Source of the DNA: Saprospiraceae bacterium
GTDB lineage: Bacteria; Bacteroidota; Bacteroidia; Chitinophagales; Saprospiraceae
Reading direction: 5' to 3'
Assembly: GCA_021604865.1 (NCBI GenBank)
Contig: BQJU01000001.1
Span: 1-64,000, forward strand
DNA length: 64,000 nt
The position numbers and the translations under genes are program-made. Positions 1 to 64,000 of this stretch are shown piece after piece; positions within the stretch are counted from its first letter, which is position 1, and every line of letters starts with the position of its first letter. The notes below the pieces were generated by a model. It worked only from the letters and a program-made list of their open reading frames with translations. It did no database searches and was not told the origin of the DNA.

Positions 1-1727
1 AAATGAGTTATCAGGAATTGGACATTCGGTCTACCCAATTGGCTCATCACCTACAAGAAAAAGGGGTCAATCCAGGCGACTTAGTCGGCATCTGCATGGA
101 TCGTGGAGGGGAAATGATTATTAGTCTGTTGGCCATTCTCAAAGCAGGAGCCGTTTATGTACCCATCGATCCGGAATATCCACAGGACAGAAAACAGTTC
201 ATGATTCAGGATGCTCAAATGTCGCATTTGCTTTGTAGCAACCCTGGTTTTAGTCGACTGTTTGAAGAAAAAGGACTACAAGTGATCATGGTAGATTTAG
301 CCGATGAGTTATTTGAAAAAGAAAACAAATTGCCCTTAGCGGTAAAGGTTACTGCTCAGGCACCAGCCTACCTGATGTATACCTCTGGTTCCCTTGGTCA
401 ACCCAAAGGCGTAATGATCAAACACCAGTCGATTGCCCGATTGTTGTTCAATGAAGAGTTTTCCTTTTTGAGCCCGCAGACGACCCTGTATCAATATGCG
501 CCCCTTGCCTTTGATGCCTCCACCTTTGAAATTTGGGGTGCCCTGCTGAAAGGCGGCAAGCTGGTGATCGCCAATCCGGGACAAAAGAGTCTCGAAGACC
601 TGCGCACCGATTTCGAAAACTACCAGATCAATACCGTATGGCTGACCGCAGGACTTTTCCATTTGGCGGCGGATACCTTGCCTGCACTATTTGCGCCAAT
701 CCGTTATCTGCTGGCTGGTGGGGATAGCATCCATCTGTCGAGTGTGGAACGGGTGATGAACCAACATAAGGAACTCACCTTTATCAATGGTTATGGGCCC
801 ACGGAGAGTACCACCTTTGCCGTGATCCGGCAAATAACGGATATTGACACCATTGATAAGGGACTCAATATTATTGGCCAACCGATTGGCAATACCAAGG
901 CCTATGTTCTAGCTCCGGAAAGTGACCAGCTATTACCGGTGGGTTGCCCTGGCGAGTTGTGTCTTTCTGGTCCCGGCCTGGCAGAGGGCTACCTAAACCA
1001 GCCGGAATTAAGCGCTCAGAAGTTTGTAGCCAATCCCTACGGAGAGGGTGCCTTTGCTCAGCTCTATCGCACCGGAGATCTGGTCCGGTGGCTTGAAGAT
1101 GGCAGTATTGAATTCCTGGGACGCATAGATAATCAAGTAAAAATCCGTGGCTATCGCATAGAATTGGGAGAAATAGAAACGATACTCAACGACAGTGCAC
1201 TGGTCCGCCAGGGGCTAGTATTGGCCAAAGATAGCACTATGGGCAAACGACTGGTGGCCTACATCATACCGGAAAAAGGTTATGAAAAAGAAAGCTTGTT
1301 GACCTATCTCAAGTCGAAGCTTCCGGAGTACATGATGCCTGCTTTATTTATAGAAATGAACGATTTTTCACTGACCGGGAATGGAAAGCTGGACCGCAAA
1401 GCTCTACCCGAACCCGACTTGTCAGAGCTGGTGACGACTGAATATATTGCCCCTCGTAATGAGGATGAAACCTTCCTTGTAGAGACCTGGAAAAATCTGT
1501 TGAACATTGAAAAGATTGGTATACATGATAATTTCTTTGAATTGGGGGGAAACTCGCTCCTCGCAACCCGATTAGTAGCAGAAATTCAGGATGCTTTTAA
1601 CCTTCGAATTCCGCTCAAGGTTGTTTTCGAATTTTCCACGATTGCTGAGATGGGACAATATATCCAGCTCATCAAAGAAAGTAGTGCTGAGGAAGACATG
1701 CACGATGAAGAAGTATTTGAACTGTAA
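1..1727 (+). CDS. Nonribosomal peptide synthetase, C-terminal A-T portion (5' end outside window)
   Basis: The frame is open to the window edge. The first Met in view (base 3) lies inside core motif A1 (MSYQEL), so the real start is upstream. Adenylation cores are in order: LKAGAVYVPID (A2), YTSGSLGQPKG (A3), FDAST (A4), NGYGPTE (A5), YRTGDL (A7), GRIDNQVKIRGYRIELGEIE (A8), NGKLDRKALP (A10 with its Lys). A carrier domain follows, with DNFFELGGNSLL carrying the phosphopantetheine Ser. Mapping on GrsA-A gives the ten-residue code DAFWLGGTFK, the valine type, so this module probably loads Val; that is inference. A3 has Leu where the family has Thr (SGSTG). The protein ends in an acidic tail (EEDMHDEEVFEL) just before a partner starting with a docking domain 23 bases on, so it probably hands its chain to that protein. 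No epimerisation domain is visible. Confidence 0.95.
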   Translation, partial: MSYQELDIRSTQLAHHLQEKGVNPGDLVGICMDRGGEMIISLLAILKAGAVYVPIDPEYPQDRKQFMIQDAQMSHLLCSNPGFSRLFEEKGLQVIMVDLADELFEKENKLPLAVKVTAQAPAYLMYTSGSLGQPKGVMIKHQSIARLLFNEEFSFLSPQTTLYQYAPLAFDASTFEIWGALLKGGKLVIANPGQKSLEDLRTDFENYQINTVWLTAGLFHLAADTLPALFAPIRYLLAGGDSIHLSSVERVMNQHKELTFINGYGPTESTTFAVIRQITDIDTIDKGLNIIGQPIGNTKAYVLAPESDQLLPVGCPGELCLSGPGLAEGYLNQPELSAQKFVANPYGEGAFAQLYRTGDLVRWLEDGSIEFLGRIDNQVKIRGYRIELGEIETILNDSALVRQGLVLAKDSTMGKRLVAYIIPEKGYEKESLLTYLKSKLPEYMMPALFIEMNDFSLTGNGKLDRKALPEPDLSELVTTEYIAPRNEDETFLVETWKNLLNIEKIGIHDNFFELGGNSLLATRLVAEIQDAFNLRIPLKVVFEFSTIAEMGQYIQLIKESSAEEDMHDEEVFEL

Positions 1728-1750
1728 GAGCACCCAAAACCTATTAGAAT

Positions 1751-4700
1751 ATGCAGACCAATAAGGACATTGTCAATCTATTGAATAAAGCTCAGCAAAG
1801 TGGAATCACCGTATTTAAGGAAGAACAAAAGCTGAAGTTTAAAGTAGCCAAGAATACCAAGGTCGATCCAGCGATTGTTGACCTGCTCAAAGCGCATAAA
1901 CAAAAAATTCTCGCTTTTTTAGGAGATGAAATAGGTGCTGTTAACACCATTAGAGGGCAAGAAGAACAAATTAGTGTCTTTGACAGAAAAAATGTTGACC
2001 AAATACCACTTTCCTTTACTCAGGAGCGGCTTTGGTTTATCGATAGACTCTCTGGAAGTAGCCATTATCACATTCCTTTCATGAAGGGTTTTGGTGAAGA
2101 TTTGCATGTCGAAACCCTGGAATATGCTTTAAAGACACTGATAAATAGGCATGAAGTATTACGGACTGTTATCCTGGAAAAAGAAGGGAGTGCTTTTCAG
2201 CAGGTTTTACCTAAAGACAAGTGGTATTTACATTGTCTTGAAATAGAAGATTCTGAAACGGAAGCAACATTAAATAACTGGATTACACAGGAAATTAGCA
2301 GGCCTTTTGATTTGGCCGCTGACCACATGCTACGGGCTACCCTTATTAAAAAAATGGATGGCCAATACTTATTGGTCATTGTGATCCATCATATTGCTTC
2401 AGATGGATGGTCCATGAATGTGATGACCCGGGAACTTCAGGAATTGTATCAATCAAAAATGGAAGGCCGGGCTCCTGCATTGAAACCTTTAACCATTCAA
2501 TATGCAGATTACGCCTTTTGGCAAAGAAATGATTTAATAGGCACCAAGCTGGAAGAAAAGCTGGCGTTTTGGGAGCATCATTTAAAGGGAGTAACGCCTT
2601 TGAGCCTTCCACTTGATTTTGCCAGACCTCGCATGCAAAGTTTTAAGGGCGCCAGTATAAGTTTTGGCATTGACAAAGAGACCACAAAACAGTTGAATAA
2701 CCTTTGTCAAACAGAAGAGGTTACACTTTTCATGCTTTTATTAACAGCTTTCAAAGTATTGCTCTATCGATATAGCGGAGGCCAGGAAGATATTTGTGTG
2801 GGAAGCCCGATTGCTAATAGGTCACAAAAGGCACTGGAAGATCTGATCGGTTTTTTTGTAAATACGATTGCTTTGCGTAGCCATTTGTCTGAAGAGCAAT
2901 CTTTTACAGAACTGCTTCATCGTGTAAAAACGACTACACTGGACGCCTACAAACACCAGGATACCCCATTTGAGAAAGTCGTGGATCGCATCACTATAAA
3001 GCGGGACAATAGTATGAACCCTTTGTTTCAAGTCGCATTTGTACTTCAAAATGTCCTTGATATATCCCAGACGGCTGTCCAACCAATAAACAAGGAAGAA
3101 AAACCGAGTAATTACCAAATTTCCAAGTTTGACTTGACCATGAGTGCCGCCGAAACACAACAGGGCCTACTGGTCAATATCGAATATTGTACGGATCTGT
3201 TTAAAGCATCCAGCATCTCCCAGATGGCTTCCCATTTTCAACAATTGCTGTCAGCTATCATCCAGACACCTCAAGCAAGTATAGGCACCCTAAATCTGTT
3301 GTCTGATACAGAACGTAAAACGCTACTGACGGATTTTAATGCGACGGAAGCACCCTATCCGGCGGATGAAGCAATCGTTGCCCAACTAAAGAAGCAGGTA
3401 GAAAAGAATCCCGATAATCCGGCCCTGATATTTCAAAACCAAACCCTTACTTTTCGACAATTCGATGAACAGTCCAACCAATTGGCTCAGTACTTAATAA
3501 AAAAAGGGGTACAATCCAATGATTGCGTCGGACTGTTAGCGTACCGGGGGTTTGATATGATCATTGGCATTTTTGGCATCTTGAAATGTGGCGCTACCTA
3601 TGTGCCCTTAAATATCGATTATCCCAGACAACGCCTTGAATTCATTCTCGAAGATGCAGGCATTGATAAAATCGTAATTACAGGGCAGGAAATCTTGGAT
3701 CAATCTGGACTCACTGGTTACGAATGCCTGAAAGTAAGTGATGCTGCTAAATCACCCAAGACGGCTCCCGACCGCGCCCTATCCGTACACACTCCGGCTT
3801 ATGTGATGTATACTTCTGGTACTACCGGAACGCCAAAGGGTACGCTGGTTAACCAAAAGAACATCCTAAAACTGGCTTACGAACAGGAAGGAATAGCCAT
3901 CTATCCTGAGGACCGGGTTTTACAGTGGTCTAATTATGCTTTCGATGGGTCAACCTATGACATATATAATGCTCTTTTAAATGGGGCCTGCCTTTGTCTG
4001 ATTACTGAAGCTGATGTTTCAAATGCTGATCGTTTATCAGAGATCATCCAGGAAAAGAACGTGACGGTTAGTTTTTTCACTTCGGCGTTATTCAATAGCC
4101 TTGTGGATTATGCCCCCGCAGCGTTAAAAGGTATGCGGAAGGTCCTGTTTGGAGGGGAGGCCGCCTCTGCTGTGCATGTCCGAAAGGCCTTGGAGATGTT
4201 GGGCCCAGACCGAGTTGTTAATGGTTATGGACCTACTGAGACGACCACTTTTGCCACCTTTTATTCCGTTCGGAATGCAGACAATAAATACATTCCCATT
4301 GGTCGACCACTTTCGAATACACAGGTATATATCGTGAATAAATCACAACAATTAGCGGGAATTGGTATTCCTGGTGAATTGTGGATTGCTGGAGAGGGCG
4401 TCTCGCTCGGATATTTAAACAGACCTGACCTGAATAATGAACGGTTTATTCCAAACCCTTTTTCAGGAAATGCCAATGGAAAATTATATAAAACTGGTGA
4501 CCTGGCACGTTGGATGCCAGATGGCAATATCGAATTCATTGGGCGGAAAGATGACCAGATTAAGATGCGTGGGTATAGAATTGAATTGGGCGAAATCGAA
4601 TCTATTCTGGGGGAATGCCCGTTGGTGCAACAAGGCGTCGTCTTGCTCCACCAGGACCAGCAGGGTAATAAACGACTTGTTGCATATATCGCACCAACAA

Positions 4701-7700
4701 AAAAAGGGTTAGATAAATCAGAAATTCAGTCCTTTTTAAGTCTGGAATTACCAGATTACATGGTGCCGTCACTGATTGTCGAACTAGAAGCCTTGCCCCT
4801 GACGACAAATGGGAAAGTCGATAAAAGAGCCTTGCCGGAACCGGATTCAGCTGAATTGATTGGGGAGGCATACCTAGCTCCGCGCAATGAGATAGAAATT
4901 CAATTGGTAAATATCTGGCAGGAATTACTCGACCTCCCCAAAGTAGGTGTACTGGATAATTTCTTTGAATTGGGTGGCCACTCTCTTTTGGCAATACGGG
5001 TGACTTCCGCGATTCGGAAATCTCTAGAAATCGAGCTTATCGTTGGAGATATATTTATGTATCCAACCATTGAAAAACTGGCTGCCTTTCTGGAAACGAA
5101 CCAAAACACCGCCGCTCTGCCGCCATTGATTCCTGGCCCGCGGCCCGCACGCATCCCGCTTTCCTATTCCCAGGAAAGGCTTTGGTTTATCGATCAGTTT
5201 GGTGGTAGTTTACAATACCATATTCCGGTGGTTTATGGGGTGAATAATGAGCTGGAAAAAGAAGTTCTGGAAAAAGCCCTTAAAACATTGATCAGCCGGC
5301 ATGAGATATTGCGTACGGTTATCCAATCGGAAGATGGAGAAGCCTATCAAAAAATCATACCAGCAGATGATTGGACCATGGAATACCATGAGAGTCCTGG
5401 ATTTAATTCGGATGCGGATAGTCAGGTATACATCGAAGCTATCGTAAATAAGCCCTTTGATCTATCCAATGATTATATGCTGCGGGCACATCTGGTGAAA
5501 TGTGGAGAGGAGGATCAACTTCTGATATTGGTTATACACCATATTGCTTCGGATGGTTGGTCCAATGGCATCCTGGTGAAAGAATTAATGGCACTTTTTG
5601 ATAATCCCCAAGGAAGCAATACATTGGAATTGCCCCCCTTATCCGTCCAATATGCGGATTATGCTATTTGGCAAAGGAATCACCTTTCCGGAGAATTTTT
5701 GAAGTCACAATTGGATTGGTGGCAACAATATTTGGCAGGGGCGTCTCCTCTTAATTTACCCCTTGATTTTCCACGTCCACCAATACAAAGTACCAATGGC
5801 GCAGTTGTCGGATTTCAAATTGAAAAGCCAATAAAAGATCAGCTTAATAAGCTCTCCCTTGATCATGGCGTCAGCTTGTTTATGACCTTATTATCAGCAT
5901 TTAAGGTCCTGCTGTATCGTTATAGTGAACAAACGGATATCTGTATTGGTACCCCCACGGCCAATCGGAACCAAAGGGAAGTGGAGTCCATGGTTGGCTT
6001 TTTTGTCAATACCTTGGCGTTGCGTAGTGATTTAAGTGGAAATCCCGAATTCACCTATTTGCTGGAACAGGTTAAAACCAATACACTAGTCGCTTTTTCC
6101 CACCAGGACGTGCCTTTTGAACAAATTGTTGAATGTGTGGAAAAAGAACGTAGCCTAGATAGAAATCCGATTTTCCAGGTCATGTTTGCTTTACAAAATA
6201 TCCCTGATAGTCCCGACCTGGAATTGGGACCGGCACAACTTTCCCAAAAATCTGCTGGTCGCCGATCTGCTCAATTTGATTTGACCTTTTCCATCGTTGA
6301 ATATGCTAGCGGGTTGCTTGTAGAAATTGAATATTGTAGCGATTTGTTTGCGGAATCTACTATTCAGAGGATGGCTGGCCACTTCCAGAATTTATTGGAG
6401 GCCATTGTCATAAATCCATCAATGCCTATTGGCCAGCTTACCTTGTTGAACGATCAGGAAAGACAGCAACTATTATTTGAATTCAACAATACTAAAAATC
6501 ATTACCCCAGAAATAAAACAGTTATTGATCTGTTTGAAGAACAGGTATTAAATCGCCCGAATGAGAAAGCATTAGGGTGCGAGGGACAAGTGTTGACTTA
6601 TCTCGAGTTGAATAAGAGAGCCAATCAACTGGCACACTACCTTATCGAAAAAGGCTTGAAACAAGAGGATTTGGTAGCGCTATGTGTAGACCGTTCGTTG
6701 GAAATGATCGTTGGTATATTGGGTATATTAAAAGCCGGATCAGCTTATATCCCCATTGATACCAATTATCCAGTTGACCGGATTGAATTCATCCTGGAAG
6801 ATACTAAAGCGCCATTTGTCATCAGTAAAAAACAATTGGGTGTTCTACCATCAAAGATGGAAGGAAAAACCTGCATTTTGCTGGATGAAGAAGTGCCATT
6901 CCTGCTCCAGGCTCCAGTTGAAAACGTATCAGTCGATGTAAGGCCCGATCATCTAGCTTATGTCATTTACACATCTGGGTCGACAGGAAAACCTAAAGGG
7001 ACCCTGATCAGTCATCAAAACCTGATGATGCGTTTGCAGGGAGAAGTTGAATTGTTGAAGGTTAATACATCTCTTAAATCCTGTTTGCTGACCAACTATG
7101 TTTTTGATGTATCGCTATTGGAAATATTTTTACCTCTTATTGTAGGTGGTTCTTTACAAATCCCCCATCACAACACCATTTTTGACTCCGATAAATTAAT
7201 ACAATTGTTAGTCAAAGAAGGGGTTACCCAAATTCAAAGCACACCCAGCTTTTTAACAAGCATAATGCATGCAATTGAAGGGCATCTGGCTAGCCAATTA
7301 AAACTGGAAATGATCTGTACCGGTGGCGAATCCTTAAATGGAGATTTGGTAAAAACCATCCGCGCCAAATTACCACAGGTACAATTGAACAATCATTATG
7401 GACCAACGGAAATTACGATTGATGCTATTGTATCGGAAAACGTAACTGCCTTCGAGCGAAATATCATCGGACGCCCGATTGCAAATACAGCGGCTTTTAT
7501 CGTTGATACCTCCCGCGAATTGGTACCTGTTGGTGTCATCGGTGAATTATTAATAGGTGGCGATGGTGTGTCGGAAGGATATTTGAATCGCCCGGAATTG
7601 ACACCAGAAAAGTTTATCCCCCATCCCTTTGACCCAACCTCCAGCTCGAAGGTATATTGTACCGGCGATTTGGCCCGCTGGCTACCAGATGGCACCATCG

Positions 7701-10700
7701 AATTTTTTGGCCGAAAAGACGATCAGGTGAAAATTCGCGGACACCGGGTAGAATTGGGTGAAATTGAAGCCATCCTGGCTGCATGTGATTTGGTAAATCA
7801 GTGCACCGTTCTGGTTAAGAAAAACACACAAAACGCCAAAAGCCTGATTGCGTATGTCATTCCCAAGGGTGCTTTTCTCAAGGAAGAGATTATTGCTTAT
7901 TTGAAGCCAATATTGCCTGATTACATGATTCCTGATTTGATCATTGAATTGGAAAAATTTCCATTGAATGCAAACGGAAAAATAGACAAACAACGATTAC
8001 CGGATCCCGATATTAACGCGTTGATGCAAGACGATTTTGTTGCGCCAAGCAACGATACGGAACATCAACTAGCAATTATCTGGAAGGAATTGTTGGGCTT
8101 AGAAAAAATCGGTATCCACAATAATTTCTTTGAGTTGGGAGGTCACTCATTGATGGCAATGCGAGTTGCTTCGGCCATTCGCAAAGAATTTGATGTGCAC
8201 CTGGAAATTAGAGAGCTATTTTTATCGCCCACGATCAGTGAACTAGCACAGAAGATTGAGCATTTGGAAATAGGCGGATCATTGCCACCCATAATTAAGG
8301 TAGAAAACAAGCCATCAAAAATACCCCTTTCCTACGCACAGGAAAGACTCTGGTTTATTGACCAGTTTGAAGGGAGTGTTCAGTACCACATGCCTACGGT
8401 TTTGCGCCTTAAAAAAGAGCTCAACAAAAACGCATTGGAACAAGCATTGCTTGCTTTGGTAGAACGCAATGAAATTCTTCGGACGGTTATCCGGTCAGAA
8501 AATGGCATCACCTTTCAGGAAATCATGCCCGCTGAATATTGGAAATTGGGATACACAGAAAGTGCCGGATTTGAAACGGATGCTCAATTGCGTGAAATAA
8601 TTACCTCCAAGGTTCAGCACCCCTTTGATCTATCCAATGATTATATGTTGCGGGCTCATTTGATCGCTTGTGCTGAAAATGATCATGTGCTGATTTTAGT
8701 CATGCATCATATCGCATCCGATGGATGGTCATTTTCCCTTTTGATTAGAGATCTGATGGAATTATACGAGGCAAAATTGAACAATAGAAATCCTGTTTTG
8801 CCGCCTTTAAAAATTCAATATGCAGATTATGCAATATGGCAGAGGGCTCATCTGAATGGTACAGTTTTGGAAGACCAACTACAATGGTGGGAGCAACAAT
8901 TGTCTGGCTTGGAACCCTTAAAATTGCCCACGGATTTCCCCCGGCCGACCAAACAAAGTACCACGGGTAGTAATATTGGGTTCTCTTTAGAGAAAGATAT
9001 GGCCAATGCTTTGAATAAACTTTCCCTACAGACAGGAACTACCTTGTTTATGACTTTGCTGGCGGCATTCAAAGTACTCTTGTACCGCTATAGCGGCCAG
9101 GAAGATATCTGCATAGGAACACCAGTAGCCAATCGGAACCAAAAAGAAGTAGAAGGCCTGGTGGGTTTCTTTGTGAATACCTTGGCGCTTCGAACAGACT
9201 TAAGCGGCAATCCGGGATTTTTGGAATTACTCAAAAGAGTCAAAACCACGTCTCTTTCTGCTTTTGCGTGTCAGGAAGTGCCATTTGAACGGATTGTAGA
9301 CCGGGTAGAGTCAAAGCGGGACCTGAGTCGGACGCCAGTATTTCAGGTAATGTTTGCCCTGCAAAACACCCCTGACTCACCTGCTTTGGAACTTGGAAAT
9401 ATTGATTTGTCTTTTGAATCTTCAGGAAGAAATACTTCCTTATATGATATCAATCTGTCCATTTCTGAAAATACGAAAGGCCTGGATATAGGAATTGATT
9501 ATTGTACAGACCTTTTCCGCGAAGAAACGATCAAACGCATGAGCCTGCATTTCCGGCAGTTGCTTCAAGCAATCATCGCCGATCCCAATCAGGCCATTGG
9601 GCAAATCAATATCCTCAACCGGGAAGAAGAACATATATTGCTACAGCAGTTCAATGATACTCAGGTCGAGTTCCCCCATCACCTAACCGTGGTGGATTTG
9701 ATTGATCAGCAAACCAGACGCACGCCTAACGCTACAGCCATTACATTTGAACAGCAGCGCCTTAGTTATGAACAGCTTGATCATAAGTCTAATCAACTGG
9801 CGCATTACCTCCGCAAAAATGGTGTTCAGACCGAATCACTTGTAGCCATTTGCCTGGACCGGTCACTGGAAATGATGATTGGTTTACTGGGTATACTCAA
9901 AGCGGGTGGAGCCTACGTACCCATTGACCCGGGTTATCCGGAAGAACGCATCAATTACATGTTACAGGATACCCAAACCCAATGGGTTATTACCTCCCAA
10001 AATATTGCAACGTCATGGGAGCAACTTCCGGAGGTACAGGTCATCGCTATCGATCGGGAATGGCCGGTTATCAGCCAGCAACCGTCGGATAAACCCAATG
10101 TTAAACTTGACGCAAAAGACCTGATGTATATCATTTATACTTCCGGATCTACTGGCAACCCGAAAGGAGTCATGAATCAGCATGAAGGGGTTATGAATCG
10201 ATTGTTTTGGGGGCAGCAACGTTATGCATTGAACCCGGAAAAAGATGTCGTACTGCAAAAAACCACTTTCTGTTTTGATGTCTCTGTATGGGAATTGTTC
10301 TGGCCATTAATTAGTGGTGCCAGGCTGGTCTTTGCAACACCCGATGGACAAAAGAATAGCAGTTACCTGAAAAACATCATCAACCAGGAAAATATTACGA
10401 TCATCCATTTTGTACCCTCTATGCTGGAGGTTTTTTTGCTAGACATTCAGGCTGATGAATGTCCGAGTCTTCAGCGGGTATTTTGTAGTGGCGAAGCCCT
10501 TAAAGCTAGCCAGGCCAAACGCTTTCGCCAATTGTTGCCGGACGTGGAATTGCATAACCTCTACGGTCCTACAGAGGCCGCCATTGAGGTTACCTTTTGG
10601 GAGGCCGTTGTTGGCAAACAGGTTCCAAATCGTATTCCTATAGGTAAACCAACTGCCAATACCCAAATGTATATACTCAATGCATCGGGGATGCCCTCGC

Positions 10701-12178
10701 CAATAGGAGTCCCTGGAGAGTTACATATCGGCGGCATTCAGGTAGCCAGAGGATACTGGAAACGTCCGGAATTGAACGCCGAAAAGTTCGTACCTGACCC
10801 TTTTGGTACTGACCCCAATGGGCGATTGTATAAAACCGGTGACCTGGCTCGCTGGTTGCCAGATGGCAATATCGAATATTTAGGCAGGATAGATGATCAA
10901 GTCAAAATTCGTGGGTTCCGGATTGAACTGGGTGAAATAGAACAAGTTCTCGGTCAAGCACCAGATGTTAGCGCTTGTGCTGTATTGGCAAAAGCCGACA
11001 AAAACAACAACCTGAGACTAGTTGCATATCTGGTGACAACCAACCCTTTGGATAAAGTACAATTGCAAGCCTACCTCCTTAAAAAACTACCCGATTATAT
11101 GGTCCCTGCCATCTGGATAAGCCTGCCGGCCCTTCCATTAAACTACAATGGCAAACTGGATAGGAAGGCATTGCCCAATCCGAATATTACAGATCTTAGC
11201 CAAATGGAATATGTAGCTCCCAATACGCCTACAGCACAAAAGCTGGCGTATATATGGCAGGACATGCTAGGACTAGAAAAAATAGGTATTCACGATCATT
11301 TTTTCGAATTGGGCGGGCATTCGCTTATTACCATCCCGACCCTATTTCGGATAAACAAGGAATTGGATACTCAACTTACCCTTATGCAGTTTTTTACAAA
11401 CCTGACGATTGCCCAATTGACGGAATTGATTGACGGGAAAGAAGCCACCAGGTCTTGTGGTTTCAAATTAAATGCTATTGAAAAAGGCCTTCCAAATCTG
11501 TTTTTTATCCCGCCAGCTTTGGGATTACCCATCGTTTTTAATGAACTGGCAGAGGGACTTTCCGGTCGGTTGAACTGTTATGGATTTCAGTATCGGGGAT
11601 GGGGCGCGGACGAGCCATTTGATGAGCGTATCGAACAAATGGCAGAGGCGTTTACCGAGGAGGTGTTATCTATACAACAAACCGAAGAATTTATAATCTG
11701 CGGGTATTCCATGGGTGGAAATATTGCCTATGAAATGGCCAAAATATTAGAAGGTCTCGGACATCAGGTACGACTGATATTGATAGACCGGGAGGTGGCC
11801 AATTATCAAGACTTGAGTACAGAAGATATTGATCATCAGGTCGGCCTTTCCATTGACTGGTTATATCAGTCCTTGCCTAAAGAATCTCTGATATCAATAG
11901 ATCAAAATCGAATCCATGCTTTTTTGAAAAACAATATCCAACTGCTAACCCAACACCATGTATCCGGTGAAATCAATGCACCTATTTTGGCATTAGAGGC
12001 TCGGGAAAATAGAGATAAGCCATTAATGAAATCCTGGGAAGCTTACACCAGTGGCTCGGTGCACCACCATTGGATAGAAAGTCAACATTATACTATTCTG
12101 GATGCCTGTCATATTCCTCACATTCAACAACTTTTCCTGGACTACTTATTGGCACCCGAACTACTTAAGGCTGGTTAA
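1751..12178 (+). CDS. Trimodular NRPS with TubC-type docking domain and terminal thioesterase (DD-C-A-T-C-A-T-C-A-T-TE)
   Basis: 3475 residues. Residues 1-60 look like a TubC/beta-hairpin docking domain. C domains start near residues 83, 1134 and 2190 (each with QERLWFID), and each has an intact HHIASDG active site (about 212, 1263, 2319). A domains follow (P-loops YTSGTTGTPKG about 687, YTSGSTGKPKG about 1740, YTSGSTGNPKG about 2796), each with an A10 Lys. Carrier domains have FFELGGHSL near 1069, 2125 and 3182. The thioesterase (about 3240-3475) has GYSMGG near 3318 and a late His in QHYTILD. My codes against GrsA-A are DGYFLGGTFK (aliphatic-like, unassigned), DVLQCGHIDK (polar type, unassigned, Dap plausible because the Dap genes follow) and DVWHFSLIEK (close to serine DVWHLSLIDK). 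No epimerase, cyclase or methyltransferase domain is present. The likely role is to extend the chain from the preceding synthetase by three residues and release it. Confidence 0.96.
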   Translation: MQTNKDIVNLLNKAQQSGITVFKEEQKLKFKVAKNTKVDPAIVDLLKAHKQKILAFLGDEIGAVNTIRGQEEQISVFDRKNVDQIPLSFTQERLWFIDRLSGSSHYHIPFMKGFGEDLHVETLEYALKTLINRHEVLRTVILEKEGSAFQQVLPKDKWYLHCLEIEDSETEATLNNWITQEISRPFDLAADHMLRATLIKKMDGQYLLVIVIHHIASDGWSMNVMTRELQELYQSKMEGRAPALKPLTIQYADYAFWQRNDLIGTKLEEKLAFWEHHLKGVTPLSLPLDFARPRMQSFKGASISFGIDKETTKQLNNLCQTEEVTLFMLLLTAFKVLLYRYSGGQEDICVGSPIANRSQKALEDLIGFFVNTIALRSHLSEEQSFTELLHRVKTTTLDAYKHQDTPFEKVVDRITIKRDNSMNPLFQVAFVLQNVLDISQTAVQPINKEEKPSNYQISKFDLTMSAAETQQGLLVNIEYCTDLFKASSISQMASHFQQLLSAIIQTPQASIGTLNLLSDTERKTLLTDFNATEAPYPADEAIVAQLKKQVEKNPDNPALIFQNQTLTFRQFDEQSNQLAQYLIKKGVQSNDCVGLLAYRGFDMIIGIFGILKCGATYVPLNIDYPRQRLEFILEDAGIDKIVITGQEILDQSGLTGYECLKVSDAAKSPKTAPDRALSVHTPAYVMYTSGTTGTPKGTLVNQKNILKLAYEQEGIAIYPEDRVLQWSNYAFDGSTYDIYNALLNGACLCLITEADVSNADRLSEIIQEKNVTVSFFTSALFNSLVDYAPAALKGMRKVLFGGEAASAVHVRKALEMLGPDRVVNGYGPTETTTFATFYSVRNADNKYIPIGRPLSNTQVYIVNKSQQLAGIGIPGELWIAGEGVSLGYLNRPDLNNERFIPNPFSGNANGKLYKTGDLARWMPDGNIEFIGRKDDQIKMRGYRIELGEIESILGECPLVQQGVVLLHQDQQGNKRLVAYIAPTKKGLDKSEIQSFLSLELPDYMVPSLIVELEALPLTTNGKVDKRALPEPDSAELIGEAYLAPRNEIEIQLVNIWQELLDLPKVGVLDNFFELGGHSLLAIRVTSAIRKSLEIELIVGDIFMYPTIEKLAAFLETNQNTAALPPLIPGPRPARIPLSYSQERLWFIDQFGGSLQYHIPVVYGVNNELEKEVLEKALKTLISRHEILRTVIQSEDGEAYQKIIPADDWTMEYHESPGFNSDADSQVYIEAIVNKPFDLSNDYMLRAHLVKCGEEDQLLILVIHHIASDGWSNGILVKELMALFDNPQGSNTLELPPLSVQYADYAIWQRNHLSGEFLKSQLDWWQQYLAGASPLNLPLDFPRPPIQSTNGAVVGFQIEKPIKDQLNKLSLDHGVSLFMTLLSAFKVLLYRYSEQTDICIGTPTANRNQREVESMVGFFVNTLALRSDLSGNPEFTYLLEQVKTNTLVAFSHQDVPFEQIVECVEKERSLDRNPIFQVMFALQNIPDSPDLELGPAQLSQKSAGRRSAQFDLTFSIVEYASGLLVEIEYCSDLFAESTIQRMAGHFQNLLEAIVINPSMPIGQLTLLNDQERQQLLFEFNNTKNHYPRNKTVIDLFEEQVLNRPNEKALGCEGQVLTYLELNKRANQLAHYLIEKGLKQEDLVALCVDRSLEMIVGILGILKAGSAYIPIDTNYPVDRIEFILEDTKAPFVISKKQLGVLPSKMEGKTCILLDEEVPFLLQAPVENVSVDVRPDHLAYVIYTSGSTGKPKGTLISHQNLMMRLQGEVELLKVNTSLKSCLLTNYVFDVSLLEIFLPLIVGGSLQIPHHNTIFDSDKLIQLLVKEGVTQIQSTPSFLTSIMHAIEGHLASQLKLEMICTGGESLNGDLVKTIRAKLPQVQLNNHYGPTEITIDAIVSENVTAFERNIIGRPIANTAAFIVDTSRELVPVGVIGELLIGGDGVSEGYLNRPELTPEKFIPHPFDPTSSSKVYCTGDLARWLPDGTIEFFGRKDDQVKIRGHRVELGEIEAILAACDLVNQCTVLVKKNTQNAKSLIAYVIPKGAFLKEEIIAYLKPILPDYMIPDLIIELEKFPLNANGKIDKQRLPDPDINALMQDDFVAPSNDTEHQLAIIWKELLGLEKIGIHNNFFELGGHSLMAMRVASAIRKEFDVHLEIRELFLSPTISELAQKIEHLEIGGSLPPIIKVENKPSKIPLSYAQERLWFIDQFEGSVQYHMPTVLRLKKELNKNALEQALLALVERNEILRTVIRSENGITFQEIMPAEYWKLGYTESAGFETDAQLREIITSKVQHPFDLSNDYMLRAHLIACAENDHVLILVMHHIASDGWSFSLLIRDLMELYEAKLNNRNPVLPPLKIQYADYAIWQRAHLNGTVLEDQLQWWEQQLSGLEPLKLPTDFPRPTKQSTTGSNIGFSLEKDMANALNKLSLQTGTTLFMTLLAAFKVLLYRYSGQEDICIGTPVANRNQKEVEGLVGFFVNTLALRTDLSGNPGFLELLKRVKTTSLSAFACQEVPFERIVDRVESKRDLSRTPVFQVMFALQNTPDSPALELGNIDLSFESSGRNTSLYDINLSISENTKGLDIGIDYCTDLFREETIKRMSLHFRQLLQAIIADPNQAIGQINILNREEEHILLQQFNDTQVEFPHHLTVVDLIDQQTRRTPNATAITFEQQRLSYEQLDHKSNQLAHYLRKNGVQTESLVAICLDRSLEMMIGLLGILKAGGAYVPIDPGYPEERINYMLQDTQTQWVITSQNIATSWEQLPEVQVIAIDREWPVISQQPSDKPNVKLDAKDLMYIIYTSGSTGNPKGVMNQHEGVMNRLFWGQQRYALNPEKDVVLQKTTFCFDVSVWELFWPLISGARLVFATPDGQKNSSYLKNIINQENITIIHFVPSMLEVFLLDIQADECPSLQRVFCSGEALKASQAKRFRQLLPDVELHNLYGPTEAAIEVTFWEAVVGKQVPNRIPIGKPTANTQMYILNASGMPSPIGVPGELHIGGIQVARGYWKRPELNAEKFVPDPFGTDPNGRLYKTGDLARWLPDGNIEYLGRIDDQVKIRGFRIELGEIEQVLGQAPDVSACAVLAKADKNNNLRLVAYLVTTNPLDKVQLQAYLLKKLPDYMVPAIWISLPALPLNYNGKLDRKALPNPNITDLSQMEYVAPNTPTAQKLAYIWQDMLGLEKIGIHDHFFELGGHSLITIPTLFRINKELDTQLTLMQFFTNLTIAQLTELIDGKEATRSCGFKLNAIEKGLPNLFFIPPALGLPIVFNELAEGLSGRLNCYGFQYRGWGADEPFDERIEQMAEAFTEEVLSIQQTEEFIICGYSMGGNIAYEMAKILEGLGHQVRLILIDREVANYQDLSTEDIDHQVGLSIDWLYQSLPKESLISIDQNRIHAFLKNNIQLLTQHHVSGEINAPILALEARENRDKPLMKSWEAYTSGSVHHHWIESQHYTILDACHIPHIQQLFLDYLLAPELLKAG

Positions 12179-12313
12179 GCGCTCTAAGCGCCAGCTATAC
12201 TTTCCTACTTGTATGTTTTGCCACCGCTTCGGGAACTCCTCATGGCTCTCGGCAGGACTATAAATGGCTTATAAACCGCTTTTCTCCATCTATTTACCTG
12301 GAAAAATTTAATT

Positions 12314-13327
12314 ATGAACACGAAATTTAAAATGTTAGAGGACGTATTAAAAATCCGGCAACTTATCGGCAATACGCCTTTGATACAGCTGGTGGAAAAC
12401 CAGTCTTACAACCTCTTTGCAAAACTCGAATACAACAACTTTTCGGGGAGTATCAAGGACCGGGCCGCCAACAATATCCTGTTTCAGGGGATTAACGACG
12501 GCAAAATCAATCCTGAAACAACTATCGTTGAATCCAGTTCCGGGAATTTAGGTATCTCCATGGCATTACATTGTAATCGACTAGGCCTGGACTTTATTGT
12601 TGTCGTTGATCCACACATCAGTAAAATCAACCTGAAACTGCTAAAGTTGTTTGCTACCAAAGTAATTATGGTAGATAAACCTGATGATACCGGCGGTTAC
12701 CTGTTAACACGGATTGAAACCGTAAAGCACATTATAGAAACGAACGAAAATTGTTTTTGGACCAATCAATACCAAAACGAAAACAATTTTAAGGGGTACC
12801 GGGATATGTCCCATGAAATCAATCAAAATTTCACTCGCCTGGACTACCTGTTTGTAGCCACCAGTTCTTGCGGCACCATTACTGGACTATCCAAATTTGT
12901 CAAGCAGTATTTTCCGGGAGTAACAGTCGTAGCTGTGGATATCAAAGGCTCATTGATTTTTAGTGACGAAAAGCATAAACGCCTTATTTCTGGTCTGGGA
13001 GCTGGCCAAAAGGCTTGCTTTTTGGAGAAGGCTTCCGTGGATGATGTGATGATTTTAAATCACCAGGAAATCATCACGGGCTGTCGGGCCATGCTCCGGG
13101 AACATTCCATTTTTGCCGGGGGGTCTTCGGGGGCTTGTTATTATGCTGCACGAAAATACCTGGATCAGCTTGCTCCGACATACCCTATCCCGAATTGTTT
13201 GATTATTTGCCCGGACAAAGGGGTCCCCTACATTGATAACATCTACAGTGAGCAATGGTCAGATCGTGTCATAAAAAGTGAACTTCCTGCTGTCGTGGAA
13301 GATCGTCAGCCAGTTTCTGAAATTTAA
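12314..13327 (+). CDS. sbnA: SbnA-like N-(2-amino-2-carboxyethyl)-L-glutamate synthase (PLP enzyme)
   Basis: 337 residues of the cysteine-synthase fold-type II PLP family. SGSIKDRAA carries the Schiff-base Lys, SSSGNLG is the phosphate/substrate loop, and ATSSCGTITG near residue 178 is the PLP-phosphate loop. The SSSGN loop, the SGLGAG segment and the following SbnB-like gene point to the SbnA subfamily rather than to CysK. SbnA condenses O-phospho-L-serine with L-glutamate to N-(2-amino-2-carboxyethyl)-L-glutamate, which SbnB then oxidises to L-2,3-diaminopropionate and 2-oxoglutarate. It lies 135 bases after the NRPS and 51 bases before the SbnB start, so it probably supplies Dap to the assembly line. 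A second in-frame ATG at 12344 is also possible; no clear ribosome-binding site separates them. Confidence 0.9.
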   Translation: MNTKFKMLEDVLKIRQLIGNTPLIQLVENQSYNLFAKLEYNNFSGSIKDRAANNILFQGINDGKINPETTIVESSSGNLGISMALHCNRLGLDFIVVVDPHISKINLKLLKLFATKVIMVDKPDDTGGYLLTRIETVKHIIETNENCFWTNQYQNENNFKGYRDMSHEINQNFTRLDYLFVATSSCGTITGLSKFVKQYFPGVTVVAVDIKGSLIFSDEKHKRLISGLGAGQKACFLEKASVDDVMILNHQEIITGCRAMLREHSIFAGGSSGACYYAARKYLDQLAPTYPIPNCLIICPDKGVPYIDNIYSEQWSDRVIKSELPAVVEDRQPVSEI

Positions 13328-13378
13328 AATAAACCCTTTGATAAATCAGGTGATTTGTCAAAGCATCAAATAAAACCT

Positions 13379-14350
13379 ATGTATTACTTAAATACTAAAA
13401 GTCTGGCCTCTTTGGACCGGGATTGGAACGAATTGGCCAGGGTTATTGAAAAAGCCATTTTTTGTCAGGGCGAAAAGGAATTTGCCCAACCGGTAAAACC
13501 CTACCTGCGGTACCGGGATATGTCCAACCGGATTATTGCTATGCCTGCCTTCATTGGTGGAGAATTTAACCTTTCAGGCATTAAATGGATTGCAAGTTTT
13601 CCAAAAAATCTCGACAAGGGCATCAAGCGGGCCCACTCGGTGAGCATCCTCAATGATGCCGATACTGGCATTCCGGTTTGTGCCATCAATACGACCCTGA
13701 TCAGTGGTATCCGTACGGCATCAGTGACGGGTTTAATGATAAAAAAATACCTGGAACTGCGCCCGGAATTGACTGATCTCGTTGTAGGCATGACCGGCTT
13801 TGGGCCCATTGGACAGCTGCACCTTGAAATGACCGCTGCATTATTGGGCGACCGCCTGAAGGAGTTTCGCATCTTTGATATTAATCCGATCGACCCATCC
13901 CTGATCCCCCCCGCATTGGCGGACAAAGTGGTCCTTGCCAATTCTTTTGAGCAAGCCTTTGAACAAGTTGACCTGTTTATCACAGCTACCGTTTCCAGCA
14001 AGCCTTACATCGATCAGAAACCCAAACCGGGCAGCCTTCATCTCAATGTTTCCCTACGCGACTATCACGTCCAATTTATGGATTATGTAGATATCATGAT
14101 TGTCGATGATTGGGAAGAAGTATGTCGAGAGAAAACGGATATTGAAATGATGCACCTCGAAAAAGGCCTTCAGAAGGAAGATGTCCTAGATCTGGTGGAT
14201 GTGTTTTACAAACGCGCATTTGAGAAACTTGATGCACAGCAGGTCGTTATGTTCAACCCAATGGGCATGGCCATTTTTGATATAGCCATAGGCGCTCATT
14301 TTTACGAAAAAGCAAGGCTGGAAAACGCGGGCATACTTCTTGAAAATTAA
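13379..14350 (+). CDS. sbnB: SbnB-like N-(2-amino-2-carboxyethyl)-L-glutamate dehydrogenase (ornithine cyclodeaminase family)
   Basis: 323 residues from ATG 13379. The frame can be extended to a TTG at 13355, but the family begins with the MYYLN segment, so I chose the ATG. Hallmarks are KPYLRYRD followed by NRIIAMPAFIGG, SGIKWIASFP, the Arg of LISGIRTASVTG, the nucleotide-binding segment VVGMTGFGPIGQLHLEM, and NPMGMAIFDIAIG near the end. The family uses NAD+ to cleave the SbnA product oxidatively into L-2,3-diaminopropionate and 2-oxoglutarate. The gene sits directly behind sbnA, as in staphyloferrin B and other Dap-containing peptide clusters. No siderophore synthetase (IucA/IucC type) is present, so Dap is most simply an NRPS building block here. 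Confidence 0.9.
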   Translation: MYYLNTKSLASLDRDWNELARVIEKAIFCQGEKEFAQPVKPYLRYRDMSNRIIAMPAFIGGEFNLSGIKWIASFPKNLDKGIKRAHSVSILNDADTGIPVCAINTTLISGIRTASVTGLMIKKYLELRPELTDLVVGMTGFGPIGQLHLEMTAALLGDRLKEFRIFDINPIDPSLIPPALADKVVLANSFEQAFEQVDLFITATVSSKPYIDQKPKPGSLHLNVSLRDYHVQFMDYVDIMIVDDWEEVCREKTDIEMMHLEKGLQKEDVLDLVDVFYKRAFEKLDAQQVVMFNPMGMAIFDIAIGAHFYEKARLENAGILLEN

Positions 14351-14466
14351 AACCGTTGCGGGACGTGGAATTAATAACGATCCGATTTCAAAAGCACTCC
14401 TAGAAAAAGGGAGCCTATTGATACCTCATCCCTGTGGCAACAACTCTTCATCAAAAACCTTTCATC

Positions 14467-15228
14467 ATGTCTAATGTAATTTTAATATCATTGAATAGCA
14501 CTGCCACAAAACAATTGATATTTAGAGGCAGTCTGATTGCCTTATTTCTGCTTTTGTCTCTGTTGGGTATATTAAGTTTCCCTCTCGGCAATATTTTCCA
14601 TTCTGGCTTTGGCGTAGGGTTCGCATCGCCGCAGGATTCCGTGATCATTATGCTCGAAGATTTTGAAGTGAATAAAAACCACAAATACTACCAGGATTTT
14701 ATTCAAAATCAGGATCCAGGCTTCATAAAGACCTTATACTACGCCAATGCCGACAAAAGAAAACAGGATGGGCGATTTAAAGTCTTTAATAAAAATCAAC
14801 CCGCCAAAATTGTCACCGACAAGGGTTCAAAAAATTCTTTGATTTTTACGCTGAGACAAGGCGACAAAATCTGGTATGATACCCTACAGAATTATGTACA
14901 TCTACAGGTCCTAGAAGCGGGTTCCCCACAACATGAAGCCTTGCAGCATAATCTACCCATTGGCAGCCTCCCCGCAGGTACCACGACGGCCATAAAACAT
15001 ACTAATTCCAAGGCCAAAATAACACTGGAACTTCAGAAGTCAGCTAAAACGAAGATTGACATCCTTTCTCCTGAAAAAGAATTTCTAGAATCCCTGGTAG
15101 ACAAAGAGCTGAAACAGGGAAGACACCGATTTAAGTGGAAAAAAAGGGGGTATGCCCCTGGCTATTACTGGCTAAAGATTGAAGTAGATGGCAAGGTGAT
15201 GAGCCAACAAATTGAAGTAGAAGATTAA
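14467..15228 (+). CDS. Membrane-anchored or exported protein with C-terminal FlgD/Ig-like domain, unknown function
   Basis: 253 residues from ATG 14467; a GTG at 14434 would add 11 residues. A hydrophobic segment (LIALFLLLSLLGILSF) near residues 19-35 can serve as a signal anchor or signal peptide. The middle is lysine- and asparagine-rich without a motif I recognise. The last 60 or so residues (from KIDILSPEKEFL to YYWLKIEVDG) resemble the FlgD-type Ig or type IX sorting-like beta domains common in Bacteroidota surface proteins. It sits between the Dap genes and the hydroxylase, on the same strand, with 116 bases before and 42 after. It may be an unrelated passenger or a cluster-specific surface protein; I cannot assign a role. 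Confidence 0.75.
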   Translation: MSNVILISLNSTATKQLIFRGSLIALFLLLSLLGILSFPLGNIFHSGFGVGFASPQDSVIIMLEDFEVNKNHKYYQDFIQNQDPGFIKTLYYANADKRKQDGRFKVFNKNQPAKIVTDKGSKNSLIFTLRQGDKIWYDTLQNYVHLQVLEAGSPQHEALQHNLPIGSLPAGTTTAIKHTNSKAKITLELQKSAKTKIDILSPEKEFLESLVDKELKQGRHRFKWKKRGYAPGYYWLKIEVDGKVMSQQIEVED

Positions 15229-15270
15229 AGCGAACTATAAGTACAATTTCCTAATCCGAAAACAATTATT

Positions 15271-16896
15271 ATGGAAATCCATGACAATGATTTAGTTTAT
15301 GTAAAACCCAATTTAGTTATCGAACCGTTGGTAGACAATTGGTACGCCTGGTCGCACCTGATTTCACCAACGACGGCAGCTATGAACATTAAAGATCGAC
15401 ATTTAAAGATCATGAATTCTTATGTTCAAAGCCCAATGATTCACGCTGCCGCAGTAAAAAGCCCTAAGATGTTAGGTGGCCCATTCATCGATTATGGCGG
15501 AAAACGAGTGGATGAAATCAAGGGATTAATCTCAAACACCAAAGAAACTTGCGCAAATTTATTGGAATTTCGCGAAGCAATCCTCGAGCTCAATGATTTG
15601 CTAAAGCACGAAGCTAAAGGTTATTCATTGGCCGAGTTGTACCCAAAAATTCCTGAACCATTACAGGGGTTGGTAGAGTTGGTTTATGACCTCAACAACA
15701 ACCCTTCTTTCCGCTTCTTTGAATCGTTGGTGTATCAAACCGATTATTACAATGATGATCTTCAAAGTTTTAATTTGTTCCTCGTTCAGGACGATGACTC
15801 CAGGTCTTTCGTACTGAGTACGCCAAAATTGCCAGATGATAATATCATTCGGGTGCACCTGCCCTTTAAAAGCAAAAAAATAGACGAGCTATTTGAAATG
15901 TCAGACCATCCGAAAAGGTTTGGAGACATCAAGGATTTATTTCCAATAGAACCTGGGAAAGAAGAATTGTTTAAAAGCTTTTTTACCACAGAAGTGCCCA
16001 AAAAATACGACCGTTATCAAGGAGAGGGGGTATTGACCCGTTATTTTGGTCATGCTTGTATTCTCGCTGAAACCAAAAAGACGACCTTCCTGGCTGATCC
16101 TCTGGTTAGTTACGGTTATGAGTCTGATATTTCCCGGTATTCTTATGATGACCTGCCAGAAACCATTGACTATGTATTAATCACACACAATCACCAGGAT
16201 CATATTCTGTTTGAAACGTTACTGCGCATCCGTAAAAAGATTAAACACATTATTGTACCCAAATGTAATGGAGGGTCACTACAGGATCCTAGCCTGAAAA
16301 TGATGTTTGAACATGTCGGGTTTGATAATATTATCGAATTGGGTGAAATGGAAACCATTCATTTTGATGATTGCTCCATCACCGGCATCCCTTTTATGGG
16401 CGAACATAGCGATCTCGATATCCGGAGTAAACTATGCCACATGGTTCGTTTCAAAGATGACTTTAAAATGTTGTTCGCTGCGGATTCCTGCAACGTGTCG
16501 CCACCATTGTACAAACGTATCCATGACGTGGTAGGGGATATCGATGTCATTTTTCTGGGAATGGAATGTGAGGGTGCTCCTCTTTCCTGGTTATATGGAC
16601 CAATCATGCCAGAACCGCTTGCCAGGGATATGGATGAATCCAGACGACTGGCCGGTTGTGACTTTCACGAATCAAAAGCATTGGTCGATATCTTCAATCC
16701 AAAAAATGTGTTTGTCTATGCGATGGGCGTTGAACCTTGGTTGAAATACATCAGCTCTATCAAATATACCGACGAATCAAAACCTATCGTGGAATCCAAC
16801 AAGCTATTGGAATACTGTAAATCAAAAAACATCGTGCCTGAACGGCTCTTTGGAGAAAAAATAATAGAATATAAAGGTAGTGCTGTTCTTACCTAG
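15271..16896 (+). CDS. CmlA-like diiron beta-hydroxylase with metallo-beta-lactamase fold
   Basis: 541 residues, close to the length of chloramphenicol CmlA. An N-terminal helical region (about 1-250) precedes a metallo-beta-lactamase-fold domain opening at YFGHACILAE. The metal ligands are readable: THNHQDH gives His306, His308, Asp310 and His311, GEHSD gives Glu378, and FAADS gives Asp405. This is the set used by CmlA as I recall it, shifted by one or two positions. CmlA-type enzymes use a non-heme diiron site and O2 to hydroxylate the beta-carbon of an amino acid held on an NRPS carrier domain. Together with the neighbouring NRPS genes this predicts one beta-hydroxylated residue in the peptide. 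The target carrier cannot be told from sequence. A generic UlaG-type hydrolase is less likely because of the long N-terminal domain and the Glu ligand. Confidence 0.85.
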   Translation: MEIHDNDLVYVKPNLVIEPLVDNWYAWSHLISPTTAAMNIKDRHLKIMNSYVQSPMIHAAAVKSPKMLGGPFIDYGGKRVDEIKGLISNTKETCANLLEFREAILELNDLLKHEAKGYSLAELYPKIPEPLQGLVELVYDLNNNPSFRFFESLVYQTDYYNDDLQSFNLFLVQDDDSRSFVLSTPKLPDDNIIRVHLPFKSKKIDELFEMSDHPKRFGDIKDLFPIEPGKEELFKSFFTTEVPKKYDRYQGEGVLTRYFGHACILAETKKTTFLADPLVSYGYESDISRYSYDDLPETIDYVLITHNHQDHILFETLLRIRKKIKHIIVPKCNGGSLQDPSLKMMFEHVGFDNIIELGEMETIHFDDCSITGIPFMGEHSDLDIRSKLCHMVRFKDDFKMLFAADSCNVSPPLYKRIHDVVGDIDVIFLGMECEGAPLSWLYGPIMPEPLARDMDESRRLAGCDFHESKALVDIFNPKNVFVYAMGVEPWLKYISSIKYTDESKPIVESNKLLEYCKSKNIVPERLFGEKIIEYKGSAVLT

Positions 16897-17014
16897 TTTT
16901 AGGCCATGGAATTTCCTGTCCTTTAATACCCTTTATTCCTAAGCCTTTGCATGGATATCAATGCCTGCAAATGGTTTAGGGTAATGGGGATTTTTCACTT
17001 TAAAACTAAAAAAC

Positions 17015-18751
17015 ATGATTATTTGTGGAATAAAAGTCACTCATGACGGAGGAATTGCCTTAATTGATAATGGTGAATTAAAGTTCAGCATTGAAATGGA
17101 AAAAATCAATAACAACCACCGTTATAGTGGTTTGACAGATTTATCCAAAATTCCTGAATTGCTGGCAGAATACGGTTATTCGCCAGATATGGTCGACCAT
17201 TTTGTTGTAGATGGCTGGCACGGCACCGGTGCTCACTGGCGTGGCGAACCCGTTCTGGAACCGTTTGATGGAGACACCCCACTAAAGGTCACTGTAGCTC
17301 CATATAATGAATTAGTCCTGACAGATAACATTCTAAAACCTCACCTTTTTGAAGGAGGCCTTTCGATCCAGGGAAAGACTTACGACTATCGTAGCTATAT
17401 GCATGTTGCGGGCCATGTTTGTTCGACTTATGCCACCAGTCCTTACGCAAAGAATGGCGAACCAAGCTTTGTTTTAGTCTGGGACGGCGGGCAGTATCCA
17501 CGCCTCTATTATGTGGATCCAGAAGCTGGAACGATACAAAACCTGGGACACCTTTTCTTCATCCTCGGCACGATGTACAGTGTGATGGGGCATTATTTCG
17601 GGCCCTATAAAAAATCGGAAGAAGAATTGCGCAAAGATCGCGAACAGATGACCATCGAGGGTTATTTTGGAGGGTACTCCATCGCCGGCAAATTGATGTC
17701 CTACATTGCTTTTGGCGAACCGGATGAAACACTCATCCAGGAACTGGATAAGATATACAAAAAAGAGCTGGAGATCTCCAATCTGTTTGAACATAAATTT
17801 ATGACGGCAGTAAGCGATTACGTAGCAGGAAAGGGCTTTTCCGATGCGTCGGTGCTGGCTTCTATGCACGTTTTTCTGGAGCGAATGTTACTTAAAAACC
17901 TGGCCAAAAAAGTCAAAAAGTATCCTGACTTTAAGCGAAACTTTTGTTTCTCTGGCGGGTCTGCTTTAAATATTAAGTGGAATAGTAAAATCCGGGATAT
18001 GGGGTTGTTTAACGGTATTTGGGTGCCTCCAGTTCCAAATGACGCGGGCAGTGCTATTGGTGCAGCATGTAGTGCGATGGCTGAACTCACCGGTCGGTTC
18101 TCCATTGACTGGACAGTCTATTCCGGACCAAAATTAAGGAGTAATGAACCTCAGGGAGGTTGGGAAAAACGCCCTTGCAATATTCCGGAATTAGCTGCTT
18201 TCCTGGCAGAAATTGATGAACCGTTGGTGTTCCTATCAGGAAATGCAGAATTGGGCCCACGAGCGTTGGGCAACCGAAGTATTTTGGCACCGGCCAATCA
18301 TCCGGAAATGCAGGCCAAACTCAATTGTGCCAAATTACGCGAAGAATTCAGACCGGTAGCGCCAATTTGTTTGGAAGCTTATGCCGCCGATGTTTTCGAT
18401 CCCGGGGATGCTGATCCCTACATGCTTTTTGACCACAAAGTCCGCGAATCATGGAAGGAAAAGGTTCCGGCCATTGTACACCTGGATGGAACTGCCCGGC
18501 TGCAAACAGTCAATAAAGAACAAAATGAAACCATTTGGCAATTGTTAACCGAATACCGTGCTATAACGGGAATTCCCTTATTGTGTAATACCAGTGCAAA
18601 CCTAAACGGCTCGGGCTTTTTCCCGGATATAGAAAGCGCTGCACGATGGGGCCGGTCCAATTATATTTGGTCTGAAGGAATGCTTTATGAGCAAGTTGTC
18701 AAATTCCAGTTTGAAACGGTTCAATCCAACCTGGAAGTACCCACTGTATAA
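17015..18751 (+). CDS. NodU/CmcH/TobZ-family carbamoyltransferase
   Basis: 578 residues. The N-terminal Kae1-like part carries the HxxxH metal motif (His130 and His134 in HVAGH) and the WDGG nucleotide-binding segment near residue 158. The C-terminal part has the family signature ELGPRALGNRSILA, then FRPVAPICLE and IPLLCNTSANL. The family makes carbamoyl-adenylate from carbamoyl phosphate and ATP and moves the carbamoyl group to a hydroxyl, less often an amine, of an antibiotic or sugar. It lies 118 bases after the CmlA-like gene, at the end of the cluster. It could carbamoylate the beta-hydroxyl made by that enzyme, the serine hydroxyl, or the side-chain amine of Dap (beta-ureidoalanine is known in other clusters). 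Which one is not decidable here. Confidence 0.92.
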   Translation: MIICGIKVTHDGGIALIDNGELKFSIEMEKINNNHRYSGLTDLSKIPELLAEYGYSPDMVDHFVVDGWHGTGAHWRGEPVLEPFDGDTPLKVTVAPYNELVLTDNILKPHLFEGGLSIQGKTYDYRSYMHVAGHVCSTYATSPYAKNGEPSFVLVWDGGQYPRLYYVDPEAGTIQNLGHLFFILGTMYSVMGHYFGPYKKSEEELRKDREQMTIEGYFGGYSIAGKLMSYIAFGEPDETLIQELDKIYKKELEISNLFEHKFMTAVSDYVAGKGFSDASVLASMHVFLERMLLKNLAKKVKKYPDFKRNFCFSGGSALNIKWNSKIRDMGLFNGIWVPPVPNDAGSAIGAACSAMAELTGRFSIDWTVYSGPKLRSNEPQGGWEKRPCNIPELAAFLAEIDEPLVFLSGNAELGPRALGNRSILAPANHPEMQAKLNCAKLREEFRPVAPICLEAYAADVFDPGDADPYMLFDHKVRESWKEKVPAIVHLDGTARLQTVNKEQNETIWQLLTEYRAITGIPLLCNTSANLNGSGFFPDIESAARWGRSNYIWSEGMLYEQVVKFQFETVQSNLEVPTV

Positions 18752-19002
18752 ACATTGTCATAGTTTTTGATTTAAGGCTTGTTTGGGTCGATTTTTCGAA
18801 GATTCATTGGGTTTATCACTTAGGGCAACCTATGTAACCTACTTTATTTCTGGAGAAAAGTCCAAACAATGCCTTAGATCGTTTTGTTGACATTTATTTA
18901 ATAAGGATCTTTGACAAACCCTGTGAACAAGATTTAGGAAACAAGTACTCAACGTGCAACCTCCTTCAGATTGTCCATGGGATTTGCCAAAGAGGGTTTA
19001 AT

Positions 19003-19857
19003 ATGAATAAAATGAGATGGATTTTGTTGGTATTGTGTCTGGCCATTTATTGCCCGGCTGGATTGGCACAATCTTCTGTTGAAGGGAAAATCTTAGATTC
19101 AAATACGGGCAAAGGGATTGCTTTTGTCAATGTTGGAATTGCAGCAAAAGGGATCGGTACCGTTAGTGACGAAAAGGGATGGTACCGACTACAAATACTT
19201 GATAAAAAGGATGAGGTCACCTTTTCCTCCATCGGGTATAGCACGAAAGCATTGTCAGCTGCCAATTTGTTAAAAGAAGGTGAGATACGTTTAGATCCCA
19301 AAGTCTATGAAATTGAAGAGCTGGAGTTGAGTTCCCGAAAATTTGGACCAGAAATAATCCTCGGAAAAAAATTCGAAAAACGATACCACAGCGTCGGTTT
19401 TGGCAGTCAGCAATTAGGGACCGAAGTAGCCGCCTATATTGAAATTGAAAAAGAAACCCTCTTAAAAAGTGCTCATTTTATTCTGAATCATGGCAATGGG
19501 GATAGTGTTTTGTTTCGAGTTAATATCTTCGATTTTAAAGATGGGCGGATCAGAGAAAACCTGGTTCCCGAAAATGTAATCATTGCCACTGCTCAAAAAA
19601 AAGGAACCCTCTCCGTCGACCTCTCCGCTTATAATATCATTACCGATAATGATGTATTGCTTTGTCTTGAATGGATCAAAGATGACAATGGGAAAGGCAA
19701 CGAAGGCATTACTTTTGGATCCAAAAAAACTCGTTCTGGCAAGAAATTTTATATAAGACAAGCGAGTCAAGGCTATTTCCAGCCGTTTAGTCAAGCAATT
19801 CCTTATGCCCCGAAACTTGAACTGGGCTTTTATATGATTGCCAAACAGGTAGAATAG
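19003..19857 (+). CDS. Exported protein with carboxypeptidase-regulatory-like domain
   Basis: 284 residues. A signal peptide (MNKMRWILLVLCLAIY, cut after GLAQ) precedes a CarboxypepD_reg-like beta-sandwich (about 23-100, with VEGKILDSNTGKGIAFVNV and GTVSDEKGWYRL). Such domains are frequent at the N-terminus of Bacteroidota surface proteins and TonB receptors. The remaining 180 residues are beta-rich and I do not recognise them. The gene stands alone on the + strand, 251 bases after the carbamoyltransferase, and is followed by a strong intrinsic terminator. A role in the peptide cluster is not supported. Confidence 0.8.
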   Translation: MNKMRWILLVLCLAIYCPAGLAQSSVEGKILDSNTGKGIAFVNVGIAAKGIGTVSDEKGWYRLQILDKKDEVTFSSIGYSTKALSAANLLKEGEIRLDPKVYEIEELELSSRKFGPEIILGKKFEKRYHSVGFGSQQLGTEVAAYIEIEKETLLKSAHFILNHGNGDSVLFRVNIFDFKDGRIRENLVPENVIIATAQKKGTLSVDLSAYNIITDNDVLLCLEWIKDDNGKGNEGITFGSKKTRSGKKFYIRQASQGYFQPFSQAIPYAPKLELGFYMIAKQVE

Positions 19858-19892
19858 GGTTTCAAACGAGTTTATTAGAAGGGTTTTTATAA

Positions 19893-19938
19893 AAATAGCC
19901 CGAGCCAATGCTAACTGCTGGCTCGGGCTATTTTTTTT
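19893..19938 (+). terminator. Intrinsic terminator
   Basis: A perfect 14-bp stem, AAATAGCCCGAGCC paired with GGCTCGGGCTATTT, closes a 13-base loop and runs into eight T. It ends transcription 36 bases after the exported protein gene. Confidence 0.92.
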
Positions 19939-20036
19939 GTGGCAGTATCGAAAGTTCAGGTCATAGGGCTTTGAATAAGTTGACTTCTTGAATTAATCAA
20001 ACGGCTGAGGAATTCAAAAAAGGCTTCAATTTTCTT

Positions 20037-20044
20037 TACCTTTG
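20037..20044 (+). promoter_or_regulatory. Candidate Bacteroidota -7 box (TACCTTTG)
   Basis: It matches TAnnTTTG and lies 42 bases before the GH9 start codon. No TTG at the usual -33 spacing is visible, so this rests on the -7 box alone. Confidence 0.3.
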
Positions 20045-20086
20045 GGGTCCAATTTTTGCCATTTCCACCAATCAAAAACCGCTTTT

Positions 20087-22207
20087 ATGCGTACCATTTT
20101 CACCATTCTGGGTCTGAGTTTGATGCAGCTAATATTTGCTCAGGAAATCAGCCCTTTCATTCATATTGATCAATTTGGCTACCAACCGGAAGCAACCAAA
20201 GTGGCTGTGTTATCCGATCCCATTACCGGGTTTAATTCAGACATGGCCTATTCGCCTTCGGCACAAATAGAGGTGCGGGAAGCAGGCAGTGGCAATGTCG
20301 TTTTTTCAGCGGCCCCGGAGGCCTGGAACAATGGCGCTACCCACAACCTTTCGGGCGACCGGGGTTGGTGGCTGGATTTTTCAGTGGTGACAACGCCAGG
20401 AACTTATTACGTTTATGATCCTGGTACAGGGGAGCGATCCGGTGATTTTGAGGTGAAACCGGCGATATATGCTTCGGTGTTGAAGGCGGCATTTCGCATG
20501 TTTTATTACAATCGGTGTAATGCGGCCAAGACGGCTCCTTATGCCGAACCGGGTTGGACGGATGGGCCTTCCTTTTTGAACCCTCTTCAGGATGCCAATT
20601 GCCGATACGTTTACAATCCAAGCAATACGACACTAGAAAAAGACCTAAGTGGTGGCTGGTTTGATGCCGGTGATTATAACAAATATGTCACCTTTGCCGA
20701 GCAGGCCATGCACAACCTGATTTGGGCGTATCGGGAGCATCCGCAGGCTTTTTCGGATGCCAATAATATACCAGAATCGGGTAATGGATTGCCTGATCTT
20801 ATTGATGAAATCAAGTGGGAATTGGACTGGTTATTAAAGATGAATAATGCCGATGGTTCTACCCACATCAAAATGGGTAGCATTGATTTTGGTGATAATG
20901 CGGCAGCACCGCCGAGCCAGAATTTTGACCGGCGTTATTATGGCCCCACCTGTAGTTCGGCGGCTATTGCAGTAGCAGGTATGTTTGCACATGCGGCTTT
21001 GGTGTTCCGGGATTTTTCCAGTTTACAAGCTTATGCCGATTTGCTGGAGACTCGTGCTGAAACGGCCTGGCAACACGTACTGCCCCGACTTAATGCCAAC
21101 AACCTGGATGAAGCCTGTGACGATGGTACCATTAATGCCGGTGATGCGGACTGGGACAGCAATACACAAACAGAAAAAGCCGTTGCAGCGGCCATTTACC
21201 TCTACGAGTTGACGGAGGATCAGGATTATTTGGATTATGTCACGACTCACTACCAGGAAATCGAACCGATCGCCAACGATTTCTGGGGGCCCTATAAAGC
21301 TTCGCTTACGGATGCCTTGCTGCAATTAGCCACATTACCCAACGTACCCACAATGGTAGCAGATAACATTCGCATTTCATTTCAAACGGCAGTGTCGAAC
21401 AACTGGAATGACTTTTTTGGCTTTAATCCAGGTGATTTGTACCGCTCCTATATGCCCAGCTGGTCTTACCATTGGGGCAGCAACTCCGTGCAAGCGGGTT
21501 ATGGAAACCTGAATCAGGTGATTGTTAAATATGGATATGATCAGGGTGATAGCGCCACTTACCACCTCAATGCTTTGGGGCATTTGCACTTTTTACATGG
21601 GGTCAATCCATTGGGCCTGGTTTATTTGTCCAATATGTACGACCTGGGCGGTGATCGCTGTGTGGATGAAATCTATCATACCTGGTTTGCTGACGGCACG
21701 GATTGGGACAACAGCCAGACGTCGGTATATGGTCCTCCTCCCGGCTATCTGGTGGGTGGCCCCAATGCCAATTTTTCGATAGGCACCATCTCCCCTCCTG
21801 CTAATCAGCCTGCACAAAAAAGCTACCTCGACTTCAACGACGGCTGGCCGAATAATTCCTGGGAATTGTCGGAGCCGGCTATTTATTATCAGGCAGCTTA
21901 TATTCGATTATTGGCTGGATTCCACGATGTTAGTCTGGAGACTAAGGTTGAAAATCCCAATTTTTCCGTTGGTGAAGTTATGGTGTTTCCCAATCCTTCA
22001 AGTGGTCATTTTACCCTGAGCGATCTGCCAGACTATAACCGTATCAAAGTAGTGGATGCCACTGGCAAAATCAGGCTATCAATACTGGCTGGAGTAAGCA
22101 GGCTTGAGTTGGATTTATCGTCTTTTGAATCGGGCTCTTATTTTGTCGAAGTGTTTGATGGTCGCAATCGTCTTTTACAGAAAACTCGATTGATTGTAAT
22201 CAAATGA
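20087..22207 (+). CDS. Secreted GH9-family glycoside hydrolase (cellulase-like) with type IX secretion tail
   Basis: 706 residues from ATG 20087. This start gives a clean signal peptide (MRTIFTILGLSLMQLIFAQ); a TTG at 20042 would only add a non-family leader. An N-terminal Ig-like domain (about 20-125, CelD_N type) is followed by the (alpha/alpha)6 catalytic domain. GGWFDAGDYNKYV supplies the catalytic-base aspartates and WELSEPAIYYQAAYI the general-acid Glu typical of GH9. The last 75 residues (VFPNPSSGHFTL to the end) are a type A type IX sorting domain, so the enzyme should be exported and anchored or released at the surface. It probably cuts beta-1,4-glucans. The flanks show no polysaccharide utilisation locus. 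Confidence 0.92.
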   Translation: MRTIFTILGLSLMQLIFAQEISPFIHIDQFGYQPEATKVAVLSDPITGFNSDMAYSPSAQIEVREAGSGNVVFSAAPEAWNNGATHNLSGDRGWWLDFSVVTTPGTYYVYDPGTGERSGDFEVKPAIYASVLKAAFRMFYYNRCNAAKTAPYAEPGWTDGPSFLNPLQDANCRYVYNPSNTTLEKDLSGGWFDAGDYNKYVTFAEQAMHNLIWAYREHPQAFSDANNIPESGNGLPDLIDEIKWELDWLLKMNNADGSTHIKMGSIDFGDNAAAPPSQNFDRRYYGPTCSSAAIAVAGMFAHAALVFRDFSSLQAYADLLETRAETAWQHVLPRLNANNLDEACDDGTINAGDADWDSNTQTEKAVAAAIYLYELTEDQDYLDYVTTHYQEIEPIANDFWGPYKASLTDALLQLATLPNVPTMVADNIRISFQTAVSNNWNDFFGFNPGDLYRSYMPSWSYHWGSNSVQAGYGNLNQVIVKYGYDQGDSATYHLNALGHLHFLHGVNPLGLVYLSNMYDLGGDRCVDEIYHTWFADGTDWDNSQTSVYGPPPGYLVGGPNANFSIGTISPPANQPAQKSYLDFNDGWPNNSWELSEPAIYYQAAYIRLLAGFHDVSLETKVENPNFSVGEVMVFPNPSSGHFTLSDLPDYNRIKVVDATGKIRLSILAGVSRLELDLSSFESGSYFVEVFDGRNRLLQKTRLIVIK

Positions 22208-22218
22208 GGGGCCAGATT

Positions 22219-22274
22219 TTAGGCACCAGGAGTCCGGGAAATAGGTGGAAGTTCTATCCTGACTCCTGCCTCCT
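22219..22274. repeat. Imperfect inverted repeat after the GH9 gene
   Basis: AGGCACCAGGAGTC faces GACTCCTGCCT across about 25 bases. There is no T-tract, so it is either a weak terminator or a remnant of a dispersed palindrome. Confidence 0.35.
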
Positions 22275-22374
22275 TGCCCCTGACCCCCATTTCGCTCCTA
22301 AACGAAATTCTCACCAAAGCTTTTGTAGACACCCAAAAAAAGCTTAACTTGAAGGACCAAAAAAATCAAACCGA

Positions 22375-22479
22375 ATGAAAGCAACTACCAATCTTCAGGA
22401 GTTCCTCCTGTACAGTCCCCGGAGTTCAACTCTGAATAGATTCCATTCTTTTTACTACCCTGATCAGCCATCTCAGTAA
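22375..22479 (+). CDS. Possible 34-residue small protein
   Basis: A short open frame (MKATTNLQEFLLYSPRSS to YYPDQPSQ) ends 26 bases before the EAD-domain gene. It has no recognisable motif and its upstream region (AAAAAAATCAAACCGA) is only A-rich. It could be a leader peptide, a small partner of the next gene, or chance. Confidence 0.25.
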   Translation: MKATTNLQEFLLYSPRSSTLNRFHSFYYPDQPSQ

Positions 22480-22505
22480 GTGTTGTGACTTAATAACCCA
22501 GGAAT

Positions 22506-23270
22506 ATGACACCAGATTTCACCAAAGATGACTTAGTGGGATGGATCGCTTCCGGCAAGGAAAACCAGGTCATGGAAGCCTTGTTAACCATTGCCAAATA
22601 CCAGCAAAAAGATGTACAAAGCCTGATTTTTCTGACCTCTAATAAATACCGGAAACTCAGACAAAATATGTCTTTAGGAAGTATTTCACGGGAAAATTCC
22701 AGCATCATTTCCGCAGAGATCAATCAAAATCTGTTGGAGATCATCGACCAGGTTCGGCTGGAGGAAATCACAGAAAAAGAAGTCAAAAAACAAATAAGGC
22801 GAGAGAAAAGACAAAAAAGCTTATGGCCCTTGGTGATGAGCGCCGGTTTTTTGCTGGCCATGGTTGTCGCTATCCTTTTTATTCAGGGGCGTTTAGGGTT
22901 AAATAAAACTCCAGCGCCGGAAAACTACCTCAATAGTTGGGCCGGAACCTGGGAACAAAACGTGGAGATTGGACCGGATACTCATGTTGATGGCATCGTT
23001 ACATTTGAAATACAAGAAAATGAGGTTGTCGGAATGTCTGAGTCAAAATTCCCAAATGGCATTGCTGTCAAAAACCGCTTGTACAACATTGTTTTTTCAA
23101 AAAATGGAAAAGTACTGAAGGGGAAATGGAAATATGAGGAAGTGCTGAACGTCACGGAAGGGAATTTTGAGGTAACTCTGGGAAAAGATAAAAATAACTT
23201 TTCAGGGACTTATTTTGGTATGGATAATCCGGATGAGGCTTATAAGTGGACAGGGAAGCGAAAGGATTGA
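22506..23270 (+). CDS. EAD11-like effector-associated domain fused to a membrane-anchored beta domain
   Basis: 254 residues. Residues 5-85 form a helical domain with EALLTIAKYQQKD, a run SLIFLTSNKYRKLRQNMSLG and INQNLLEIIDQ. This is the pattern of effector-associated domain 11, a small adaptor domain catalogued in Bacteroidota conflict and immunity systems; the match is by recall of the pattern and not a search. A basic linker and one transmembrane helix (about 106-127) follow, then about 120 residues, beta-rich, with SWAGTWEQNV and NFSGTYFG, reminiscent of lipocalin-like folds. EADs usually recruit another protein with the same EAD; none is seen in this window. The gene is alone, with 298 bases before and 159 after. 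Confidence 0.65.
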   Translation: MTPDFTKDDLVGWIASGKENQVMEALLTIAKYQQKDVQSLIFLTSNKYRKLRQNMSLGSISRENSSIISAEINQNLLEIIDQVRLEEITEKEVKKQIRREKRQKSLWPLVMSAGFLLAMVVAILFIQGRLGLNKTPAPENYLNSWAGTWEQNVEIGPDTHVDGIVTFEIQENEVVGMSESKFPNGIAVKNRLYNIVFSKNGKVLKGKWKYEEVLNVTEGNFEVTLGKDKNNFSGTYFGMDNPDEAYKWTGKRKD

Positions 23271-23429
23271 GTAATTGAGTTTTGGTATGTTGGTGTGTTG
23301 GTGAAATTGTTTGTAAGCGTGCGAATTTATGGGAGTCATGGAGTATGGGCTTTTTTCCCATCCATTTAACTCCTGGACAACCTAACGACTACATCTCTAT
23401 TAAAAATAACCTTTACCAAACCCTTTAAA

Positions 23430-24419
23430 ATGAAACAGCCAATTAACCTTTTGAAAATTTTTCTGATTATTCCGCTGCTGAGCTGCCTGAGTCAGGCGCC
23501 ATTGCATGGGCAGCAATTTTATCGGCCATTGGATACGCTGGATTTGTCTTTTTTCATTTCCGGCATTGCGGCTAATATCCTACCTAAAGACCGCATAGAG
23601 ATCCTGACTTATAGTACCCTGAATTCTTATTGGCTGGCAGTCCATGAATCGGGGCAGCACTCGCCGGTACGAGATCGGTTGCGAGTCACCAATTTTGTTG
23701 CCACTTTGGAAGGCTATTTCGGCTTTTCCAAATCCCAGCGCTGGGACTTGGGATTGCGGCTTCAATACACTCGGTTCCACCAGGATAATGAGGCACGAAG
23801 TTCACCCTTTCGCGTTTTTCAATCTACCAGTGAAACAGAGATTGGCAATCAAATGGATCCCACCTACCACGGCTTAAACAGTGTGGGTGCCCGGCTTAGG
23901 TTTATGCCAATCCCCAGTGTGCCCTCACTAACACTCAATGGTGGTTATACGTTAGCCGTCATCAAATCGGAGGATGAAGCGAAAAGGAGGAGCTTAAACG
24001 CTGACAGGGACATCGCCGATCTCGGCATAGCCTACTACATAGACCTTAACCCTAATACCTATTATTACTTTTTGGCGAATACCTCCGTTTGGCTACCTGG
24101 CGGATTTGACAATAAATGGCAGTACAATAGCAGCGTAAGTTTTTTCCTGGTGCATTTGGCATTTGGACAAAAACTGGTCCTCTATCCGGGGTTATCCTAT
24201 AACCTGACGTACCAACCACCAGTGTATGGCAAAAAATTTTTAGTAAAAACTAGCGATCAATTGCTCGCTTATGCGGGTATTCAGTTTCAGCCAAGCACTA
24301 GTTTTAGTATCAACGGAAGTCTGGCATTTCCACTAATCCTGAATAATAGTAATTTGTTTTTTGAACAGGTCAGAAATAGTTATACCCTGGTGAGTATTGG
24401 ATTGCGGGTAATGCTTTAA
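23430..24419 (+). CDS. Exported beta-rich (probable outer-membrane) protein, unknown function
   Basis: 329 residues. A signal peptide (hydrophobic core IFLIIPLLSCLS, cut near LHGQ) leads into alternating beta strands rich in aromatic residues (for example YYIDLNPNTYYYFLANTSVW). The chain ends in a strand finishing LVSIGLRVML, as outer-membrane barrels often do. A Cys in the signal region is not in a convincing lipobox. No family is recognised. It is convergent with the next gene across a shared terminator. Confidence 0.65.
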   Translation: MKQPINLLKIFLIIPLLSCLSQAPLHGQQFYRPLDTLDLSFFISGIAANILPKDRIEILTYSTLNSYWLAVHESGQHSPVRDRLRVTNFVATLEGYFGFSKSQRWDLGLRLQYTRFHQDNEARSSPFRVFQSTSETEIGNQMDPTYHGLNSVGARLRFMPIPSVPSLTLNGGYTLAVIKSEDEAKRRSLNADRDIADLGIAYYIDLNPNTYYYFLANTSVWLPGGFDNKWQYNSSVSFFLVHLAFGQKLVLYPGLSYNLTYQPPVYGKKFLVKTSDQLLAYAGIQFQPSTSFSINGSLAFPLILNNSNLFFEQVRNSYTLVSIGLRVML

Positions 24420-24450
24420 AGGATGCCGTCGTAGATTGTATGTAGCATCT

Positions 24451-24518
24451 GATAGGCTCAAATGAAAAAAAGCCGCCCGATATCTGAATTGGGAGGCTTT
24501 TTTTCATTTGAGCCTATC
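24451..24518. terminator. Long bidirectional intrinsic terminator
   Basis: A very long hairpin. GATAGGCTCAAATGAAAAA continues into AAGCCGCCC on the left arm and is matched by GGGAGGCTTTTTTTCATTTG followed by AGCCTATC on the right, about 28 pairs with one mismatch. A7 and T7 tracts inside the stem give termination on both strands between the convergent genes ending at 24419 and 24542. Confidence 0.9.
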
Positions 24519-24541
24519 AAGCTAAATTGGCAGGTACGGGA

Positions 24542-25441
24542 TTATTCATTCCTATACATAATCAACTGCCTACCCGTATTTTGGGAAGTGAGTAGCATAA
24601 AAGTTTTTTGCTCTTCATCACCACCACAAGGCGCAGAGCGGTTATAGCCTCCGGGTAGTTTGCTGAAACCAATAAATTCTCCACGAAACGCTTCTATGCC
24701 CAAACCTTTAGAGGTACGGTCAATTTGAATTTGAATGACATTATTGAATTTATCTATAATGCCTGTGACCGGATTATTGTGGAAAAGATCATCCTCTTGA
24801 GAACCATTACAACCAGCACTAAATTCAAGAGAGCTGCCATTGCCCGGACTAGGTGGTGTAGTCACATCTCCCGGAACCAATTGGATAGACTCTTGGCGTA
24901 TGGTATCGCCATTGGGACCAGGAACATCAATGGAATCCGGTTGGAACCAAATACAATATTCCGGATTGTTGGGGCTAAACCAAGCATTAAAGATATGAGC
25001 CGGAGTGGTGATTATAGGACTTGGAATGATGAGTAAGGGTGGTGCCGGAGTCATAAAAATTGGATGGTTTACAAAAAAGCTATGTTCTCTTACGCTTAGC
25101 TCAGAAATGGGAATGAGCCCGCCACAATCGGGATCTTCTGTAAATAGTTGAAAATCGCCTGTCATGTCGGTTTTTAACGTAGTCACGACACCAAAATCTG
25201 TTTCGAACCGGGAGTCCAGTAAAACATTTTCAGTCTGCCCATTGATGGTTCTCTGCATATAAATTTTTCGATCTGCCAAAAAATCAATGGGTTGCGTTTT
25301 AATCAATACCTCGCTGCCTACTTCTTTAACATTGGTGTCAATTTCAGCATTGAGCACTCCATAAGATTCACAATCTGGATTGCAACTCAGTACCAAGAGT
25401 ATGGAGAAGAACAATAAAATGGGTGTTAAAAATTTAATCAT
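24542..25441 (-). CDS. Lipoprotein, unknown function
   Basis: 299 residues. A lipoprotein signal ends in LVLSCNP with the lipidated Cys at residue 20. The mature part is beta-rich with a proline-rich middle (MTPAPPLLIIPSPIITTP) and several Cys pairs (DPDCGG, SAGCNG, SAPCGG). No family is recognised. It is probably a surface or periplasmic lipoprotein. The upstream gene on the same strand ends 39 bases before its start, so the two may be one operon. Confidence 0.7.
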   Translation of the reverse strand: MIKFLTPILLFFSILLVLSCNPDCESYGVLNAEIDTNVKEVGSEVLIKTQPIDFLADRKIYMQRTINGQTENVLLDSRFETDFGVVTTLKTDMTGDFQLFTEDPDCGGLIPISELSVREHSFFVNHPIFMTPAPPLLIIPSPIITTPAHIFNAWFSPNNPEYCIWFQPDSIDVPGPNGDTIRQESIQLVPGDVTTPPSPGNGSSLEFSAGCNGSQEDDLFHNNPVTGIIDKFNNVIQIQIDRTSKGLGIEAFRGEFIGFSKLPGGYNRSAPCGGDEEQKTFMLLTSQNTGRQLIMYRNE

Positions 25442-25480
25442 TGTTATAGGTTTTGGAGTTAAGAAAAAAGGATCACTTTT

Positions 25481-26602
25481 TTACATTTTGTCGCCCAACT
25501 TAGCAATGATAAGCTCAATGTCCTTTTCCAATTTCTCTACCATTGGCGTTAAGGATTCATAGGCTTCTGCTCCGGCTTTTTGTGCTTTGTTCAAGTTTCT
25601 GTTTTGAAGAAAATTATTCATATTTTTTGTAGCCGGTAATAAAGTTTCTTTATGTAGCTTCACTAAGAGGTAATCAAAGGTGGCGCTTAATTCACGACCT
25701 ACCTCTGGAGGCTTCCAGTAGCGTTTTACACCTTCAAGATAGGCCTGGTAATTGTCATTGATATTGATAAATGAGTTGCTGTAGCGATTGGCCGTAGCAT
25801 TATAAATTTGAGCACTCTCATTGCTGGAAAAGTAATATTTTACATTGGGCAATAAATCCCAGAAGTCTTTGAGGTGGATAATGTAATTAGACAATCCCGA
25901 AGAAATGTCATCAAAATATTTCTTCTGCCGTAGGTATTGTTCTTCTAGTGCGATGAATAATTGCTGAGTGAGCTGATCAACCTGGCTCTGTAATTTTAAG
26001 AGTTGTTGCTGTTTGCGCACCAGGGAATCCTGCAAGGCTTGTTTGATCTGTTGGTCAGCCGCTACTTTAGTTTTTAGTTGTTCAATTGACTTTTCGTAGG
26101 CTAGTCTTTGGTTTTCATAAAAAGCAATGGTATCCAGCATCGTTCGGCTCAAGGCGTCTATCTGTCGTTGAGACAACTGGTTTTTAGCTTTTAGTCGGCT
26201 GACCTTGCTGCTCAACGCTTCCATCTTTTTTTCCATCTCTGGAGTAGTGTTGTGCCCCACTACCAAGATTTCAATTTCCACTTTACCTCCACTGGTAGGC
26301 ATATCCAGGATGCCCTCATGAGGAATGACAATGCGATAATCCTGGGGATGAATTTCTATTTTGAATTCACTCTTTTTTACCGCCAGCTTAAAAGAAAAAC
26401 GGCCGTCTCCTTCTGTTTGAATGTTGCTCCTGGTTTGACCATTTTCATAAATATATACGTTAACCCCTCCAATGCCTTTACGCTGGGAGTCAATTTGTTC
26501 CAGTAATCGTCCATGAATTTCGATGATAGGATATGGCTGGGCAGTTAGCAAAAAAGGGAAAAATAGCCATAAAAAAGCAAGCTGAGGGGTAAAGAATCTC
26601 AT
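25481..26602 (-). CDS. Exported coiled-coil protein with carboxypeptidase-regulatory-like N-domain
   Basis: 373 residues from ATG at 26602, which starts the signal peptide MRFFTPQLAFLWLFFPFLLT (cut after TAQ); the frame reaches 26677 but without a signal. A beta-sandwich domain with IEIHGRLLEQ and GGVNVYIYENG (about 25-110) is followed by a long coiled coil (about 125-230, many Lys, Gln and Leu heptads such as LRKQQQLLKLQSQVDQL). A helical C-terminal region follows. The domain order suggests a periplasmic scaffold protein. It probably precedes the lipoprotein gene in one transcript. Confidence 0.7.
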   Translation of the reverse strand: MRFFTPQLAFLWLFFPFLLTAQPYPIIEIHGRLLEQIDSQRKGIGGVNVYIYENGQTRSNIQTEGDGRFSFKLAVKKSEFKIEIHPQDYRIVIPHEGILDMPTSGGKVEIEILVVGHNTTPEMEKKMEALSSKVSRLKAKNQLSQRQIDALSRTMLDTIAFYENQRLAYEKSIEQLKTKVAADQQIKQALQDSLVRKQQQLLKLQSQVDQLTQQLFIALEEQYLRQKKYFDDISSGLSNYIIHLKDFWDLLPNVKYYFSSNESAQIYNATANRYSNSFININDNYQAYLEGVKRYWKPPEVGRELSATFDYLLVKLHKETLLPATKNMNNFLQNRNLNKAQKAGAEAYESLTPMVEKLEKDIELIIAKLGDKM

Positions 26603-26768
26603 TGGGTGTTGTTTTGAGGTAGAATATATCCAATTTAACATTTTTTGAGATGTGTTGCAAAAAATACTGATAATCAATCGTTAAGAGACCGACTTACCGT
26701 TTAACACTCCTTCTGATATCTATTGTTTTTTACCTGGCATTTGTTACACCCGAATTGCATTTCCTACT

Positions 26769-26799
26769 TGCGCTTTTAATAAAAATGATTTATTTTTGT
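26769..26799 (+). promoter_or_regulatory. Candidate Bacteroidota promoter (TTG-N20-TATTTTTG)
   Basis: TTG at 26769 and TATTTTTG at 26792 are 20 bases apart, matching the -33/-7 consensus of the Bacteroidota primary sigma factor. It would give a transcript starting about 30 bases before the acetyltransferase gene. Confidence 0.6.
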
Positions 26800-26837
26800 A
26801 GGCATCTACGTATTTACAAACATTAATCACCAGACTC

Positions 26838-27302
26838 ATGAAAATCCGTATCGCTACACCAGGAGATTGTGAATGCATAGCGGCTGTTTTGGAAGGCGCA
26901 TTTTCCCCATTCAAGTCACTTTATACTGATGATGCTTATGCTTTGACTGTACTCACACCGGAGGGTGTTTTAAAACGAATGACGGAAGGGATTACCTGGG
27001 TAATTGAAGAAAAGCAAAGTATAATGGGTACCGGATCGATTGCCTATACCGATAATGGACTTTACATTACGGGTATGGCCGTTCTGCCTGTGGCTCAGGG
27101 CAAAAAGCTCGGCCGAAAACTCCTGGAAGTTATTGAGCAATACGCCCGACAGCACCGGCATCAACGGATGCATTTGTTGACGACGACTTTTCTGCCCAGG
27201 GCTAAAGCTTTATATGAAAAATTTGGCTTTCAGGATATCACCCAAAATGGGCAGCATTTTAAGGGCGTAAAAGTGCTTAGTTTTGAAAAATGGTTGAACT
27301 AA
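26838..27302 (+). CDS. GNAT-family N-acetyltransferase
   Basis: 154 residues covering a complete GNAT fold. It starts MKIRIATPGD, has the GMAVLPVAQGKKLGRKLL acetyl-CoA loop (Q-x-x-x-G-R variant) and ends with ALYEKFGFQDI. It transfers acetyl from acetyl-CoA to an unknown amine. It is the first gene of a + strand run with the SnoaL-like, MarR-DinB and thioesterase genes. A 43-base palindromic element directly after its stop separates it from them. Confidence 0.88.
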   Translation: MKIRIATPGDCECIAAVLEGAFSPFKSLYTDDAYALTVLTPEGVLKRMTEGITWVIEEKQSIMGTGSIAYTDNGLYITGMAVLPVAQGKKLGRKLLEVIEQYARQHRHQRMHLLTTTFLPRAKALYEKFGFQDITQNGQHFKGVKVLSFEKWLN

Positions 27303-27344
27303 GAGCCTGTTTTGAGGCCAACCTTTGGGCTGCAAACAGGCTCT
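27302..27344. repeat. Dispersed palindromic repeat, copy A
   Basis: AGAGCCTGTTT and AAACAGGCTCT form a perfect 11-bp inverted repeat around a 21-base loop that includes TTTGAGG. The arms match the ends of the larger copies at 30707, 32952 and 53667. Confidence 0.6.
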
Positions 27345-27356
27345 AAAACAAAAAAC

Positions 27357-27812
27357 ATGACTACAAAATCAGATTTATCCACTCATGAAAAAGCTGAAAA
27401 GCTAATCACAGAATTTTTTGACCGGGTTTGGCACTCACCGCATGAATTAGATGCGATTGATGAAATGATGACAGAAGATTATACCATCACAACTGCCGGT
27501 AGCGTAGTAAAAGGAAGAGACGCATTTAAGAATTGGGTGAAAAGGTTTCAACAATTATTGCTCGACGCCAAAACGGAAAGCGAAGAAATCTTTTTTGACG
27601 AAACAAAAGGTACCGTAATTTCCCGATGGATTTGTTCGGGTAGAAACAATGGCCTATTTGGTCTCGAACCAGATCATCAATTTGTCTCCTTTTCAGGCAT
27701 TGCCATTTGGACCATTCGCGGCAACAAACTAGCGGAATGCTGGGCCGAAAGGAGTGCCTATGAATTATTTACTCAACTTACTGCTGGTTCAGAAAAAAAG
27801 CAATTTGTATAA
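27357..27812 (+). CDS. SnoaL-like (NTF2-fold) protein
   Basis: 151 residues from ATG 27357; a TTG at 27312 lies inside the repeat element and is unlikely. The polyketide-cyclase/SnoaL-like fold shows in FDRVWHSPHELDAIDEMMTE, GRDAFKNWVKRF, GTVISRWICSG and FSGIAIWTIRGNKLAECWAE. These proteins are cyclases, isomerases or small binding proteins; no specific role can be given. It ends one base before the MarR-DinB gene, so the two are probably co-translated. Confidence 0.8.
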   Translation: MTTKSDLSTHEKAEKLITEFFDRVWHSPHELDAIDEMMTEDYTITTAGSVVKGRDAFKNWVKRFQQLLLDAKTESEEIFFDETKGTVISRWICSGRNNGLFGLEPDHQFVSFSGIAIWTIRGNKLAECWAERSAYELFTQLTAGSEKKQFV

Positions 27813-27813
27813 C

Positions 27814-28836
27814 ATGAAAAATATTAATGAAATCGGCATCCTGGCCTGTGGTACCCGTATGAAGCGGCTATACGACTTGCTTGTACATGATGCACGGGCG
27901 TTATATGCCGCCCATGATCTCGACCTGGAGCCCAAGTGGTTTACCATTATTTACACCTTGTCGGAAGAGAAAGAAATGACGGTTACGGAACTGTCCAACA
28001 GTCTTGGATTAGCACATCCCACTATCATTCAATACGTGAAAGAGTTGGAAAAGACCGATTGGGTAGTTTCTGCAAAAAGTAAAACCGACGGGCGGCTAAG
28101 ACTGGTCAGATTATCAAAAACCGCACGAAAAAAGGTGCCTGAATTGACCAAAATATGGGATCACATGCGGCAGGCATTTGAAGAAATAGGTGCGGAGGGG
28201 CAAATTGATTTTTGGGAAGGATTTAATGAATTTGAAGCTTCCTTATTAAAAAAATCCTTTCTGGATCGGGTATTGGAAATTCATGGACGCCATCAAAGAA
28301 AAAATTTAACTATGAAAAGCACCACACATCCGGGACAATGGTTTGAACGTAAGTTCGACTTTGAAAATCTGAGTACTACCGCAGAAGGATTGATGGAAAG
28401 GCTGCGTTTTACGCCACTTCGTGTACAGGAGCAAATTCGCAACTTATCTGCTGCACAGCTTACTCAGGAGTTTGAAGGAAAGTGGTCGGTTCAGGAGAAC
28501 ATTGGTCACCTCAACGATCTGGAACCGCTTTGGCATGGCCGCATTATTGATATTATTAATGGTGAAACCACTATGCGTCCTGCGGATCTGACCAATAAAA
28601 AATCTCATGAAGCTGGGCATGATCTGATACCAATGGCAAAATTGCTGTCAAATTTTACCGCCAATCGTAATAAATTATTATCATTATGTGAAGAACATTA
28701 TGATGTTTTATGGACAGCCTCTGCATTGCATCCACGATTAAAAACGCCTATGCGCATCATTGATCTCCTATATTTTGTAGCCGAACACGATGACCACCAC
28801 CTGGCGACGAATAATTTTTTGATCCATCAGATGTAA
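27814..28836 (+). CDS. MarR-type regulator fused to a DinB-superfamily domain
   Basis: 340 residues in one uninterrupted frame. Residues 1-160 are a MarR winged helix (recognition region TVTELSNSLGLAHPTIIQYV, wing KTDGRLRLVRL at 90-100). Residues 167-340 are a DinB/YfiT-type four-helix metal domain with GHLNDLE (His232) and HDDHH (His325-His329) as likely metal ligands. The junction falls at Met167 (ATG 28312), which is where a free-standing DinB protein would start, so the fusion may also yield a separate DinB chain. DinB-type domains include thiol transferases and hydrolases; the combination suggests a repressor that senses through, or acts with, its own enzyme domain. It lies between the SnoaL-like and thioesterase genes. 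Confidence 0.85.
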   Translation: MKNINEIGILACGTRMKRLYDLLVHDARALYAAHDLDLEPKWFTIIYTLSEEKEMTVTELSNSLGLAHPTIIQYVKELEKTDWVVSAKSKTDGRLRLVRLSKTARKKVPELTKIWDHMRQAFEEIGAEGQIDFWEGFNEFEASLLKKSFLDRVLEIHGRHQRKNLTMKSTTHPGQWFERKFDFENLSTTAEGLMERLRFTPLRVQEQIRNLSAAQLTQEFEGKWSVQENIGHLNDLEPLWHGRIIDIINGETTMRPADLTNKKSHEAGHDLIPMAKLLSNFTANRNKLLSLCEEHYDVLWTASALHPRLKTPMRIIDLLYFVAEHDDHHLATNNFLIHQM

Positions 28837-28846
28837 AATATTTATT

Positions 28847-29296
28847 TTGAAACAACCTTTTGATCCACCTGATCCGGATTTTGCCAATCGGATAAAAGAG
28901 AGTTTTTCCAATCAAAAATTCATGTCACTCATTGGCGCGAAACTCGTCGATGTACAGCCCGGATATTGTGAGATTCATTTGCCTTTTCGAGACGACCTCA
29001 CCCAGCAACATGGTTATTTCCACGCGGCTGTCACTACTAGCATCGCCGATTCAGGAGCCGGGTACGCCGCCTTTACCCTGATGCCGACCGGACACGAAGT
29101 ATTATCTGTAGAGTTCAAGGTAAACCTTTTAACTCCTGGCCAGGGCAAACTGCTTATTGCAAAAGCCTATGTTTTAAAAACTGGAAGAACCCTGACCGTA
29201 TGCCGGGCGGATGTGTTTGTTATTAAAGATGGCCAGGAAAAGCTGTGTGCGGCGGCCCAGGTGACCTTGATTAGCCTAAAGCCAAAAGTTGACTGA
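28847..29296 (+). CDS. PaaI-type hotdog thioesterase
   Basis: 149 residues from TTG 28847, ten bases after the MarR-DinB stop. The next ATG (28921) would remove the first 24 residues, which belong to the usual family length. Signatures are LTQQHGYFHAAVTTSIADSG (the HG...AD active-site region of the family) and VLSVEFKVNLLTPGQG. The family hydrolyses acyl- or aryl-CoA thioesters. It is probably translated with the upstream genes. Confidence 0.85.
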   Translation: MKQPFDPPDPDFANRIKESFSNQKFMSLIGAKLVDVQPGYCEIHLPFRDDLTQQHGYFHAAVTTSIADSGAGYAAFTLMPTGHEVLSVEFKVNLLTPGQGKLLIAKAYVLKTGRTLTVCRADVFVIKDGQEKLCAAAQVTLISLKPKVD

Positions 29297-29441
29297 CCCG
29301 ATATTTAGTCCATGGTAATGATTACTTTAGCAGAAAAATTGACCCGCGCTGAACTTCCTAGAATGACAAGGGTTAATTTAAAGCATGTTCGTAGCTTGCT
29401 TCGAATATACATTCAACTCAGAAACAGCAGTAAAACATTAC

Positions 29442-30680
29442 ATGGATTCTCTTACACAGATAACGCTAGGTGCCGCAGTAGGCGAAGTTGTTTTGGGCCG
29501 AAAAGCTGGTAACCGGGCTATGGTCTGGGGTGCTATCGCCGGCACCATTCCCGATTTAGATGTCCTGGCCAATTTTTCCGCCGATAGTATCAGTGCCCTC
29601 GCTTTTCACCGGGCCATTACCCATTCGGCCACTTTTGCCATCGCAACACCCTTTGTTATGGGATGGCTTATACACCGAATTTATAAATGTAAGACGGAGC
29701 AGGGTTTGCGAAAGCAGATTCCGATAGACATGGCCAAAGTCTGGCTGTTTCTCGTCGTCTTGATCGGCCTGGGTAGTATTGTGATGCCTATTCCGATAAA
29801 AGAAATCGTGTTGATTGCTTTGACTGTTAGTACAGGGATCCTGGTTTTTCCGCTGATTGTATTTTTCCGGGAGTTGCTGCGCAAAAAACCCAGCCGCAAT
29901 GAAAATCCCGATTGGAAGTCCTGGAGTTGGTTGTTTTTTTGGGCTATTTTCACCCATCCGTTACTGGATTGTTGTACAACCTACGGCACTCAGTTTTTCC
30001 AACCCTTTTTTGATTATCGTGTTGCTTTCAACAATATATCAGTTGTAGATCCGATTTACACCATTCCTTTTTTGATCTGTGTGATTATCGCTTCTATTTT
30101 TTCGAGGAAAGCGCCCTGGCGGCGTTACATCAACTACCTGGGTATTGGCCTCAGTAGCCTTTATATGCTTTTTACCTTTATTAACAAGGTGCGGGTTGAT
30201 CGTATTTTTGAACAATCACTACAGGCTCAATCGATCCCTTATCACCGGTTTATGACCACGCCTACCATTTTTAATAATGTACTTTGGCAAGGGGTTGCAG
30301 AGGGAGATACCGCCTTTTACCAGGCCAGCTATTCCATTTTTGATGAACCTCCCAATATTCCGGTATTTACGGTCATTCCCAAGGGCCATGAACTATTGGA
30401 ACCCTACGCCACGGAAAGATCCATAATAATTCTGAAATGGTTTTCCAAAGGTTACTTCAATGTGGAACAACAACCCAATGGCAACCTGGAGATGAACGAT
30501 ATGCGTTTTGGTGGTTTCGAAGCAGCACCGGGTAGTAAACCAGATTTTGTCTTCAAATTTTACCTGCATGAAGTAGACGGAGAACTTCAAGCCTACCAAA
30601 GCCGGGAAGCTCCGGAAAATGTGAATGAAACCTTTGCATTATTGTGGCAAAGGATGATGGGCCGGCATTTGTCGGAATAA
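29442..30680 (+). CDS. YdjM-like membrane-bound metal-dependent hydrolase
   Basis: 412 residues from ATG 29442 (MDSLTQITLGAAVGE, the family start). The signature motifs are PDLD, FHRAITHS (HRxxTHS) and FTHPLLDCCTTYGTQ (HPxxD), which build the metal site of the DUF457/YdjM family. Several transmembrane helices lie between about residues 60 and 260. The C-terminal 150 residues look soluble and probably lie outside the membrane. Members are often called inner-membrane metal-dependent hydrolases; the substrate is not known. Confidence 0.85.
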   Translation: MDSLTQITLGAAVGEVVLGRKAGNRAMVWGAIAGTIPDLDVLANFSADSISALAFHRAITHSATFAIATPFVMGWLIHRIYKCKTEQGLRKQIPIDMAKVWLFLVVLIGLGSIVMPIPIKEIVLIALTVSTGILVFPLIVFFRELLRKKPSRNENPDWKSWSWLFFWAIFTHPLLDCCTTYGTQFFQPFFDYRVAFNNISVVDPIYTIPFLICVIIASIFSRKAPWRRYINYLGIGLSSLYMLFTFINKVRVDRIFEQSLQAQSIPYHRFMTTPTIFNNVLWQGVAEGDTAFYQASYSIFDEPPNIPVFTVIPKGHELLEPYATERSIIILKWFSKGYFNVEQQPNGNLEMNDMRFGGFEAAPGSKPDFVFKFYLHEVDGELQAYQSREAPENVNETFALLWQRMMGRHLSE

Positions 30681-30706
30681 AAAACAGGAAGAAGAGGGGG
30701 ACTTAC

Positions 30707-30793
30707 GAGCTTGTTTGGAGGTCGGCTTTGCATCGCCCTCGGCAAACCTATGGCAGCCGATGGGTAGCGAAAAGGTTGGCCTCCAAACATGAT
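30707..30793. repeat. Dispersed palindromic repeat, copy B
   Basis: GAGCTTGTTTGGAGGTCGGC on the left faces GGTTGGCCTCCAAACATG on the right in an 87-base element. It lies between convergent genes ending at 30680 and 30839. Confidence 0.6.
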
Positions 30794-30838
30794 ACTTGAA
30801 GAATCAAATTTTTCTCCAATAGCTCTGCGTCCATATTC

Positions 30839-31639
30839 TCAACTATTATCTCCACCCAGCAAGTCACCAATACCGCCGAGAATACTGCCTTCGCCTTTTG
30901 ATTTGTTGCCGTATTTGCGGGAGGCGGATACCACCCGGTCGGCCAGTCGACTAAAGGGTAGTGATTGTATCCATACTTTGCCGGGGCCTTCCAGCCGTGC
31001 GTAAAACAAGCCTTCACCACCAAAAAGCATATTGCGAACGCCTTTTATCATCTCGATATCATAATCAACATAACGGGTAAAACCCACCAGACAGCCTGTA
31101 TCAACGCGTAACACTTCTCCGATCTGAAGTTCTTTTTCTATAATATTCCCCCCTGCATGTAAGAAGGCCAGTCCATCGCCTTCTACCTTCTGCATGATGA
31201 ATCCTTCTCCACCAAAAAAGCCGCGCCCCAATTTTTTGGAAAACTCTATCCCTATGGAAACGCCCTGTGCTGCACAAAGAAAAGCATCTTTCTGACAGAT
31301 AATTTTACCTTCCAACTCACTTAGATCAAGCGGAACAATACGCCCCGGATAAGGGGAGGCAAAGGAAACCTTCTTTTTGCCCTGGCCAACATGGGTAAAG
31401 GCGGTCATAAAAAGACTTTCCCCGGTCAATAATCGTTTGCCGGCAGAAAATACTTTTCCCCAGATACCACCGTCATCCTGCCCACTGCCATCACCAAAGA
31501 TGGTCTTCATTTCAACACCGTCGTCCATCATCATAAAAGAGCTGGCCTCGGCGACAACTGTTTCATAGGGATCCAGTTCCACTTCTACAAATTGCATTTC
31601 TTCTCCGTGGATCTTGTAGTCGATCTCGTGTGCGTTCAT
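30839..31639 (-). CDS. AIM24/TIGR00266-family protein
   Basis: 266 residues of the family first named after yeast AIM24. Markers are SSFMMMDDGVEMKT, LTGESLFMTAFTH, GRIVPLDLSE, the repeated FFGGEGF and LFGGEGLF turns, and a glycine-rich C-terminal tail (GSILGGIGDLLGG). The fold is a beta-barrel-like trimer of unknown biochemical role; in bacteria it is commonly a conserved stand-alone gene. It is divergent from the TPM-domain gene. Confidence 0.88.
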   Translation of the reverse strand: MNAHEIDYKIHGEEMQFVEVELDPYETVVAEASSFMMMDDGVEMKTIFGDGSGQDDGGIWGKVFSAGKRLLTGESLFMTAFTHVGQGKKKVSFASPYPGRIVPLDLSELEGKIICQKDAFLCAAQGVSIGIEFSKKLGRGFFGGEGFIMQKVEGDGLAFLHAGGNIIEKELQIGEVLRVDTGCLVGFTRYVDYDIEMIKGVRNMLFGGEGLFYARLEGPGKVWIQSLPFSRLADRVVSASRKYGNKSKGEGSILGGIGDLLGGDNS

Positions 31640-31730
31640 TCTTTTTTATTTTTTGTTTAGATAACCTTTGCAAAATGGAGATTTGAAGATAAATTGTCAA
31701 GAATATTCGACAGTTTACTATCTTAACTGC

Positions 31731-32945
31731 ATGAAAAAGGATTTTTTGCTGTGCTTATTGGCTTTGCTACTGATTACTGACTTGTATGGTCAAAGCAGCT
31801 ATACCCCGGAGACCGTTCCCGATCCCAAACAAGGAGGCAATGGTTATGTCAGTGACCCGGCCAATTACCTAAGTTCAGGTGAAATGCAACAACTCAACCA
31901 GATAATCAGTGAGTTGGAACGCAATTCCACAGCGCAGGTGGCAGTAGCTATTTTACCATCCATCGGCCAGGAAGTACCAAAGGATTTTGCCACCCGGTTG
32001 TTTGCCCATTGGGGCATTGGGCAGAAGGAGAATGACAATGGGTTGTTGCTATTAGTGGTGATGGATCAGCGGCGCACGGAATTTGAGACCGGATATGGGC
32101 TGGAAGGTGTGTTGCCCGATATTATATGTTACCGGATATTGATCGAAGAGTTGGTACCGCAATTTCAGGCCGGCAATTATGGTGCTGGAGTGGTGGCAGC
32201 CATTAGCCGGGTGAAAACGCTATTGGAAAATCCGGAAATACTGGAAGAAATCCGGGCAGAATCAGAACCGAAATATTACCATTTTTTTGGCCTAAAAATT
32301 CCACCGCTGATTTATTGGTATGCAGTGATCGCGCTACTCTTTTGCCTGGGTGTTGTGGTCTGGATGGCGGTGACCCTTGCCAATAAAGAAGAGCTTTATG
32401 ACAAGTATCGCCATATTCGCTACGTGTATAGTATTGTCTTTTTGGTTTTATTCCCCATCCCCTATCTACTCGTCTTTTTTGGATTGAAAATGGTTTTAAA
32501 ACGCCTGCGCAACCAGCCGCGCTTCAGTAAATTAAATGGGGCTCCTATGCGTAAGCTAACGGAGCAGGAAGAAGATGATTTTTTGGAAAAGGGGCAAATT
32601 GCAGAAGAATTATTGGGCACCATCGATTACGACGTATGGGTATCTGACGATATGGAGGATGTGGTGATCCTGCCGTATAAAAAACGCTTTTCGCAATATT
32701 CATCCTGTCCTAAATGTCATTTCCGAACGTATCATCATACGCATACCCGCACGTTGCGCCATGCCACCAGTCACAATTCCGGCCAAAAGGAACGGCTTTA
32801 TGAGTGCAAAAACTGCAATTATGTAAAGCGTGATCTGGTGATTATTCCCCGCATTACCTCCAGCAGTGGATCTGGCGGTGGTGGTGGTGGCGGTGGCTGG
32901 GGTGGCGGTTCCTCAGGTGGTGGCGGTGGAGGAGCTAGTTGGTAG
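31731..32945 (+). CDS. TPM-domain membrane protein with zinc-ribbon-like segment and Gly-rich tail
   Basis: 404 residues from ATG 31731, which starts the signal peptide MKKDFLLCLLALLLITDLYG. A TPM domain (about 30-175) contains VSDPANYLSSGE, AVAILPSIGQ, FATRLFAHWGIGQ and TGYGLEGVLPD. Two transmembrane helices follow (about 200-260), then a cysteine pair segment (CPKCHFRTYHH ... YECKNCNY) that looks like a zinc ribbon, and a Gly/Ser tail ending GGASW. This order is typical of YgcG/TPM proteins, for which phosphatase activity or a role in photosystem repair has been suggested in other phyla. Its function here is unknown. Confidence 0.88.
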   Translation: MKKDFLLCLLALLLITDLYGQSSYTPETVPDPKQGGNGYVSDPANYLSSGEMQQLNQIISELERNSTAQVAVAILPSIGQEVPKDFATRLFAHWGIGQKENDNGLLLLVVMDQRRTEFETGYGLEGVLPDIICYRILIEELVPQFQAGNYGAGVVAAISRVKTLLENPEILEEIRAESEPKYYHFFGLKIPPLIYWYAVIALLFCLGVVVWMAVTLANKEELYDKYRHIRYVYSIVFLVLFPIPYLLVFFGLKMVLKRLRNQPRFSKLNGAPMRKLTEQEEDDFLEKGQIAEELLGTIDYDVWVSDDMEDVVILPYKKRFSQYSSCPKCHFRTYHHTHTRTLRHATSHNSGQKERLYECKNCNYVKRDLVIIPRITSSSGSGGGGGGGGWGGGSSGGGGGGASW

Positions 32946-32951
32946 ATCTCC

Positions 32952-33064
32952 CTGAGTGCCTGTTTGGAGGTCAAACTTACGCTTGCGCTAAAGCTTTCTC
33001 CGGGTGTCTGCGCCAAAAGCTTCGACGACGGCGATGCAAACCCGACCTCCAAACATGCTCTCAG
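32952..33064. repeat. Dispersed palindromic repeat, copy C
   Basis: The best-preserved copy. The left arm CTGAGTGCCTGTTTGGAGG continues TC and pairs with GACCTCCAAACATGCTCTCA plus G on the right, 21 bp with two mismatches, around about 70 bases. It fills the gap between two convergent genes; its right end overlaps the last codon and stop of the dihydrofolate reductase gene. Confidence 0.7.
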
Positions 33065-33558
33065 ATTGATTTTCGCTCATATTCGTTTAGCGAAAAGGCA
33101 AAGGCGTGTTGTTCATCTGCTTCGTGGTAGACCGATTTTACTTTATTCCAGAGGTTCCAATTTATAGCAGGAAAAAAAGCGTCCCCGCTGAAAGTCTGAT
33201 GTACAATGGTCAGGTATAAGTAATTGGCATTGTCGATGGTTTGTTCAAAGATGGAGCCACCTCCGAGGATGAAAAATTCTTTTTCATTAGCTAGCATCTC
33301 GAAAGCAGCGGGTAAGTTTTCGGCCCGTTGGCAATGGCTACAAAGGTCGAGGTCTTCTTTGGAGGTGACAATGATATTCCGGTAATCCGACACCAGGGCA
33401 TCCTCTGCTTGATAACTTTTACGCCCCATGAGGAATGCTTTCCCATCAGTGACCTTTCTGAAGTTTTTCCAGTCATCCGGCAAATGCCATGGCAAATGAT
33501 TATGGTTCCCAATCACCCGATTTTCGCTCATTGCTGCGATCAAAGAAATACGTTGCAT
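33061..33558 (-). CDS. folA: Dihydrofolate reductase
   Basis: 165 residues from ATG at 33558; a longer frame to 33630 overlaps the upstream gene and lacks family sequence. Core motifs are ISLIAAMSENRVIGN, LPWHLPDDWKNFRK (with the catalytic acidic residue), KAFLMGRKSY and FILGGGSIFEQ. It reduces dihydrofolate to tetrahydrofolate with NADPH in the cytoplasm. It starts four bases after a small acetyltransferase gene and is probably co-transcribed with it. Confidence 0.95.
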   Translation of the reverse strand: MQRISLIAAMSENRVIGNHNHLPWHLPDDWKNFRKVTDGKAFLMGRKSYQAEDALVSDYRNIIVTSKEDLDLCSHCQRAENLPAAFEMLANEKEFFILGGGSIFEQTIDNANYLYLTIVHQTFSGDAFFPAINWNLWNKVKSVYHEADEQHAFAFSLNEYERKSI

Positions 33559-33562
33559 ACTA

Positions 33563-33871
33563 CTATTTGATATTAATCCCCTTTTGGACCAGTGGAATAT
33601 ATTCAGGATTCCTTTTGATATACCCGGCAATATACGGACAAAGCGGCATCACTTCCAAACCTTCCGCCTTGGCATATTCCAATCCTGTTTTCGCCAGTTT
33701 GGAACCAATGCCATTGCCGCCAAGTTCTTTAGGCACTTCAGTATGGGTAAAAATAATCTTGTTTTTGACCAGCATGTATTCGGCTACTGCTACGTGCTCA
33801 TCAATTACTACTTCGAAGCGTTTTTTTTCCGGGTTGTTGACAACTTTGATGGACGATGGGTCGATAGTCAT
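33563..33871 (-). CDS. Small GNAT-like acetyltransferase (NATD1/YjdJ type)
   Basis: 102 residues from ATG at 33871 (an ATG at 33895 would add eight residues). The truncated GNAT fold shows in FEVVIDEHVAVAEY, IIFTHTEVPKELGGNGIGSK and AEGLEVMPLCPYIAGYIKRN. Proteins of this type bind acetyl-CoA; a substrate is not known. It overlaps nothing and runs into folA with a four-base gap. Confidence 0.85.
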   Translation of the reverse strand: MTIDPSSIKVVNNPEKKRFEVVIDEHVAVAEYMLVKNKIIFTHTEVPKELGGNGIGSKLAKTGLEYAKAEGLEVMPLCPYIAGYIKRNPEYIPLVQKGINIK

Positions 33872-33960
33872 GAATTGTAGTTTATTATGGAACAAATTTG
33901 GGGGAGATTGGTTGGGGGAGGGGGGGGAATGGATTATTTATAACAATGGCAGTAGGTATC

Positions 33961-35982
33961 TTACAAAACCCGATCCATCAAAATCTTTTTTACCTCTGGA
34001 TTTTCAATAGTCTCTAATTCTTCTTTGATTAATAGATTGAAGTCTTTGCTCAAGCCAAAATGTCCGGCCAGTTCATTAACTATTTGCAGCAAACCTTTTA
34101 TTTCTTTCAAGGTAGTAATCTCTTTGATGTCTTTGTCCAGAAAATTTTGTTGCTTGGAGGATAAGGAAAGGGCTTGGCCATTAATCTTTTTCTTAATGCT
34201 ATAACGAATGTCATCTAAAATGCCCCAAACAGTATTGGCATCAACTACATTGACGCGAATCTGATCCAAATCAAAGTCGGCCTGGTAGAACTCGATCAGC
34301 CATTGGATCTCTTCCAACAGCAAGTTGGATTTAAGATACCTACCTTGCCTAATGTCTTCTGGGTCAGGAAAATCTTTAGCGAAGGAAAGGGCAAGGGTCG
34401 TTTTGAATAACAAATCCTTACTGGCTTTTCGATTATTGGCATCTGAGCCAGGCTGCATAAAATCAAAAACTTCATCTTCGCTATAACCTTTTAAAAAAAG
34501 AGCTAAGGCAACCCTTCGGCCTACCAGGATATGATCGCGGAATTTATCAAAAGCCTGATTAATTTGCTGCTCGGTTATTTCTTTGCTTGGTTTTTTCTTT
34601 TGTTCCTTTAGCAGTATCGTGATGTTAAATTCCGCTTCTCCCTTTTTTAAGAGGCCGGCTTCCATCTTTTCCACATATTCCTGGGCTTCCTGATTAATGG
34701 TTTGTTCGGCCAGGTCATAATCAAGGGAATAAATATGTGCCCGATAAAATTGGCAAAGTGGCTGATAAAAGCGTTGGGTCTTTTTATTCCAGGCAGAAAG
34801 ACGCGGGCGACTTCTGACCCTGAAAAAAAACTCATCCCCACTTTGTCGAAGCTTTTGAATGAACAAATTAAGCGCACCATCCGAGCTAAGCACGTAACTT
34901 TTATGGTCGGCCGTGATATTAGTTTTAAAGTTTTTGGTCAGATTGATGAGCCGTTTTTTTGCAGAAGTTAGTACAAAAAAGGCACCTAGATATGTATTTT
35001 CTTTGCGAACCTGTTCAATTATATCATAGCCCTGAAGCGGCTGCCAATACCTGGAATCGTCTTCTTTAAGACGCAGATCACACAATAAGACGGCAATGGA
35101 TTGTTTTTTGTCGTTTGCTAAAATCTTAAGTGCTTCTGAGCCGCTATAGACACTTTCATATTGAATATTATTGCGTTCAAATCCGTCATTCAAGGTTTCC
35201 GTAACATTGGAATCATCTTCAACCAATAGCACTTTCCAGGGGGGGCGTGGGAAGTTAACTTCATCATCGTCCTTGTCCTCTATAGGCGCCAGACTGGTAA
35301 TTTGTGAAGCGAAGTTTTCGACGATTTCCTGAGGGCTCAGGCCTTTCTTGGGATCGGAAATTTCAAGCAGTAAATTTTTTCTGATTTGAGACAGAGCTGT
35401 AGTTTGATCTGAAAGCAAATTGAATAACTCCTGAAAGCTTTGATCGATGATTTCTTCAATTTTTACTTCATCATTTTTACCCGAACGAATCACGCGGTTT
35501 TTTAAATCATGGATCAACTCCTGCACCAGGGAACGGATGCCTAAAAGCGTTTCTGAAATATCTTCCCATTGCAACAAAGACATCTTTTGGGGCTGAAGTC
35601 TACTAGCAATATCTTCTGTATTTGCGGAAGTTTTTATCAATTTGTGGAACGTATTGACCCTAAGAAGTGCATATCGAGTTCTAACTGGATCAAATCGATC
35701 TTCAGGAAAAAAATGGAGAAAATAGATGATGCTTTTTAAGCCTGCTTTACGCAATTTTTTGGCTACTTCAAAACCATAAAAACTGTCTGGTTGGCGATTC
35801 TCCCAACCAAGTTCTACCTGGATGATGCAAAGGTCAATTTCTTCAAGCTCTCCGTCTTGAAGGTAATCTAATAAACCTTTATCCCTTGAAAGATATAATA
35901 CCGACTTAGTCAGATTTTCGGCCAGATTTTTATAATAAGACTTGTTTTGATCATTACATATTATTAGCAAATTAACCTGCAT
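33961..35982 (-). CDS. Double-receiver protein (pseudo-REC + REC) with helical output region
   Basis: 673 residues. The first 125 look like a receiver fold without the phosphorylation residues (DLCIIQVELG in place of the usual LLDxxxP strand, then GFEVAKKLRKAGLKSIIYFL). A complete-looking receiver follows at about 248-375: VLLVEDD (Glu255, Asp256, Asp257), CDLRLKEDD with the phospho-acceptor Asp302, and FFVLTSAKKRL. The C-terminal 300 residues are helical and charged with no DNA-binding or enzyme motif I recognise. It is the last gene of a four-gene operon, two bases after the preceding stop. Its role is probably as a phosphorelay target whose output is protein-protein contact; that is inference. 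Confidence 0.7.
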   Translation of the reverse strand: MQVNLLIICNDQNKSYYKNLAENLTKSVLYLSRDKGLLDYLQDGELEEIDLCIIQVELGWENRQPDSFYGFEVAKKLRKAGLKSIIYFLHFFPEDRFDPVRTRYALLRVNTFHKLIKTSANTEDIASRLQPQKMSLLQWEDISETLLGIRSLVQELIHDLKNRVIRSGKNDEVKIEEIIDQSFQELFNLLSDQTTALSQIRKNLLLEISDPKKGLSPQEIVENFASQITSLAPIEDKDDDEVNFPRPPWKVLLVEDDSNVTETLNDGFERNNIQYESVYSGSEALKILANDKKQSIAVLLCDLRLKEDDSRYWQPLQGYDIIEQVRKENTYLGAFFVLTSAKKRLINLTKNFKTNITADHKSYVLSSDGALNLFIQKLRQSGDEFFFRVRSRPRLSAWNKKTQRFYQPLCQFYRAHIYSLDYDLAEQTINQEAQEYVEKMEAGLLKKGEAEFNITILLKEQKKKPSKEITEQQINQAFDKFRDHILVGRRVALALFLKGYSEDEVFDFMQPGSDANNRKASKDLLFKTTLALSFAKDFPDPEDIRQGRYLKSNLLLEEIQWLIEFYQADFDLDQIRVNVVDANTVWGILDDIRYSIKKKINGQALSLSSKQQNFLDKDIKEITTLKEIKGLLQIVNELAGHFGLSKDFNLLIKEELETIENPEVKKILMDRVL

Positions 35983-35984
35983 AT

Positions 35985-36647
35985 CTATTGGAATATCTTG
36001 TCGATTAATGCGTTTAATAATAGGTTGTATTCTTCGTTATTCTGTTTAATAGCACCTATCCTATTTTTTAATTCTACAACCTTTTTAATAAATTGATTCC
36101 ATTCTTCTGAATATTCTTTAAACTTCAATTGGTGTTTTTCCTTCAACTTCTGCCAATCCTCTATTTTTTGGGGCGCCAATAATTCATCGTGAAAGATATC
36201 GATCAAATGGTCTGTTTCCGGATTAAAAAGTGGATCAAAAAGAAATTTTGGTGGATCAATCTGCCCTTTGGCCAGTGCTATTAATGCTTGTGCTTCTTCT
36301 TGTGTGATGGAATCGGATATACCAAGAATGCTTCGATGCACCTGGTATTCACCTGCAGGCGGCCGAGCATCATGTCCTTCTACCCCTCCATAATATACCT
36401 TTAGCTGGACGTTTAGTTTTTTTAAGTGTTCCCTGTCCCCACCGTGTATCAAACCAATCAGGAAATTCGTTCCATTCTGGTTGGTTGTCTCCCAGACACC
36501 CGGTTCGTCGGCAAGTTCCGTTTCAATTCTTTCCTGATCACAATTGTATCGGAACACTTTGGCAAATGGTTTAAATGCCGATAAAATTGCTTCGCACCGG
36601 ATTGCATTATCACCATCAATAACGATTATTTTTTCATCCATTTCCAA
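35985..36647 (-). CDS. Unknown protein of the receiver island, possible pseudo-receiver
   Basis: 220 residues. It opens with a beta-alpha pattern (KIIVIDGDNAIRCEAILSAFK) and has a second strand (FLIGLIHGGD), which may be a degenerate receiver or a related Rossmann-like fold; no phospho-acceptor Asp is visible. The last 70 residues are a charged helical region. Its start overlaps the end of the upstream REC gene by 14 bases and its stop is two bases from the next start, so translation is probably coupled. I do not recognise a family. Confidence 0.6.
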   Translation of the reverse strand: MEMDEKIIVIDGDNAIRCEAILSAFKPFAKVFRYNCDQERIETELADEPGVWETTNQNGTNFLIGLIHGGDREHLKKLNVQLKVYYGGVEGHDARPPAGEYQVHRSILGISDSITQEEAQALIALAKGQIDPPKFLFDPLFNPETDHLIDIFHDELLAPQKIEDWQKLKEKHQLKFKEYSEEWNQFIKKVVELKNRIGAIKQNNEEYNLLLNALIDKIFQ

Positions 36648-38157
36648 ATGTTATATTAATGCCGTTTTGGGGATTTTTTCCTGCGGCCATTACTTTAAAT
36701 CCATAATACGAACCTAAAAATGGTTTTTTATCCATTTGCAGCTCATCACAAAAATTGGTCTGTTGGTAAAAATTAAGAATTTTGTTGCTACTCGTGCCTC
36801 CGCCTTCTACCTCGAATTGAAAGATTCTTTTTTCATAAGCGCTTTTTATGCCATCAAACAATCCTTGTGGATCTATTTCAAGCGTAATATTTAATCCTCC
36901 CTTATCCAATTTTATGCGTTTTAGCAGGTCCTTTCCCTTACCCTTCTTGATCGTAGATTTATACAAAACAGACATCATATCATAGAGCGCAATAATTGTT
37001 TTTTTGAGTGTTTCATTAGTTTGAGGAGGCGTTATTTTACTATTCCTGGCAATATTTTTGCTGTTACACGATTTAATAGCTTCAATAAACAGGGCATCTT
37101 GCCGACTGGCTTTATTAACAAATACATTTCGATAAGCTGCCCAACAAACAAATAAGGTACCTAACAAACTAAAGCTTTCTGTCCCTTTACTTTCCGGATC
37201 ATCGGCTTTAGCTTTTGTGCCCATAACTTTCATGCATTCACAGATATCACAACCATCCCGAAAAAAACCCTTTTTGGTTTTGAGGTTGAATTCTTTTACA
37301 AATTTATCCGGATCATATTTCAATAATTGAATCAGATAGCCTAATTGTTTTGGCATTTTCCAGTTGTCATTCCAACGCCCTCTGGATTTGTATTTGATCA
37401 ATTCTGAAGGAATTTCATCTCGCCAGTTATGACATTCATGTTGATCAAATTCTGCCATTTTTTCCAAAAAATCAGAAATACTGAGTGTTGGATTGCCGTA
37501 AAGATTATCCCAGTTTTCTTGGCTTTCTTCAATAGCTTCGACACTGTCTTTGGGGTTGCTTCGGGAGCTGAAAGACCATCGTCCGCCCCCGATAGTCAAC
37601 ACCCTTTCATCTTCAGGAGCGATGTCATCTCTGGTTCTGCCGTGAGCAGCTATACCACTGATAATCGTAATCAGTGATTGAGCATCTTTCGGACCTCCCT
37701 CAAGAAAATATTGAATCTTGCCTGCTAATTGCTCATCGAGATAGTGTTTTTTGCCTAGGGTTGTTAGTTGCACATCTAACAGAATAATTCCATTGTGATC
37801 ATTGATGGCGTTGAAAGCATCAAAGAATTCCTGCCTGGTACGACACCAATGAAAGCGAAGCTTGCCTGTAATAACCTTTTGTTCGAGATTGGGTAATTTG
37901 ATTTCTCCTTCAAAACAGGCAGCTCCTTTGCCATCAATTTCTTTTATATATGTAGGAGGCAAAGGGTTTTCATTTTCCGGGTACAACCAGATCAATTCAT
38001 CAATAGGATGGAGACGCAATACGTTTGCGAGGATGTATTTTGCTTTTTCAGCCGAATCCTCGATCAAAATCCATTTCTTTTTTGCAGGTTTCATAGTTGG
38101 AAGAATTTGAATACATGGTGCTAAAGTTTTGTTGGGTTTTTCGTAAATAGTTGTCAT
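36634..38157 (-). CDS. Receiver-domain protein with large C-terminal region, unknown output
   Basis: 507 residues. The N-terminal third is a receiver-like domain with a long insertion: KKWILIEDSAEKAKYIL supplies the acidic pair and GIILLDVQL the likely phospho-acceptor Asp128. The rest has a cysteine cluster (CDICECMKVMG), a hydrophobic helix (LLGTLFVCWAAY) and a C-terminal end GYYGFK-like (GSYYGFKVMAAGKNPQNG), none of which I can assign. It lies 11 bases behind the histidine-kinase-like gene, which makes it a natural phosphotransfer partner. The start at 38157 is the first ATG; Met22 would also be acceptable. Confidence 0.65.
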   Translation of the reverse strand: MTTIYEKPNKTLAPCIQILPTMKPAKKKWILIEDSAEKAKYILANVLRLHPIDELIWLYPENENPLPPTYIKEIDGKGAACFEGEIKLPNLEQKVITGKLRFHWCRTRQEFFDAFNAINDHNGIILLDVQLTTLGKKHYLDEQLAGKIQYFLEGGPKDAQSLITIISGIAAHGRTRDDIAPEDERVLTIGGGRWSFSSRSNPKDSVEAIEESQENWDNLYGNPTLSISDFLEKMAEFDQHECHNWRDEIPSELIKYKSRGRWNDNWKMPKQLGYLIQLLKYDPDKFVKEFNLKTKKGFFRDGCDICECMKVMGTKAKADDPESKGTESFSLLGTLFVCWAAYRNVFVNKASRQDALFIEAIKSCNSKNIARNSKITPPQTNETLKKTIIALYDMMSVLYKSTIKKGKGKDLLKRIKLDKGGLNITLEIDPQGLFDGIKSAYEKRIFQFEVEGGGTSSNKILNFYQQTNFCDELQMDKKPFLGSYYGFKVMAAGKNPQNGINITFGNG

Positions 38158-38168
38158 GAGAGTAGGGT

Positions 38169-40694
38169 TTAAGTTTTTTCAAAAAAGATATTTTTAATAG
38201 GAAACCGAAAACTAGTTTCCCACAGGTCGTCCTTTTTAATGTCTAACTTTAATTTTTTCACCCAAAATTCTTTTCGGTTTTGTGTATCGGAGTTATCTTC
38301 AAAAAGACCGAAATTTTCCAGGTCCCCTTTGATAAAATTCAAGCAGGTACTAATCACAGGTTTAGTACCCAAACTTTTTTTCGGCTTCTCTTCTCTAGCT
38401 TCACAGGAATTAACTAAAACGAGACGTAGACATGGGCTCCCTTCAACCTTTTGAGGAGCCCAATCGGCTTTAAGATGAAAATCTCCAGTGGTATGTTCTA
38501 AAATATTAGTTATTGCTGCGAGGAGTAACCTTAATAGTGCATTTTGTGCAAAAATGATATCATCTTTATCACTTTTGATGAGTTTCAGATTGGCAATTTC
38601 GCGGGGCATCTCAAGATGAATTTTGTTTTTCTCTTTTTCATGTTCATAGAGTTCCCGAAAAGTACGGTCGTATTCTATAATGTTTTTTAATGAGGTAACC
38701 CGTTCTGCACGCAGAAAAAATTCACCAACCCGCATTTGGCAAGATAGCTCCATGCATTTTTCCAAGATTTCATGAAATGTAGCATCTTCGCTTATATCAA
38801 ACACCTGCCTGCCTCGACGTCCTGACCATACTCTTAACGTATATGACCAGGTTTGGAAACGATCAACAAACGGGATAATTCTCCATTTTTTAAGCGTTTC
38901 ATTGGAGACTGATAAGCCTTCCGGAATCATTGTTTTGGCAAAAGAAAGTACGCGGTCTGTTTTATCTTTGAATAATTCTTCAATAGATAAATTTGATAAC
39001 TCAAAAATATTGTCGGTTACTTTTGATAATTCATGACTAAAAGCATTGATGTAGTCTCGGAAATAATCCCGTTCAATTGCTTTTTTAATTAACCGGCTAT
39101 AAAAAACGGTATCGATAATTGGTCTGGCCAGGAATCTAAAAAAATCATAAATACGGAATAAGCGACAATAGGCGAGTTCAGATAACTCTTTATAACAATG
39201 AATACTTCTGCCATCTTTAATAAAGTGGGCTTTTTTATCTATCCGCCAGATGGGGCTAAGGGTGAGCAATACAAAACCTACTGAGGAATCTTCTTTTTCT
39301 TCACCATTAGCTAATCTTAATGGAATCTTATTTTGGTTGGAATGCCAGATACAAAAGACCAGGTGTTCCTTTGGTTGGTGATATTCACCAGCCGCCAACT
39401 CATAGAAATAAGGTAAAATAGGAAATCGGCATTGTTGGTGCAAGGCAGTTAACAAATTAACAATCTTTTCTTTTTCTTTTGAGGTCGACATTTTAGATAA
39501 ATAGCCCCGTATAACCCGATTTAAACATTCTGCTATACTGTATTCCGTACGAACTAGATCCAGATAAGGGATATAATCTCGATGGGGTGATTCGGTTTCC
39601 TGAAAATAAATATCCAGGCGTCGTTCTAAAATGTAAAGATTAGAGAGTACGTGTTCATTGGAAGTAACCTTTTTGCTTCGATCTTTTTCGACAGTTGCTA
39701 AAGGCAAGTGATAATTGTCAATGTTATAGGCTTCCCACTCCAGGTGTACTTCAGCTACATGAATAGCATAACGCACTAAAGAAAGAAAATCTCGAGTAAG
39801 AATGCCCTTACTATCTACCATACCCAACCGGGAGTATTCATCGTAAGAACTATAGCCTTCCGGAGATTTCACCGGATCTTCGTCAATAAATTTTTTAATT
39901 TCTTTCCAAATGGGAAACAATTTAAACCGACTAAATTTTTTGATCTCCATGTCTTTCAGCCACTGGGTTTCCGGCAAAGAAGAATGTTTTAAAACTTCTT
40001 CCCAAAAGTCATATTTATAGGCATAATCGACGTATTCATCATCAAAATTGATGACACTATCCGGTTTGTTTAAGCCACGTAATTGTGCATGGCGAACTAA
40101 CATACGCCAGGTGCTTAGATTAAAGAGAACTTCTCCTACGGTACAATAAATGACTTCAAATTTGTTTTTTGACAAATGTCTTTCAAATGGTAAAAGTTTA
40201 TTCAATTTGTCCTCAGAGGATAAATGAGGTAGGTTGAGGTAAAACTCCGGAGAAGGCAGGTTGGGACTTTTTAAAGGTTGGCGGTCCCTTGGACCAATGT
40301 ACATTGCATCTAATAATTCATGAAATTTCCTAGCTTCTTTGATTTGCTCTTGGTGTGCCCCATAAAACACTTGATCGTATTCATAATAGTTGTATGGAAT
40401 TTCAATAAAGGGTATTCCATTGTATTCTTTGGCTAGACCTGTTTGAATACTTTTGTTATGCAAATAAACCAATTGGTTTTTTGCGGCATCAGCAAAAACA
40501 TAAGCGCCACCACAAATCCCCAGATCGCGATAGACAAATTGATCAAAATCGTAATCTTTATTTTTTAAAAAGCCTTCAAAGTTCCCATCTGCCTTTTGAA
40601 TAGCTTCTTCTAGCTTTTGTTTCATCTTACAAAATTCATATTCCGACAGATGAGACAATGTGGCTTGAGCATTCTGGCTTTTTGAATCCGGCAT
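38169..40694 (-). CDS. Divergent histidine-kinase-like protein
   Basis: 841 residues. The N-terminal 530 residues have no transmembrane segment and no sensor domain I recognise. INAFSHELSKVTDNIFEL near residue 550 resembles the dimerisation/H-box of histidine kinases, with His554 as phospho-site. About 185 residues on, LLLAAITNILEHTTGD resembles the N-box of the HATPase domain (Asn before the -x-x-x-H-T), and LRLVLVNSCE with a later LGTKPVISTCLNFI resembles a strongly altered G-box. The kinase domain is therefore degenerate or very divergent. It is the first gene of a tight four-gene operon whose next member carries a receiver. A cytoplasmic sensor kinase for this island is the best reading. 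Confidence 0.6.
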   Translation of the reverse strand: MPDSKSQNAQATLSHLSEYEFCKMKQKLEEAIQKADGNFEGFLKNKDYDFDQFVYRDLGICGGAYVFADAAKNQLVYLHNKSIQTGLAKEYNGIPFIEIPYNYYEYDQVFYGAHQEQIKEARKFHELLDAMYIGPRDRQPLKSPNLPSPEFYLNLPHLSSEDKLNKLLPFERHLSKNKFEVIYCTVGEVLFNLSTWRMLVRHAQLRGLNKPDSVINFDDEYVDYAYKYDFWEEVLKHSSLPETQWLKDMEIKKFSRFKLFPIWKEIKKFIDEDPVKSPEGYSSYDEYSRLGMVDSKGILTRDFLSLVRYAIHVAEVHLEWEAYNIDNYHLPLATVEKDRSKKVTSNEHVLSNLYILERRLDIYFQETESPHRDYIPYLDLVRTEYSIAECLNRVIRGYLSKMSTSKEKEKIVNLLTALHQQCRFPILPYFYELAAGEYHQPKEHLVFCIWHSNQNKIPLRLANGEEKEDSSVGFVLLTLSPIWRIDKKAHFIKDGRSIHCYKELSELAYCRLFRIYDFFRFLARPIIDTVFYSRLIKKAIERDYFRDYINAFSHELSKVTDNIFELSNLSIEELFKDKTDRVLSFAKTMIPEGLSVSNETLKKWRIIPFVDRFQTWSYTLRVWSGRRGRQVFDISEDATFHEILEKCMELSCQMRVGEFFLRAERVTSLKNIIEYDRTFRELYEHEKEKNKIHLEMPREIANLKLIKSDKDDIIFAQNALLRLLLAAITNILEHTTGDFHLKADWAPQKVEGSPCLRLVLVNSCEAREEKPKKSLGTKPVISTCLNFIKGDLENFGLFEDNSDTQNRKEFWVKKLKLDIKKDDLWETSFRFPIKNIFFEKT

Positions 40695-40726
40695 AAATAC
40701 AATTTTTACTAAGATATTTTGAGAAA

Positions 40727-40789
40727 AGTTATCTAGAGTTATCCAGCTTTTATTTTCTTCAATTGTGAAAGGCTAATTCCAGATAACTT
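40727..40789. promoter_or_regulatory. Candidate operator between divergent operons (AAGTTATCT half-sites)
   Basis: AAGTTATCT at 40727 is matched by its exact reverse complement AGATAACTT at 40781, with a third half-site GTTATC at 40738. They lie in the 133-bp gap between the kinase-like gene and the REC-REC-HEPN-like gene, just upstream of the -7 box at 40799. Confidence 0.4.
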
Positions 40790-40798
40790 CTGGCCACC

Positions 40799-40806
40799 TA
40801 CTTTTG
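40799..40806 (+). promoter_or_regulatory. Candidate -7 box (TACTTTTG)
   Basis: It matches TAnnTTTG 21 bases before the next start codon. A -33 TTG at normal spacing is missing, as expected if the adjacent AGATAACTT sites recruit an activator. Confidence 0.35.
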
Positions 40807-40827
40807 GGTGAATAATTAATTCATCCT

Positions 40828-42600
40828 ATGAAAATCATTATCATCGATACCATCGGAAGTCAAGCCATTAACGGGCAAATCAGCCAGCCGAAATATAATT
40901 ATCAAAACTACTGGGTTCCTAAAAATAATAATAAAACGGCATTTGAGCTAGCGGGAGAAGTTAATGCAATGTGTAATGGAGAAGAATCGCTACTCTTATT
41001 ACTGAATATCCACATTCGCCATGCCAACTCTCAAGATTTTTATTACGGTATCGAGTTGTTGAAGGAAATTAGAATTAATGAATATTACGACCAATTATCT
41101 TACATTCAGAAAGTACACATCGTGTTGTTTTCAACTTTTTCCGTTGAGAATTTATTAAAAAAGCAAGAACCCAAATTTTTTATCATTCTATCTCCAGGAA
41201 CAACCTTTATAAAACTACCAACTGAAATAGACCAGGACAAATTTGAAAAAACGGCCAAACAACAATTGCAAAACATTGAAGTACTTAAACCTTATTTTAA
41301 GGTGAGTGATACGATAGTTGAAGAGCGGCATGGTCATGCCAATTGGTGGGCTGCAACCCGGTTTTTGCATCATTATTTCGCATTTTATCCTTATGATCGG
41401 CATGATCCTATTATGCACAAATTCTTAACTTTCCGAACTCCTCAAGCCAGAGATGCTCAATTCATTTATGCTGAATTCCTTACAGGTGCTCTTCAAGAAA
41501 AAAAACTAACCCGGTTCAGAAAAAAAATTGACTTTGGCAGGAGTCACCTTCAGGCCATTTCACCTGGTGGGGCTACCGTTAATAGAAAAATAGGCATGAT
41601 TGATGACCAAGCACTGCAAATTATGAAAGGCGTGGATTTAGGCTGGATGCACCTCCACTCGCTTTTGTTTTTTGGTAAAATGGAAGGTGTACATGTCCTC
41701 GATTATCAACAATCTGCAGATGTTGTGCTTGATCAGATTGATGACTCTTTTGATTGCTTATTGCTTGACCTAATGCTGGGAGAAGAAGACCGGCATCTAA
41801 AAATAGAAAAGACCCGTGGGGCGCAATTATTATATTTAATTAAAAAACGATACCCAATGTTGCCGGTGGTTATAACAACGGCTTCTAACAAAGCAGAAAC
41901 CAGAAGGGCGTTGCGAAAACTTGGTTGTGATGCATTCTGGATTAAAGAAGCTATTGAAAAAAAGCTCAATACCCAGGAAAGCATGATCAAAGTTATAAAT
42001 CTGCTTGATTCGGTTGCCAAACTCACCGGTCCTAAATTCAAACTATTGAAAATATGCAAACAATTACTGGATCAACTGGCAAATGAGGAAAATTGGTGGA
42101 ATAATTACATCTGGTCAGCTACCCATAATGCTCCAGCCCACATTACAAATGTAAATCAAAAGGAACTCTTCATACAACTTGATCAAGGCCTCTTGCTAAT
42201 CAGGACTTTCCTCCAAAACCAACTTATTGGGGAAGGGTATAATACAGCGTTGGAAGAAAGCTTTTGGTTAAGCGGTGTCATTGTTCGTTTTGCCAGGATG
42301 ATTGAAAATATTCATGGAAAATCAGCGTCTTTTGATAACAATGTGTCTATTGCTATTATGCGAAGTCGAGGAGATTTAATGGGCGCAAAACTTTACCTAA
42401 TGCGTCACAAAGCTGCCCATTATAATGAAAAAGATCCGGTTGATTTTGAGTTCCTGGCTTCCTTTATGAAAGCATTTTTCTGTTATTTGAAATTGGGGCC
42501 AAGCGAGGATTTAAGAAAAGGGTCAAGCGAGGATGCACCGATAGTTGAAATGATAAAGATGAGTGGCGTTTATCAGCAATTGTATGAGTCTTTTGATTAG
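40828..42600 (+). CDS. REC-REC protein with C-terminal HEPN-like domain (candidate receiver-gated RNase)
   Basis: 590 residues in three parts. Residues 1-130 look like a pseudo-receiver (KIIIIDTIG, LLLLLNIHI, GIELLKEIR, IVLFSTF). Residues about 252-385 are a receiver with every canonical residue in place: Asp259/Asp260 in MIDDQ, phospho-acceptor Asp314 in LLLDLMLG, Thr350 in VVITTAS and Lys373 in FWIKEA. The last 200 residues are helical and contain YLMRHKAAHYNE, an R-x4-H motif (Arg526, His531) of the kind that forms the RNase active site of HEPN domains. HEPN is inferred from this motif and the helical context only. It starts the + arm of the divergent island. The reading is a phosphorylation-controlled nuclease or an RNA-binding effector. 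Confidence 0.7.
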   Translation: MKIIIIDTIGSQAINGQISQPKYNYQNYWVPKNNNKTAFELAGEVNAMCNGEESLLLLLNIHIRHANSQDFYYGIELLKEIRINEYYDQLSYIQKVHIVLFSTFSVENLLKKQEPKFFIILSPGTTFIKLPTEIDQDKFEKTAKQQLQNIEVLKPYFKVSDTIVEERHGHANWWAATRFLHHYFAFYPYDRHDPIMHKFLTFRTPQARDAQFIYAEFLTGALQEKKLTRFRKKIDFGRSHLQAISPGGATVNRKIGMIDDQALQIMKGVDLGWMHLHSLLFFGKMEGVHVLDYQQSADVVLDQIDDSFDCLLLDLMLGEEDRHLKIEKTRGAQLLYLIKKRYPMLPVVITTASNKAETRRALRKLGCDAFWIKEAIEKKLNTQESMIKVINLLDSVAKLTGPKFKLLKICKQLLDQLANEENWWNNYIWSATHNAPAHITNVNQKELFIQLDQGLLLIRTFLQNQLIGEGYNTALEESFWLSGVIVRFARMIENIHGKSASFDNNVSIAIMRSRGDLMGAKLYLMRHKAAHYNEKDPVDFEFLASFMKAFFCYLKLGPSEDLRKGSSEDAPIVEMIKMSGVYQQLYESFD

Positions 42601-42603
42601 CTT

Positions 42604-42641
42604 ATGTGGAGGTCGGCTTTTGTAGTGAAAACATGCTCTTA
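42604..42641. repeat. Degenerate dispersed palindromic repeat, copy D
   Basis: TGTGGAGGTCGGCTTTT on the left resembles copy B and AAAACATGCTCTTAG on the right resembles copy C. The centre is mostly lost. It follows the REC-REC-HEPN-like stop by a few bases. Confidence 0.4.
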
Positions 42642-42689
42642 GATCCTCCTTCTATCTATATAGCTAACCAGAGACAACTCGCCCTTTTT

Positions 42690-42697
42690 TAGATTTG
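42690..42697 (+). promoter_or_regulatory. Candidate -7 box (TAGATTTG)
   Basis: It fits TAnnTTTG, 26 bases before the next start codon, and suggests the three genes that follow can be transcribed separately from the REC-REC gene. No -33 element is visible. Confidence 0.3.
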
Positions 42698-42722
42698 TGT
42701 GATATTAATAATACTTGTCAAT

Positions 42723-43559
42723 ATGAAAGCATTTTTACATGGCAATATTCGGAGAAAGTCGCAAGTAGGGGTAATCTGTAACCCGGGAGATTACGCTAAA
42801 TATTTGTGTGCAGACAGAGGACTGGATGTCATCCCCTATATCAATGACAAAATAACGTTGCCCCAAAAGGAATATAAGGTTTTATACCTATGGGCCGATC
42901 TTAAAAACGGTACGACTAGGAAAAATTCATATCTACAGGGGCTTAGAGAATTAAAAAAAATTTGGACTCATCCATATACTATCCAATCCAATATAATCTT
43001 GGTTTCAATGCTTCCTTCCTACCATCCGGACATCGAGGCTGTCCTACATGAGATTCCGGTGAAATTCCGGCCTTTCACTCAGTTTAACACCCCTCAGGGT
43101 ATAATAGAAAAACCGTTATCAGAAGATTCGCTAATTAAAAAGGCCAAAGCAATAATTTGGTATTTATTATGCTTGATGAATAAACCCGAAATGCATGATA
43201 AATATATGTATGGTGGTCTTGGTAAACTAGTTGAACATTTGCAAGCTCAGGAGTTTGATAAATTAATAGAAATTCGCGATGAAGCATTGCAGTTTCCACT
43301 ATTATCCATACAAAAGTGCTTAAACATTCTCAAAGCACATATTGAAGTTGATCATAGTCAATTGTTTAGTCATATCTATAATAGAAAACACGAATGTTTC
43401 TCAGATTTAATAGATGTAATTCTAAATCATGACCCTATCAATGACTTTTGTTTGCCATGCTTTAAGACAGAGTTAAGCGCAAGCATAAAAAGCCTTATCC
43501 TGAATTTTTTTTCTACTGAATGTGAATTTTATAAATACTTTAGTGATGCCAAAATCTAG
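42723..43559 (+). CDS. Receiver-like (pseudo-REC) protein of the signalling island
   Basis: 278 residues from ATG 42723; a GTG at 42699 would add eight. The first 140 residues show receiver-like alternation (VLYLWADLKNG as strand 3 with an Asp, GLRELKKIW, NIILVSMLPS, IIEKPLSEDSL with a Lys in the place of the receiver Lys), but the N-terminal acidic pair is missing. The rest is helical and unassigned. Its last codons overlap the start of the kinase-fold gene by 14 bases, so the two are probably translationally coupled. Confidence 0.6.
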   Translation: MKAFLHGNIRRKSQVGVICNPGDYAKYLCADRGLDVIPYINDKITLPQKEYKVLYLWADLKNGTTRKNSYLQGLRELKKIWTHPYTIQSNIILVSMLPSYHPDIEAVLHEIPVKFRPFTQFNTPQGIIEKPLSEDSLIKKAKAIIWYLLCLMNKPEMHDKYMYGGLGKLVEHLQAQEFDKLIEIRDEALQFPLLSIQKCLNILKAHIEVDHSQLFSHIYNRKHECFSDLIDVILNHDPINDFCLPCFKTELSASIKSLILNFFSTECEFYKYFSDAKI

Positions 43560-45249
43560 TGCCACCACCTTTTCAGACAGACAGGTCAATATTTTCATTG
43601 ATAGTAAAATGGAGCGATTTCCCAACAGGAATTTACACCAGCATAATAAAAAGGGCGTATTTATCAGGGCTGTAGATAACCGTCATTTCGATGATTTAAT
43701 CAATAACCTTCACCCGGATACTCCGATACTTATTTTTCTTCACTTGGAGAAGAGTCAAAACGGCAATTCCCCTCCTGGGTTGGGAACCGGAGCAGCACTA
43801 AAAAGGCAATATGAAATCTTAAAGAAAAAAGGACTCATTTATTTGAGTTCAGACGATAATTCCAAGAAAAAATATGAAGGCCTGGACCCTGAAGATAAAG
43901 TTGACCTCTTTACTTCATTTTTAGACCTGGTGCAAACTGAAGAACCCATCCGGGTAAGAGAGTTAAAATCAGATACTGTCTACCGCAAAATTAAGCGCTT
44001 TACTTTTGAGGATCAATTTGATTGGAATGTAAGGAGTCTGATGAATCATATTAATGAGGCAAGTCTTTGTGAAATTATTGGCACCGTTTTAGAGGAAGAA
44101 ATCTATGATGACTATTTGGTGGATGTACTCACACCAGGATTTACAGGTGCATTTGTACTCAAAATAAGCTGTACTAAAAACAATAAAACGGATTTTTATC
44201 TGCTAAAAATGTCCAAAGATGATGCCGAAATTGAGAGAGAAAGAAAAAATGGGAAACTAGCCAAACTAGCAAGACTAGGAAAGCTTTTTATAACCGCTAT
44301 CAACCAGAAAGAAAAATATTATATCAATGGGTGGTCCTGCTTATTATTTGATTTTGAGGACAAAGGCACACTTAAAGCTTATTTACAACAAAAGATAAAG
44401 GATCCCAACTCAAAAATTCTACCGGCAATTCAGGAAACAATTAAAAAATTTGACCATCATTTCTACAAGGTATTGGCGGTAGAAAATCAGAAAAAATTCC
44501 TGAGCTTTAATTTATCGCCCTACAAAGGAGGTTCTTTCAAGCCTTTTGCTGACAGGCTAGAATATGAAGGCTTAAAATTAAAACCGCCTACTGTATTACA
44601 GGTCCAACGTTCTCTATATAAGATAACAGAAAGGTGCCCGAAATCCCAACTACAAAAATATCAGGTTGACAAGGCTATAGAAAAACTGAATCAATATCTC
44701 GATTTTGCTTATGACCTTGCCAGGCCACCTTTCAAATCAGCTTTCACCTCTGAAAATGTATTATTAGGATTTGTCCATGGTGATTTTCATTCAGCTAATG
44801 CCTTGGTCGATAAGGATGGGATAAACCCCGTATTCATTGATTTAGTCAGCGTTCCCGAACAACCGATTAAACATGCCTTTTTGGATGTAGGGAAACTTTC
44901 GACTGATTTTGAAATTTCCATTTTGCCTGGCCAACTTATATTTAATAATCCGAAAGCGGTTGCACAATGGATGGATTATCACCAAAAATGGATGCAAGAA
45001 GTTCCCTTAGGCAAAGCACCTAGAGCGCTCCAGGTAATCTACGAAGCGCAGACTTGGATTGTTCAATTCCTGAAAGAAAATTATGGAGACCAAATACCAC
45101 CCCAATGCATCCTCCGCCAATTTCACATGGTGCGCCTACACTATTTTCTCAAAGCAATTGGTTACTTTTATGAAGACCGTGAAAAAATCTTCTTCTTTAT
45201 TCGTGCTTCAAGCGATATTTTGGAGTACTTGGAAAACAACCAACCATGA
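43546..45249 (+). CDS. APH/protein-kinase-fold protein with receiver-like N-domain
   Basis: 567 residues from ATG 43546; an upstream in-frame ATG at 43522 lies well inside the previous gene. The first 120 residues have a receiver-like pattern (QVNIFIDSK, TPILIFLHLEK, KKKGLIYLSSDD). The second half has a phosphotransferase fold with the Brenner motif FVHGDFHSANALV (catalytic Asp413, Asn418) and a metal-binding Asp432 in FIDLVS. FYLLKMSKDDAEIERE may supply the beta-3 Lys and helix-C Glu. Such kinases phosphorylate small molecules or proteins. It may be a second output or a modifier of the relay. Kinases of this type have been listed as ternary-complex partners in conflict systems, though I cannot confirm membership. 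Confidence 0.7.
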   Translation: MPKSSATTFSDRQVNIFIDSKMERFPNRNLHQHNKKGVFIRAVDNRHFDDLINNLHPDTPILIFLHLEKSQNGNSPPGLGTGAALKRQYEILKKKGLIYLSSDDNSKKKYEGLDPEDKVDLFTSFLDLVQTEEPIRVRELKSDTVYRKIKRFTFEDQFDWNVRSLMNHINEASLCEIIGTVLEEEIYDDYLVDVLTPGFTGAFVLKISCTKNNKTDFYLLKMSKDDAEIERERKNGKLAKLARLGKLFITAINQKEKYYINGWSCLLFDFEDKGTLKAYLQQKIKDPNSKILPAIQETIKKFDHHFYKVLAVENQKKFLSFNLSPYKGGSFKPFADRLEYEGLKLKPPTVLQVQRSLYKITERCPKSQLQKYQVDKAIEKLNQYLDFAYDLARPPFKSAFTSENVLLGFVHGDFHSANALVDKDGINPVFIDLVSVPEQPIKHAFLDVGKLSTDFEISILPGQLIFNNPKAVAQWMDYHQKWMQEVPLGKAPRALQVIYEAQTWIVQFLKENYGDQIPPQCILRQFHMVRLHYFLKAIGYFYEDREKIFFFIRASSDILEYLENNQP

Positions 45250-45824
45250 AAACCACCTCCCTCTTCGTCGAACTTATCGTAATTGGCATAGGTGCCACTT
45301 TGGGCATCAGCCTACTCTTGCTAGCGGTTTTTGACTCCAATCTGGAAATTTTAGGGGCATTTGCGAAGATTAATAGCCTGCTGTTGACCGCAATTGGAAT
45401 CGCTATTGTTTATCCCATTGGCATTATTATTGACCGAGTGGCGGATCGGATGTTGAGTCGTTCTACAACGGCTATCCGGAAAAAGGTTTTTTCAGATCGG
45501 GAATTTGTATTGGCAGGTATTGTGGATATTTACACCAACAGCTCCCCACTAGTCGATATGATTGAATATGGCCGTAGTCGCATGCGTATCTGTAGGGGAT
45601 GGTTGATTGATGTGGTTCTTATTTTTATTGGAGGAAATGTCTACTTGGTGGCAGCAAAAAGTGCTGGTTTTGAAGAAGCACTTCTGTTCTCTTTATTTTG
45701 TGTACTACTCTGGTGTGGCTTTTATTTTGCATGGCAGAACCTCACTTTTAAAGGCTTCGAAAAAATCTCGGGGATAAGTCAGATTCTTCGGAAGAATAAT
45801 CATACCAAAAGCCCAAAAAAATAA
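45246..45824 (+). CDS. Four-helix membrane protein at the end of the island
   Basis: 192 residues, starting with ATGA overlap on the kinase-fold stop, so translation is coupled to it. Transmembrane helices lie near residues 7-28, 40-62, 118-136 and 143-165, with a soluble segment of about 50 residues between helices 2 and 3. No family is recognised. Being last in the operon and the only membrane protein, it may anchor the complex or be a pore-like effector; both are inference. Confidence 0.7.
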   Translation: MKTTSLFVELIVIGIGATLGISLLLLAVFDSNLEILGAFAKINSLLLTAIGIAIVYPIGIIIDRVADRMLSRSTTAIRKKVFSDREFVLAGIVDIYTNSSPLVDMIEYGRSRMRICRGWLIDVVLIFIGGNVYLVAAKSAGFEEALLFSLFCVLLWCGFYFAWQNLTFKGFEKISGISQILRKNNHTKSPKK

Positions 45825-46029
45825 CTACTGTTATTTAGCACTTATCCTAAAACATTGAGTCAACGGAATTCCTCCTATGCATGTTGAATACCTTCTGTTC
45901 AACAAATGCTAACTATCCTCTTATTGCATTTTAAAATCCCGATTAATTTAATTCCAGATAATTTAAGATAATTAATTTTCACCGATCTTTAGATAGTTAA
46001 TCCGATTCACTAATTTAAAATTGATTAGC

Positions 46030-46530
46030 ATGAAAGATTCATTACCAATGCTTGGAATCATGTTGATCGCGATCATCGGATTTTTTAATATGATCGGGTC
46101 ACTTTCCAAGCAAAGTACCGAAACATCCAGGGCTTACTTTAGTTTTTCCTGGAAGATTTTTCTCATGAGGTTTAGCATGGTGGCTATGGTTGGCGTATTT
46201 ATCCTTGTACTGGTATTTCGTATTAACCTACCTAGCCTTAAAACCCTTCCATTTTTGGGCAACAACCTCAGCACTACCGTTATCACCGCTGAAGAGCATA
46301 CAGAGGATGAAGTGAAACCTACAAAGGCGGAAACTAAGCAACCAGTAGAAGCAAAAACCGAGCAAAAGAAACGTTACAAAGCAGGCGACATTTACATGAA
46401 AAAAGGGGTAGCTTTTACCCTTGTTGATAAAGCAAAATATCAACTAGACAACCTCGATCACTTCCCTACAGTAGAACTCAATGGCGTCGAGTATTACCTC
46501 ACACGCCGCGAGAGAAAACCACGGAGCTAA
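46030..46530 (+). CDS. Membrane protein with charged soluble tail, unknown function
   Basis: 166 residues from ATG 46030; a TTG at 46021 is possible. Two transmembrane helices (about 6-24 and 47-67) are followed by a Glu/Lys/Thr-rich linker (HTEDEVKPTKAETKQPVEAK) and a short C-terminal domain with a YKAGDIYMKKGVAFTLVD segment. No family is recognised. A 205-base gap separates it from the island; no terminator or tRNA is visible in that gap. Confidence 0.65.
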   Translation: MKDSLPMLGIMLIAIIGFFNMIGSLSKQSTETSRAYFSFSWKIFLMRFSMVAMVGVFILVLVFRINLPSLKTLPFLGNNLSTTVITAEEHTEDEVKPTKAETKQPVEAKTEQKKRYKAGDIYMKKGVAFTLVDKAKYQLDNLDHFPTVELNGVEYYLTRRERKPRS

Positions 46531-46738
46531 TCTAAGAATCTCACATACTGATACCGACCGGTTCACTACTCTTTCATTCGTGCAAAACGAAAACCAGCTT
46601 TTACAAGCATAAAACGAAATGCGCTCATTCGCCATACTGCATAGAGATTGACATTTCCCTACATTTACAGACAACTCATGGTTTTTTTTCGTAAATTTAT
46701 TGGGTGTCCATTCATTTGATTATCCCAATCCTCAAACC

Positions 46739-47158
46739 ATGAAGCACCTTTTATACCTAGCTGTTTTTACCTTAACCTTATGCGCCTGTGAAAAGCAGGA
46801 CTTTTCCACTTCCATACAAGACCAAGGCATTGAGCAAAGCAATGAACTAGCGTCTATTACCGTGGAGGTACTCTTGCAGGAAGCCAATGGCGGCAACTCT
46901 AGCAATGGCAACTGTGGCGAAGGTACTACCTGCTCTTCTGTGTATAGCGCATTGGTGTCGTTGTATCCTGTGGGAACTACTGAAGTCGGAGATCAAAAAC
47001 CGCTATTTAGCAGCCAAACGGATATTAGAGGCCAAACCATTTTTAAAGACCTGCCCGAAGAAGGCTATACTATTTTTGTAGACTGCTACTATGGCAAAAG
47101 TCAAAAGGAGGTTTCTACACCACGTGGTTCTAAACGAATAATAGGATTTCTCTTTTAA
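46739..47158 (+). CDS. Small lipoprotein with carboxypeptidase-regulatory-like fold
   Basis: 139 residues from ATG 46739. Lipoprotein signal MKHLLYLAVFTLTLCAC with the lipidated Cys at residue 17. The mature part contains NGNCGEGTTCSS and FSSQTDIRGQTIFKDLPEEGYTIFVDC, a pattern of the small beta-sandwich domains frequent in Bacteroidota surface lipoproteins. Function unknown. It is followed by an intrinsic terminator. Confidence 0.75.
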   Translation: MKHLLYLAVFTLTLCACEKQDFSTSIQDQGIEQSNELASITVEVLLQEANGGNSSNGNCGEGTTCSSVYSALVSLYPVGTTEVGDQKPLFSSQTDIRGQTIFKDLPEEGYTIFVDCYYGKSQKEVSTPRGSKRIIGFLF

Positions 47159-47210
47159 AAGAAGGAAATCACTAACTGGACTTTTGACAAATCCAGTAAA
47201 GAAGTACAAC

Positions 47211-47249
47211 AAAAAGCCCGGCTTTGGTAAAGCCGGGCTTTTTGTTTTT
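47211..47249 (+). terminator. Intrinsic terminator
   Basis: AAAAAGCCCGGCTTT and its complement (with AAGCCGGGCTTTTT) enclose a short GGTA loop and lead into TTTTTGTTTTT. The A-rich left side could also let it work on the minus strand. It closes the lipoprotein gene and precedes dnaX. Confidence 0.88.
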
Positions 47250-47273
47250 CAATTAAATCCTGGTATATTTTCG

Positions 47274-47281
47274 TATCTTTG
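47274..47281 (+). promoter_or_regulatory. Candidate -7 box of dnaX (TATCTTTG)
   Basis: It matches TAnnTTTG 35 bases before the dnaX start. The nearest upstream TTG is 29 bases away, longer than the usual spacing. Confidence 0.4.
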
Positions 47282-47315
47282 TCAACGATCAGAATTTTAA
47301 CCGGAGGAAGCTTGT

Positions 47316-49082
47316 ATGAGTAAATTTATTGTATCTGCGCGCAAGTATCGACCCAATCGTTTTGAGGATGTTGTAGGGCAAGAACACGTATCGTTGACCC
47401 TGAAGAATGCCCTGCAAAATGACCACCTGGCCCATGCCTTTTTATTTTGTGGCCCGCGTGGAGTAGGCAAAACAACCTGCGCACGAATATTGGCCAAAGT
47501 ACTCAATTGCCAAAACCCTACAGCAGATTTTGAACCCTGTAACGAATGTAGCTCCTGTGCTTCCTTTAGTCAAAATGCTTCCTTCAATATCACAGAGCTG
47601 GATGCCGCTTCCAACAATTCCGTAGAACACATCCGGGCACTGATCGAACAGGTTCGTTTTCAACCTCAGCAAGGTAAATACAAGATTTTCATCATTGATG
47701 AGGTACACATGTTGAGCCAGCAGGCCTTTAATGCTTTTTTGAAAACGCTGGAAGAACCACCGCCTTACGCCATTTTTATCCTGGCGACTACCGAAAAACA
47801 CAAAATCATTCCCACCATTCTTTCCCGTTGTCAGATTTTCGACTTCCGTCGGATTCAGATTCCGGCAATGGTGGCGCATTTACAAAATATTTGCAAGGAA
47901 GAAAGCATAGAGGCCGACCCTGATGCTTTGAATATCATTGGACAAAAAGCCGATGGTGCGCTGCGTGATGCCTTGTCGATTTTCGACCGTATTGTAGCCT
48001 TCTCAGGAAAAAAAATCACCTATGAAGATGTCATCACCAACCTCAATGTACTCGACTACGATTATTATTTTCGGGTGGTAGATGCATTTTTGGTGGCGGA
48101 TATTTCCAAAGTATTGCTCATTTTCGATGATATTTTGCGCAAAGGTTTTGATCCGGATATCTTTATCAATGGGCTGGCAGAACACCTGCGCAATTTGCTG
48201 GTGTGCAAAGATCCACAAACCATCGGCTTATTGGAAATTAGTGAGGGACTCGGTGAGCGTTATCAAAAACAAGCGGCCATTAGTCCTGCAAGCTTTCTGC
48301 TTACGGCAATCAACCTGGCAAATGATTGTGATATCGAGTTTAAAATGGCTCGAAATAAACGGCTACATGTTGAAATTGCACTGATGAAAATGAGTTATGT
48401 GCAACAAATGGTGCACCAGCATCAACAACCCATAACTCAAGGAGATTTAGCTGAAAAAAAAACGGCTGAACTGACTGAATCCAATGCTACACCTGCCATT
48501 CCCCCCGTTTCAGCACCAGAAACAACTCCTGAACCGGAAACGGTTAGTCCTCCTGAGTCGGAAACGGCTAAAAGTGATGCCAATAAACCGGCAATAACTC
48601 CCGCCAATGGCACTGCAAAACCGGCCAAGAAACACAAAATGTCAAAAGTAAGTCTAAGCAACTTACTGGCTGAAGTCAAAGCTACAGATACAGACCTCAT
48701 TTCAGAAGATGAACTGAACCTGGATCGCATAAAAGAAGTGTGGGCGCAATACATTGATCATATTGATAAAGAAGGGGTTAAAAGTATCCTTCGCTTGGCT
48801 GAATTGGACCTGGAGGAACAAAATCTGGTCGTAACCATAGGCTCTGCTCTTGCAGAAAATACCATTCGGGATGAACGGGAATTGATGGACTTCATGCGAG
48901 AAAAGTTGAAGGCCAGCAATCTGACCATGACCATTAATAGGGACGAGAGCAAACGCCAGGACCCACCACCAAAACCGAAAAAAAACCTCACCGCAAAGGA
49001 AAAATTCCTGCTGATGAGAGAAGATAATCCCAATGTACACGAGCTGATGACTCGTTTCCAACTTCGCCCGGATGAGCATTAA
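47316..49082 (+). CDS. dnaX: DNA polymerase III subunit gamma/tau
   Basis: 588 residues. The AAA+ clamp-loader core has a Walker A (GPRGVGKTT near residue 46), a four-Cys zinc module (CQNPTADFEPCNECSSC), Walker B IIDEVHML and the sensor ATTEKHKIIPTILSRCQ. A Pro/Glu-rich linker (about 375-440) is followed by a tau-like C-terminal domain. The protein loads the sliding clamp and couples polymerase and helicase. No internal slippery A-tract that would force a short gamma form stands out. Confidence 0.97.
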   Translation: MSKFIVSARKYRPNRFEDVVGQEHVSLTLKNALQNDHLAHAFLFCGPRGVGKTTCARILAKVLNCQNPTADFEPCNECSSCASFSQNASFNITELDAASNNSVEHIRALIEQVRFQPQQGKYKIFIIDEVHMLSQQAFNAFLKTLEEPPPYAIFILATTEKHKIIPTILSRCQIFDFRRIQIPAMVAHLQNICKEESIEADPDALNIIGQKADGALRDALSIFDRIVAFSGKKITYEDVITNLNVLDYDYYFRVVDAFLVADISKVLLIFDDILRKGFDPDIFINGLAEHLRNLLVCKDPQTIGLLEISEGLGERYQKQAAISPASFLLTAINLANDCDIEFKMARNKRLHVEIALMKMSYVQQMVHQHQQPITQGDLAEKKTAELTESNATPAIPPVSAPETTPEPETVSPPESETAKSDANKPAITPANGTAKPAKKHKMSKVSLSNLLAEVKATDTDLISEDELNLDRIKEVWAQYIDHIDKEGVKSILRLAELDLEEQNLVVTIGSALAENTIRDERELMDFMREKLKASNLTMTINRDESKRQDPPPKPKKNLTAKEKFLLMREDNPNVHELMTRFQLRPDEH

Positions 49083-49214
49083 GAATCAATCTTTAACTCA
49101 AAACACGCACCTTTTAAGTCCTTCGTGATTTGTTTCCAAACATTTTAGAAAAAAAAATGTTATTTCCAGGACAGTTCACCAGGATAAAAAATAAAACACA
49201 GAACTGGTATTTCA

Positions 49215-49222
49215 TATATTTG
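49215..49222 (+). promoter_or_regulatory. Candidate -7 box of the Crp/Fnr gene (TATATTTG)
   Basis: It fits TAnnTTTG, 30 bases before the start codon. No TTG occurs at the -33 distance. Confidence 0.4.
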
Positions 49223-49252
49223 TTCTAGTGTTGAATCAAATTTTTCAATTTA

Positions 49253-49942
49253 ATGAGCACCAATCAATCCCTTTGGTATCTAGAAAACATCGATGTTACT
49301 GGAATTTTTTGTCCCCAGAAGATTGGGAGGGGAGATTTAGACAACCAGCCTCACAAACATTATAAAAAAGGAGAATATATCTACCTGCCCCAAGAGAGTG
49401 CCGATAAAATCTATTTCCTGACCGAAGGCCGTGTAAAAATTGGCACCTATGGGGAATCGGGCAAAGAAGTGACCAAGGCCATTCTCAATAAAGGGGAAGT
49501 ATTTGGTGAATTGTCGATGATTGGGGAAGTCAAGCGGCACGATTTTGCTTATGCAATGGAAAATGTCATTGCCTGTGTGCTCTCCGTAGCCGACATGAAA
49601 TCACTCATGCGTGACCATAGCGGCCTGAGTCTGTTTTTGATGAAAATCATGGGCTCCCGTATGCTGGAGATGGAACAACGCCTGGAATCTCTGGTGTTTA
49701 AGGATTCCCGAACCCGCATCATTGAATTTCTATATGACCTGGCCGAGAAAAAAGGGCAACGAGTAGGTTATGAACAATTGGTCAGGAAATTTATGACACA
49801 TCAGGAAATTGCCAACCTTACAGCAACCAGCCGGCAGACCGTTACCACAGTACTCAATGATTTACGCAATAAAAATATTCTGACTTTCGACCGCCGACGA
49901 ATGTTGGTCAGAGATATGGAGTTACTTTCCAAAGAGGCGTGA
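49253..49942 (+). CDS. Crp/Fnr-family transcription regulator
   Basis: 229 residues. A cyclic-nucleotide-binding-type beta-barrel (about 30-140, with GEYIYLPQESADKIYFL, EVFGELSMIGE) is followed by a dimer helix and a winged helix whose recognition region is TATSRQTVTTVLNDLRNKNIL. The residues that bind cAMP in Crp are not clearly kept, and a Cys near position 20 is single, so an Fnr iron-sulfur cluster is unlikely. The ligand is unknown. It lies 78 bases before the flavin-domain gene. Confidence 0.92.
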   Translation: MSTNQSLWYLENIDVTGIFCPQKIGRGDLDNQPHKHYKKGEYIYLPQESADKIYFLTEGRVKIGTYGESGKEVTKAILNKGEVFGELSMIGEVKRHDFAYAMENVIACVLSVADMKSLMRDHSGLSLFLMKIMGSRMLEMEQRLESLVFKDSRTRIIEFLYDLAEKKGQRVGYEQLVRKFMTHQEIANLTATSRQTVTTVLNDLRNKNILTFDRRRMLVRDMELLSKEA

Positions 49943-50019
49943 TTCGCCATTATTCCGCTCCCCCCTTTCAACAACCGGATAAAAAACATAAATTGCATGT
50001 TCTGAAAAAATCACCATGC

Positions 50020-50904
50020 ATGATAAGTATTGATCCGAAAACGACCGCTACTCCAGAACTACACCAATATCTAGTAGGCTCTATAGCTCCCCGCCCGATT
50101 GCTTTTGCCAGTACTCTTGATGAAACAGGACGGCCTAATCTCGCTCCCTATAGCTTTTTTAATGTATTCAGCTCTAATCCGCCGATCCTTGTTTTTTCGT
50201 CCAACCGTAGAGTTGGCGATAATACAACCAAGGATACCCTGCACAATGTGCAAGCTACAGGAGAAGTCGTGATCAATGTGGTCAATTATTCGATTGTACG
50301 CCAGATGGCTTTGGCCAGCATCCAATATCCAAGCGAGGTCAGTGAATTTGAAAAATCGGGCCTAACACCTATTGCTTCCGACTTAATAAAACCCTTTCGG
50401 GTAAAAGAATCGCCAGTACAAATGGAGTGTAAAGTCCAGCAAATCTTACCGCTGGGCGAAAAAGGCGGGGCCGGACATCTCATTATCTGCGAAATCCTTC
50501 GCCTTCACCTGGACGAGACGATTCTTGATGATTCCGGAAAAATTAATCCGCATAAAATTGACCTGATGGGTCGCATGGGCAGGGCTTTTTATGTGCGGGC
50601 CAGCGGAGAAGCTATTCATACCATTTTTCAACCGGTCGATAAACTGGGTATTGGTTATTCAGCACTGCCTTTAACCGCTCGTAATAGCAGGATTCTTACT
50701 GGCAATCACCTCGGGTTACTCGCCTCCATGACCGAGCCACCCTCTACTGCTGAAATTGCGGCCATACGGCAAGAACAAAAGGTCGCCGCTATCTTAAGGT
50801 CAAAAAAACCCCTGGAAGGTCTGCACCATTACGCCCAACTGGAATTGGCCAAAGAGAAGATAGCTCAAGCGGCGGCTTTGGTGTGGCTGGCGGAAGAGCT
50901 GTAA
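50020..50904 (+). CDS. Flavin-reductase-domain (FMN-binding split barrel) protein
   Basis: 294 residues from ATG 50020. A GTG at 49939 overlaps the regulator stop (GTGA) but would add 27 residues not found in the family. Signature: LVGSIAPRPIAFAST, NLAPYSFFNVFSSNPP, and the VQATGEVVINVVNY strand. Such proteins bind FMN and act as NAD(P)H:flavin oxidoreductases or as single-component enzymes. The C-terminal third is helical and unassigned. Confidence 0.88.
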   Translation: MISIDPKTTATPELHQYLVGSIAPRPIAFASTLDETGRPNLAPYSFFNVFSSNPPILVFSSNRRVGDNTTKDTLHNVQATGEVVINVVNYSIVRQMALASIQYPSEVSEFEKSGLTPIASDLIKPFRVKESPVQMECKVQQILPLGEKGGAGHLIICEILRLHLDETILDDSGKINPHKIDLMGRMGRAFYVRASGEAIHTIFQPVDKLGIGYSALPLTARNSRILTGNHLGLLASMTEPPSTAEIAAIRQEQKVAAILRSKKPLEGLHHYAQLELAKEKIAQAAALVWLAEEL

Positions 50905-50910
50905 GATTAA

Positions 50911-52542
50911 TTATTTTGTACTGTTAGAAGAAGTAACCTTGAATATACTCAACACCTTTTGTCCTTTTACACTCAGATTAAGATGCATGTCTTTCGTAAA
51001 CGGATCTCTACCATTCCGATATGCTTCCCGCCAATCATTCCAATACCGATAATTAGTGATATAATAATCTGCCTTAAACCGGTCTTTTGTTAGGAAAATC
51101 CGCTTTTGTTGCGCTTTAGCCAGCAAAAAATAATTGGGCCAGACCGGACCTTCTCCAAAATCCACAAAAATGCTATCTCGTTGATCACTGGCCAATAAGG
51201 CTTCAAACCCTTGCTTGTAAGAAAGCCCCCAGTAATCGATTTCATAATTGCCAAATGCTTTGTCATCTGCCAGTTCATTGAAATAAACATATTGCATAGG
51301 ATGCATGTATACCATATCCCAGGCGACCTTTCCGAGAAAAAGGCCGCTGATGACCCAAAAGCTGAAGCGAAGAACCATTTGTCGCCCCATTGCAGTAGAT
51401 AGCCATTGTTGCCAAAAGGAACGAAAACCAACCAGCGCCAACATTAATAAAGCCGGATAAATGAAAAACAAATGCCGCCATCCATCATAAAGCACGGCGC
51501 GTTTGATGATCACAGCCAGCAGCGGGACAACGATTAGACTTAATAAAACCAGATCGGTTTGCTGGTCGACACTGCGGTAAATTTTTTGCTTTTGAAAGAG
51601 GTTTTCACCAGTGGAATAAATCGTTTTTGCGAAAGCAACTAGGAAAAAGAACAGATAAATCAACGGAATACTGATCACCATCCACCAAAGGGGATAATAC
51701 ATGGGCAATTCAGTGGATTTAACCCAGCCCCCCTGGAATAAGATATTGCCTTCCCAATTGAATTTAGCCATGTGTGTAAAGGCTTGGCCCATTTGATAAA
51801 GCGGTTGGCTCCACAATGTTGGCCAAAAAGCCGTAGCAAATAGGAACGCCAACAACGGGAATACCATCACCATCAGGCTATTCTTCATTAGTGTTTTTTG
51901 GTGTAAACCTTCATTCACCCAATCCAAGATTAAAAAAAACAAAGTGAGTGCTACCAATGCCAGGCCCGTAATGCGCATACTAATGGCCAGGCCACAAGCC
52001 AAAGCATGCAGCACCAATAAGGGCCAGGATTTTTGCTTAAGTAACTGCAAAAGTGTCCATGAAGCCAGCAGGTATAAGCAGAGCATGGGGATATCCTTTG
52101 GATTGAAAAAGGAATGGCCAAAGATTCGGGGGCTCAAAATCAGACATAGCGATCCCAGTAAAGCCCATCGCCAGTCGCCAAACCTAAATTTCCCTAATTG
52201 ATAAAAAATAAAGGTCGCTAACCAGAAGAGTATAAAAGTCATGCGATGTCGCAGCAACATTTTTTCCCGGTAATCATTGGGCGAAAGCCACTGCTCCAGG
52301 AAATAAGCCGTCGTTGTGAAAATCGGGCCATGGTAGCGATTATCGTAATCCAGGAGATTGCGTTTTTCTATTTGTTCTTCAGAAAAAGGAAACCATTCAT
52401 TGATGTGTTGAGCGACAATAAAACCATAACTTCTTTGGGAATCTTCATCGTAGGATATGCCATAATCAGGCACAAGCTTCATCCCCAATAAAAAGAAGCC
52501 GGTAAAAAAGAGGAAGGTTACAATTTGGGCAGAATGCTTCAT
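50911..52542 (-). CDS. GT39/ArnT-like integral membrane glycosyltransferase
   Basis: 543 residues with about nine to eleven transmembrane helices. The first periplasmic loop has SYDEDSQRSYG, matching the acidic motif of PMT/ArnT-type (GT-C) enzymes that use lipid-linked sugars. A soluble C-terminal domain of about 130 residues (WNDWREAYRNGRDPFTKDM near the end) is probably outside. It sits next to a sugar-1-phosphate nucleotidyltransferase gene, with nine bases between them, so the pair probably acts in envelope glycan modification. The acceptor is unknown. Confidence 0.8.
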   Translation of the reverse strand: MKHSAQIVTFLFFTGFFLLGMKLVPDYGISYDEDSQRSYGFIVAQHINEWFPFSEEQIEKRNLLDYDNRYHGPIFTTTAYFLEQWLSPNDYREKMLLRHRMTFILFWLATFIFYQLGKFRFGDWRWALLGSLCLILSPRIFGHSFFNPKDIPMLCLYLLASWTLLQLLKQKSWPLLVLHALACGLAISMRITGLALVALTLFFLILDWVNEGLHQKTLMKNSLMVMVFPLLAFLFATAFWPTLWSQPLYQMGQAFTHMAKFNWEGNILFQGGWVKSTELPMYYPLWWMVISIPLIYLFFFLVAFAKTIYSTGENLFQKQKIYRSVDQQTDLVLLSLIVVPLLAVIIKRAVLYDGWRHLFFIYPALLMLALVGFRSFWQQWLSTAMGRQMVLRFSFWVISGLFLGKVAWDMVYMHPMQYVYFNELADDKAFGNYEIDYWGLSYKQGFEALLASDQRDSIFVDFGEGPVWPNYFLLAKAQQKRIFLTKDRFKADYYITNYRYWNDWREAYRNGRDPFTKDMHLNLSVKGQKVLSIFKVTSSNSTK

Positions 52543-52551
52543 TACAAAGCA

Positions 52552-53559
52552 TTATTCCTTTGGCAGGCTAAAGTCAATTTCCGTGTTATCACCAATATTT
52601 AGACTGTGGCGTAGGCCGGTTATGGATGTATCATTACCCACTACTGATTTTTGAAGGATAACTTCTTTGATAGAGGTAAAATTACCAATGATGGATTCTT
52701 TGAGAATGGCATTCTGAATTATTACATTATTACCTATCGTGACGTGGGGGCCGATGATAGAATTGCTGATGCTACAATTCTGACCGATACTGACAGGGTG
52801 AATGATGATGGAATTGTAGTGAGATGCCAATTCATTAGACGCATAACCTTCCCGATCCAAAAAATAGGCATTGGTTTCAAGCAAGACCTCTTTTTTTGCA
52901 CAATCAAACCAGTTGTCGACGGTGATGGTATCAAAAACAATTCCTTTTTCTAGCAGACGCATCAGGGCATCGGTCAGGGGAAATTCCCCTATGGAGCGGA
53001 TATTCCGGCTAATGTTGAATTCCAGTGCATTGACCAATGCAGCGACTTCTTTGATTTTATAAATCCCGACCATTGCCAAGTCGGACTTTGGTATTTTCGG
53101 TTTTTCTACCACTTTGACAACCCGCCCCTCTTTGTCGAGTTCTACGACTCCAAAATCGCGCGGATCACTTACTTTTTTGACCCCCAAAAAAGAATTTGGA
53201 TGATCAACAATACTACGCATATTTACATCGATAATCGCATCGCCAAAAAATATGAAAATCTCGTCGGCATCCTTAAAATGTTCGCGAGCCACCCAGATGG
53301 CGTGGGCTGAGCCAAGTCTTTCTTCTTGATTGACAAATACTTTATTTAATTCTGGATAGGTAGCTTCAACATAATGTTTGATCTTTTCACCAAGATAACC
53401 AATGATAAATATAAAGTCGTAAATGCCTGCATCTACCAATTTATCAATGATGAAGGAAATAATAGGTTTGCCAGCCACGGGGATGAGCGGCTTAGGTTGT
53501 GTGTAAGTAAGTGGACGAAGCCGGGTGCCGGCACCCGCTACGGGGATGATTGCCTTCAT
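52552..53559 (-). CDS. Sugar-1-phosphate nucleotidyltransferase with left-handed beta-helix domain
   Basis: 335 residues. The N-terminal Rossmann-like domain carries GAGTRLRPLTYTQPKPLIPV and NQEERLGSAHAIW. The C-terminal third has hexapeptide-type repeats (IGPHVTIGNNVIIQNAI, IIGNFTSIKEVIL), the order found in RmlA-type glucose-1-phosphate thymidylyltransferases of the long class. It activates a sugar-1-phosphate with dTTP or UTP. It is translated just ahead of the GT39-like gene. Confidence 0.9.
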   Translation of the reverse strand: MKAIIPVAGAGTRLRPLTYTQPKPLIPVAGKPIISFIIDKLVDAGIYDFIFIIGYLGEKIKHYVEATYPELNKVFVNQEERLGSAHAIWVAREHFKDADEIFIFFGDAIIDVNMRSIVDHPNSFLGVKKVSDPRDFGVVELDKEGRVVKVVEKPKIPKSDLAMVGIYKIKEVAALVNALEFNISRNIRSIGEFPLTDALMRLLEKGIVFDTITVDNWFDCAKKEVLLETNAYFLDREGYASNELASHYNSIIIHPVSIGQNCSISNSIIGPHVTIGNNVIIQNAILKESIIGNFTSIKEVILQKSVVGNDTSITGLRHSLNIGDNTEIDFSLPKE

Positions 53560-53611
53560 AAATAGTAATATTCAGAAAGATGGTAAGGTAAATATATTTT
53601 CAGGAATGGCC

Positions 53612-53640
53612 AAAAAAAAGCCCCGCCCGAAGGCGAAGCC
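53612..53640 (-). terminator. Intrinsic terminator on the minus strand
   Basis: Read on the minus strand, GGCTTCGCC TTCG GGCGGGGC forms an 8-bp stem (two G-T pairs) with a TTCG loop and runs into eight T. It probably ends the efflux operon transcript about 270 bases after its last gene and insulates the nucleotidyltransferase gene. Confidence 0.75.
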
Positions 53641-53666
53641 GAATGTAGTTCAATTAACATGACTTT

Positions 53667-53824
53667 TAGAGTATGTTTAAAATTTTACCGAACTGATAGT
53701 CAGGAGATAATGGTTCTGAGGAAGAATTAGCGAAGGAGTTTATCGGGATAAGTGACTAAGCTAATTTGAAGTCAGGTTCATTATATACTGGTTATCAGGA
53801 GAATAAAATTTAAACATACTCTTA
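53667..53824. repeat. MITE-like element with 20-bp inverted ends (copy E, diverged)
   Basis: TAGAGTATGTTTAAAATTTT at the left faces AAAATTTAAACATACTCTTA at the right with one indel, around about 115 bases. The GAGTATGTTT tip matches the GAGNNTGTTT tip of the shorter copies, though the GGAGG is replaced by AAAA. It occupies most of the 349-base gap at 53560-53908; the remainder holds the terminator and no gene. Confidence 0.65.
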
Positions 53825-53908
53825 TATTTCTTTGATAAAAATAGGATTTAGGAAGCAGCCCCCATACCTTCAGACAATAGAGTCTTGAGGCAAAATCTAC
53901 CTCTTTTC

Positions 53909-56900
53909 TCAATCCTGGGTCCCCAACTCTAGGTCCCTTCTCTCCACCGTAAATAATTTATACAACAAAGGTACCAGCAACAAAACAAAGGTAGTGGAGG
54001 TCAATAATCCTCCGATAATGGTCCAGCCCATCGGTGCCCAAAGCGATCCACCATTGAGGGTCAAGGGTAAAAGCCCTAGGATAGTGGTTAAAGTAGTCGC
54101 CACAATAGGTACAAAACGGACCTCTCCGGCTTTCAAAGCAGCCGCCGCAACACTTAGCCCCTCATCCATCATTTTATTGGCATAATCCACCAACACAATG
54201 GAGTTGTTAATGGCAATTCCAATCAAACTGGTCAAACCAATAAAGGCAGTAAAAGAAAATGGGATGCCCGTAATAAAAAGTGCAAGTACCGACCCGATGA
54301 TCGCCAATGGTAAAGCCGAGAAGATGATCAATGGCTGGATGAATGATTTGAATTGAATAATCAATACCCCCAAAATAAGCAGTAGCGCCATCAAAGAGGC
54401 TATACCCATGCCGCCAAAGGATTCATTCCGATTTTCCAGGTCCCCTTTAAATACATAATTATAACCTTCGGCCCATTCTATCTGGTCAAGCTGTACCTGT
54501 ACGGCTTGAATGACATCATCCAGATTATATCCTTTTTCAAGATCGGCCAATACAGTAGCTGTCCGCTGATTATCCAAATGAGAAATACGACTGGGAGCTT
54601 CAGAAAACTCGATGTCAGCCAACTGCTTTAGAGGAATAAAACGGCCCGACAATGATTTTACCGTAATTTTATCAAAATCCTCCAAACGAAATGTTTCTGT
54701 GAAATCATAACGCATCACAATATTGTACTCTTCGGCATCAGCATCACGGAACTTGCCAATTGGTGCTCCATTTACAAAACTGCGAATGGTTTGATCAAGG
54801 GTATGAATGGGGATGCCTAACATCATGGCTTTGTCCCGGTTGATCTTAAAATAAAGGTCCGTACTATTGGTCCGCAATGGATTTTCTACATTGATTGCTC
54901 CTGTTGTAGTAGCTACAATATTTTCCACTTGTCGGGCATATTGCTGAAGCTGATCCAGGTTATCACCATTGATTTTGATCGCAACCGGTGCTTCAGAAGG
55001 CGGCCCCTGAACAAATTCGCGTACGTTAATTCTTGCATTCGGATAATCCGCAAATTTGTCACGCAACTCATCAAGCAATTCGTAAAATTCAGCTACCTTA
55101 TATTCTTTCAGCACCACAAATATTTCTCCGAAAGCATTGGAATAATTAGTTGAAGCTATATTGTAATAGATGCGTGGATTGCCATGACCTACATTCGAGG
55201 CATAATATTTCACAGCCTCCGTGCTATCCAGTACTCCTTCCACATACCTCACTACGTCGTCGGTAGCATCCAGGTTGCTGCCATTGGGCAGGTCAATGGT
55301 AATCCTGAATTGAGGTTTTTCAGCTTTGGGAAAAAAGCTAAAGCCGACCAATGGAAAGAGTAACAATGACCCAATCAAGCTGAGTATTGCCATAGAAAGG
55401 ACGAGGAATTTATGGTTTAAAACCCAATTCAATACCTGCCGATAAGGTCCTTCCACAAATTTGTTGATCTTGCGGAATAGATAGGTGGGTTTAGGTTTGG
55501 CTTTCTGTGGATCCTTCAACACCCGGCTGGCGACAAAAGGCGTCAAAGTAATAGCGACCAGCAACGAGGCCGAAAGGGTAGCAATGACCGTAACCGGGAG
55601 CGCCTTAATAAATGCACCCGTAGTATCAGACATCATTACAATAGGAATGAAAGCCAATATTGTGGTTAAGGTAGCGCTGGTAATAGGGGCAATCAATTGC
55701 TGCGTGCCTTCAATTGCTGCTTCCTTACGGGAATACCCCATAGCCAGATAGCGCTCAATATTTTCGATAATGGCAATAGAGTTATCTACTAACAAACCTA
55801 AGGCCACCACCAGCCCGGCAATAGACATCTGTTGCAATGCAAAGCCATTTTGTCCTACCACCCATAACCCAATGAGAATGGAAAGAGGGATAGCCATCAT
55901 CACGATACTGGAGGAACGAACCCCCAGCAATAAAAAAATAATCACGCCCACAAGTACGATCCCCTGCAACAAATTGCTAATAAACCCACTCACACGGTCT
56001 TCTACGCCCAATGATTGATCAAAAACATATTCGAGGTGAATGTCCTGGCCAAAATCCATCGTTGACAAGCGCTCCTTTACCGGATTGGCAATATCAAAAA
56101 TGTTAAATCCGTCTTTCTGCTGAAGGGTAATAAAAATGCTCTTTTCTCCATTAAACCGAGCCAGCCACCTTTCATCTTCGTAATCTTCATAAACAGCTGC
56201 TATGTTTTTCAGGTAGATGAGTTTACCCTGCACAGAGCCGACAACCGTATTTTTAATCTCCTCCAGGTTGTCATAATCCCCGGAGGTTTTGACGTTGAAC
56301 AAACGATTGGAAACTTTTACGGCACCACCCGGGATATTAGCATTATTGCTTTGAATGGCCCGTTGGATATCCTCCAAAGAAATATTCATTTCCGTCATCT
56401 TCACAGGATCAAGGGCCAGCCGAATCTCTCGCTCTGGGTAGGCTTGAATTTCAACTTTTCGAACACCATTCACTTTCTCCATCTCCTTTTTAACCCTTTC
56501 TGCTTCTTCCTTAATGACCCAAAAGGGAGCCTCTTCAGATACCAGGGCTATCTGGAAAATGGAAACAGTATTGGTAGAAATGCGCAACACATCCAGATCG
56601 TAAAGCTCCGAAGGAAGTTCATTGCGGACACCATTAACCTGACGTTGTACTTCGTCGTATTTTTCATCGGGGTCAACACCAAAGAAAAACTCCACTTCAG
56701 TTACAGCCACACCATCACGTATGACGGTGCTGATTTCTTTGATGTCGTCCAGTTCCTTGATCGACTCTTCAATGATATCGACCACCTGACTTTCTATATC
56801 TTCAGGATTAGCCCCTGGATAAACGGCTACAACCAGGACATTGGCAATGTCAAGCGCAGGGTCTTCCCGCTGGGGCATAGCGAAAAAAGAAGCCAAACCC

Positions 56901-56971
56901 ATAATCAGCAACAAGACAAAAGCCGTTAAGGTAAATTGATAATTTTCTATAGATAACTTTGGAATATTCAT
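53909..56971 (-). CDS. RND-family efflux transporter (inner membrane)
   Basis: 1020 residues with twelve predicted transmembrane helices and two large periplasmic loops in the AcrB/HAE1 arrangement. TM4 has GLLVDNSIAIIENIER: the first proton-relay Asp is kept but the second is Asn. TM10 has IAINNSIVLVDYA, where AcrB has the relay Lys. These changes are common in Bacteroidota members. It pumps amphiphilic compounds using the proton gradient, with the upstream adaptor and outer-membrane channel. Three bases separate it from the adaptor gene. Confidence 0.95.
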   Translation of the reverse strand: MNIPKLSIENYQFTLTAFVLLLIMGLASFFAMPQREDPALDIANVLVVAVYPGANPEDIESQVVDIIEESIKELDDIKEISTVIRDGVAVTEVEFFFGVDPDEKYDEVQRQVNGVRNELPSELYDLDVLRISTNTVSIFQIALVSEEAPFWVIKEEAERVKKEMEKVNGVRKVEIQAYPEREIRLALDPVKMTEMNISLEDIQRAIQSNNANIPGGAVKVSNRLFNVKTSGDYDNLEEIKNTVVGSVQGKLIYLKNIAAVYEDYEDERWLARFNGEKSIFITLQQKDGFNIFDIANPVKERLSTMDFGQDIHLEYVFDQSLGVEDRVSGFISNLLQGIVLVGVIIFLLLGVRSSSIVMMAIPLSILIGLWVVGQNGFALQQMSIAGLVVALGLLVDNSIAIIENIERYLAMGYSRKEAAIEGTQQLIAPITSATLTTILAFIPIVMMSDTTGAFIKALPVTVIATLSASLLVAITLTPFVASRVLKDPQKAKPKPTYLFRKINKFVEGPYRQVLNWVLNHKFLVLSMAILSLIGSLLLFPLVGFSFFPKAEKPQFRITIDLPNGSNLDATDDVVRYVEGVLDSTEAVKYYASNVGHGNPRIYYNIASTNYSNAFGEIFVVLKEYKVAEFYELLDELRDKFADYPNARINVREFVQGPPSEAPVAIKINGDNLDQLQQYARQVENIVATTTGAINVENPLRTNSTDLYFKINRDKAMMLGIPIHTLDQTIRSFVNGAPIGKFRDADAEEYNIVMRYDFTETFRLEDFDKITVKSLSGRFIPLKQLADIEFSEAPSRISHLDNQRTATVLADLEKGYNLDDVIQAVQVQLDQIEWAEGYNYVFKGDLENRNESFGGMGIASLMALLLILGVLIIQFKSFIQPLIIFSALPLAIIGSVLALFITGIPFSFTAFIGLTSLIGIAINNSIVLVDYANKMMDEGLSVAAAALKAGEVRFVPIVATTLTTILGLLPLTLNGGSLWAPMGWTIIGGLLTSTTFVLLLVPLLYKLFTVERRDLELGTQD

Positions 56972-56974
56972 GGC

Positions 56975-58108
56975 CTATTTGTTTTGACTGATGCTTACAG
57001 ATTGATTGGCATCCAGATAGCCTACACCACTGATAATAACTTCATCGCTGGGTTTCAATCCTTTATTTACTAAAAGGTAATCCCCTTCAATTTTTTTAAT
57101 CGAGACACTTGTTTTATTGGCTTTACCATTACTAAGGACAAAAACTTCACCAAGTTGCCCATGAGCACTATAGAGTGCATTGACAGGTATTCTCATTAAT
57201 GATTCCCTGGATTGGGTGAATATATTTACCCGGCCGATAAAACCGGAAAGCAATTTTTTGCCTTCAGATAAAACCTCAATTTCTACTTCATAAGTGCCTG
57301 TATAGGGATCGGCCGTACTGGCAACTTCCTTTACAATACCCTGAAATTTATGCTGCGGATAAGCATCGAATAGAATTTCTGCTTTGTCTTCCAGATTCAG
57401 GTGAATAATGTCTTTATCGGTGATATTGACCCGGATTATCTGGGCTTTGTCTTTTGATCCGAAAACGATTACCGGCGTTCCTGGGCCCACCAATTCATTG
57501 ACTTCTACCAATTTTTTGAATATTGTTCCTGTAGAAGGAGCAACAATAGTTGAATATTTTAGATTGAAATTGGCCACTTCTACATTCTGTTTGCTAAAAG
57601 CCAATCCTTTTTTGGCTGCTTCCAGTTGATTGCGGGTGTTTTTGAGCTGGATTTCTGCATTTTCAAGTTGCTCTAACGTGGCTACACTATCCTGGTACAA
57701 TCCTTTGGCATTTTGATAATCTCGTTCCGCCAATTGTAGCGCCAGTTTGGCACTCTCTACGTTAATGGCGGATTGATCCTGACCGATATCGGCCTGTTGA
57801 ACTTGTGCATTGATCTCATCCATCGCCAGTTTGGCCAACAGTTGGCCTTTGCTTACAGTCTGTCCTTCCCGTACGTAAATGGCTTTGACGATGCCGCCGG
57901 TTTTAAAACTCAACTTAGCCTCTTCTTTCGAGGATAATTTACCAGTAGCAAAAATGATTTGCTGATGCTCCACCTGTTCCACTTGCACGGTTTCTACACG
58001 GCGATCGTTGACTATAGAGGTGGTATTTTCAGGCTGCTTATCTGCATCTCCGCACGCTACAAGGCCTAATAAAAGTGCGGCAGAAATTATATTTTTTAGC
58101 GTTTTCAT
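56975..58108 (-). CDS. RND efflux periplasmic adaptor (membrane fusion lipoprotein)
   Basis: 377 residues. Lipoprotein signal LLLGLVACGDA with the lipidated Cys at residue 19. A biotinyl/lipoyl-like hairpin (LSFKTGGIVKAIYVREGQTV, TIVAPSTGTIFKKLVEVNEL) flanks a coiled coil (about 110-180) and is followed by beta-barrel and membrane-proximal domains. It links the RND pump to the TolC-like channel. Middle gene of the operon, 27 bases after the channel gene. Confidence 0.95.
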   Translation of the reverse strand: MKTLKNIISAALLLGLVACGDADKQPENTTSIVNDRRVETVQVEQVEHQQIIFATGKLSSKEEAKLSFKTGGIVKAIYVREGQTVSKGQLLAKLAMDEINAQVQQADIGQDQSAINVESAKLALQLAERDYQNAKGLYQDSVATLEQLENAEIQLKNTRNQLEAAKKGLAFSKQNVEVANFNLKYSTIVAPSTGTIFKKLVEVNELVGPGTPVIVFGSKDKAQIIRVNITDKDIIHLNLEDKAEILFDAYPQHKFQGIVKEVASTADPYTGTYEVEIEVLSEGKKLLSGFIGRVNIFTQSRESLMRIPVNALYSAHGQLGEVFVLSNGKANKTSVSIKKIEGDYLLVNKGLKPSDEVIISGVGYLDANQSVSISQNK

Positions 58109-58135
58109 GATTCGTTATTTAACATTAAAAGTCAA

Positions 58136-59521
58136 TTACTTTTTATTACCGATAGCACGCTCAAATTCCGCCAACTTAAAGGCGTAATCGTAGCGAGCAA
58201 TGATTTGCTTTTGCCCGGCATTGGTCAATTGGGTACGGGCATCTGTAAGTTCTACCAGATTGGCTTGACCCTGGCTAAACTTTTTGTCCACCAGGCGATA
58301 GGCTTTTTCGGCAGCAGCAATCTCGGCAGTGGCACTTTCGATCTGTTGTAGTCCAGCTTCGAGGTTGTAGTAAGCACTGGTCACCTGCAATCCGATTTGC
58401 TGGTGTAGTTGCTCTTTTTGCTTTTCCAACTCCAATCGTTCGATTTTTGCCTGCTGGACTTTGGCCCCATGGGTAGGATCAAATAAATTCCAACTCATCA
58501 CAATTGAACCCATCGCAAAATCATCATCCTTTCCAAAGGAATATTGGGTGCCCTGAAAACCGTAATCAGCAACCAGGTTGATAGTGGGCAGATAGTTGTT
58601 TTTTTTGAGCTGCACATTATTGTCGGCTACAGAGAGGTAATAGTTAAGTTGTTGCAACTCCACTCTGCCTTGGTGGGCTTGCTGGCGTGCAGCATCGGGA
58701 GAAAGCACAACCTTTGTTACGGCCTCATTTTCCATCAATTCAATGGGAGTATCGTAATTTCTGTTGAGTAAGAAGTTGAAATAGGCTTCCGCTACTTTGA
58801 CATTTTTTCTGGCTTCTGCCAATTGTTGCTCCACCTCCTCAAGCTGTGCAGCCGCAGCATAAACCACATCTAATGTTACTTTGTTGTTGCGATGCAGGCT
58901 CTCACTTGTGCGTAGGTTTTCTTTGACCAAGAGAAGGGTATTGGCAAACAATTCGTGAGCCTGGTATGCTTTGGCATAATTGAAATAGGCTTTTTTGACT
59001 TCCAGCACCAATTCTTGCTGGTATACCTCAACAGAGATTTTTTCTGCCTCCGCCCTATTTTGTTGAATGCGGTGGTTTTGGAGAATGGCTGTGTTGAAAA
59101 CCGGCATAACTACCCGCACTTTGGTTTCCTGCTCTGTAGGTCGTAGGAATTTGATGCGCTCATTTTCGATTTGTTGATATTCTGGAACCACCGGATAATC
59201 GGGATTGGCCTCCTGGTTGAGGTTATTGATGAGGTTGAGGTTTTGATACACTGGATTCATCAAATCACCGATAGGAATATCAAAAGATCGTCCTCCCTGA
59301 GCTACCGAAAATCTAGCCTCCAAAGACAACTTCGGAAAAAACATGCCTTTTGCTTCTCTTAATACGGCAAGGCTTTTTTCGTAGGATAAATTTTTCTGCT
59401 GGAGAGATATGTTGTTTTCCAGAGCCGTTTGTAGGTATTGGTCCAGAACATTTTGCCCGTGCCCGGGAAACATGCCTATAAAACCAAAACATAGCAATAG
59501 TAGGGTGATCAATTTTTTCAT
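58136..59521 (-). CDS. TolC-family outer-membrane efflux protein
   Basis: 461 residues from ATG at 59521, which starts the signal peptide MKKLITLLLLCFGFIGMF; upstream frame to 59704 lacks a signal. It has the duplicated coiled-coil/beta-barrel pattern of OEP proteins (repeats around NFAKAYQAHELF-like helices and VDKKFSQGQANLVELTDART). It is the outer-membrane channel of the efflux operon and its first gene. No local TetR or MarR regulator is encoded beside it. Confidence 0.93.
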   Translation of the reverse strand: MKKLITLLLLCFGFIGMFPGHGQNVLDQYLQTALENNISLQQKNLSYEKSLAVLREAKGMFFPKLSLEARFSVAQGGRSFDIPIGDLMNPVYQNLNLINNLNQEANPDYPVVPEYQQIENERIKFLRPTEQETKVRVVMPVFNTAILQNHRIQQNRAEAEKISVEVYQQELVLEVKKAYFNYAKAYQAHELFANTLLLVKENLRTSESLHRNNKVTLDVVYAAAAQLEEVEQQLAEARKNVKVAEAYFNFLLNRNYDTPIELMENEAVTKVVLSPDAARQQAHQGRVELQQLNYYLSVADNNVQLKKNNYLPTINLVADYGFQGTQYSFGKDDDFAMGSIVMSWNLFDPTHGAKVQQAKIERLELEKQKEQLHQQIGLQVTSAYYNLEAGLQQIESATAEIAAAEKAYRLVDKKFSQGQANLVELTDARTQLTNAGQKQIIARYDYAFKLAEFERAIGNKK

Positions 59522-59806
59522 GGTCTTTTTTTCCTTTTTTATACAAACCTCCTTAAAAAGAAAGTGTCTCGCTTGTCGCTCAGGATGAATTGTCAATTGA
59601 TAAGTTTGAATCGTAATATTCCTGGGTTTAATCGGGTTCAAAAAAAGGCTTTCTTGAGCATAGATTCGTCCGAAATTGGCACCAGGGGAAAGTTGGACGT
59701 CCAATCATGGGATTTTTAGACAACTCTTTTATAAACTGATATTGGCGCTTTTTCGTTAATTGATAGTAAACAATACTAGTTTCTCAACAACCAAACACCA
59801 AACCCA

Positions 59807-61273
59807 ATGCATTACAATCTCTACGAGATAAATACCCGTGTCTGGCTTCGTCGTTTTGGCGAACAGGCAACCCTTGATGATGTACCCGATAGTTATTGGC
59901 AATTTTTGGCGGAACAGGGTATGGATTATATTTGGCTGATGGGCATTTGGAAGACCGTTGCAGAGGCGACACAACGCTATGCCTTTTCCGAAGATTTGAT
60001 ACGTGAATACCGCGCATCATTAAATGCTTGGCAACCCAAAGATGTAATTGGGTCACCCTATGCCATTGACTGTTATGAACCCGATGTGATGGTTGGCAAT
60101 TGGGATCAGTTGGCCCGCTTGCGCAAAAAGTTAAAAAAATTGGGCATGCGATTGATTTTGGATTTTGTTCCTAATCACTTTAATGCCGAAAGCAGTCTGA
60201 TCAAAAAACATCCAGCGGTTTTTTTGAATGGCAGTGAAAAAGACTTGGTGACCCAGTCGGATACTTATTATCGCCCTCTGGGCAACAATCAGATATTCGC
60301 CCATGGGAAAGACCCTAATTTTGCAGCCTGGACAGACACCATTCAGGTTAATTACAACCACCCGGAAGCACGGGCCTTCATGCGGCAACAAATCGCCAGA
60401 CTAGCGGATGTCTGTGACGGTATACGTTGTGATATGGCCATGCTTCCGCTCAATAGTGTTTTTGCAAGAACCTGGCCTCAGCATCAGGCACAGGGCACAC
60501 AGGAATTTTGGCCCCAAGCCATTAATGAAATAAAAGAGACCAATCCGGATTTCCTCTTCATTGCGGAAGCTTACTGGGACTTGGAATGGGAATTGCAGCA
60601 GCAAGGTTTTGACTATACTTATGATAAACGCCTTCTGGATCGCCTGAAAGAAGCCCACCCCATCCCTATTCGGGATCACCTGCGTGCTGATCTGGATTTT
60701 CAGAGCCGATCAGTGCGGTTTTTGGAAAACCACGATGAAGAAAGGATCCTCAGCCGGTTCCACAGCAAACAAGCCGAAGCAATGGCTTTGATAACCTACA
60801 CAATTCCAGGCATGCGGTTTTTCAACTGGGGGCAATGGGAAGGCCGACGCATTCGCCTGCCGGTACAATTGGGGCGCGAACCTGAGGAAACAGGCTGTTT
60901 TTGCGGCGTATCTTCTGACGTGATGCCCGGGCCAATGGATTTTGCCACGAGGCCCTTGTGTCGCTGTACATACGCCTTCTACCAACGCTTGTTAAACATA
61001 CTGAAACAACCGATACTACGCCAGGGAAACTGGACATCCATTTCCATTGCCAATACGCCCGAATCTCTATTCGCCTGGCGTTGGTCTCTGGGCAAAGAAC
61101 ACCGGATCGTTCTGGTCAATTATAGCAATATGGTTAATGCAGGGAAGCTCGACCTTACTGCTTTTACTTCAAAAACAATTATGGATGTTTTAAGTCAGCA
61201 AAGTTGGCCATTTACTAATCATTTCTCCTTCCGGCTTTATCCCTGGCAGGGAGTAATTTTAAAATTAGAATAA
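59807..61273 (+). CDS. GH13-type alpha-glucosidase/amylase-like protein (cytoplasmic)
   Basis: 488 residues without a signal peptide. The four conserved regions of the alpha-amylase clan are present: DFVPNH, GIRCDMAM (nucleophile Asp), FIAEAYW (acid/base Glu) and FLENHDE (transition-state Asp). A small C-terminal beta domain closes the protein (RIVLVNYSNMVNAGKLDL). It probably hydrolyses or transfers alpha-glucosyl units inside the cell. It stands alone, divergent from the efflux operon. Confidence 0.92.
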   Translation: MHYNLYEINTRVWLRRFGEQATLDDVPDSYWQFLAEQGMDYIWLMGIWKTVAEATQRYAFSEDLIREYRASLNAWQPKDVIGSPYAIDCYEPDVMVGNWDQLARLRKKLKKLGMRLILDFVPNHFNAESSLIKKHPAVFLNGSEKDLVTQSDTYYRPLGNNQIFAHGKDPNFAAWTDTIQVNYNHPEARAFMRQQIARLADVCDGIRCDMAMLPLNSVFARTWPQHQAQGTQEFWPQAINEIKETNPDFLFIAEAYWDLEWELQQQGFDYTYDKRLLDRLKEAHPIPIRDHLRADLDFQSRSVRFLENHDEERILSRFHSKQAEAMALITYTIPGMRFFNWGQWEGRRIRLPVQLGREPEETGCFCGVSSDVMPGPMDFATRPLCRCTYAFYQRLLNILKQPILRQGNWTSISIANTPESLFAWRWSLGKEHRIVLVNYSNMVNAGKLDLTAFTSKTIMDVLSQQSWPFTNHFSFRLYPWQGVILKLE

Positions 61274-61281
61274 ACTGTATT

Positions 61282-61296
61282 TGCAACAATGTTGCA
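61282..61296. promoter_or_regulatory. Perfect palindrome TGCAACAATGTTGCA (Fur-family-like box 1)
   Basis: A 7-1-7 perfect palindrome, nine bases after the GH13 stop, and containing the TTG (61292) that can serve as -33 element of the promoter at 61315. The form resembles operators of Fur/Zur-family repressors in Bacteroidota; the regulator is not identified here. Confidence 0.65.
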
Positions 61297-61314
61297 TTTA
61301 AAAATAATTGTGCT

Positions 61315-61322
61315 TACTTTTG
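61315..61322 (+). promoter_or_regulatory. Candidate promoter -7 box (TACTTTTG) for the TonB receptor
   Basis: TTG at 61292 and TACTTTTG at 61315 are 20 bases apart, as in the Bacteroidota consensus. Both elements lie in or against a palindrome, so the repressor would block polymerase directly. Confidence 0.55.
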
Positions 61323-61335
61323 CAACTATGTTGCA
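61321..61335. promoter_or_regulatory. Near-perfect palindrome TGCAACTATGTTGCA (Fur-family-like box 2)
   Basis: The same motif as box 1 (one mismatched pair at the middle), starting 39 bases later. It overlaps the -7 box and the ATG at 61328 that I take as the receptor start. Confidence 0.65.
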
Positions 61336-63673
61336 GAAAAGAATCTTTCACCGATCCTTTCTTTGGATTCTATTTTTAGCAGAAATGTTTATCCTGCTGC
61401 CTTTAGCTAGTTGGGCTCAGGGGCAGCATTGCAATCTACTTCTTCAGGGTAAAGTCGTTGACACCCATAATGGTGAGGCTTTGGCTTTCGCCAATGTTAT
61501 CGCGGCCCCTCAGCAAATAGGCACGATTACCGATGAATCTGGTCATTTTGTGCTCAGCCAAATATGCCCGGGTCCCTTAGAGATGGTCATTAGCCATTTG
61601 GGTTGTGAGACTTTGCGACTCAAATTTGATATACAATCAGATACGACACTGCAAATAGAGCTGGAACATCATGTAGAATTGTTGGAATCAATAACAGTGG
61701 TATCAAAACGGGTAGAGGGCTCGGCAACTCAAACCAAATCAACACTGGAGGGGGCAAAACTCGATGCTTTGATGGGGAAATCTTTGGGAGAATCCCTGAA
61801 ATCTATTGCCGGACTGAATACCTTAAAAACGGGCCCAACCATCAGCAAGCCTATTATTCATGGATTACATAGTAGCCGAATTCTTTTGTTGAATAACGGC
61901 ATTCGCCAGGAAGGGCAGGAATGGGGCAGCGATCATGCTCCGGAAATCGACCCATTTGTCGCCAACCGAATTACCGTAATCAAAGGTGCGGCGGCGGTAC
62001 AATACGGCTTGGGGGCCATGAGTGGCGTAGTGTTGATTGAACCCGCAGCACTACCCAAAAACAATACCATGGGAGGTCAAATTCATTTGATTGGCCGATC
62101 TAACGGTAATATGGGCATTGCGGCTGGTGAACTGGAGGGGGGATGGAAAAAATGGAAGAATTTCGGGTGGCGATTACAGGCTTCGCTAAGGCGAAGTGGT
62201 GATTTAAAGGCCCCGGCATACTCCCTAACCAATACGGCTATGTCGGAACGTAGTTTTTCCCTGGCCGCTGGTAGCCAAACGGGCGCATTGGAATGGAAGA
62301 CCTATTACAGTTATTTTCAAACCACTCTTGGTATTCTGCGTAGTGCACACATTGGTAACCTGACCGACTTGGAAGCCGCCTTGCAAAGTGAACGACCTCT
62401 CTTTATTGAAGACTTTTCTTATGAAATTCAAAATCCCAAACAACTCGTACGGCATCATCTAGCTAAACTCGAGGCCAGCCGAAATTGGGAAAACATAGGT
62501 AAACTCCAGCTTATTTATGGTTTTCAGTTCAATCATCGTCAGGAGTTTGACTTGCGACGAGGTGGTAGGGATGACATTCCTGCAATTGATCTGGACCTGA
62601 CAACTCATAGCATAGCGCTTTCCTTTGCACATCTTCCCTGGCGAAAACACCTGAGTGGTAAAATGGGCATTAGTGGTTTGTACCAGCAAAACCGGAATGT
62701 CCCTGGCACCGGGGTTCGACCACTCATTCCCTGGTACAATAGCCCTACCCTCGGCATTTACTGGATCGAAAAATGGATTGCCAATAAATGGCAAGTGGAA
62801 GCAGGCCTGCGTTACGATTACAAAACCATTCAGGCGAAACGGTTTGATGAACAACAAAACTTACAAACCATCAACCTAGATTTCAATGGATTTACTTTCA
62901 ATTTGGGTGCATTTTATCAACCCGGTGACCGCTGGATGTTAAGCACCAATCTGGGCACAACTTTTCGGCCACCTAATATCAGCGAGTTGTTTAGTGATGG
63001 CCTGCATCACGCTGTCGCAGCCATCGAGGAAGGATCAACGGATTTGCAAATCGAAAAAGCCTGGAAATGGATCAATTCGCTAAAATTCCAGCAAGACCCC
63101 TGGCAGGTGGAAATAGATGCCTATTTTCATTTGATCAATGACTATATTTTTTTGCAACCGGACGCGACACCCCGCTTGACTATTCGGGGTGCCTTTCCCG
63201 TATTTTCCTACCAGCAAACAGATGCCTGGTTGTGGGGCGTGGACTTTACCGGCCAATTGGAAGTATATAAGGATTTATTGTTACGGATAAAAGGCAACTG
63301 GGTGCGTGCAAAAGATGTAGAAAAAGACCAGCCCCTCATTTACATCCCGGCAGACCGGGTGGAAGGAAGTCTCTTGTATGCTATCCATACCAATAGCCAC
63401 CTAAAAGATATTCAGTTTAGTTGTGGACTGGAACATACCAGCCGACAAAACCGGACGCCGGAGGGTGTGGATTACGCGCCATCACCTCAAGGTTTTATCC
63501 TGGTAAATGCAGCAATAAGTGGGAATGTTTTATTGGGCAAACAGACCCTAGGCATTCACCTGAAATTGGAGAACCTGTTGAATACAGCGTATCGGGATTA
63601 CCTGGATCGGCTACGGTATTATGCTGATAGTCCGGGAAGAAATTTTGAATTTTCCATCCAATATAAATTTTGA
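61328..63673 (+). CDS. TonB-dependent outer-membrane receptor, probably for metal uptake
   Basis: 781 residues from ATG 61328 (signal MLQKRIFHRSFLWILFLAEM, cut after SWAQG); an ATG at 61289 adds 13 residues. A carboxypeptidase-regulatory-like domain (about 35-115) precedes the plug (LKTGPTISKPIIHGLHSSRI, RITVIKGAAAVQYG) and a 22-strand-type barrel ending FEFSIQYKF. Small-ion or siderophore-type receptors of this shape are often metal-regulated. The two palindromes at its start argue for metal control. A lipoprotein gene follows three bases on. Confidence 0.93.
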   Translation: MLQKRIFHRSFLWILFLAEMFILLPLASWAQGQHCNLLLQGKVVDTHNGEALAFANVIAAPQQIGTITDESGHFVLSQICPGPLEMVISHLGCETLRLKFDIQSDTTLQIELEHHVELLESITVVSKRVEGSATQTKSTLEGAKLDALMGKSLGESLKSIAGLNTLKTGPTISKPIIHGLHSSRILLLNNGIRQEGQEWGSDHAPEIDPFVANRITVIKGAAAVQYGLGAMSGVVLIEPAALPKNNTMGGQIHLIGRSNGNMGIAAGELEGGWKKWKNFGWRLQASLRRSGDLKAPAYSLTNTAMSERSFSLAAGSQTGALEWKTYYSYFQTTLGILRSAHIGNLTDLEAALQSERPLFIEDFSYEIQNPKQLVRHHLAKLEASRNWENIGKLQLIYGFQFNHRQEFDLRRGGRDDIPAIDLDLTTHSIALSFAHLPWRKHLSGKMGISGLYQQNRNVPGTGVRPLIPWYNSPTLGIYWIEKWIANKWQVEAGLRYDYKTIQAKRFDEQQNLQTINLDFNGFTFNLGAFYQPGDRWMLSTNLGTTFRPPNISELFSDGLHHAVAAIEEGSTDLQIEKAWKWINSLKFQQDPWQVEIDAYFHLINDYIFLQPDATPRLTIRGAFPVFSYQQTDAWLWGVDFTGQLEVYKDLLLRIKGNWVRAKDVEKDQPLIYIPADRVEGSLLYAIHTNSHLKDIQFSCGLEHTSRQNRTPEGVDYAPSPQGFILVNAAISGNVLLGKQTLGIHLKLENLLNTAYRDYLDRLRYYADSPGRNFEFSIQYKF

Positions 63674-63676
63674 AAT

Positions 63677-64000
63677 ATGTTTGATTTGAAACTGTTTTTG
63701 CGTGTCTCATTGTTCTTGATAACAGGGGTTAGCTTCTTGGTCTTCTCCGGTTGTAAAAAGGATGATCCAGTACAGGAAAATGAAGAAGAGTTAATCACTA
63801 CCCTTAGTTTGGTGTTAACGCCAGATGGGGGTGGAACTCCTGCTGCTTTCGTTTTTCGCGACCTCGATGGCGACGGGGGTAACACGCCGATCATTACCGC
63901 CGACAAGCTGGCTGCCAATACCACCTATACCGGTGAAATAAGCCTGTTGAATGAAGCGGCCAACCCATCCGAAGATATCGCAGCTGAAGTAAAAGCTGAA
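63677..64000 (+). CDS. Lipoprotein, partner of the TonB receptor (3' end outside window)
   Basis: The visible 108 residues start at ATG 63677 and run off the end. Lipoprotein signal MFDLKLFLRVSLFLITGVSF with Cys26 in VFSGCKK. The mature part opens with an acidic stretch and then TLSLVLTPDGGGTPAAFVF, DLDGDGGNTP and ANTTYTGEISLLNEA, a pattern I have seen in lipoproteins next to metal-related TonB receptors, but I cannot name it. It is only three bases after the receptor stop, so it belongs to the same operon and the same palindrome-controlled promoter. Confidence 0.85.
   Translation, partial: MFDLKLFLRVSLFLITGVSFLVFSGCKKDDPVQENEEELITTLSLVLTPDGGGTPAAFVFRDLDGDGGNTPIITADKLAANTTYTGEISLLNEAANPSEDIAAEVKAE

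What the first reader, a model, noticed from the sequence alone, without database searches (positions are those of the whole stretch)
1..18751. NRPS cluster for a Dap-, serine- and carbamoyl-containing hydroxylated peptide
Seen: A-T + DD-(C-A-T)3-TE, SbnA/SbnB, CmlA-like diiron enzyme, carbamoyltransferase, all on one strand. Derived by hand: codes DAFWLGGTFK (Val), DGYFLGGTFK (unassigned aliphatic), DVLQCGHIDK (unassigned polar), DVWHFSLIEK (Ser-like). Inferred: ...Val-Aaa-(Dap?)-Ser with one beta-hydroxyl and one carbamoyl group. I do not recall a Bacteroidota product of this kind.
Basis: partly seen in the sequence, partly recalled or inferred. Interest (0 to 1): 0.75.

Follow-up and report, generated by a model that had tools for sequence, protein, structure and literature searches.

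The report
Tail of giant bacterial lipopeptide cluster
These genes are the last fifth of a very large bacterial assembly line, split between two pieces of the genome assembly, that probably makes an unknown 18-residue fatty-acid-capped peptide with several added hydroxyl groups and perhaps a carbamoyl group.

Summary
But the window starts at a contig end. Contig C21 ends in the window's first 141 bases, and the reading frame stays open across the join. The 18.7 kb is therefore the 3' end of a ~84-kb, one-strand cluster. It has seven synthetase genes, 18 adenylation domains, a starter-type condensation domain, three epimerases, two embedded methyltransferases, and extra TauD and JmjC-ankyrin hydroxylases.

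The likely product is an 18-residue lipopeptide, not a short Val-Aaa-Dap-Ser peptide. Dap on module 3 (DVLQCGHIDK) is probably wrong; residue 3 (DIWQSTADDK), in a separate Dab/Dap-type clade (support 0.998), is likelier. The CmlA-carbamoyltransferase pair stands beside the same two-module stretch in one other MAG. Chitinopeptins, Bacteroidetes lipodepsipeptides with Dap and beta-hydroxy residues, are the closest published kind; they have 14 or 15 residues and no carbamoyl is mentioned. New member of a known kind; product and modification sites are predictions.

The parts
1..1727 (+). 3' part of NRPS gene N5 (A domain of residue 15, code DAFWLGGTFK, Val; then T). The 5' part lies on contig C21:97720-102784
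   Evidence: first 141 bases identical to the end of C21; joined frame of 2216 aa without a stop (C-A[Thr]-T-C-A[Val]-T)
1751..12178 (+). NRPS gene N6, 3475 aa: docking-(C-A-T)x3-TE, terminal synthetase
1769..1921 (+). TubC_N-like docking domain (marginal score)
   Evidence: 26.4 bits, cut-off 26.0
3392..4837 (+). A domain of module 16, code DGYFLGGTFK, aliphatic (Ile/Val-like)
6539..8002 (+). A domain of module 17, code DVLQCGHIDK, polar residue of unknown identity; clade with G136:C16 and G023:C101
9707..11176 (+). A domain of module 18, code DVWHFSLIEK, Ser-like
11495..12103 (+). Type I thioesterase (GYSMGG active-site motif), release or cyclisation
12314..13327 (+). SbnA-family PLP enzyme, Dap precursor supply
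   Evidence: TIGR03945 359.2 bits, over cut-off; the only hit in this genome at E <= 1e-80
13355..14350 (+). SbnB-like dehydrogenase, Dap precursor supply
   Evidence: TIGR03944 299.2 bits, under cut-off 326.9, profile positions 1-325 of 327
14434..15228 (+). 264-aa protein with a hydrophobic N-terminal stretch; its C-terminal region resembles the C-terminus of a 574-aa protein, BlaR1-like by eye, at the same place in G136:C16; role unknown
   Evidence: (no family)
15271..16896 (+). CmlA/FrsH-type diiron beta-hydroxylase with HxHxDH motif
17015..18751 (+). NodU/TobZ-type carbamoyltransferase

Best explanation
The finding is the 3' end of a ~83.8-kb lipopeptide biosynthetic cluster (C21:37569-102784 joined to C1:1-18751) in a Bacteroidota genome, probably Saprospiraceae. 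Shown from sequence: an UpxY/RfaH-like antiterminator, type II TE, outer-membrane barrel, an ABC exporter close to the cyclic-peptide exporters, ketosynthase, PPTase, seven NRPS genes, a racemase, a TauD and two JmjC-ankyrin hydroxylases, SbnA/SbnB, CmlA and a carbamoyltransferase, all on one strand. Inferred: N0's starter-type C domain acylates residue 1, and 18 modules then extend the chain. Predicted order: Lys-like, unknown, Dap/Dab, Ser, Gly, D-Leu, Me-Asn, D-Asp, Gly-like, Asn, Asp, D-Asn, Me-Tyr, Thr, Val, Ile/Val-like, X (DVLQCGHIDK), Ser. The N6 thioesterase then releases the chain or closes a macrolactone. Inferred: SbnA/SbnB make the Dap loaded by module 3. The JmjC pair and TauD hydroxylate Leu/Asp/Asn residues, perhaps in the epimerase modules. 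CmlA hydroxylates residue 16 or 17 while it is bound to the carrier, and the carbamoyltransferase caps a hydroxyl, most likely nearby.
For: Contig join: exact 141-base overlap of contig ends, the only other match to that stretch among the 9 hits in the genome, with the frame open across it and a full-length A domain restored. Gene gaps are under 300 bases, one strand. Domain layout and codes. Three E domains (HHLAxDGVSW), each followed by a C domain of the LQEG type in the next module. N0_C1's best solved relative is the RzmA starter C domain, 112 bits against 79 for EntF (PMC7804268, passages seen). The exporter's best family is TIGR01194, 281.5 bits, just under its cut-off of 286.2. N1_A2 lies in a 12-leaf clade, 11 of the 12 with DIW codes, support 0.998. 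CmlA 80% and NodU 70% stand adjacent in G136:C16 after the same DGYFLG-DVLQCGHIDK module pair. NodU homologues occur in 4 of 199 family genomes, all 4 among the 9 of 199 with CmlA. The JmjC enzymes keep HxD...H. Cupin_8 enzymes were proposed to hydroxylate Leu and Asn in epimerase modules of scytocyclamides (PMC7524897, passages).
Against: The contig join is inferred, and a collapsed repeat at this A domain is not excluded. N0 ends in C and N1 begins with A-T, with two genes between, so colinearity there is assumed. N1_A1 (DARHLSLMIK) is very divergent and no residue can be named. SbnB is under its cut-off, and so is the exporter's family score. G136:C79 carries SbnA/SbnB without any DIW-type code among its six A domains, and the short G185:C275 shows one code, not DIW. 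G073:C4 has DIW-type codes in a genome without a good SbnB, so DIW means Dab or Dap. In G023:C200 and G105:C368 the carbamoyltransferase stands beside an Asn module, not beside the DVLQ pair. No product is known, and no result here fixes the hydroxylation or carbamoylation sites.
Confidence: 0.75

Rival explanations
1. One reading: Dap is loaded by module 17 (N6_A2, DVLQCGHIDK), next to the SbnA/SbnB genes, and hydroxylation and carbamoylation are on the C-terminal residues.
For: SbnA/SbnB lie directly downstream of N6. DVLQCGHIDK is a polar pocket with Asp at position 331. 2 of 3 clusters with this code also have SbnA/SbnB (G000, G023:C101).
Against: Both of those clusters also hold a DIW-type code. 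G136:C16 has DVLQCGHIDK with no SbnA/SbnB on the contig, whose 5' end is missing, and the only good SbnB hit of that genome sits in another, TE-terminated cluster. The domain's best matches outside its own clade are Ser/Thr-type, not DIW-type. PMC12283262 states that two Dap codes share 80% identity with Dab codes (passage).
Confidence: 0.15
2. C21 and C1 are not neighbours; the window's genes end a different, shorter assembly line whose 5' part is elsewhere.
For: Assembly breaks happen at repeats, and other NRPS fragments exist in the genome (C153, C159). C153 is 85% identical to window 1345-1561 over 217 bases.
Against: The 141-base overlap is exact and was found only at these two contig ends. 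The join restores one intact A domain and an open frame of 2216 aa. C21 ends inside an NRPS gene with no TE after it, and C1 starts inside one and has the TE.
Confidence: 0.08
3. It is a chitinopeptin-type cluster proper, making a variant of that known iron-chelating family.
For: Same phylum; SbnA/SbnB, CmlA-type enzyme, ABC exporter, starter C, epimerases, methylated residue, TE.
Against: 18 modules against 14-16. The predicted order Leu-Asn-Asp-Gly-Asn-Asp-Asn-Tyr-Thr-Val has no match to NMeVal-Thr...Lys-Dap-Leu...Ile as given in the text. A carbamoyltransferase and Cupin_8 enzymes are not named in what I read ('carbamoyl' 0 occurrences; sections 7 and 8).
Confidence: 0.05

Closest known systems
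Chitinopeptins (Chitinophaga eiseniae, C. flava; PMC9248904)
   Same: Bacteroidetes cyclic lipodepsipeptides from large NRPS clusters with SbnA/SbnB, CmlA-type features, exporter; Dap, Ser, D-residues, several beta-hydroxy residues, one methylated residue
   Different: 14 or 15 residues (16 predicted in C. niastensis), other sequence, no carbamoyl mentioned; here 18 A domains, NodU-type carbamoyltransferase, tandem JmjC-ankyrin hydroxylases, racemase (the paper notes no racemase in trans)
Scytocyclamides / laxaphycins (PMC7524897)
   Same: Two Cupin_8 hydroxylases (LxaF-G) in an NRPS lipopeptide cluster, proposed to hydroxylate Leu and Asn in modules with epimerase domains (passages)
   Different: Cyanobacterial, PKS-initiated, 11 or 12 residues; whether LxaF-G carry an ankyrin tail was not checked
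FrsH / CmlA diiron beta-hydroxylases (PMC7794379; PDB 8a90, 4jo0)
   Same: Window enzyme matches 8a90 (452 bits) and CmlA 4jo0 (394 bits) over nearly its whole length, with HxHxDH kept. FrsH hydroxylates carrier-bound Leu (passages). That 8a90 is FrsH is recalled, not read
   Different: Substrate here unknown
G136:C16 = CALFWZ010000016.1, uncultured Saprospiraceae MAG
   Same: CmlA (80%) and NodU (70%) adjacent; preceding NRPS holds DGYFLGVTYK then DVLQCGHIDK
   Different: Other residues (Thr-Thr-Thr-DAEHLGKVSK before the pair, Gly-Leu-Gly after it), no SbnA/SbnB on the contig, 5' end missing

Membership tests
Type I NRPS lipopeptide assembly line | Repeated C-A-T modules ending in a TE | tested here: met
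   18 A domains in seven genes, TE at the end of N6
Type I NRPS lipopeptide assembly line | Starter condensation domain for N-acylation | tested here: inconclusive
   N0_C1 is closest among solved structures to RzmA-Cs (7c1k/7c1h); sequence match only, no tree of C domain types and no assay
SbnA/SbnB Dap pathway | Adjacent SbnA and SbnB of the curated families | tested here: inconclusive
   SbnA over cut-off, SbnB 299 bits under 326.9; neighbours in order
SbnA/SbnB Dap pathway | Dap loaded by an A domain of the line | tested here: inconclusive
   N1_A2 in the Dab/Dap-type clade; no biochemical test possible
CmlA-type diiron beta-hydroxylase | CmlA_N domain plus metallo-beta-lactamase fold with HxHxDH | tested here: met
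NodU/TobZ-type carbamoyltransferase | Carbam_trans_N and Carbam_trans_C domains | tested here: met
   (profile positions 2-346/346 and 12-151/170)
Chitinopeptin cluster family | 14 to 16 modules with NMeVal-Thr at or near the start and the beta-OH-Asp/Phe/Ile pattern | tested here: not met
   18 A domains, other order
JmjC/Cupin_8 hydroxylase | Cupin_8/JmjC domain with HxD...H iron triad | tested here: met
   (H144, D146, H222 kept in 3 of 3 aligned sequences)
Carbamoylated product | Carbamoyl group on the peptide | not testable with these tools
   needs product or enzyme assay

The most novel reading that the evidence does not exclude
The cluster makes an 18-residue lipopeptide in which a portable two-gene cassette, a CmlA-type hydroxylase and a NodU-type carbamoyltransferase, turns one carrier-bound residue of the conserved [Ile/Val-like]-[DVLQCGHIDK] pair into an O-carbamoyl beta-hydroxy amino acid, while a tandem pair of JmjC-ankyrin enzymes hydroxylates the D-residues. 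I know of no peptide with that combination (recall; paper searches listed none).
Probability: 0.25. Interest if true: 0.6.

Novelty: new member of a known kind. Interest (0 to 1): 0.4.

Why it matters
It turns a truncated 18.7-kb observation into what looks like a complete ~84-kb orphan cluster with a residue-by-residue prediction, in a bacterial group for which I recall few described peptide products. It moves the likely Dap position from residue 17 to residue 3, which changes which domain should be assayed. It also singles out a conserved hydroxylase-carbamoyltransferase pair and an unusual JmjC-ankyrin hydroxylase pair as enzymes worth testing.

Tried and rejected
Short tetrapeptide product: rejected once the upstream contig was found.

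Dap on module 17: judged unlikely (see rivals).

Chitinopeptin identity: rejected on module number and order.

Naming the CmlA target from co-occurring codes in 46 named CmlA loci: led nowhere. 40 of 46 loci gave A domains, and I saw no residue common to them.

Finding a published match to DVLQCGHIDK or DIWQSTADDK: 0 papers (open-access text; codes in tables or supplements may be missed).

The 264-aa gene as a tailoring enzyme: no family; its one solved-structure hit is at chance level (E 1.9). It resembles only the C-terminal part of a BlaR1-like protein.

A search with an alignment of the three DVLQCGHIDK domains over 395 phylum genomes gave, outside this genome, at best 512 bits against 914 for the own domain; only 3 candidates per genome were scored, and I did not read the codes of those hits.

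Full report
Observation. There is an A-T end of one NRPS, a 3475-aa NRPS (docking-(C-A-T)3-TE), SbnA, an SbnB-like enzyme, a CmlA-type diiron hydroxylase and a NodU/TobZ-type carbamoyltransferase. A 264-aa gene at 14434-15228 was not mentioned; it matches no Pfam or NCBIfam family. The four codes were reproduced exactly by alignment to the PheA pocket. The docking domain is marginal (26.4 bits, cut-off 26.0) and SbnB is below its curated cut-off.

The window starts at a contig end. The window is bases 1-64000 of contig C1 (359,735 bases) in a 7.97-Mb genome of 161 contigs. Contig C21 (102,784 bases) ends with exactly the window's first 141 bases. The search of the own genome with window 1-2000 gave 9 matches, and only C21 covers that stretch besides the window itself. 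Joining them leaves a 2216-aa frame open and restores a full A domain. An exact 141-base overlap looks like a k-mer overlap of a de Bruijn assembler (inference).

The whole cluster. From C21:37569 to C1:18751 (about 83.8 kb after removing the overlap) the genes are on one strand with gaps under 300 bases. In order: UpxY/RfaH-type antiterminator (151.8 bits, cut-off 100); type II TE; outer-membrane barrel protein; ABC exporter (best family TIGR01194 cyclic peptide export, 281.5 bits, cut-off 286.2); FabF-like ketosynthase; PPTase; N0 (C-A-T-C, 1488 aa); Asp/Glu-type racemase; TauD dioxygenase; N1 (5349 aa, A-T-(C-A-T)4-E); two Cupin_8/JmjC proteins with C-terminal ankyrin repeats (Ank_2 33.5 bits in the first, over the 27.3 cut-off; 23.5 in the second, under it); N2 (2956 aa, C-A-MT-T-C-A-T-E); N3 (2180 aa, (C-A-T)2); N4 (4061 aa, (C-A-T)2-E-C-A-MT-T); N5 (2216 aa, (C-A-T)2); N6; SbnA; SbnB; the 264-aa gene; CmlA; carbamoyltransferase. 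Upstream lie a spermidine-synthase-like and a UDG-family gene and two small ORFs of 206 and 135 aa that I did not search; downstream lie a CarboxypepD_reg protein and a GH9 cellulase. I take these as the borders.

Codes and likely residues (assignments from general knowledge of Stachelhaus codes): 1 DTESIGTVCK, Lys-like; 2 DARHLSLMIK, unknown, a divergent domain (25-33% identity to the six best matches shown); 3 DIWQSTADDK, Dab/Dap type; 4 DVWHLSLIDK, Ser; 5 DILQLGMIWK, Gly; 6 DAWFLGNVVK, Leu, with E; 7 DLTKIGEIGK, Asn, with an embedded FkbM-type methyltransferase; 8 DLTKIGHIGK, Asp, with E; 9 DILQVGFIYK, Gly-like; 10 DLTKIGEIGK, Asn; 11 DLTKIGHVGK, Asp; 12 DLTKIGEIGK, Asn, with E; 13 DASTIAAVC(K), Tyr, with an embedded PRMT5-like methyltransferase (the last position reads E or a gap because the insert disturbs the alignment); 14 DFWNIGMVHK, Thr; 15 DAFWLGGTFK, Val; 16 DGYFLGGTFK, Ile/Val-like; 17 DVLQCGHIDK, unknown polar; 18 DVWHFSLIEK, Ser. 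The three E domains carry HHLAxDGVSW, and the C domain after each carries the LQEG motif read here as D-to-L type (motif meaning recalled). N0_C1 is closest among solved structures to the starter C domain of RzmA (PMC7804268, passages), hence a lipopeptide. Residue 2 rests on a split module (C at the end of N0, A-T at the start of N1) with two genes between.

Where does Dap go? A FastTree tree of 187 A domains from this and other fetched loci places N1_A2 in a 12-leaf clade (11 DIW-type codes and one DVWQIAADIK; support 0.998), and N6_A2 in a separate 3-leaf clade (support 1.0) with the DVLQCGHIDK domains of G136:C16 and G023:C101. Outside that clade N6_A2's best matches are Ser/Thr-type. NRPS clusters seen with SbnA/SbnB on the same contig are six: this one, G023:C101, G023:C200, G346:C3, G136:C79 and the short G185:C275. 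Four of six have a DIW-type code; G136:C79 (six codes) and G185:C275 (one code) do not. G105 has a DIW-type code on C368 and an SbnA-like gene on another contig, C516, and is not counted. Of the 46 named CmlA loci with up to 10-kb flanks (some cut short by contig ends), 0 show SbnA/SbnB, and in the 40 that yielded A domains no DIW-type code was seen; short flanks limit this. Against a strict reading, G073:C4 has three DIW-type codes in a genome whose best SbnB hit is 7e-4, so the code means Dab or Dap. Of six SbnA hits beyond this genome in 298 order genomes (E <= 1e-80), one (G346) lies beside an NRPS. I conclude that residue 3 is the likelier Dap site, about 0.7 against 0.15 for residue 17.

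Hydroxylation and carbamoylation. CmlA homologues (E <= 1e-60) occur in 9 of 199 family genomes and carbamoyltransferase homologues (E <= 1e-100) in 4 of 199 (apparently the same draw, as the handles agree); all 4 are among the 9. Leaving out this genome, that is 3 of 3 inside 8 of 198, about 4e-5 by the hypergeometric formula (by hand), uncorrected for both occurring in NRPS-rich genomes. In 395 phylum genomes only this one has the carbamoyltransferase at E <= 1e-120. In G136:C16 the two genes are adjacent (80% and 70% identity) after an NRPS with DGYFLGVTYK-DVLQCGHIDK, the same pair and order as modules 16-17 here. 1 of 46 named loci, that same record, has both enzymes (L073 has only a 123-aa piece of a NodU-like match). 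In G023 the carbamoyltransferase is on C200, 36 kb from a CmlA gene and not on the contig with DVLQCGHIDK; in G105 the two are on different contigs. In G023:C200 and G105:C368 it sits beside an Asn module, so its target cannot be named. The closest solved hydroxylase, 8a90, is called FrsH from memory; FrsH hydroxylates carrier-bound Leu (PMC7794379, passages), which favours an aliphatic target such as residue 16. The JmjC-ankyrin pair (60% identical to each other, iron ligands kept) was found in no other of 199 family genomes at E <= 1e-40. A Niastella populi Cupin_8-like protein beside an Asn module (26% identity) lacks the ankyrin tail. Two Cupin_8 enzymes were proposed to hydroxylate Leu and Asn in epimerase modules in scytocyclamide biosynthesis (PMC7524897, passages); the three epimerase modules here are Leu, Asp and Asn.

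Comparison with the known. Chitinopeptins (PMC9248904; abstract, passages and sections 7 and 8 read) are the nearest published kind. The same paper says that the sbnA/B subcluster is abundant in Bacteroidetes clusters, so the Dap part is not unusual in itself. Number and order of modules, and the carbamoyltransferase and JmjC-ankyrin genes, differ. Searches for this combination in print found none in their listings, within open-access text only.

Verdict. Real, larger than described, an orphan member of a known kind. Class, join and domain order are well supported. Residue assignments are predictions. Dap at residue 3, hydroxylation sites and carbamoylation site are inferences.

Noticed in passing
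L019:1-1041 and L019:1085-2137 (C21:67636-69772): Tandem JmjC (JMJD5/FIH-like) hydroxylases with C-terminal ankyrin repeats, 60% identical, inside the NRPS cluster; no homologue at E <= 1e-40 in the other 198 family genomes searched. Ankyrin score of the second copy is below Pfam's cut-off.
   Followed up: partly
L016:1-492 (C21:37569-38060): UpxY/RfaH/LoaP-like NusG paralogue at the head of the ~84-kb one-strand cluster, a likely antiterminator for a giant operon.
   Followed up: no
L012 and L013 (contigs C153 and C159 of the same genome): Further NRPS fragments on 5.4-kb and 3.9-kb contigs, not identical to the cluster (C153 85% to window 1345-1561 over 217 bases): at least one more NRPS locus.
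   Followed up: partly
L127, L144, L145, L128 (G023:C200:20001-97685) and L147 (G105:C368): Two other genera of the family have NRPS clusters with a NodU-type carbamoyltransferase beside an Asn module, DIW-type (Dab/Dap) modules and a Cys-type code; the G023 one also has a ketosynthase-like gene, SbnA/SbnB and CmlA. A second kind of carbamoyltransferase-bearing NRPS cluster.
   Followed up: no
window 14434-15228; L037: The 264-aa gene resembles the C-terminal part of a BlaR1/M56-like protein that follows a BlaI-like gene at the same place in G136:C16; possibly a decayed regulator (BlaI/BlaR1 named by eye from sequence).
   Followed up: partly
window 22506-23270: Protein with effector-associated domain EAD11, of the kind found in bacterial conflict systems (the link to conflict systems is recalled).
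   Followed up: no
L014:5479-19125 (C21:10263-23909): 4548-aa protein of HYR domains with a weak T9SS sorting tail, upstream of the cluster.
   Followed up: no
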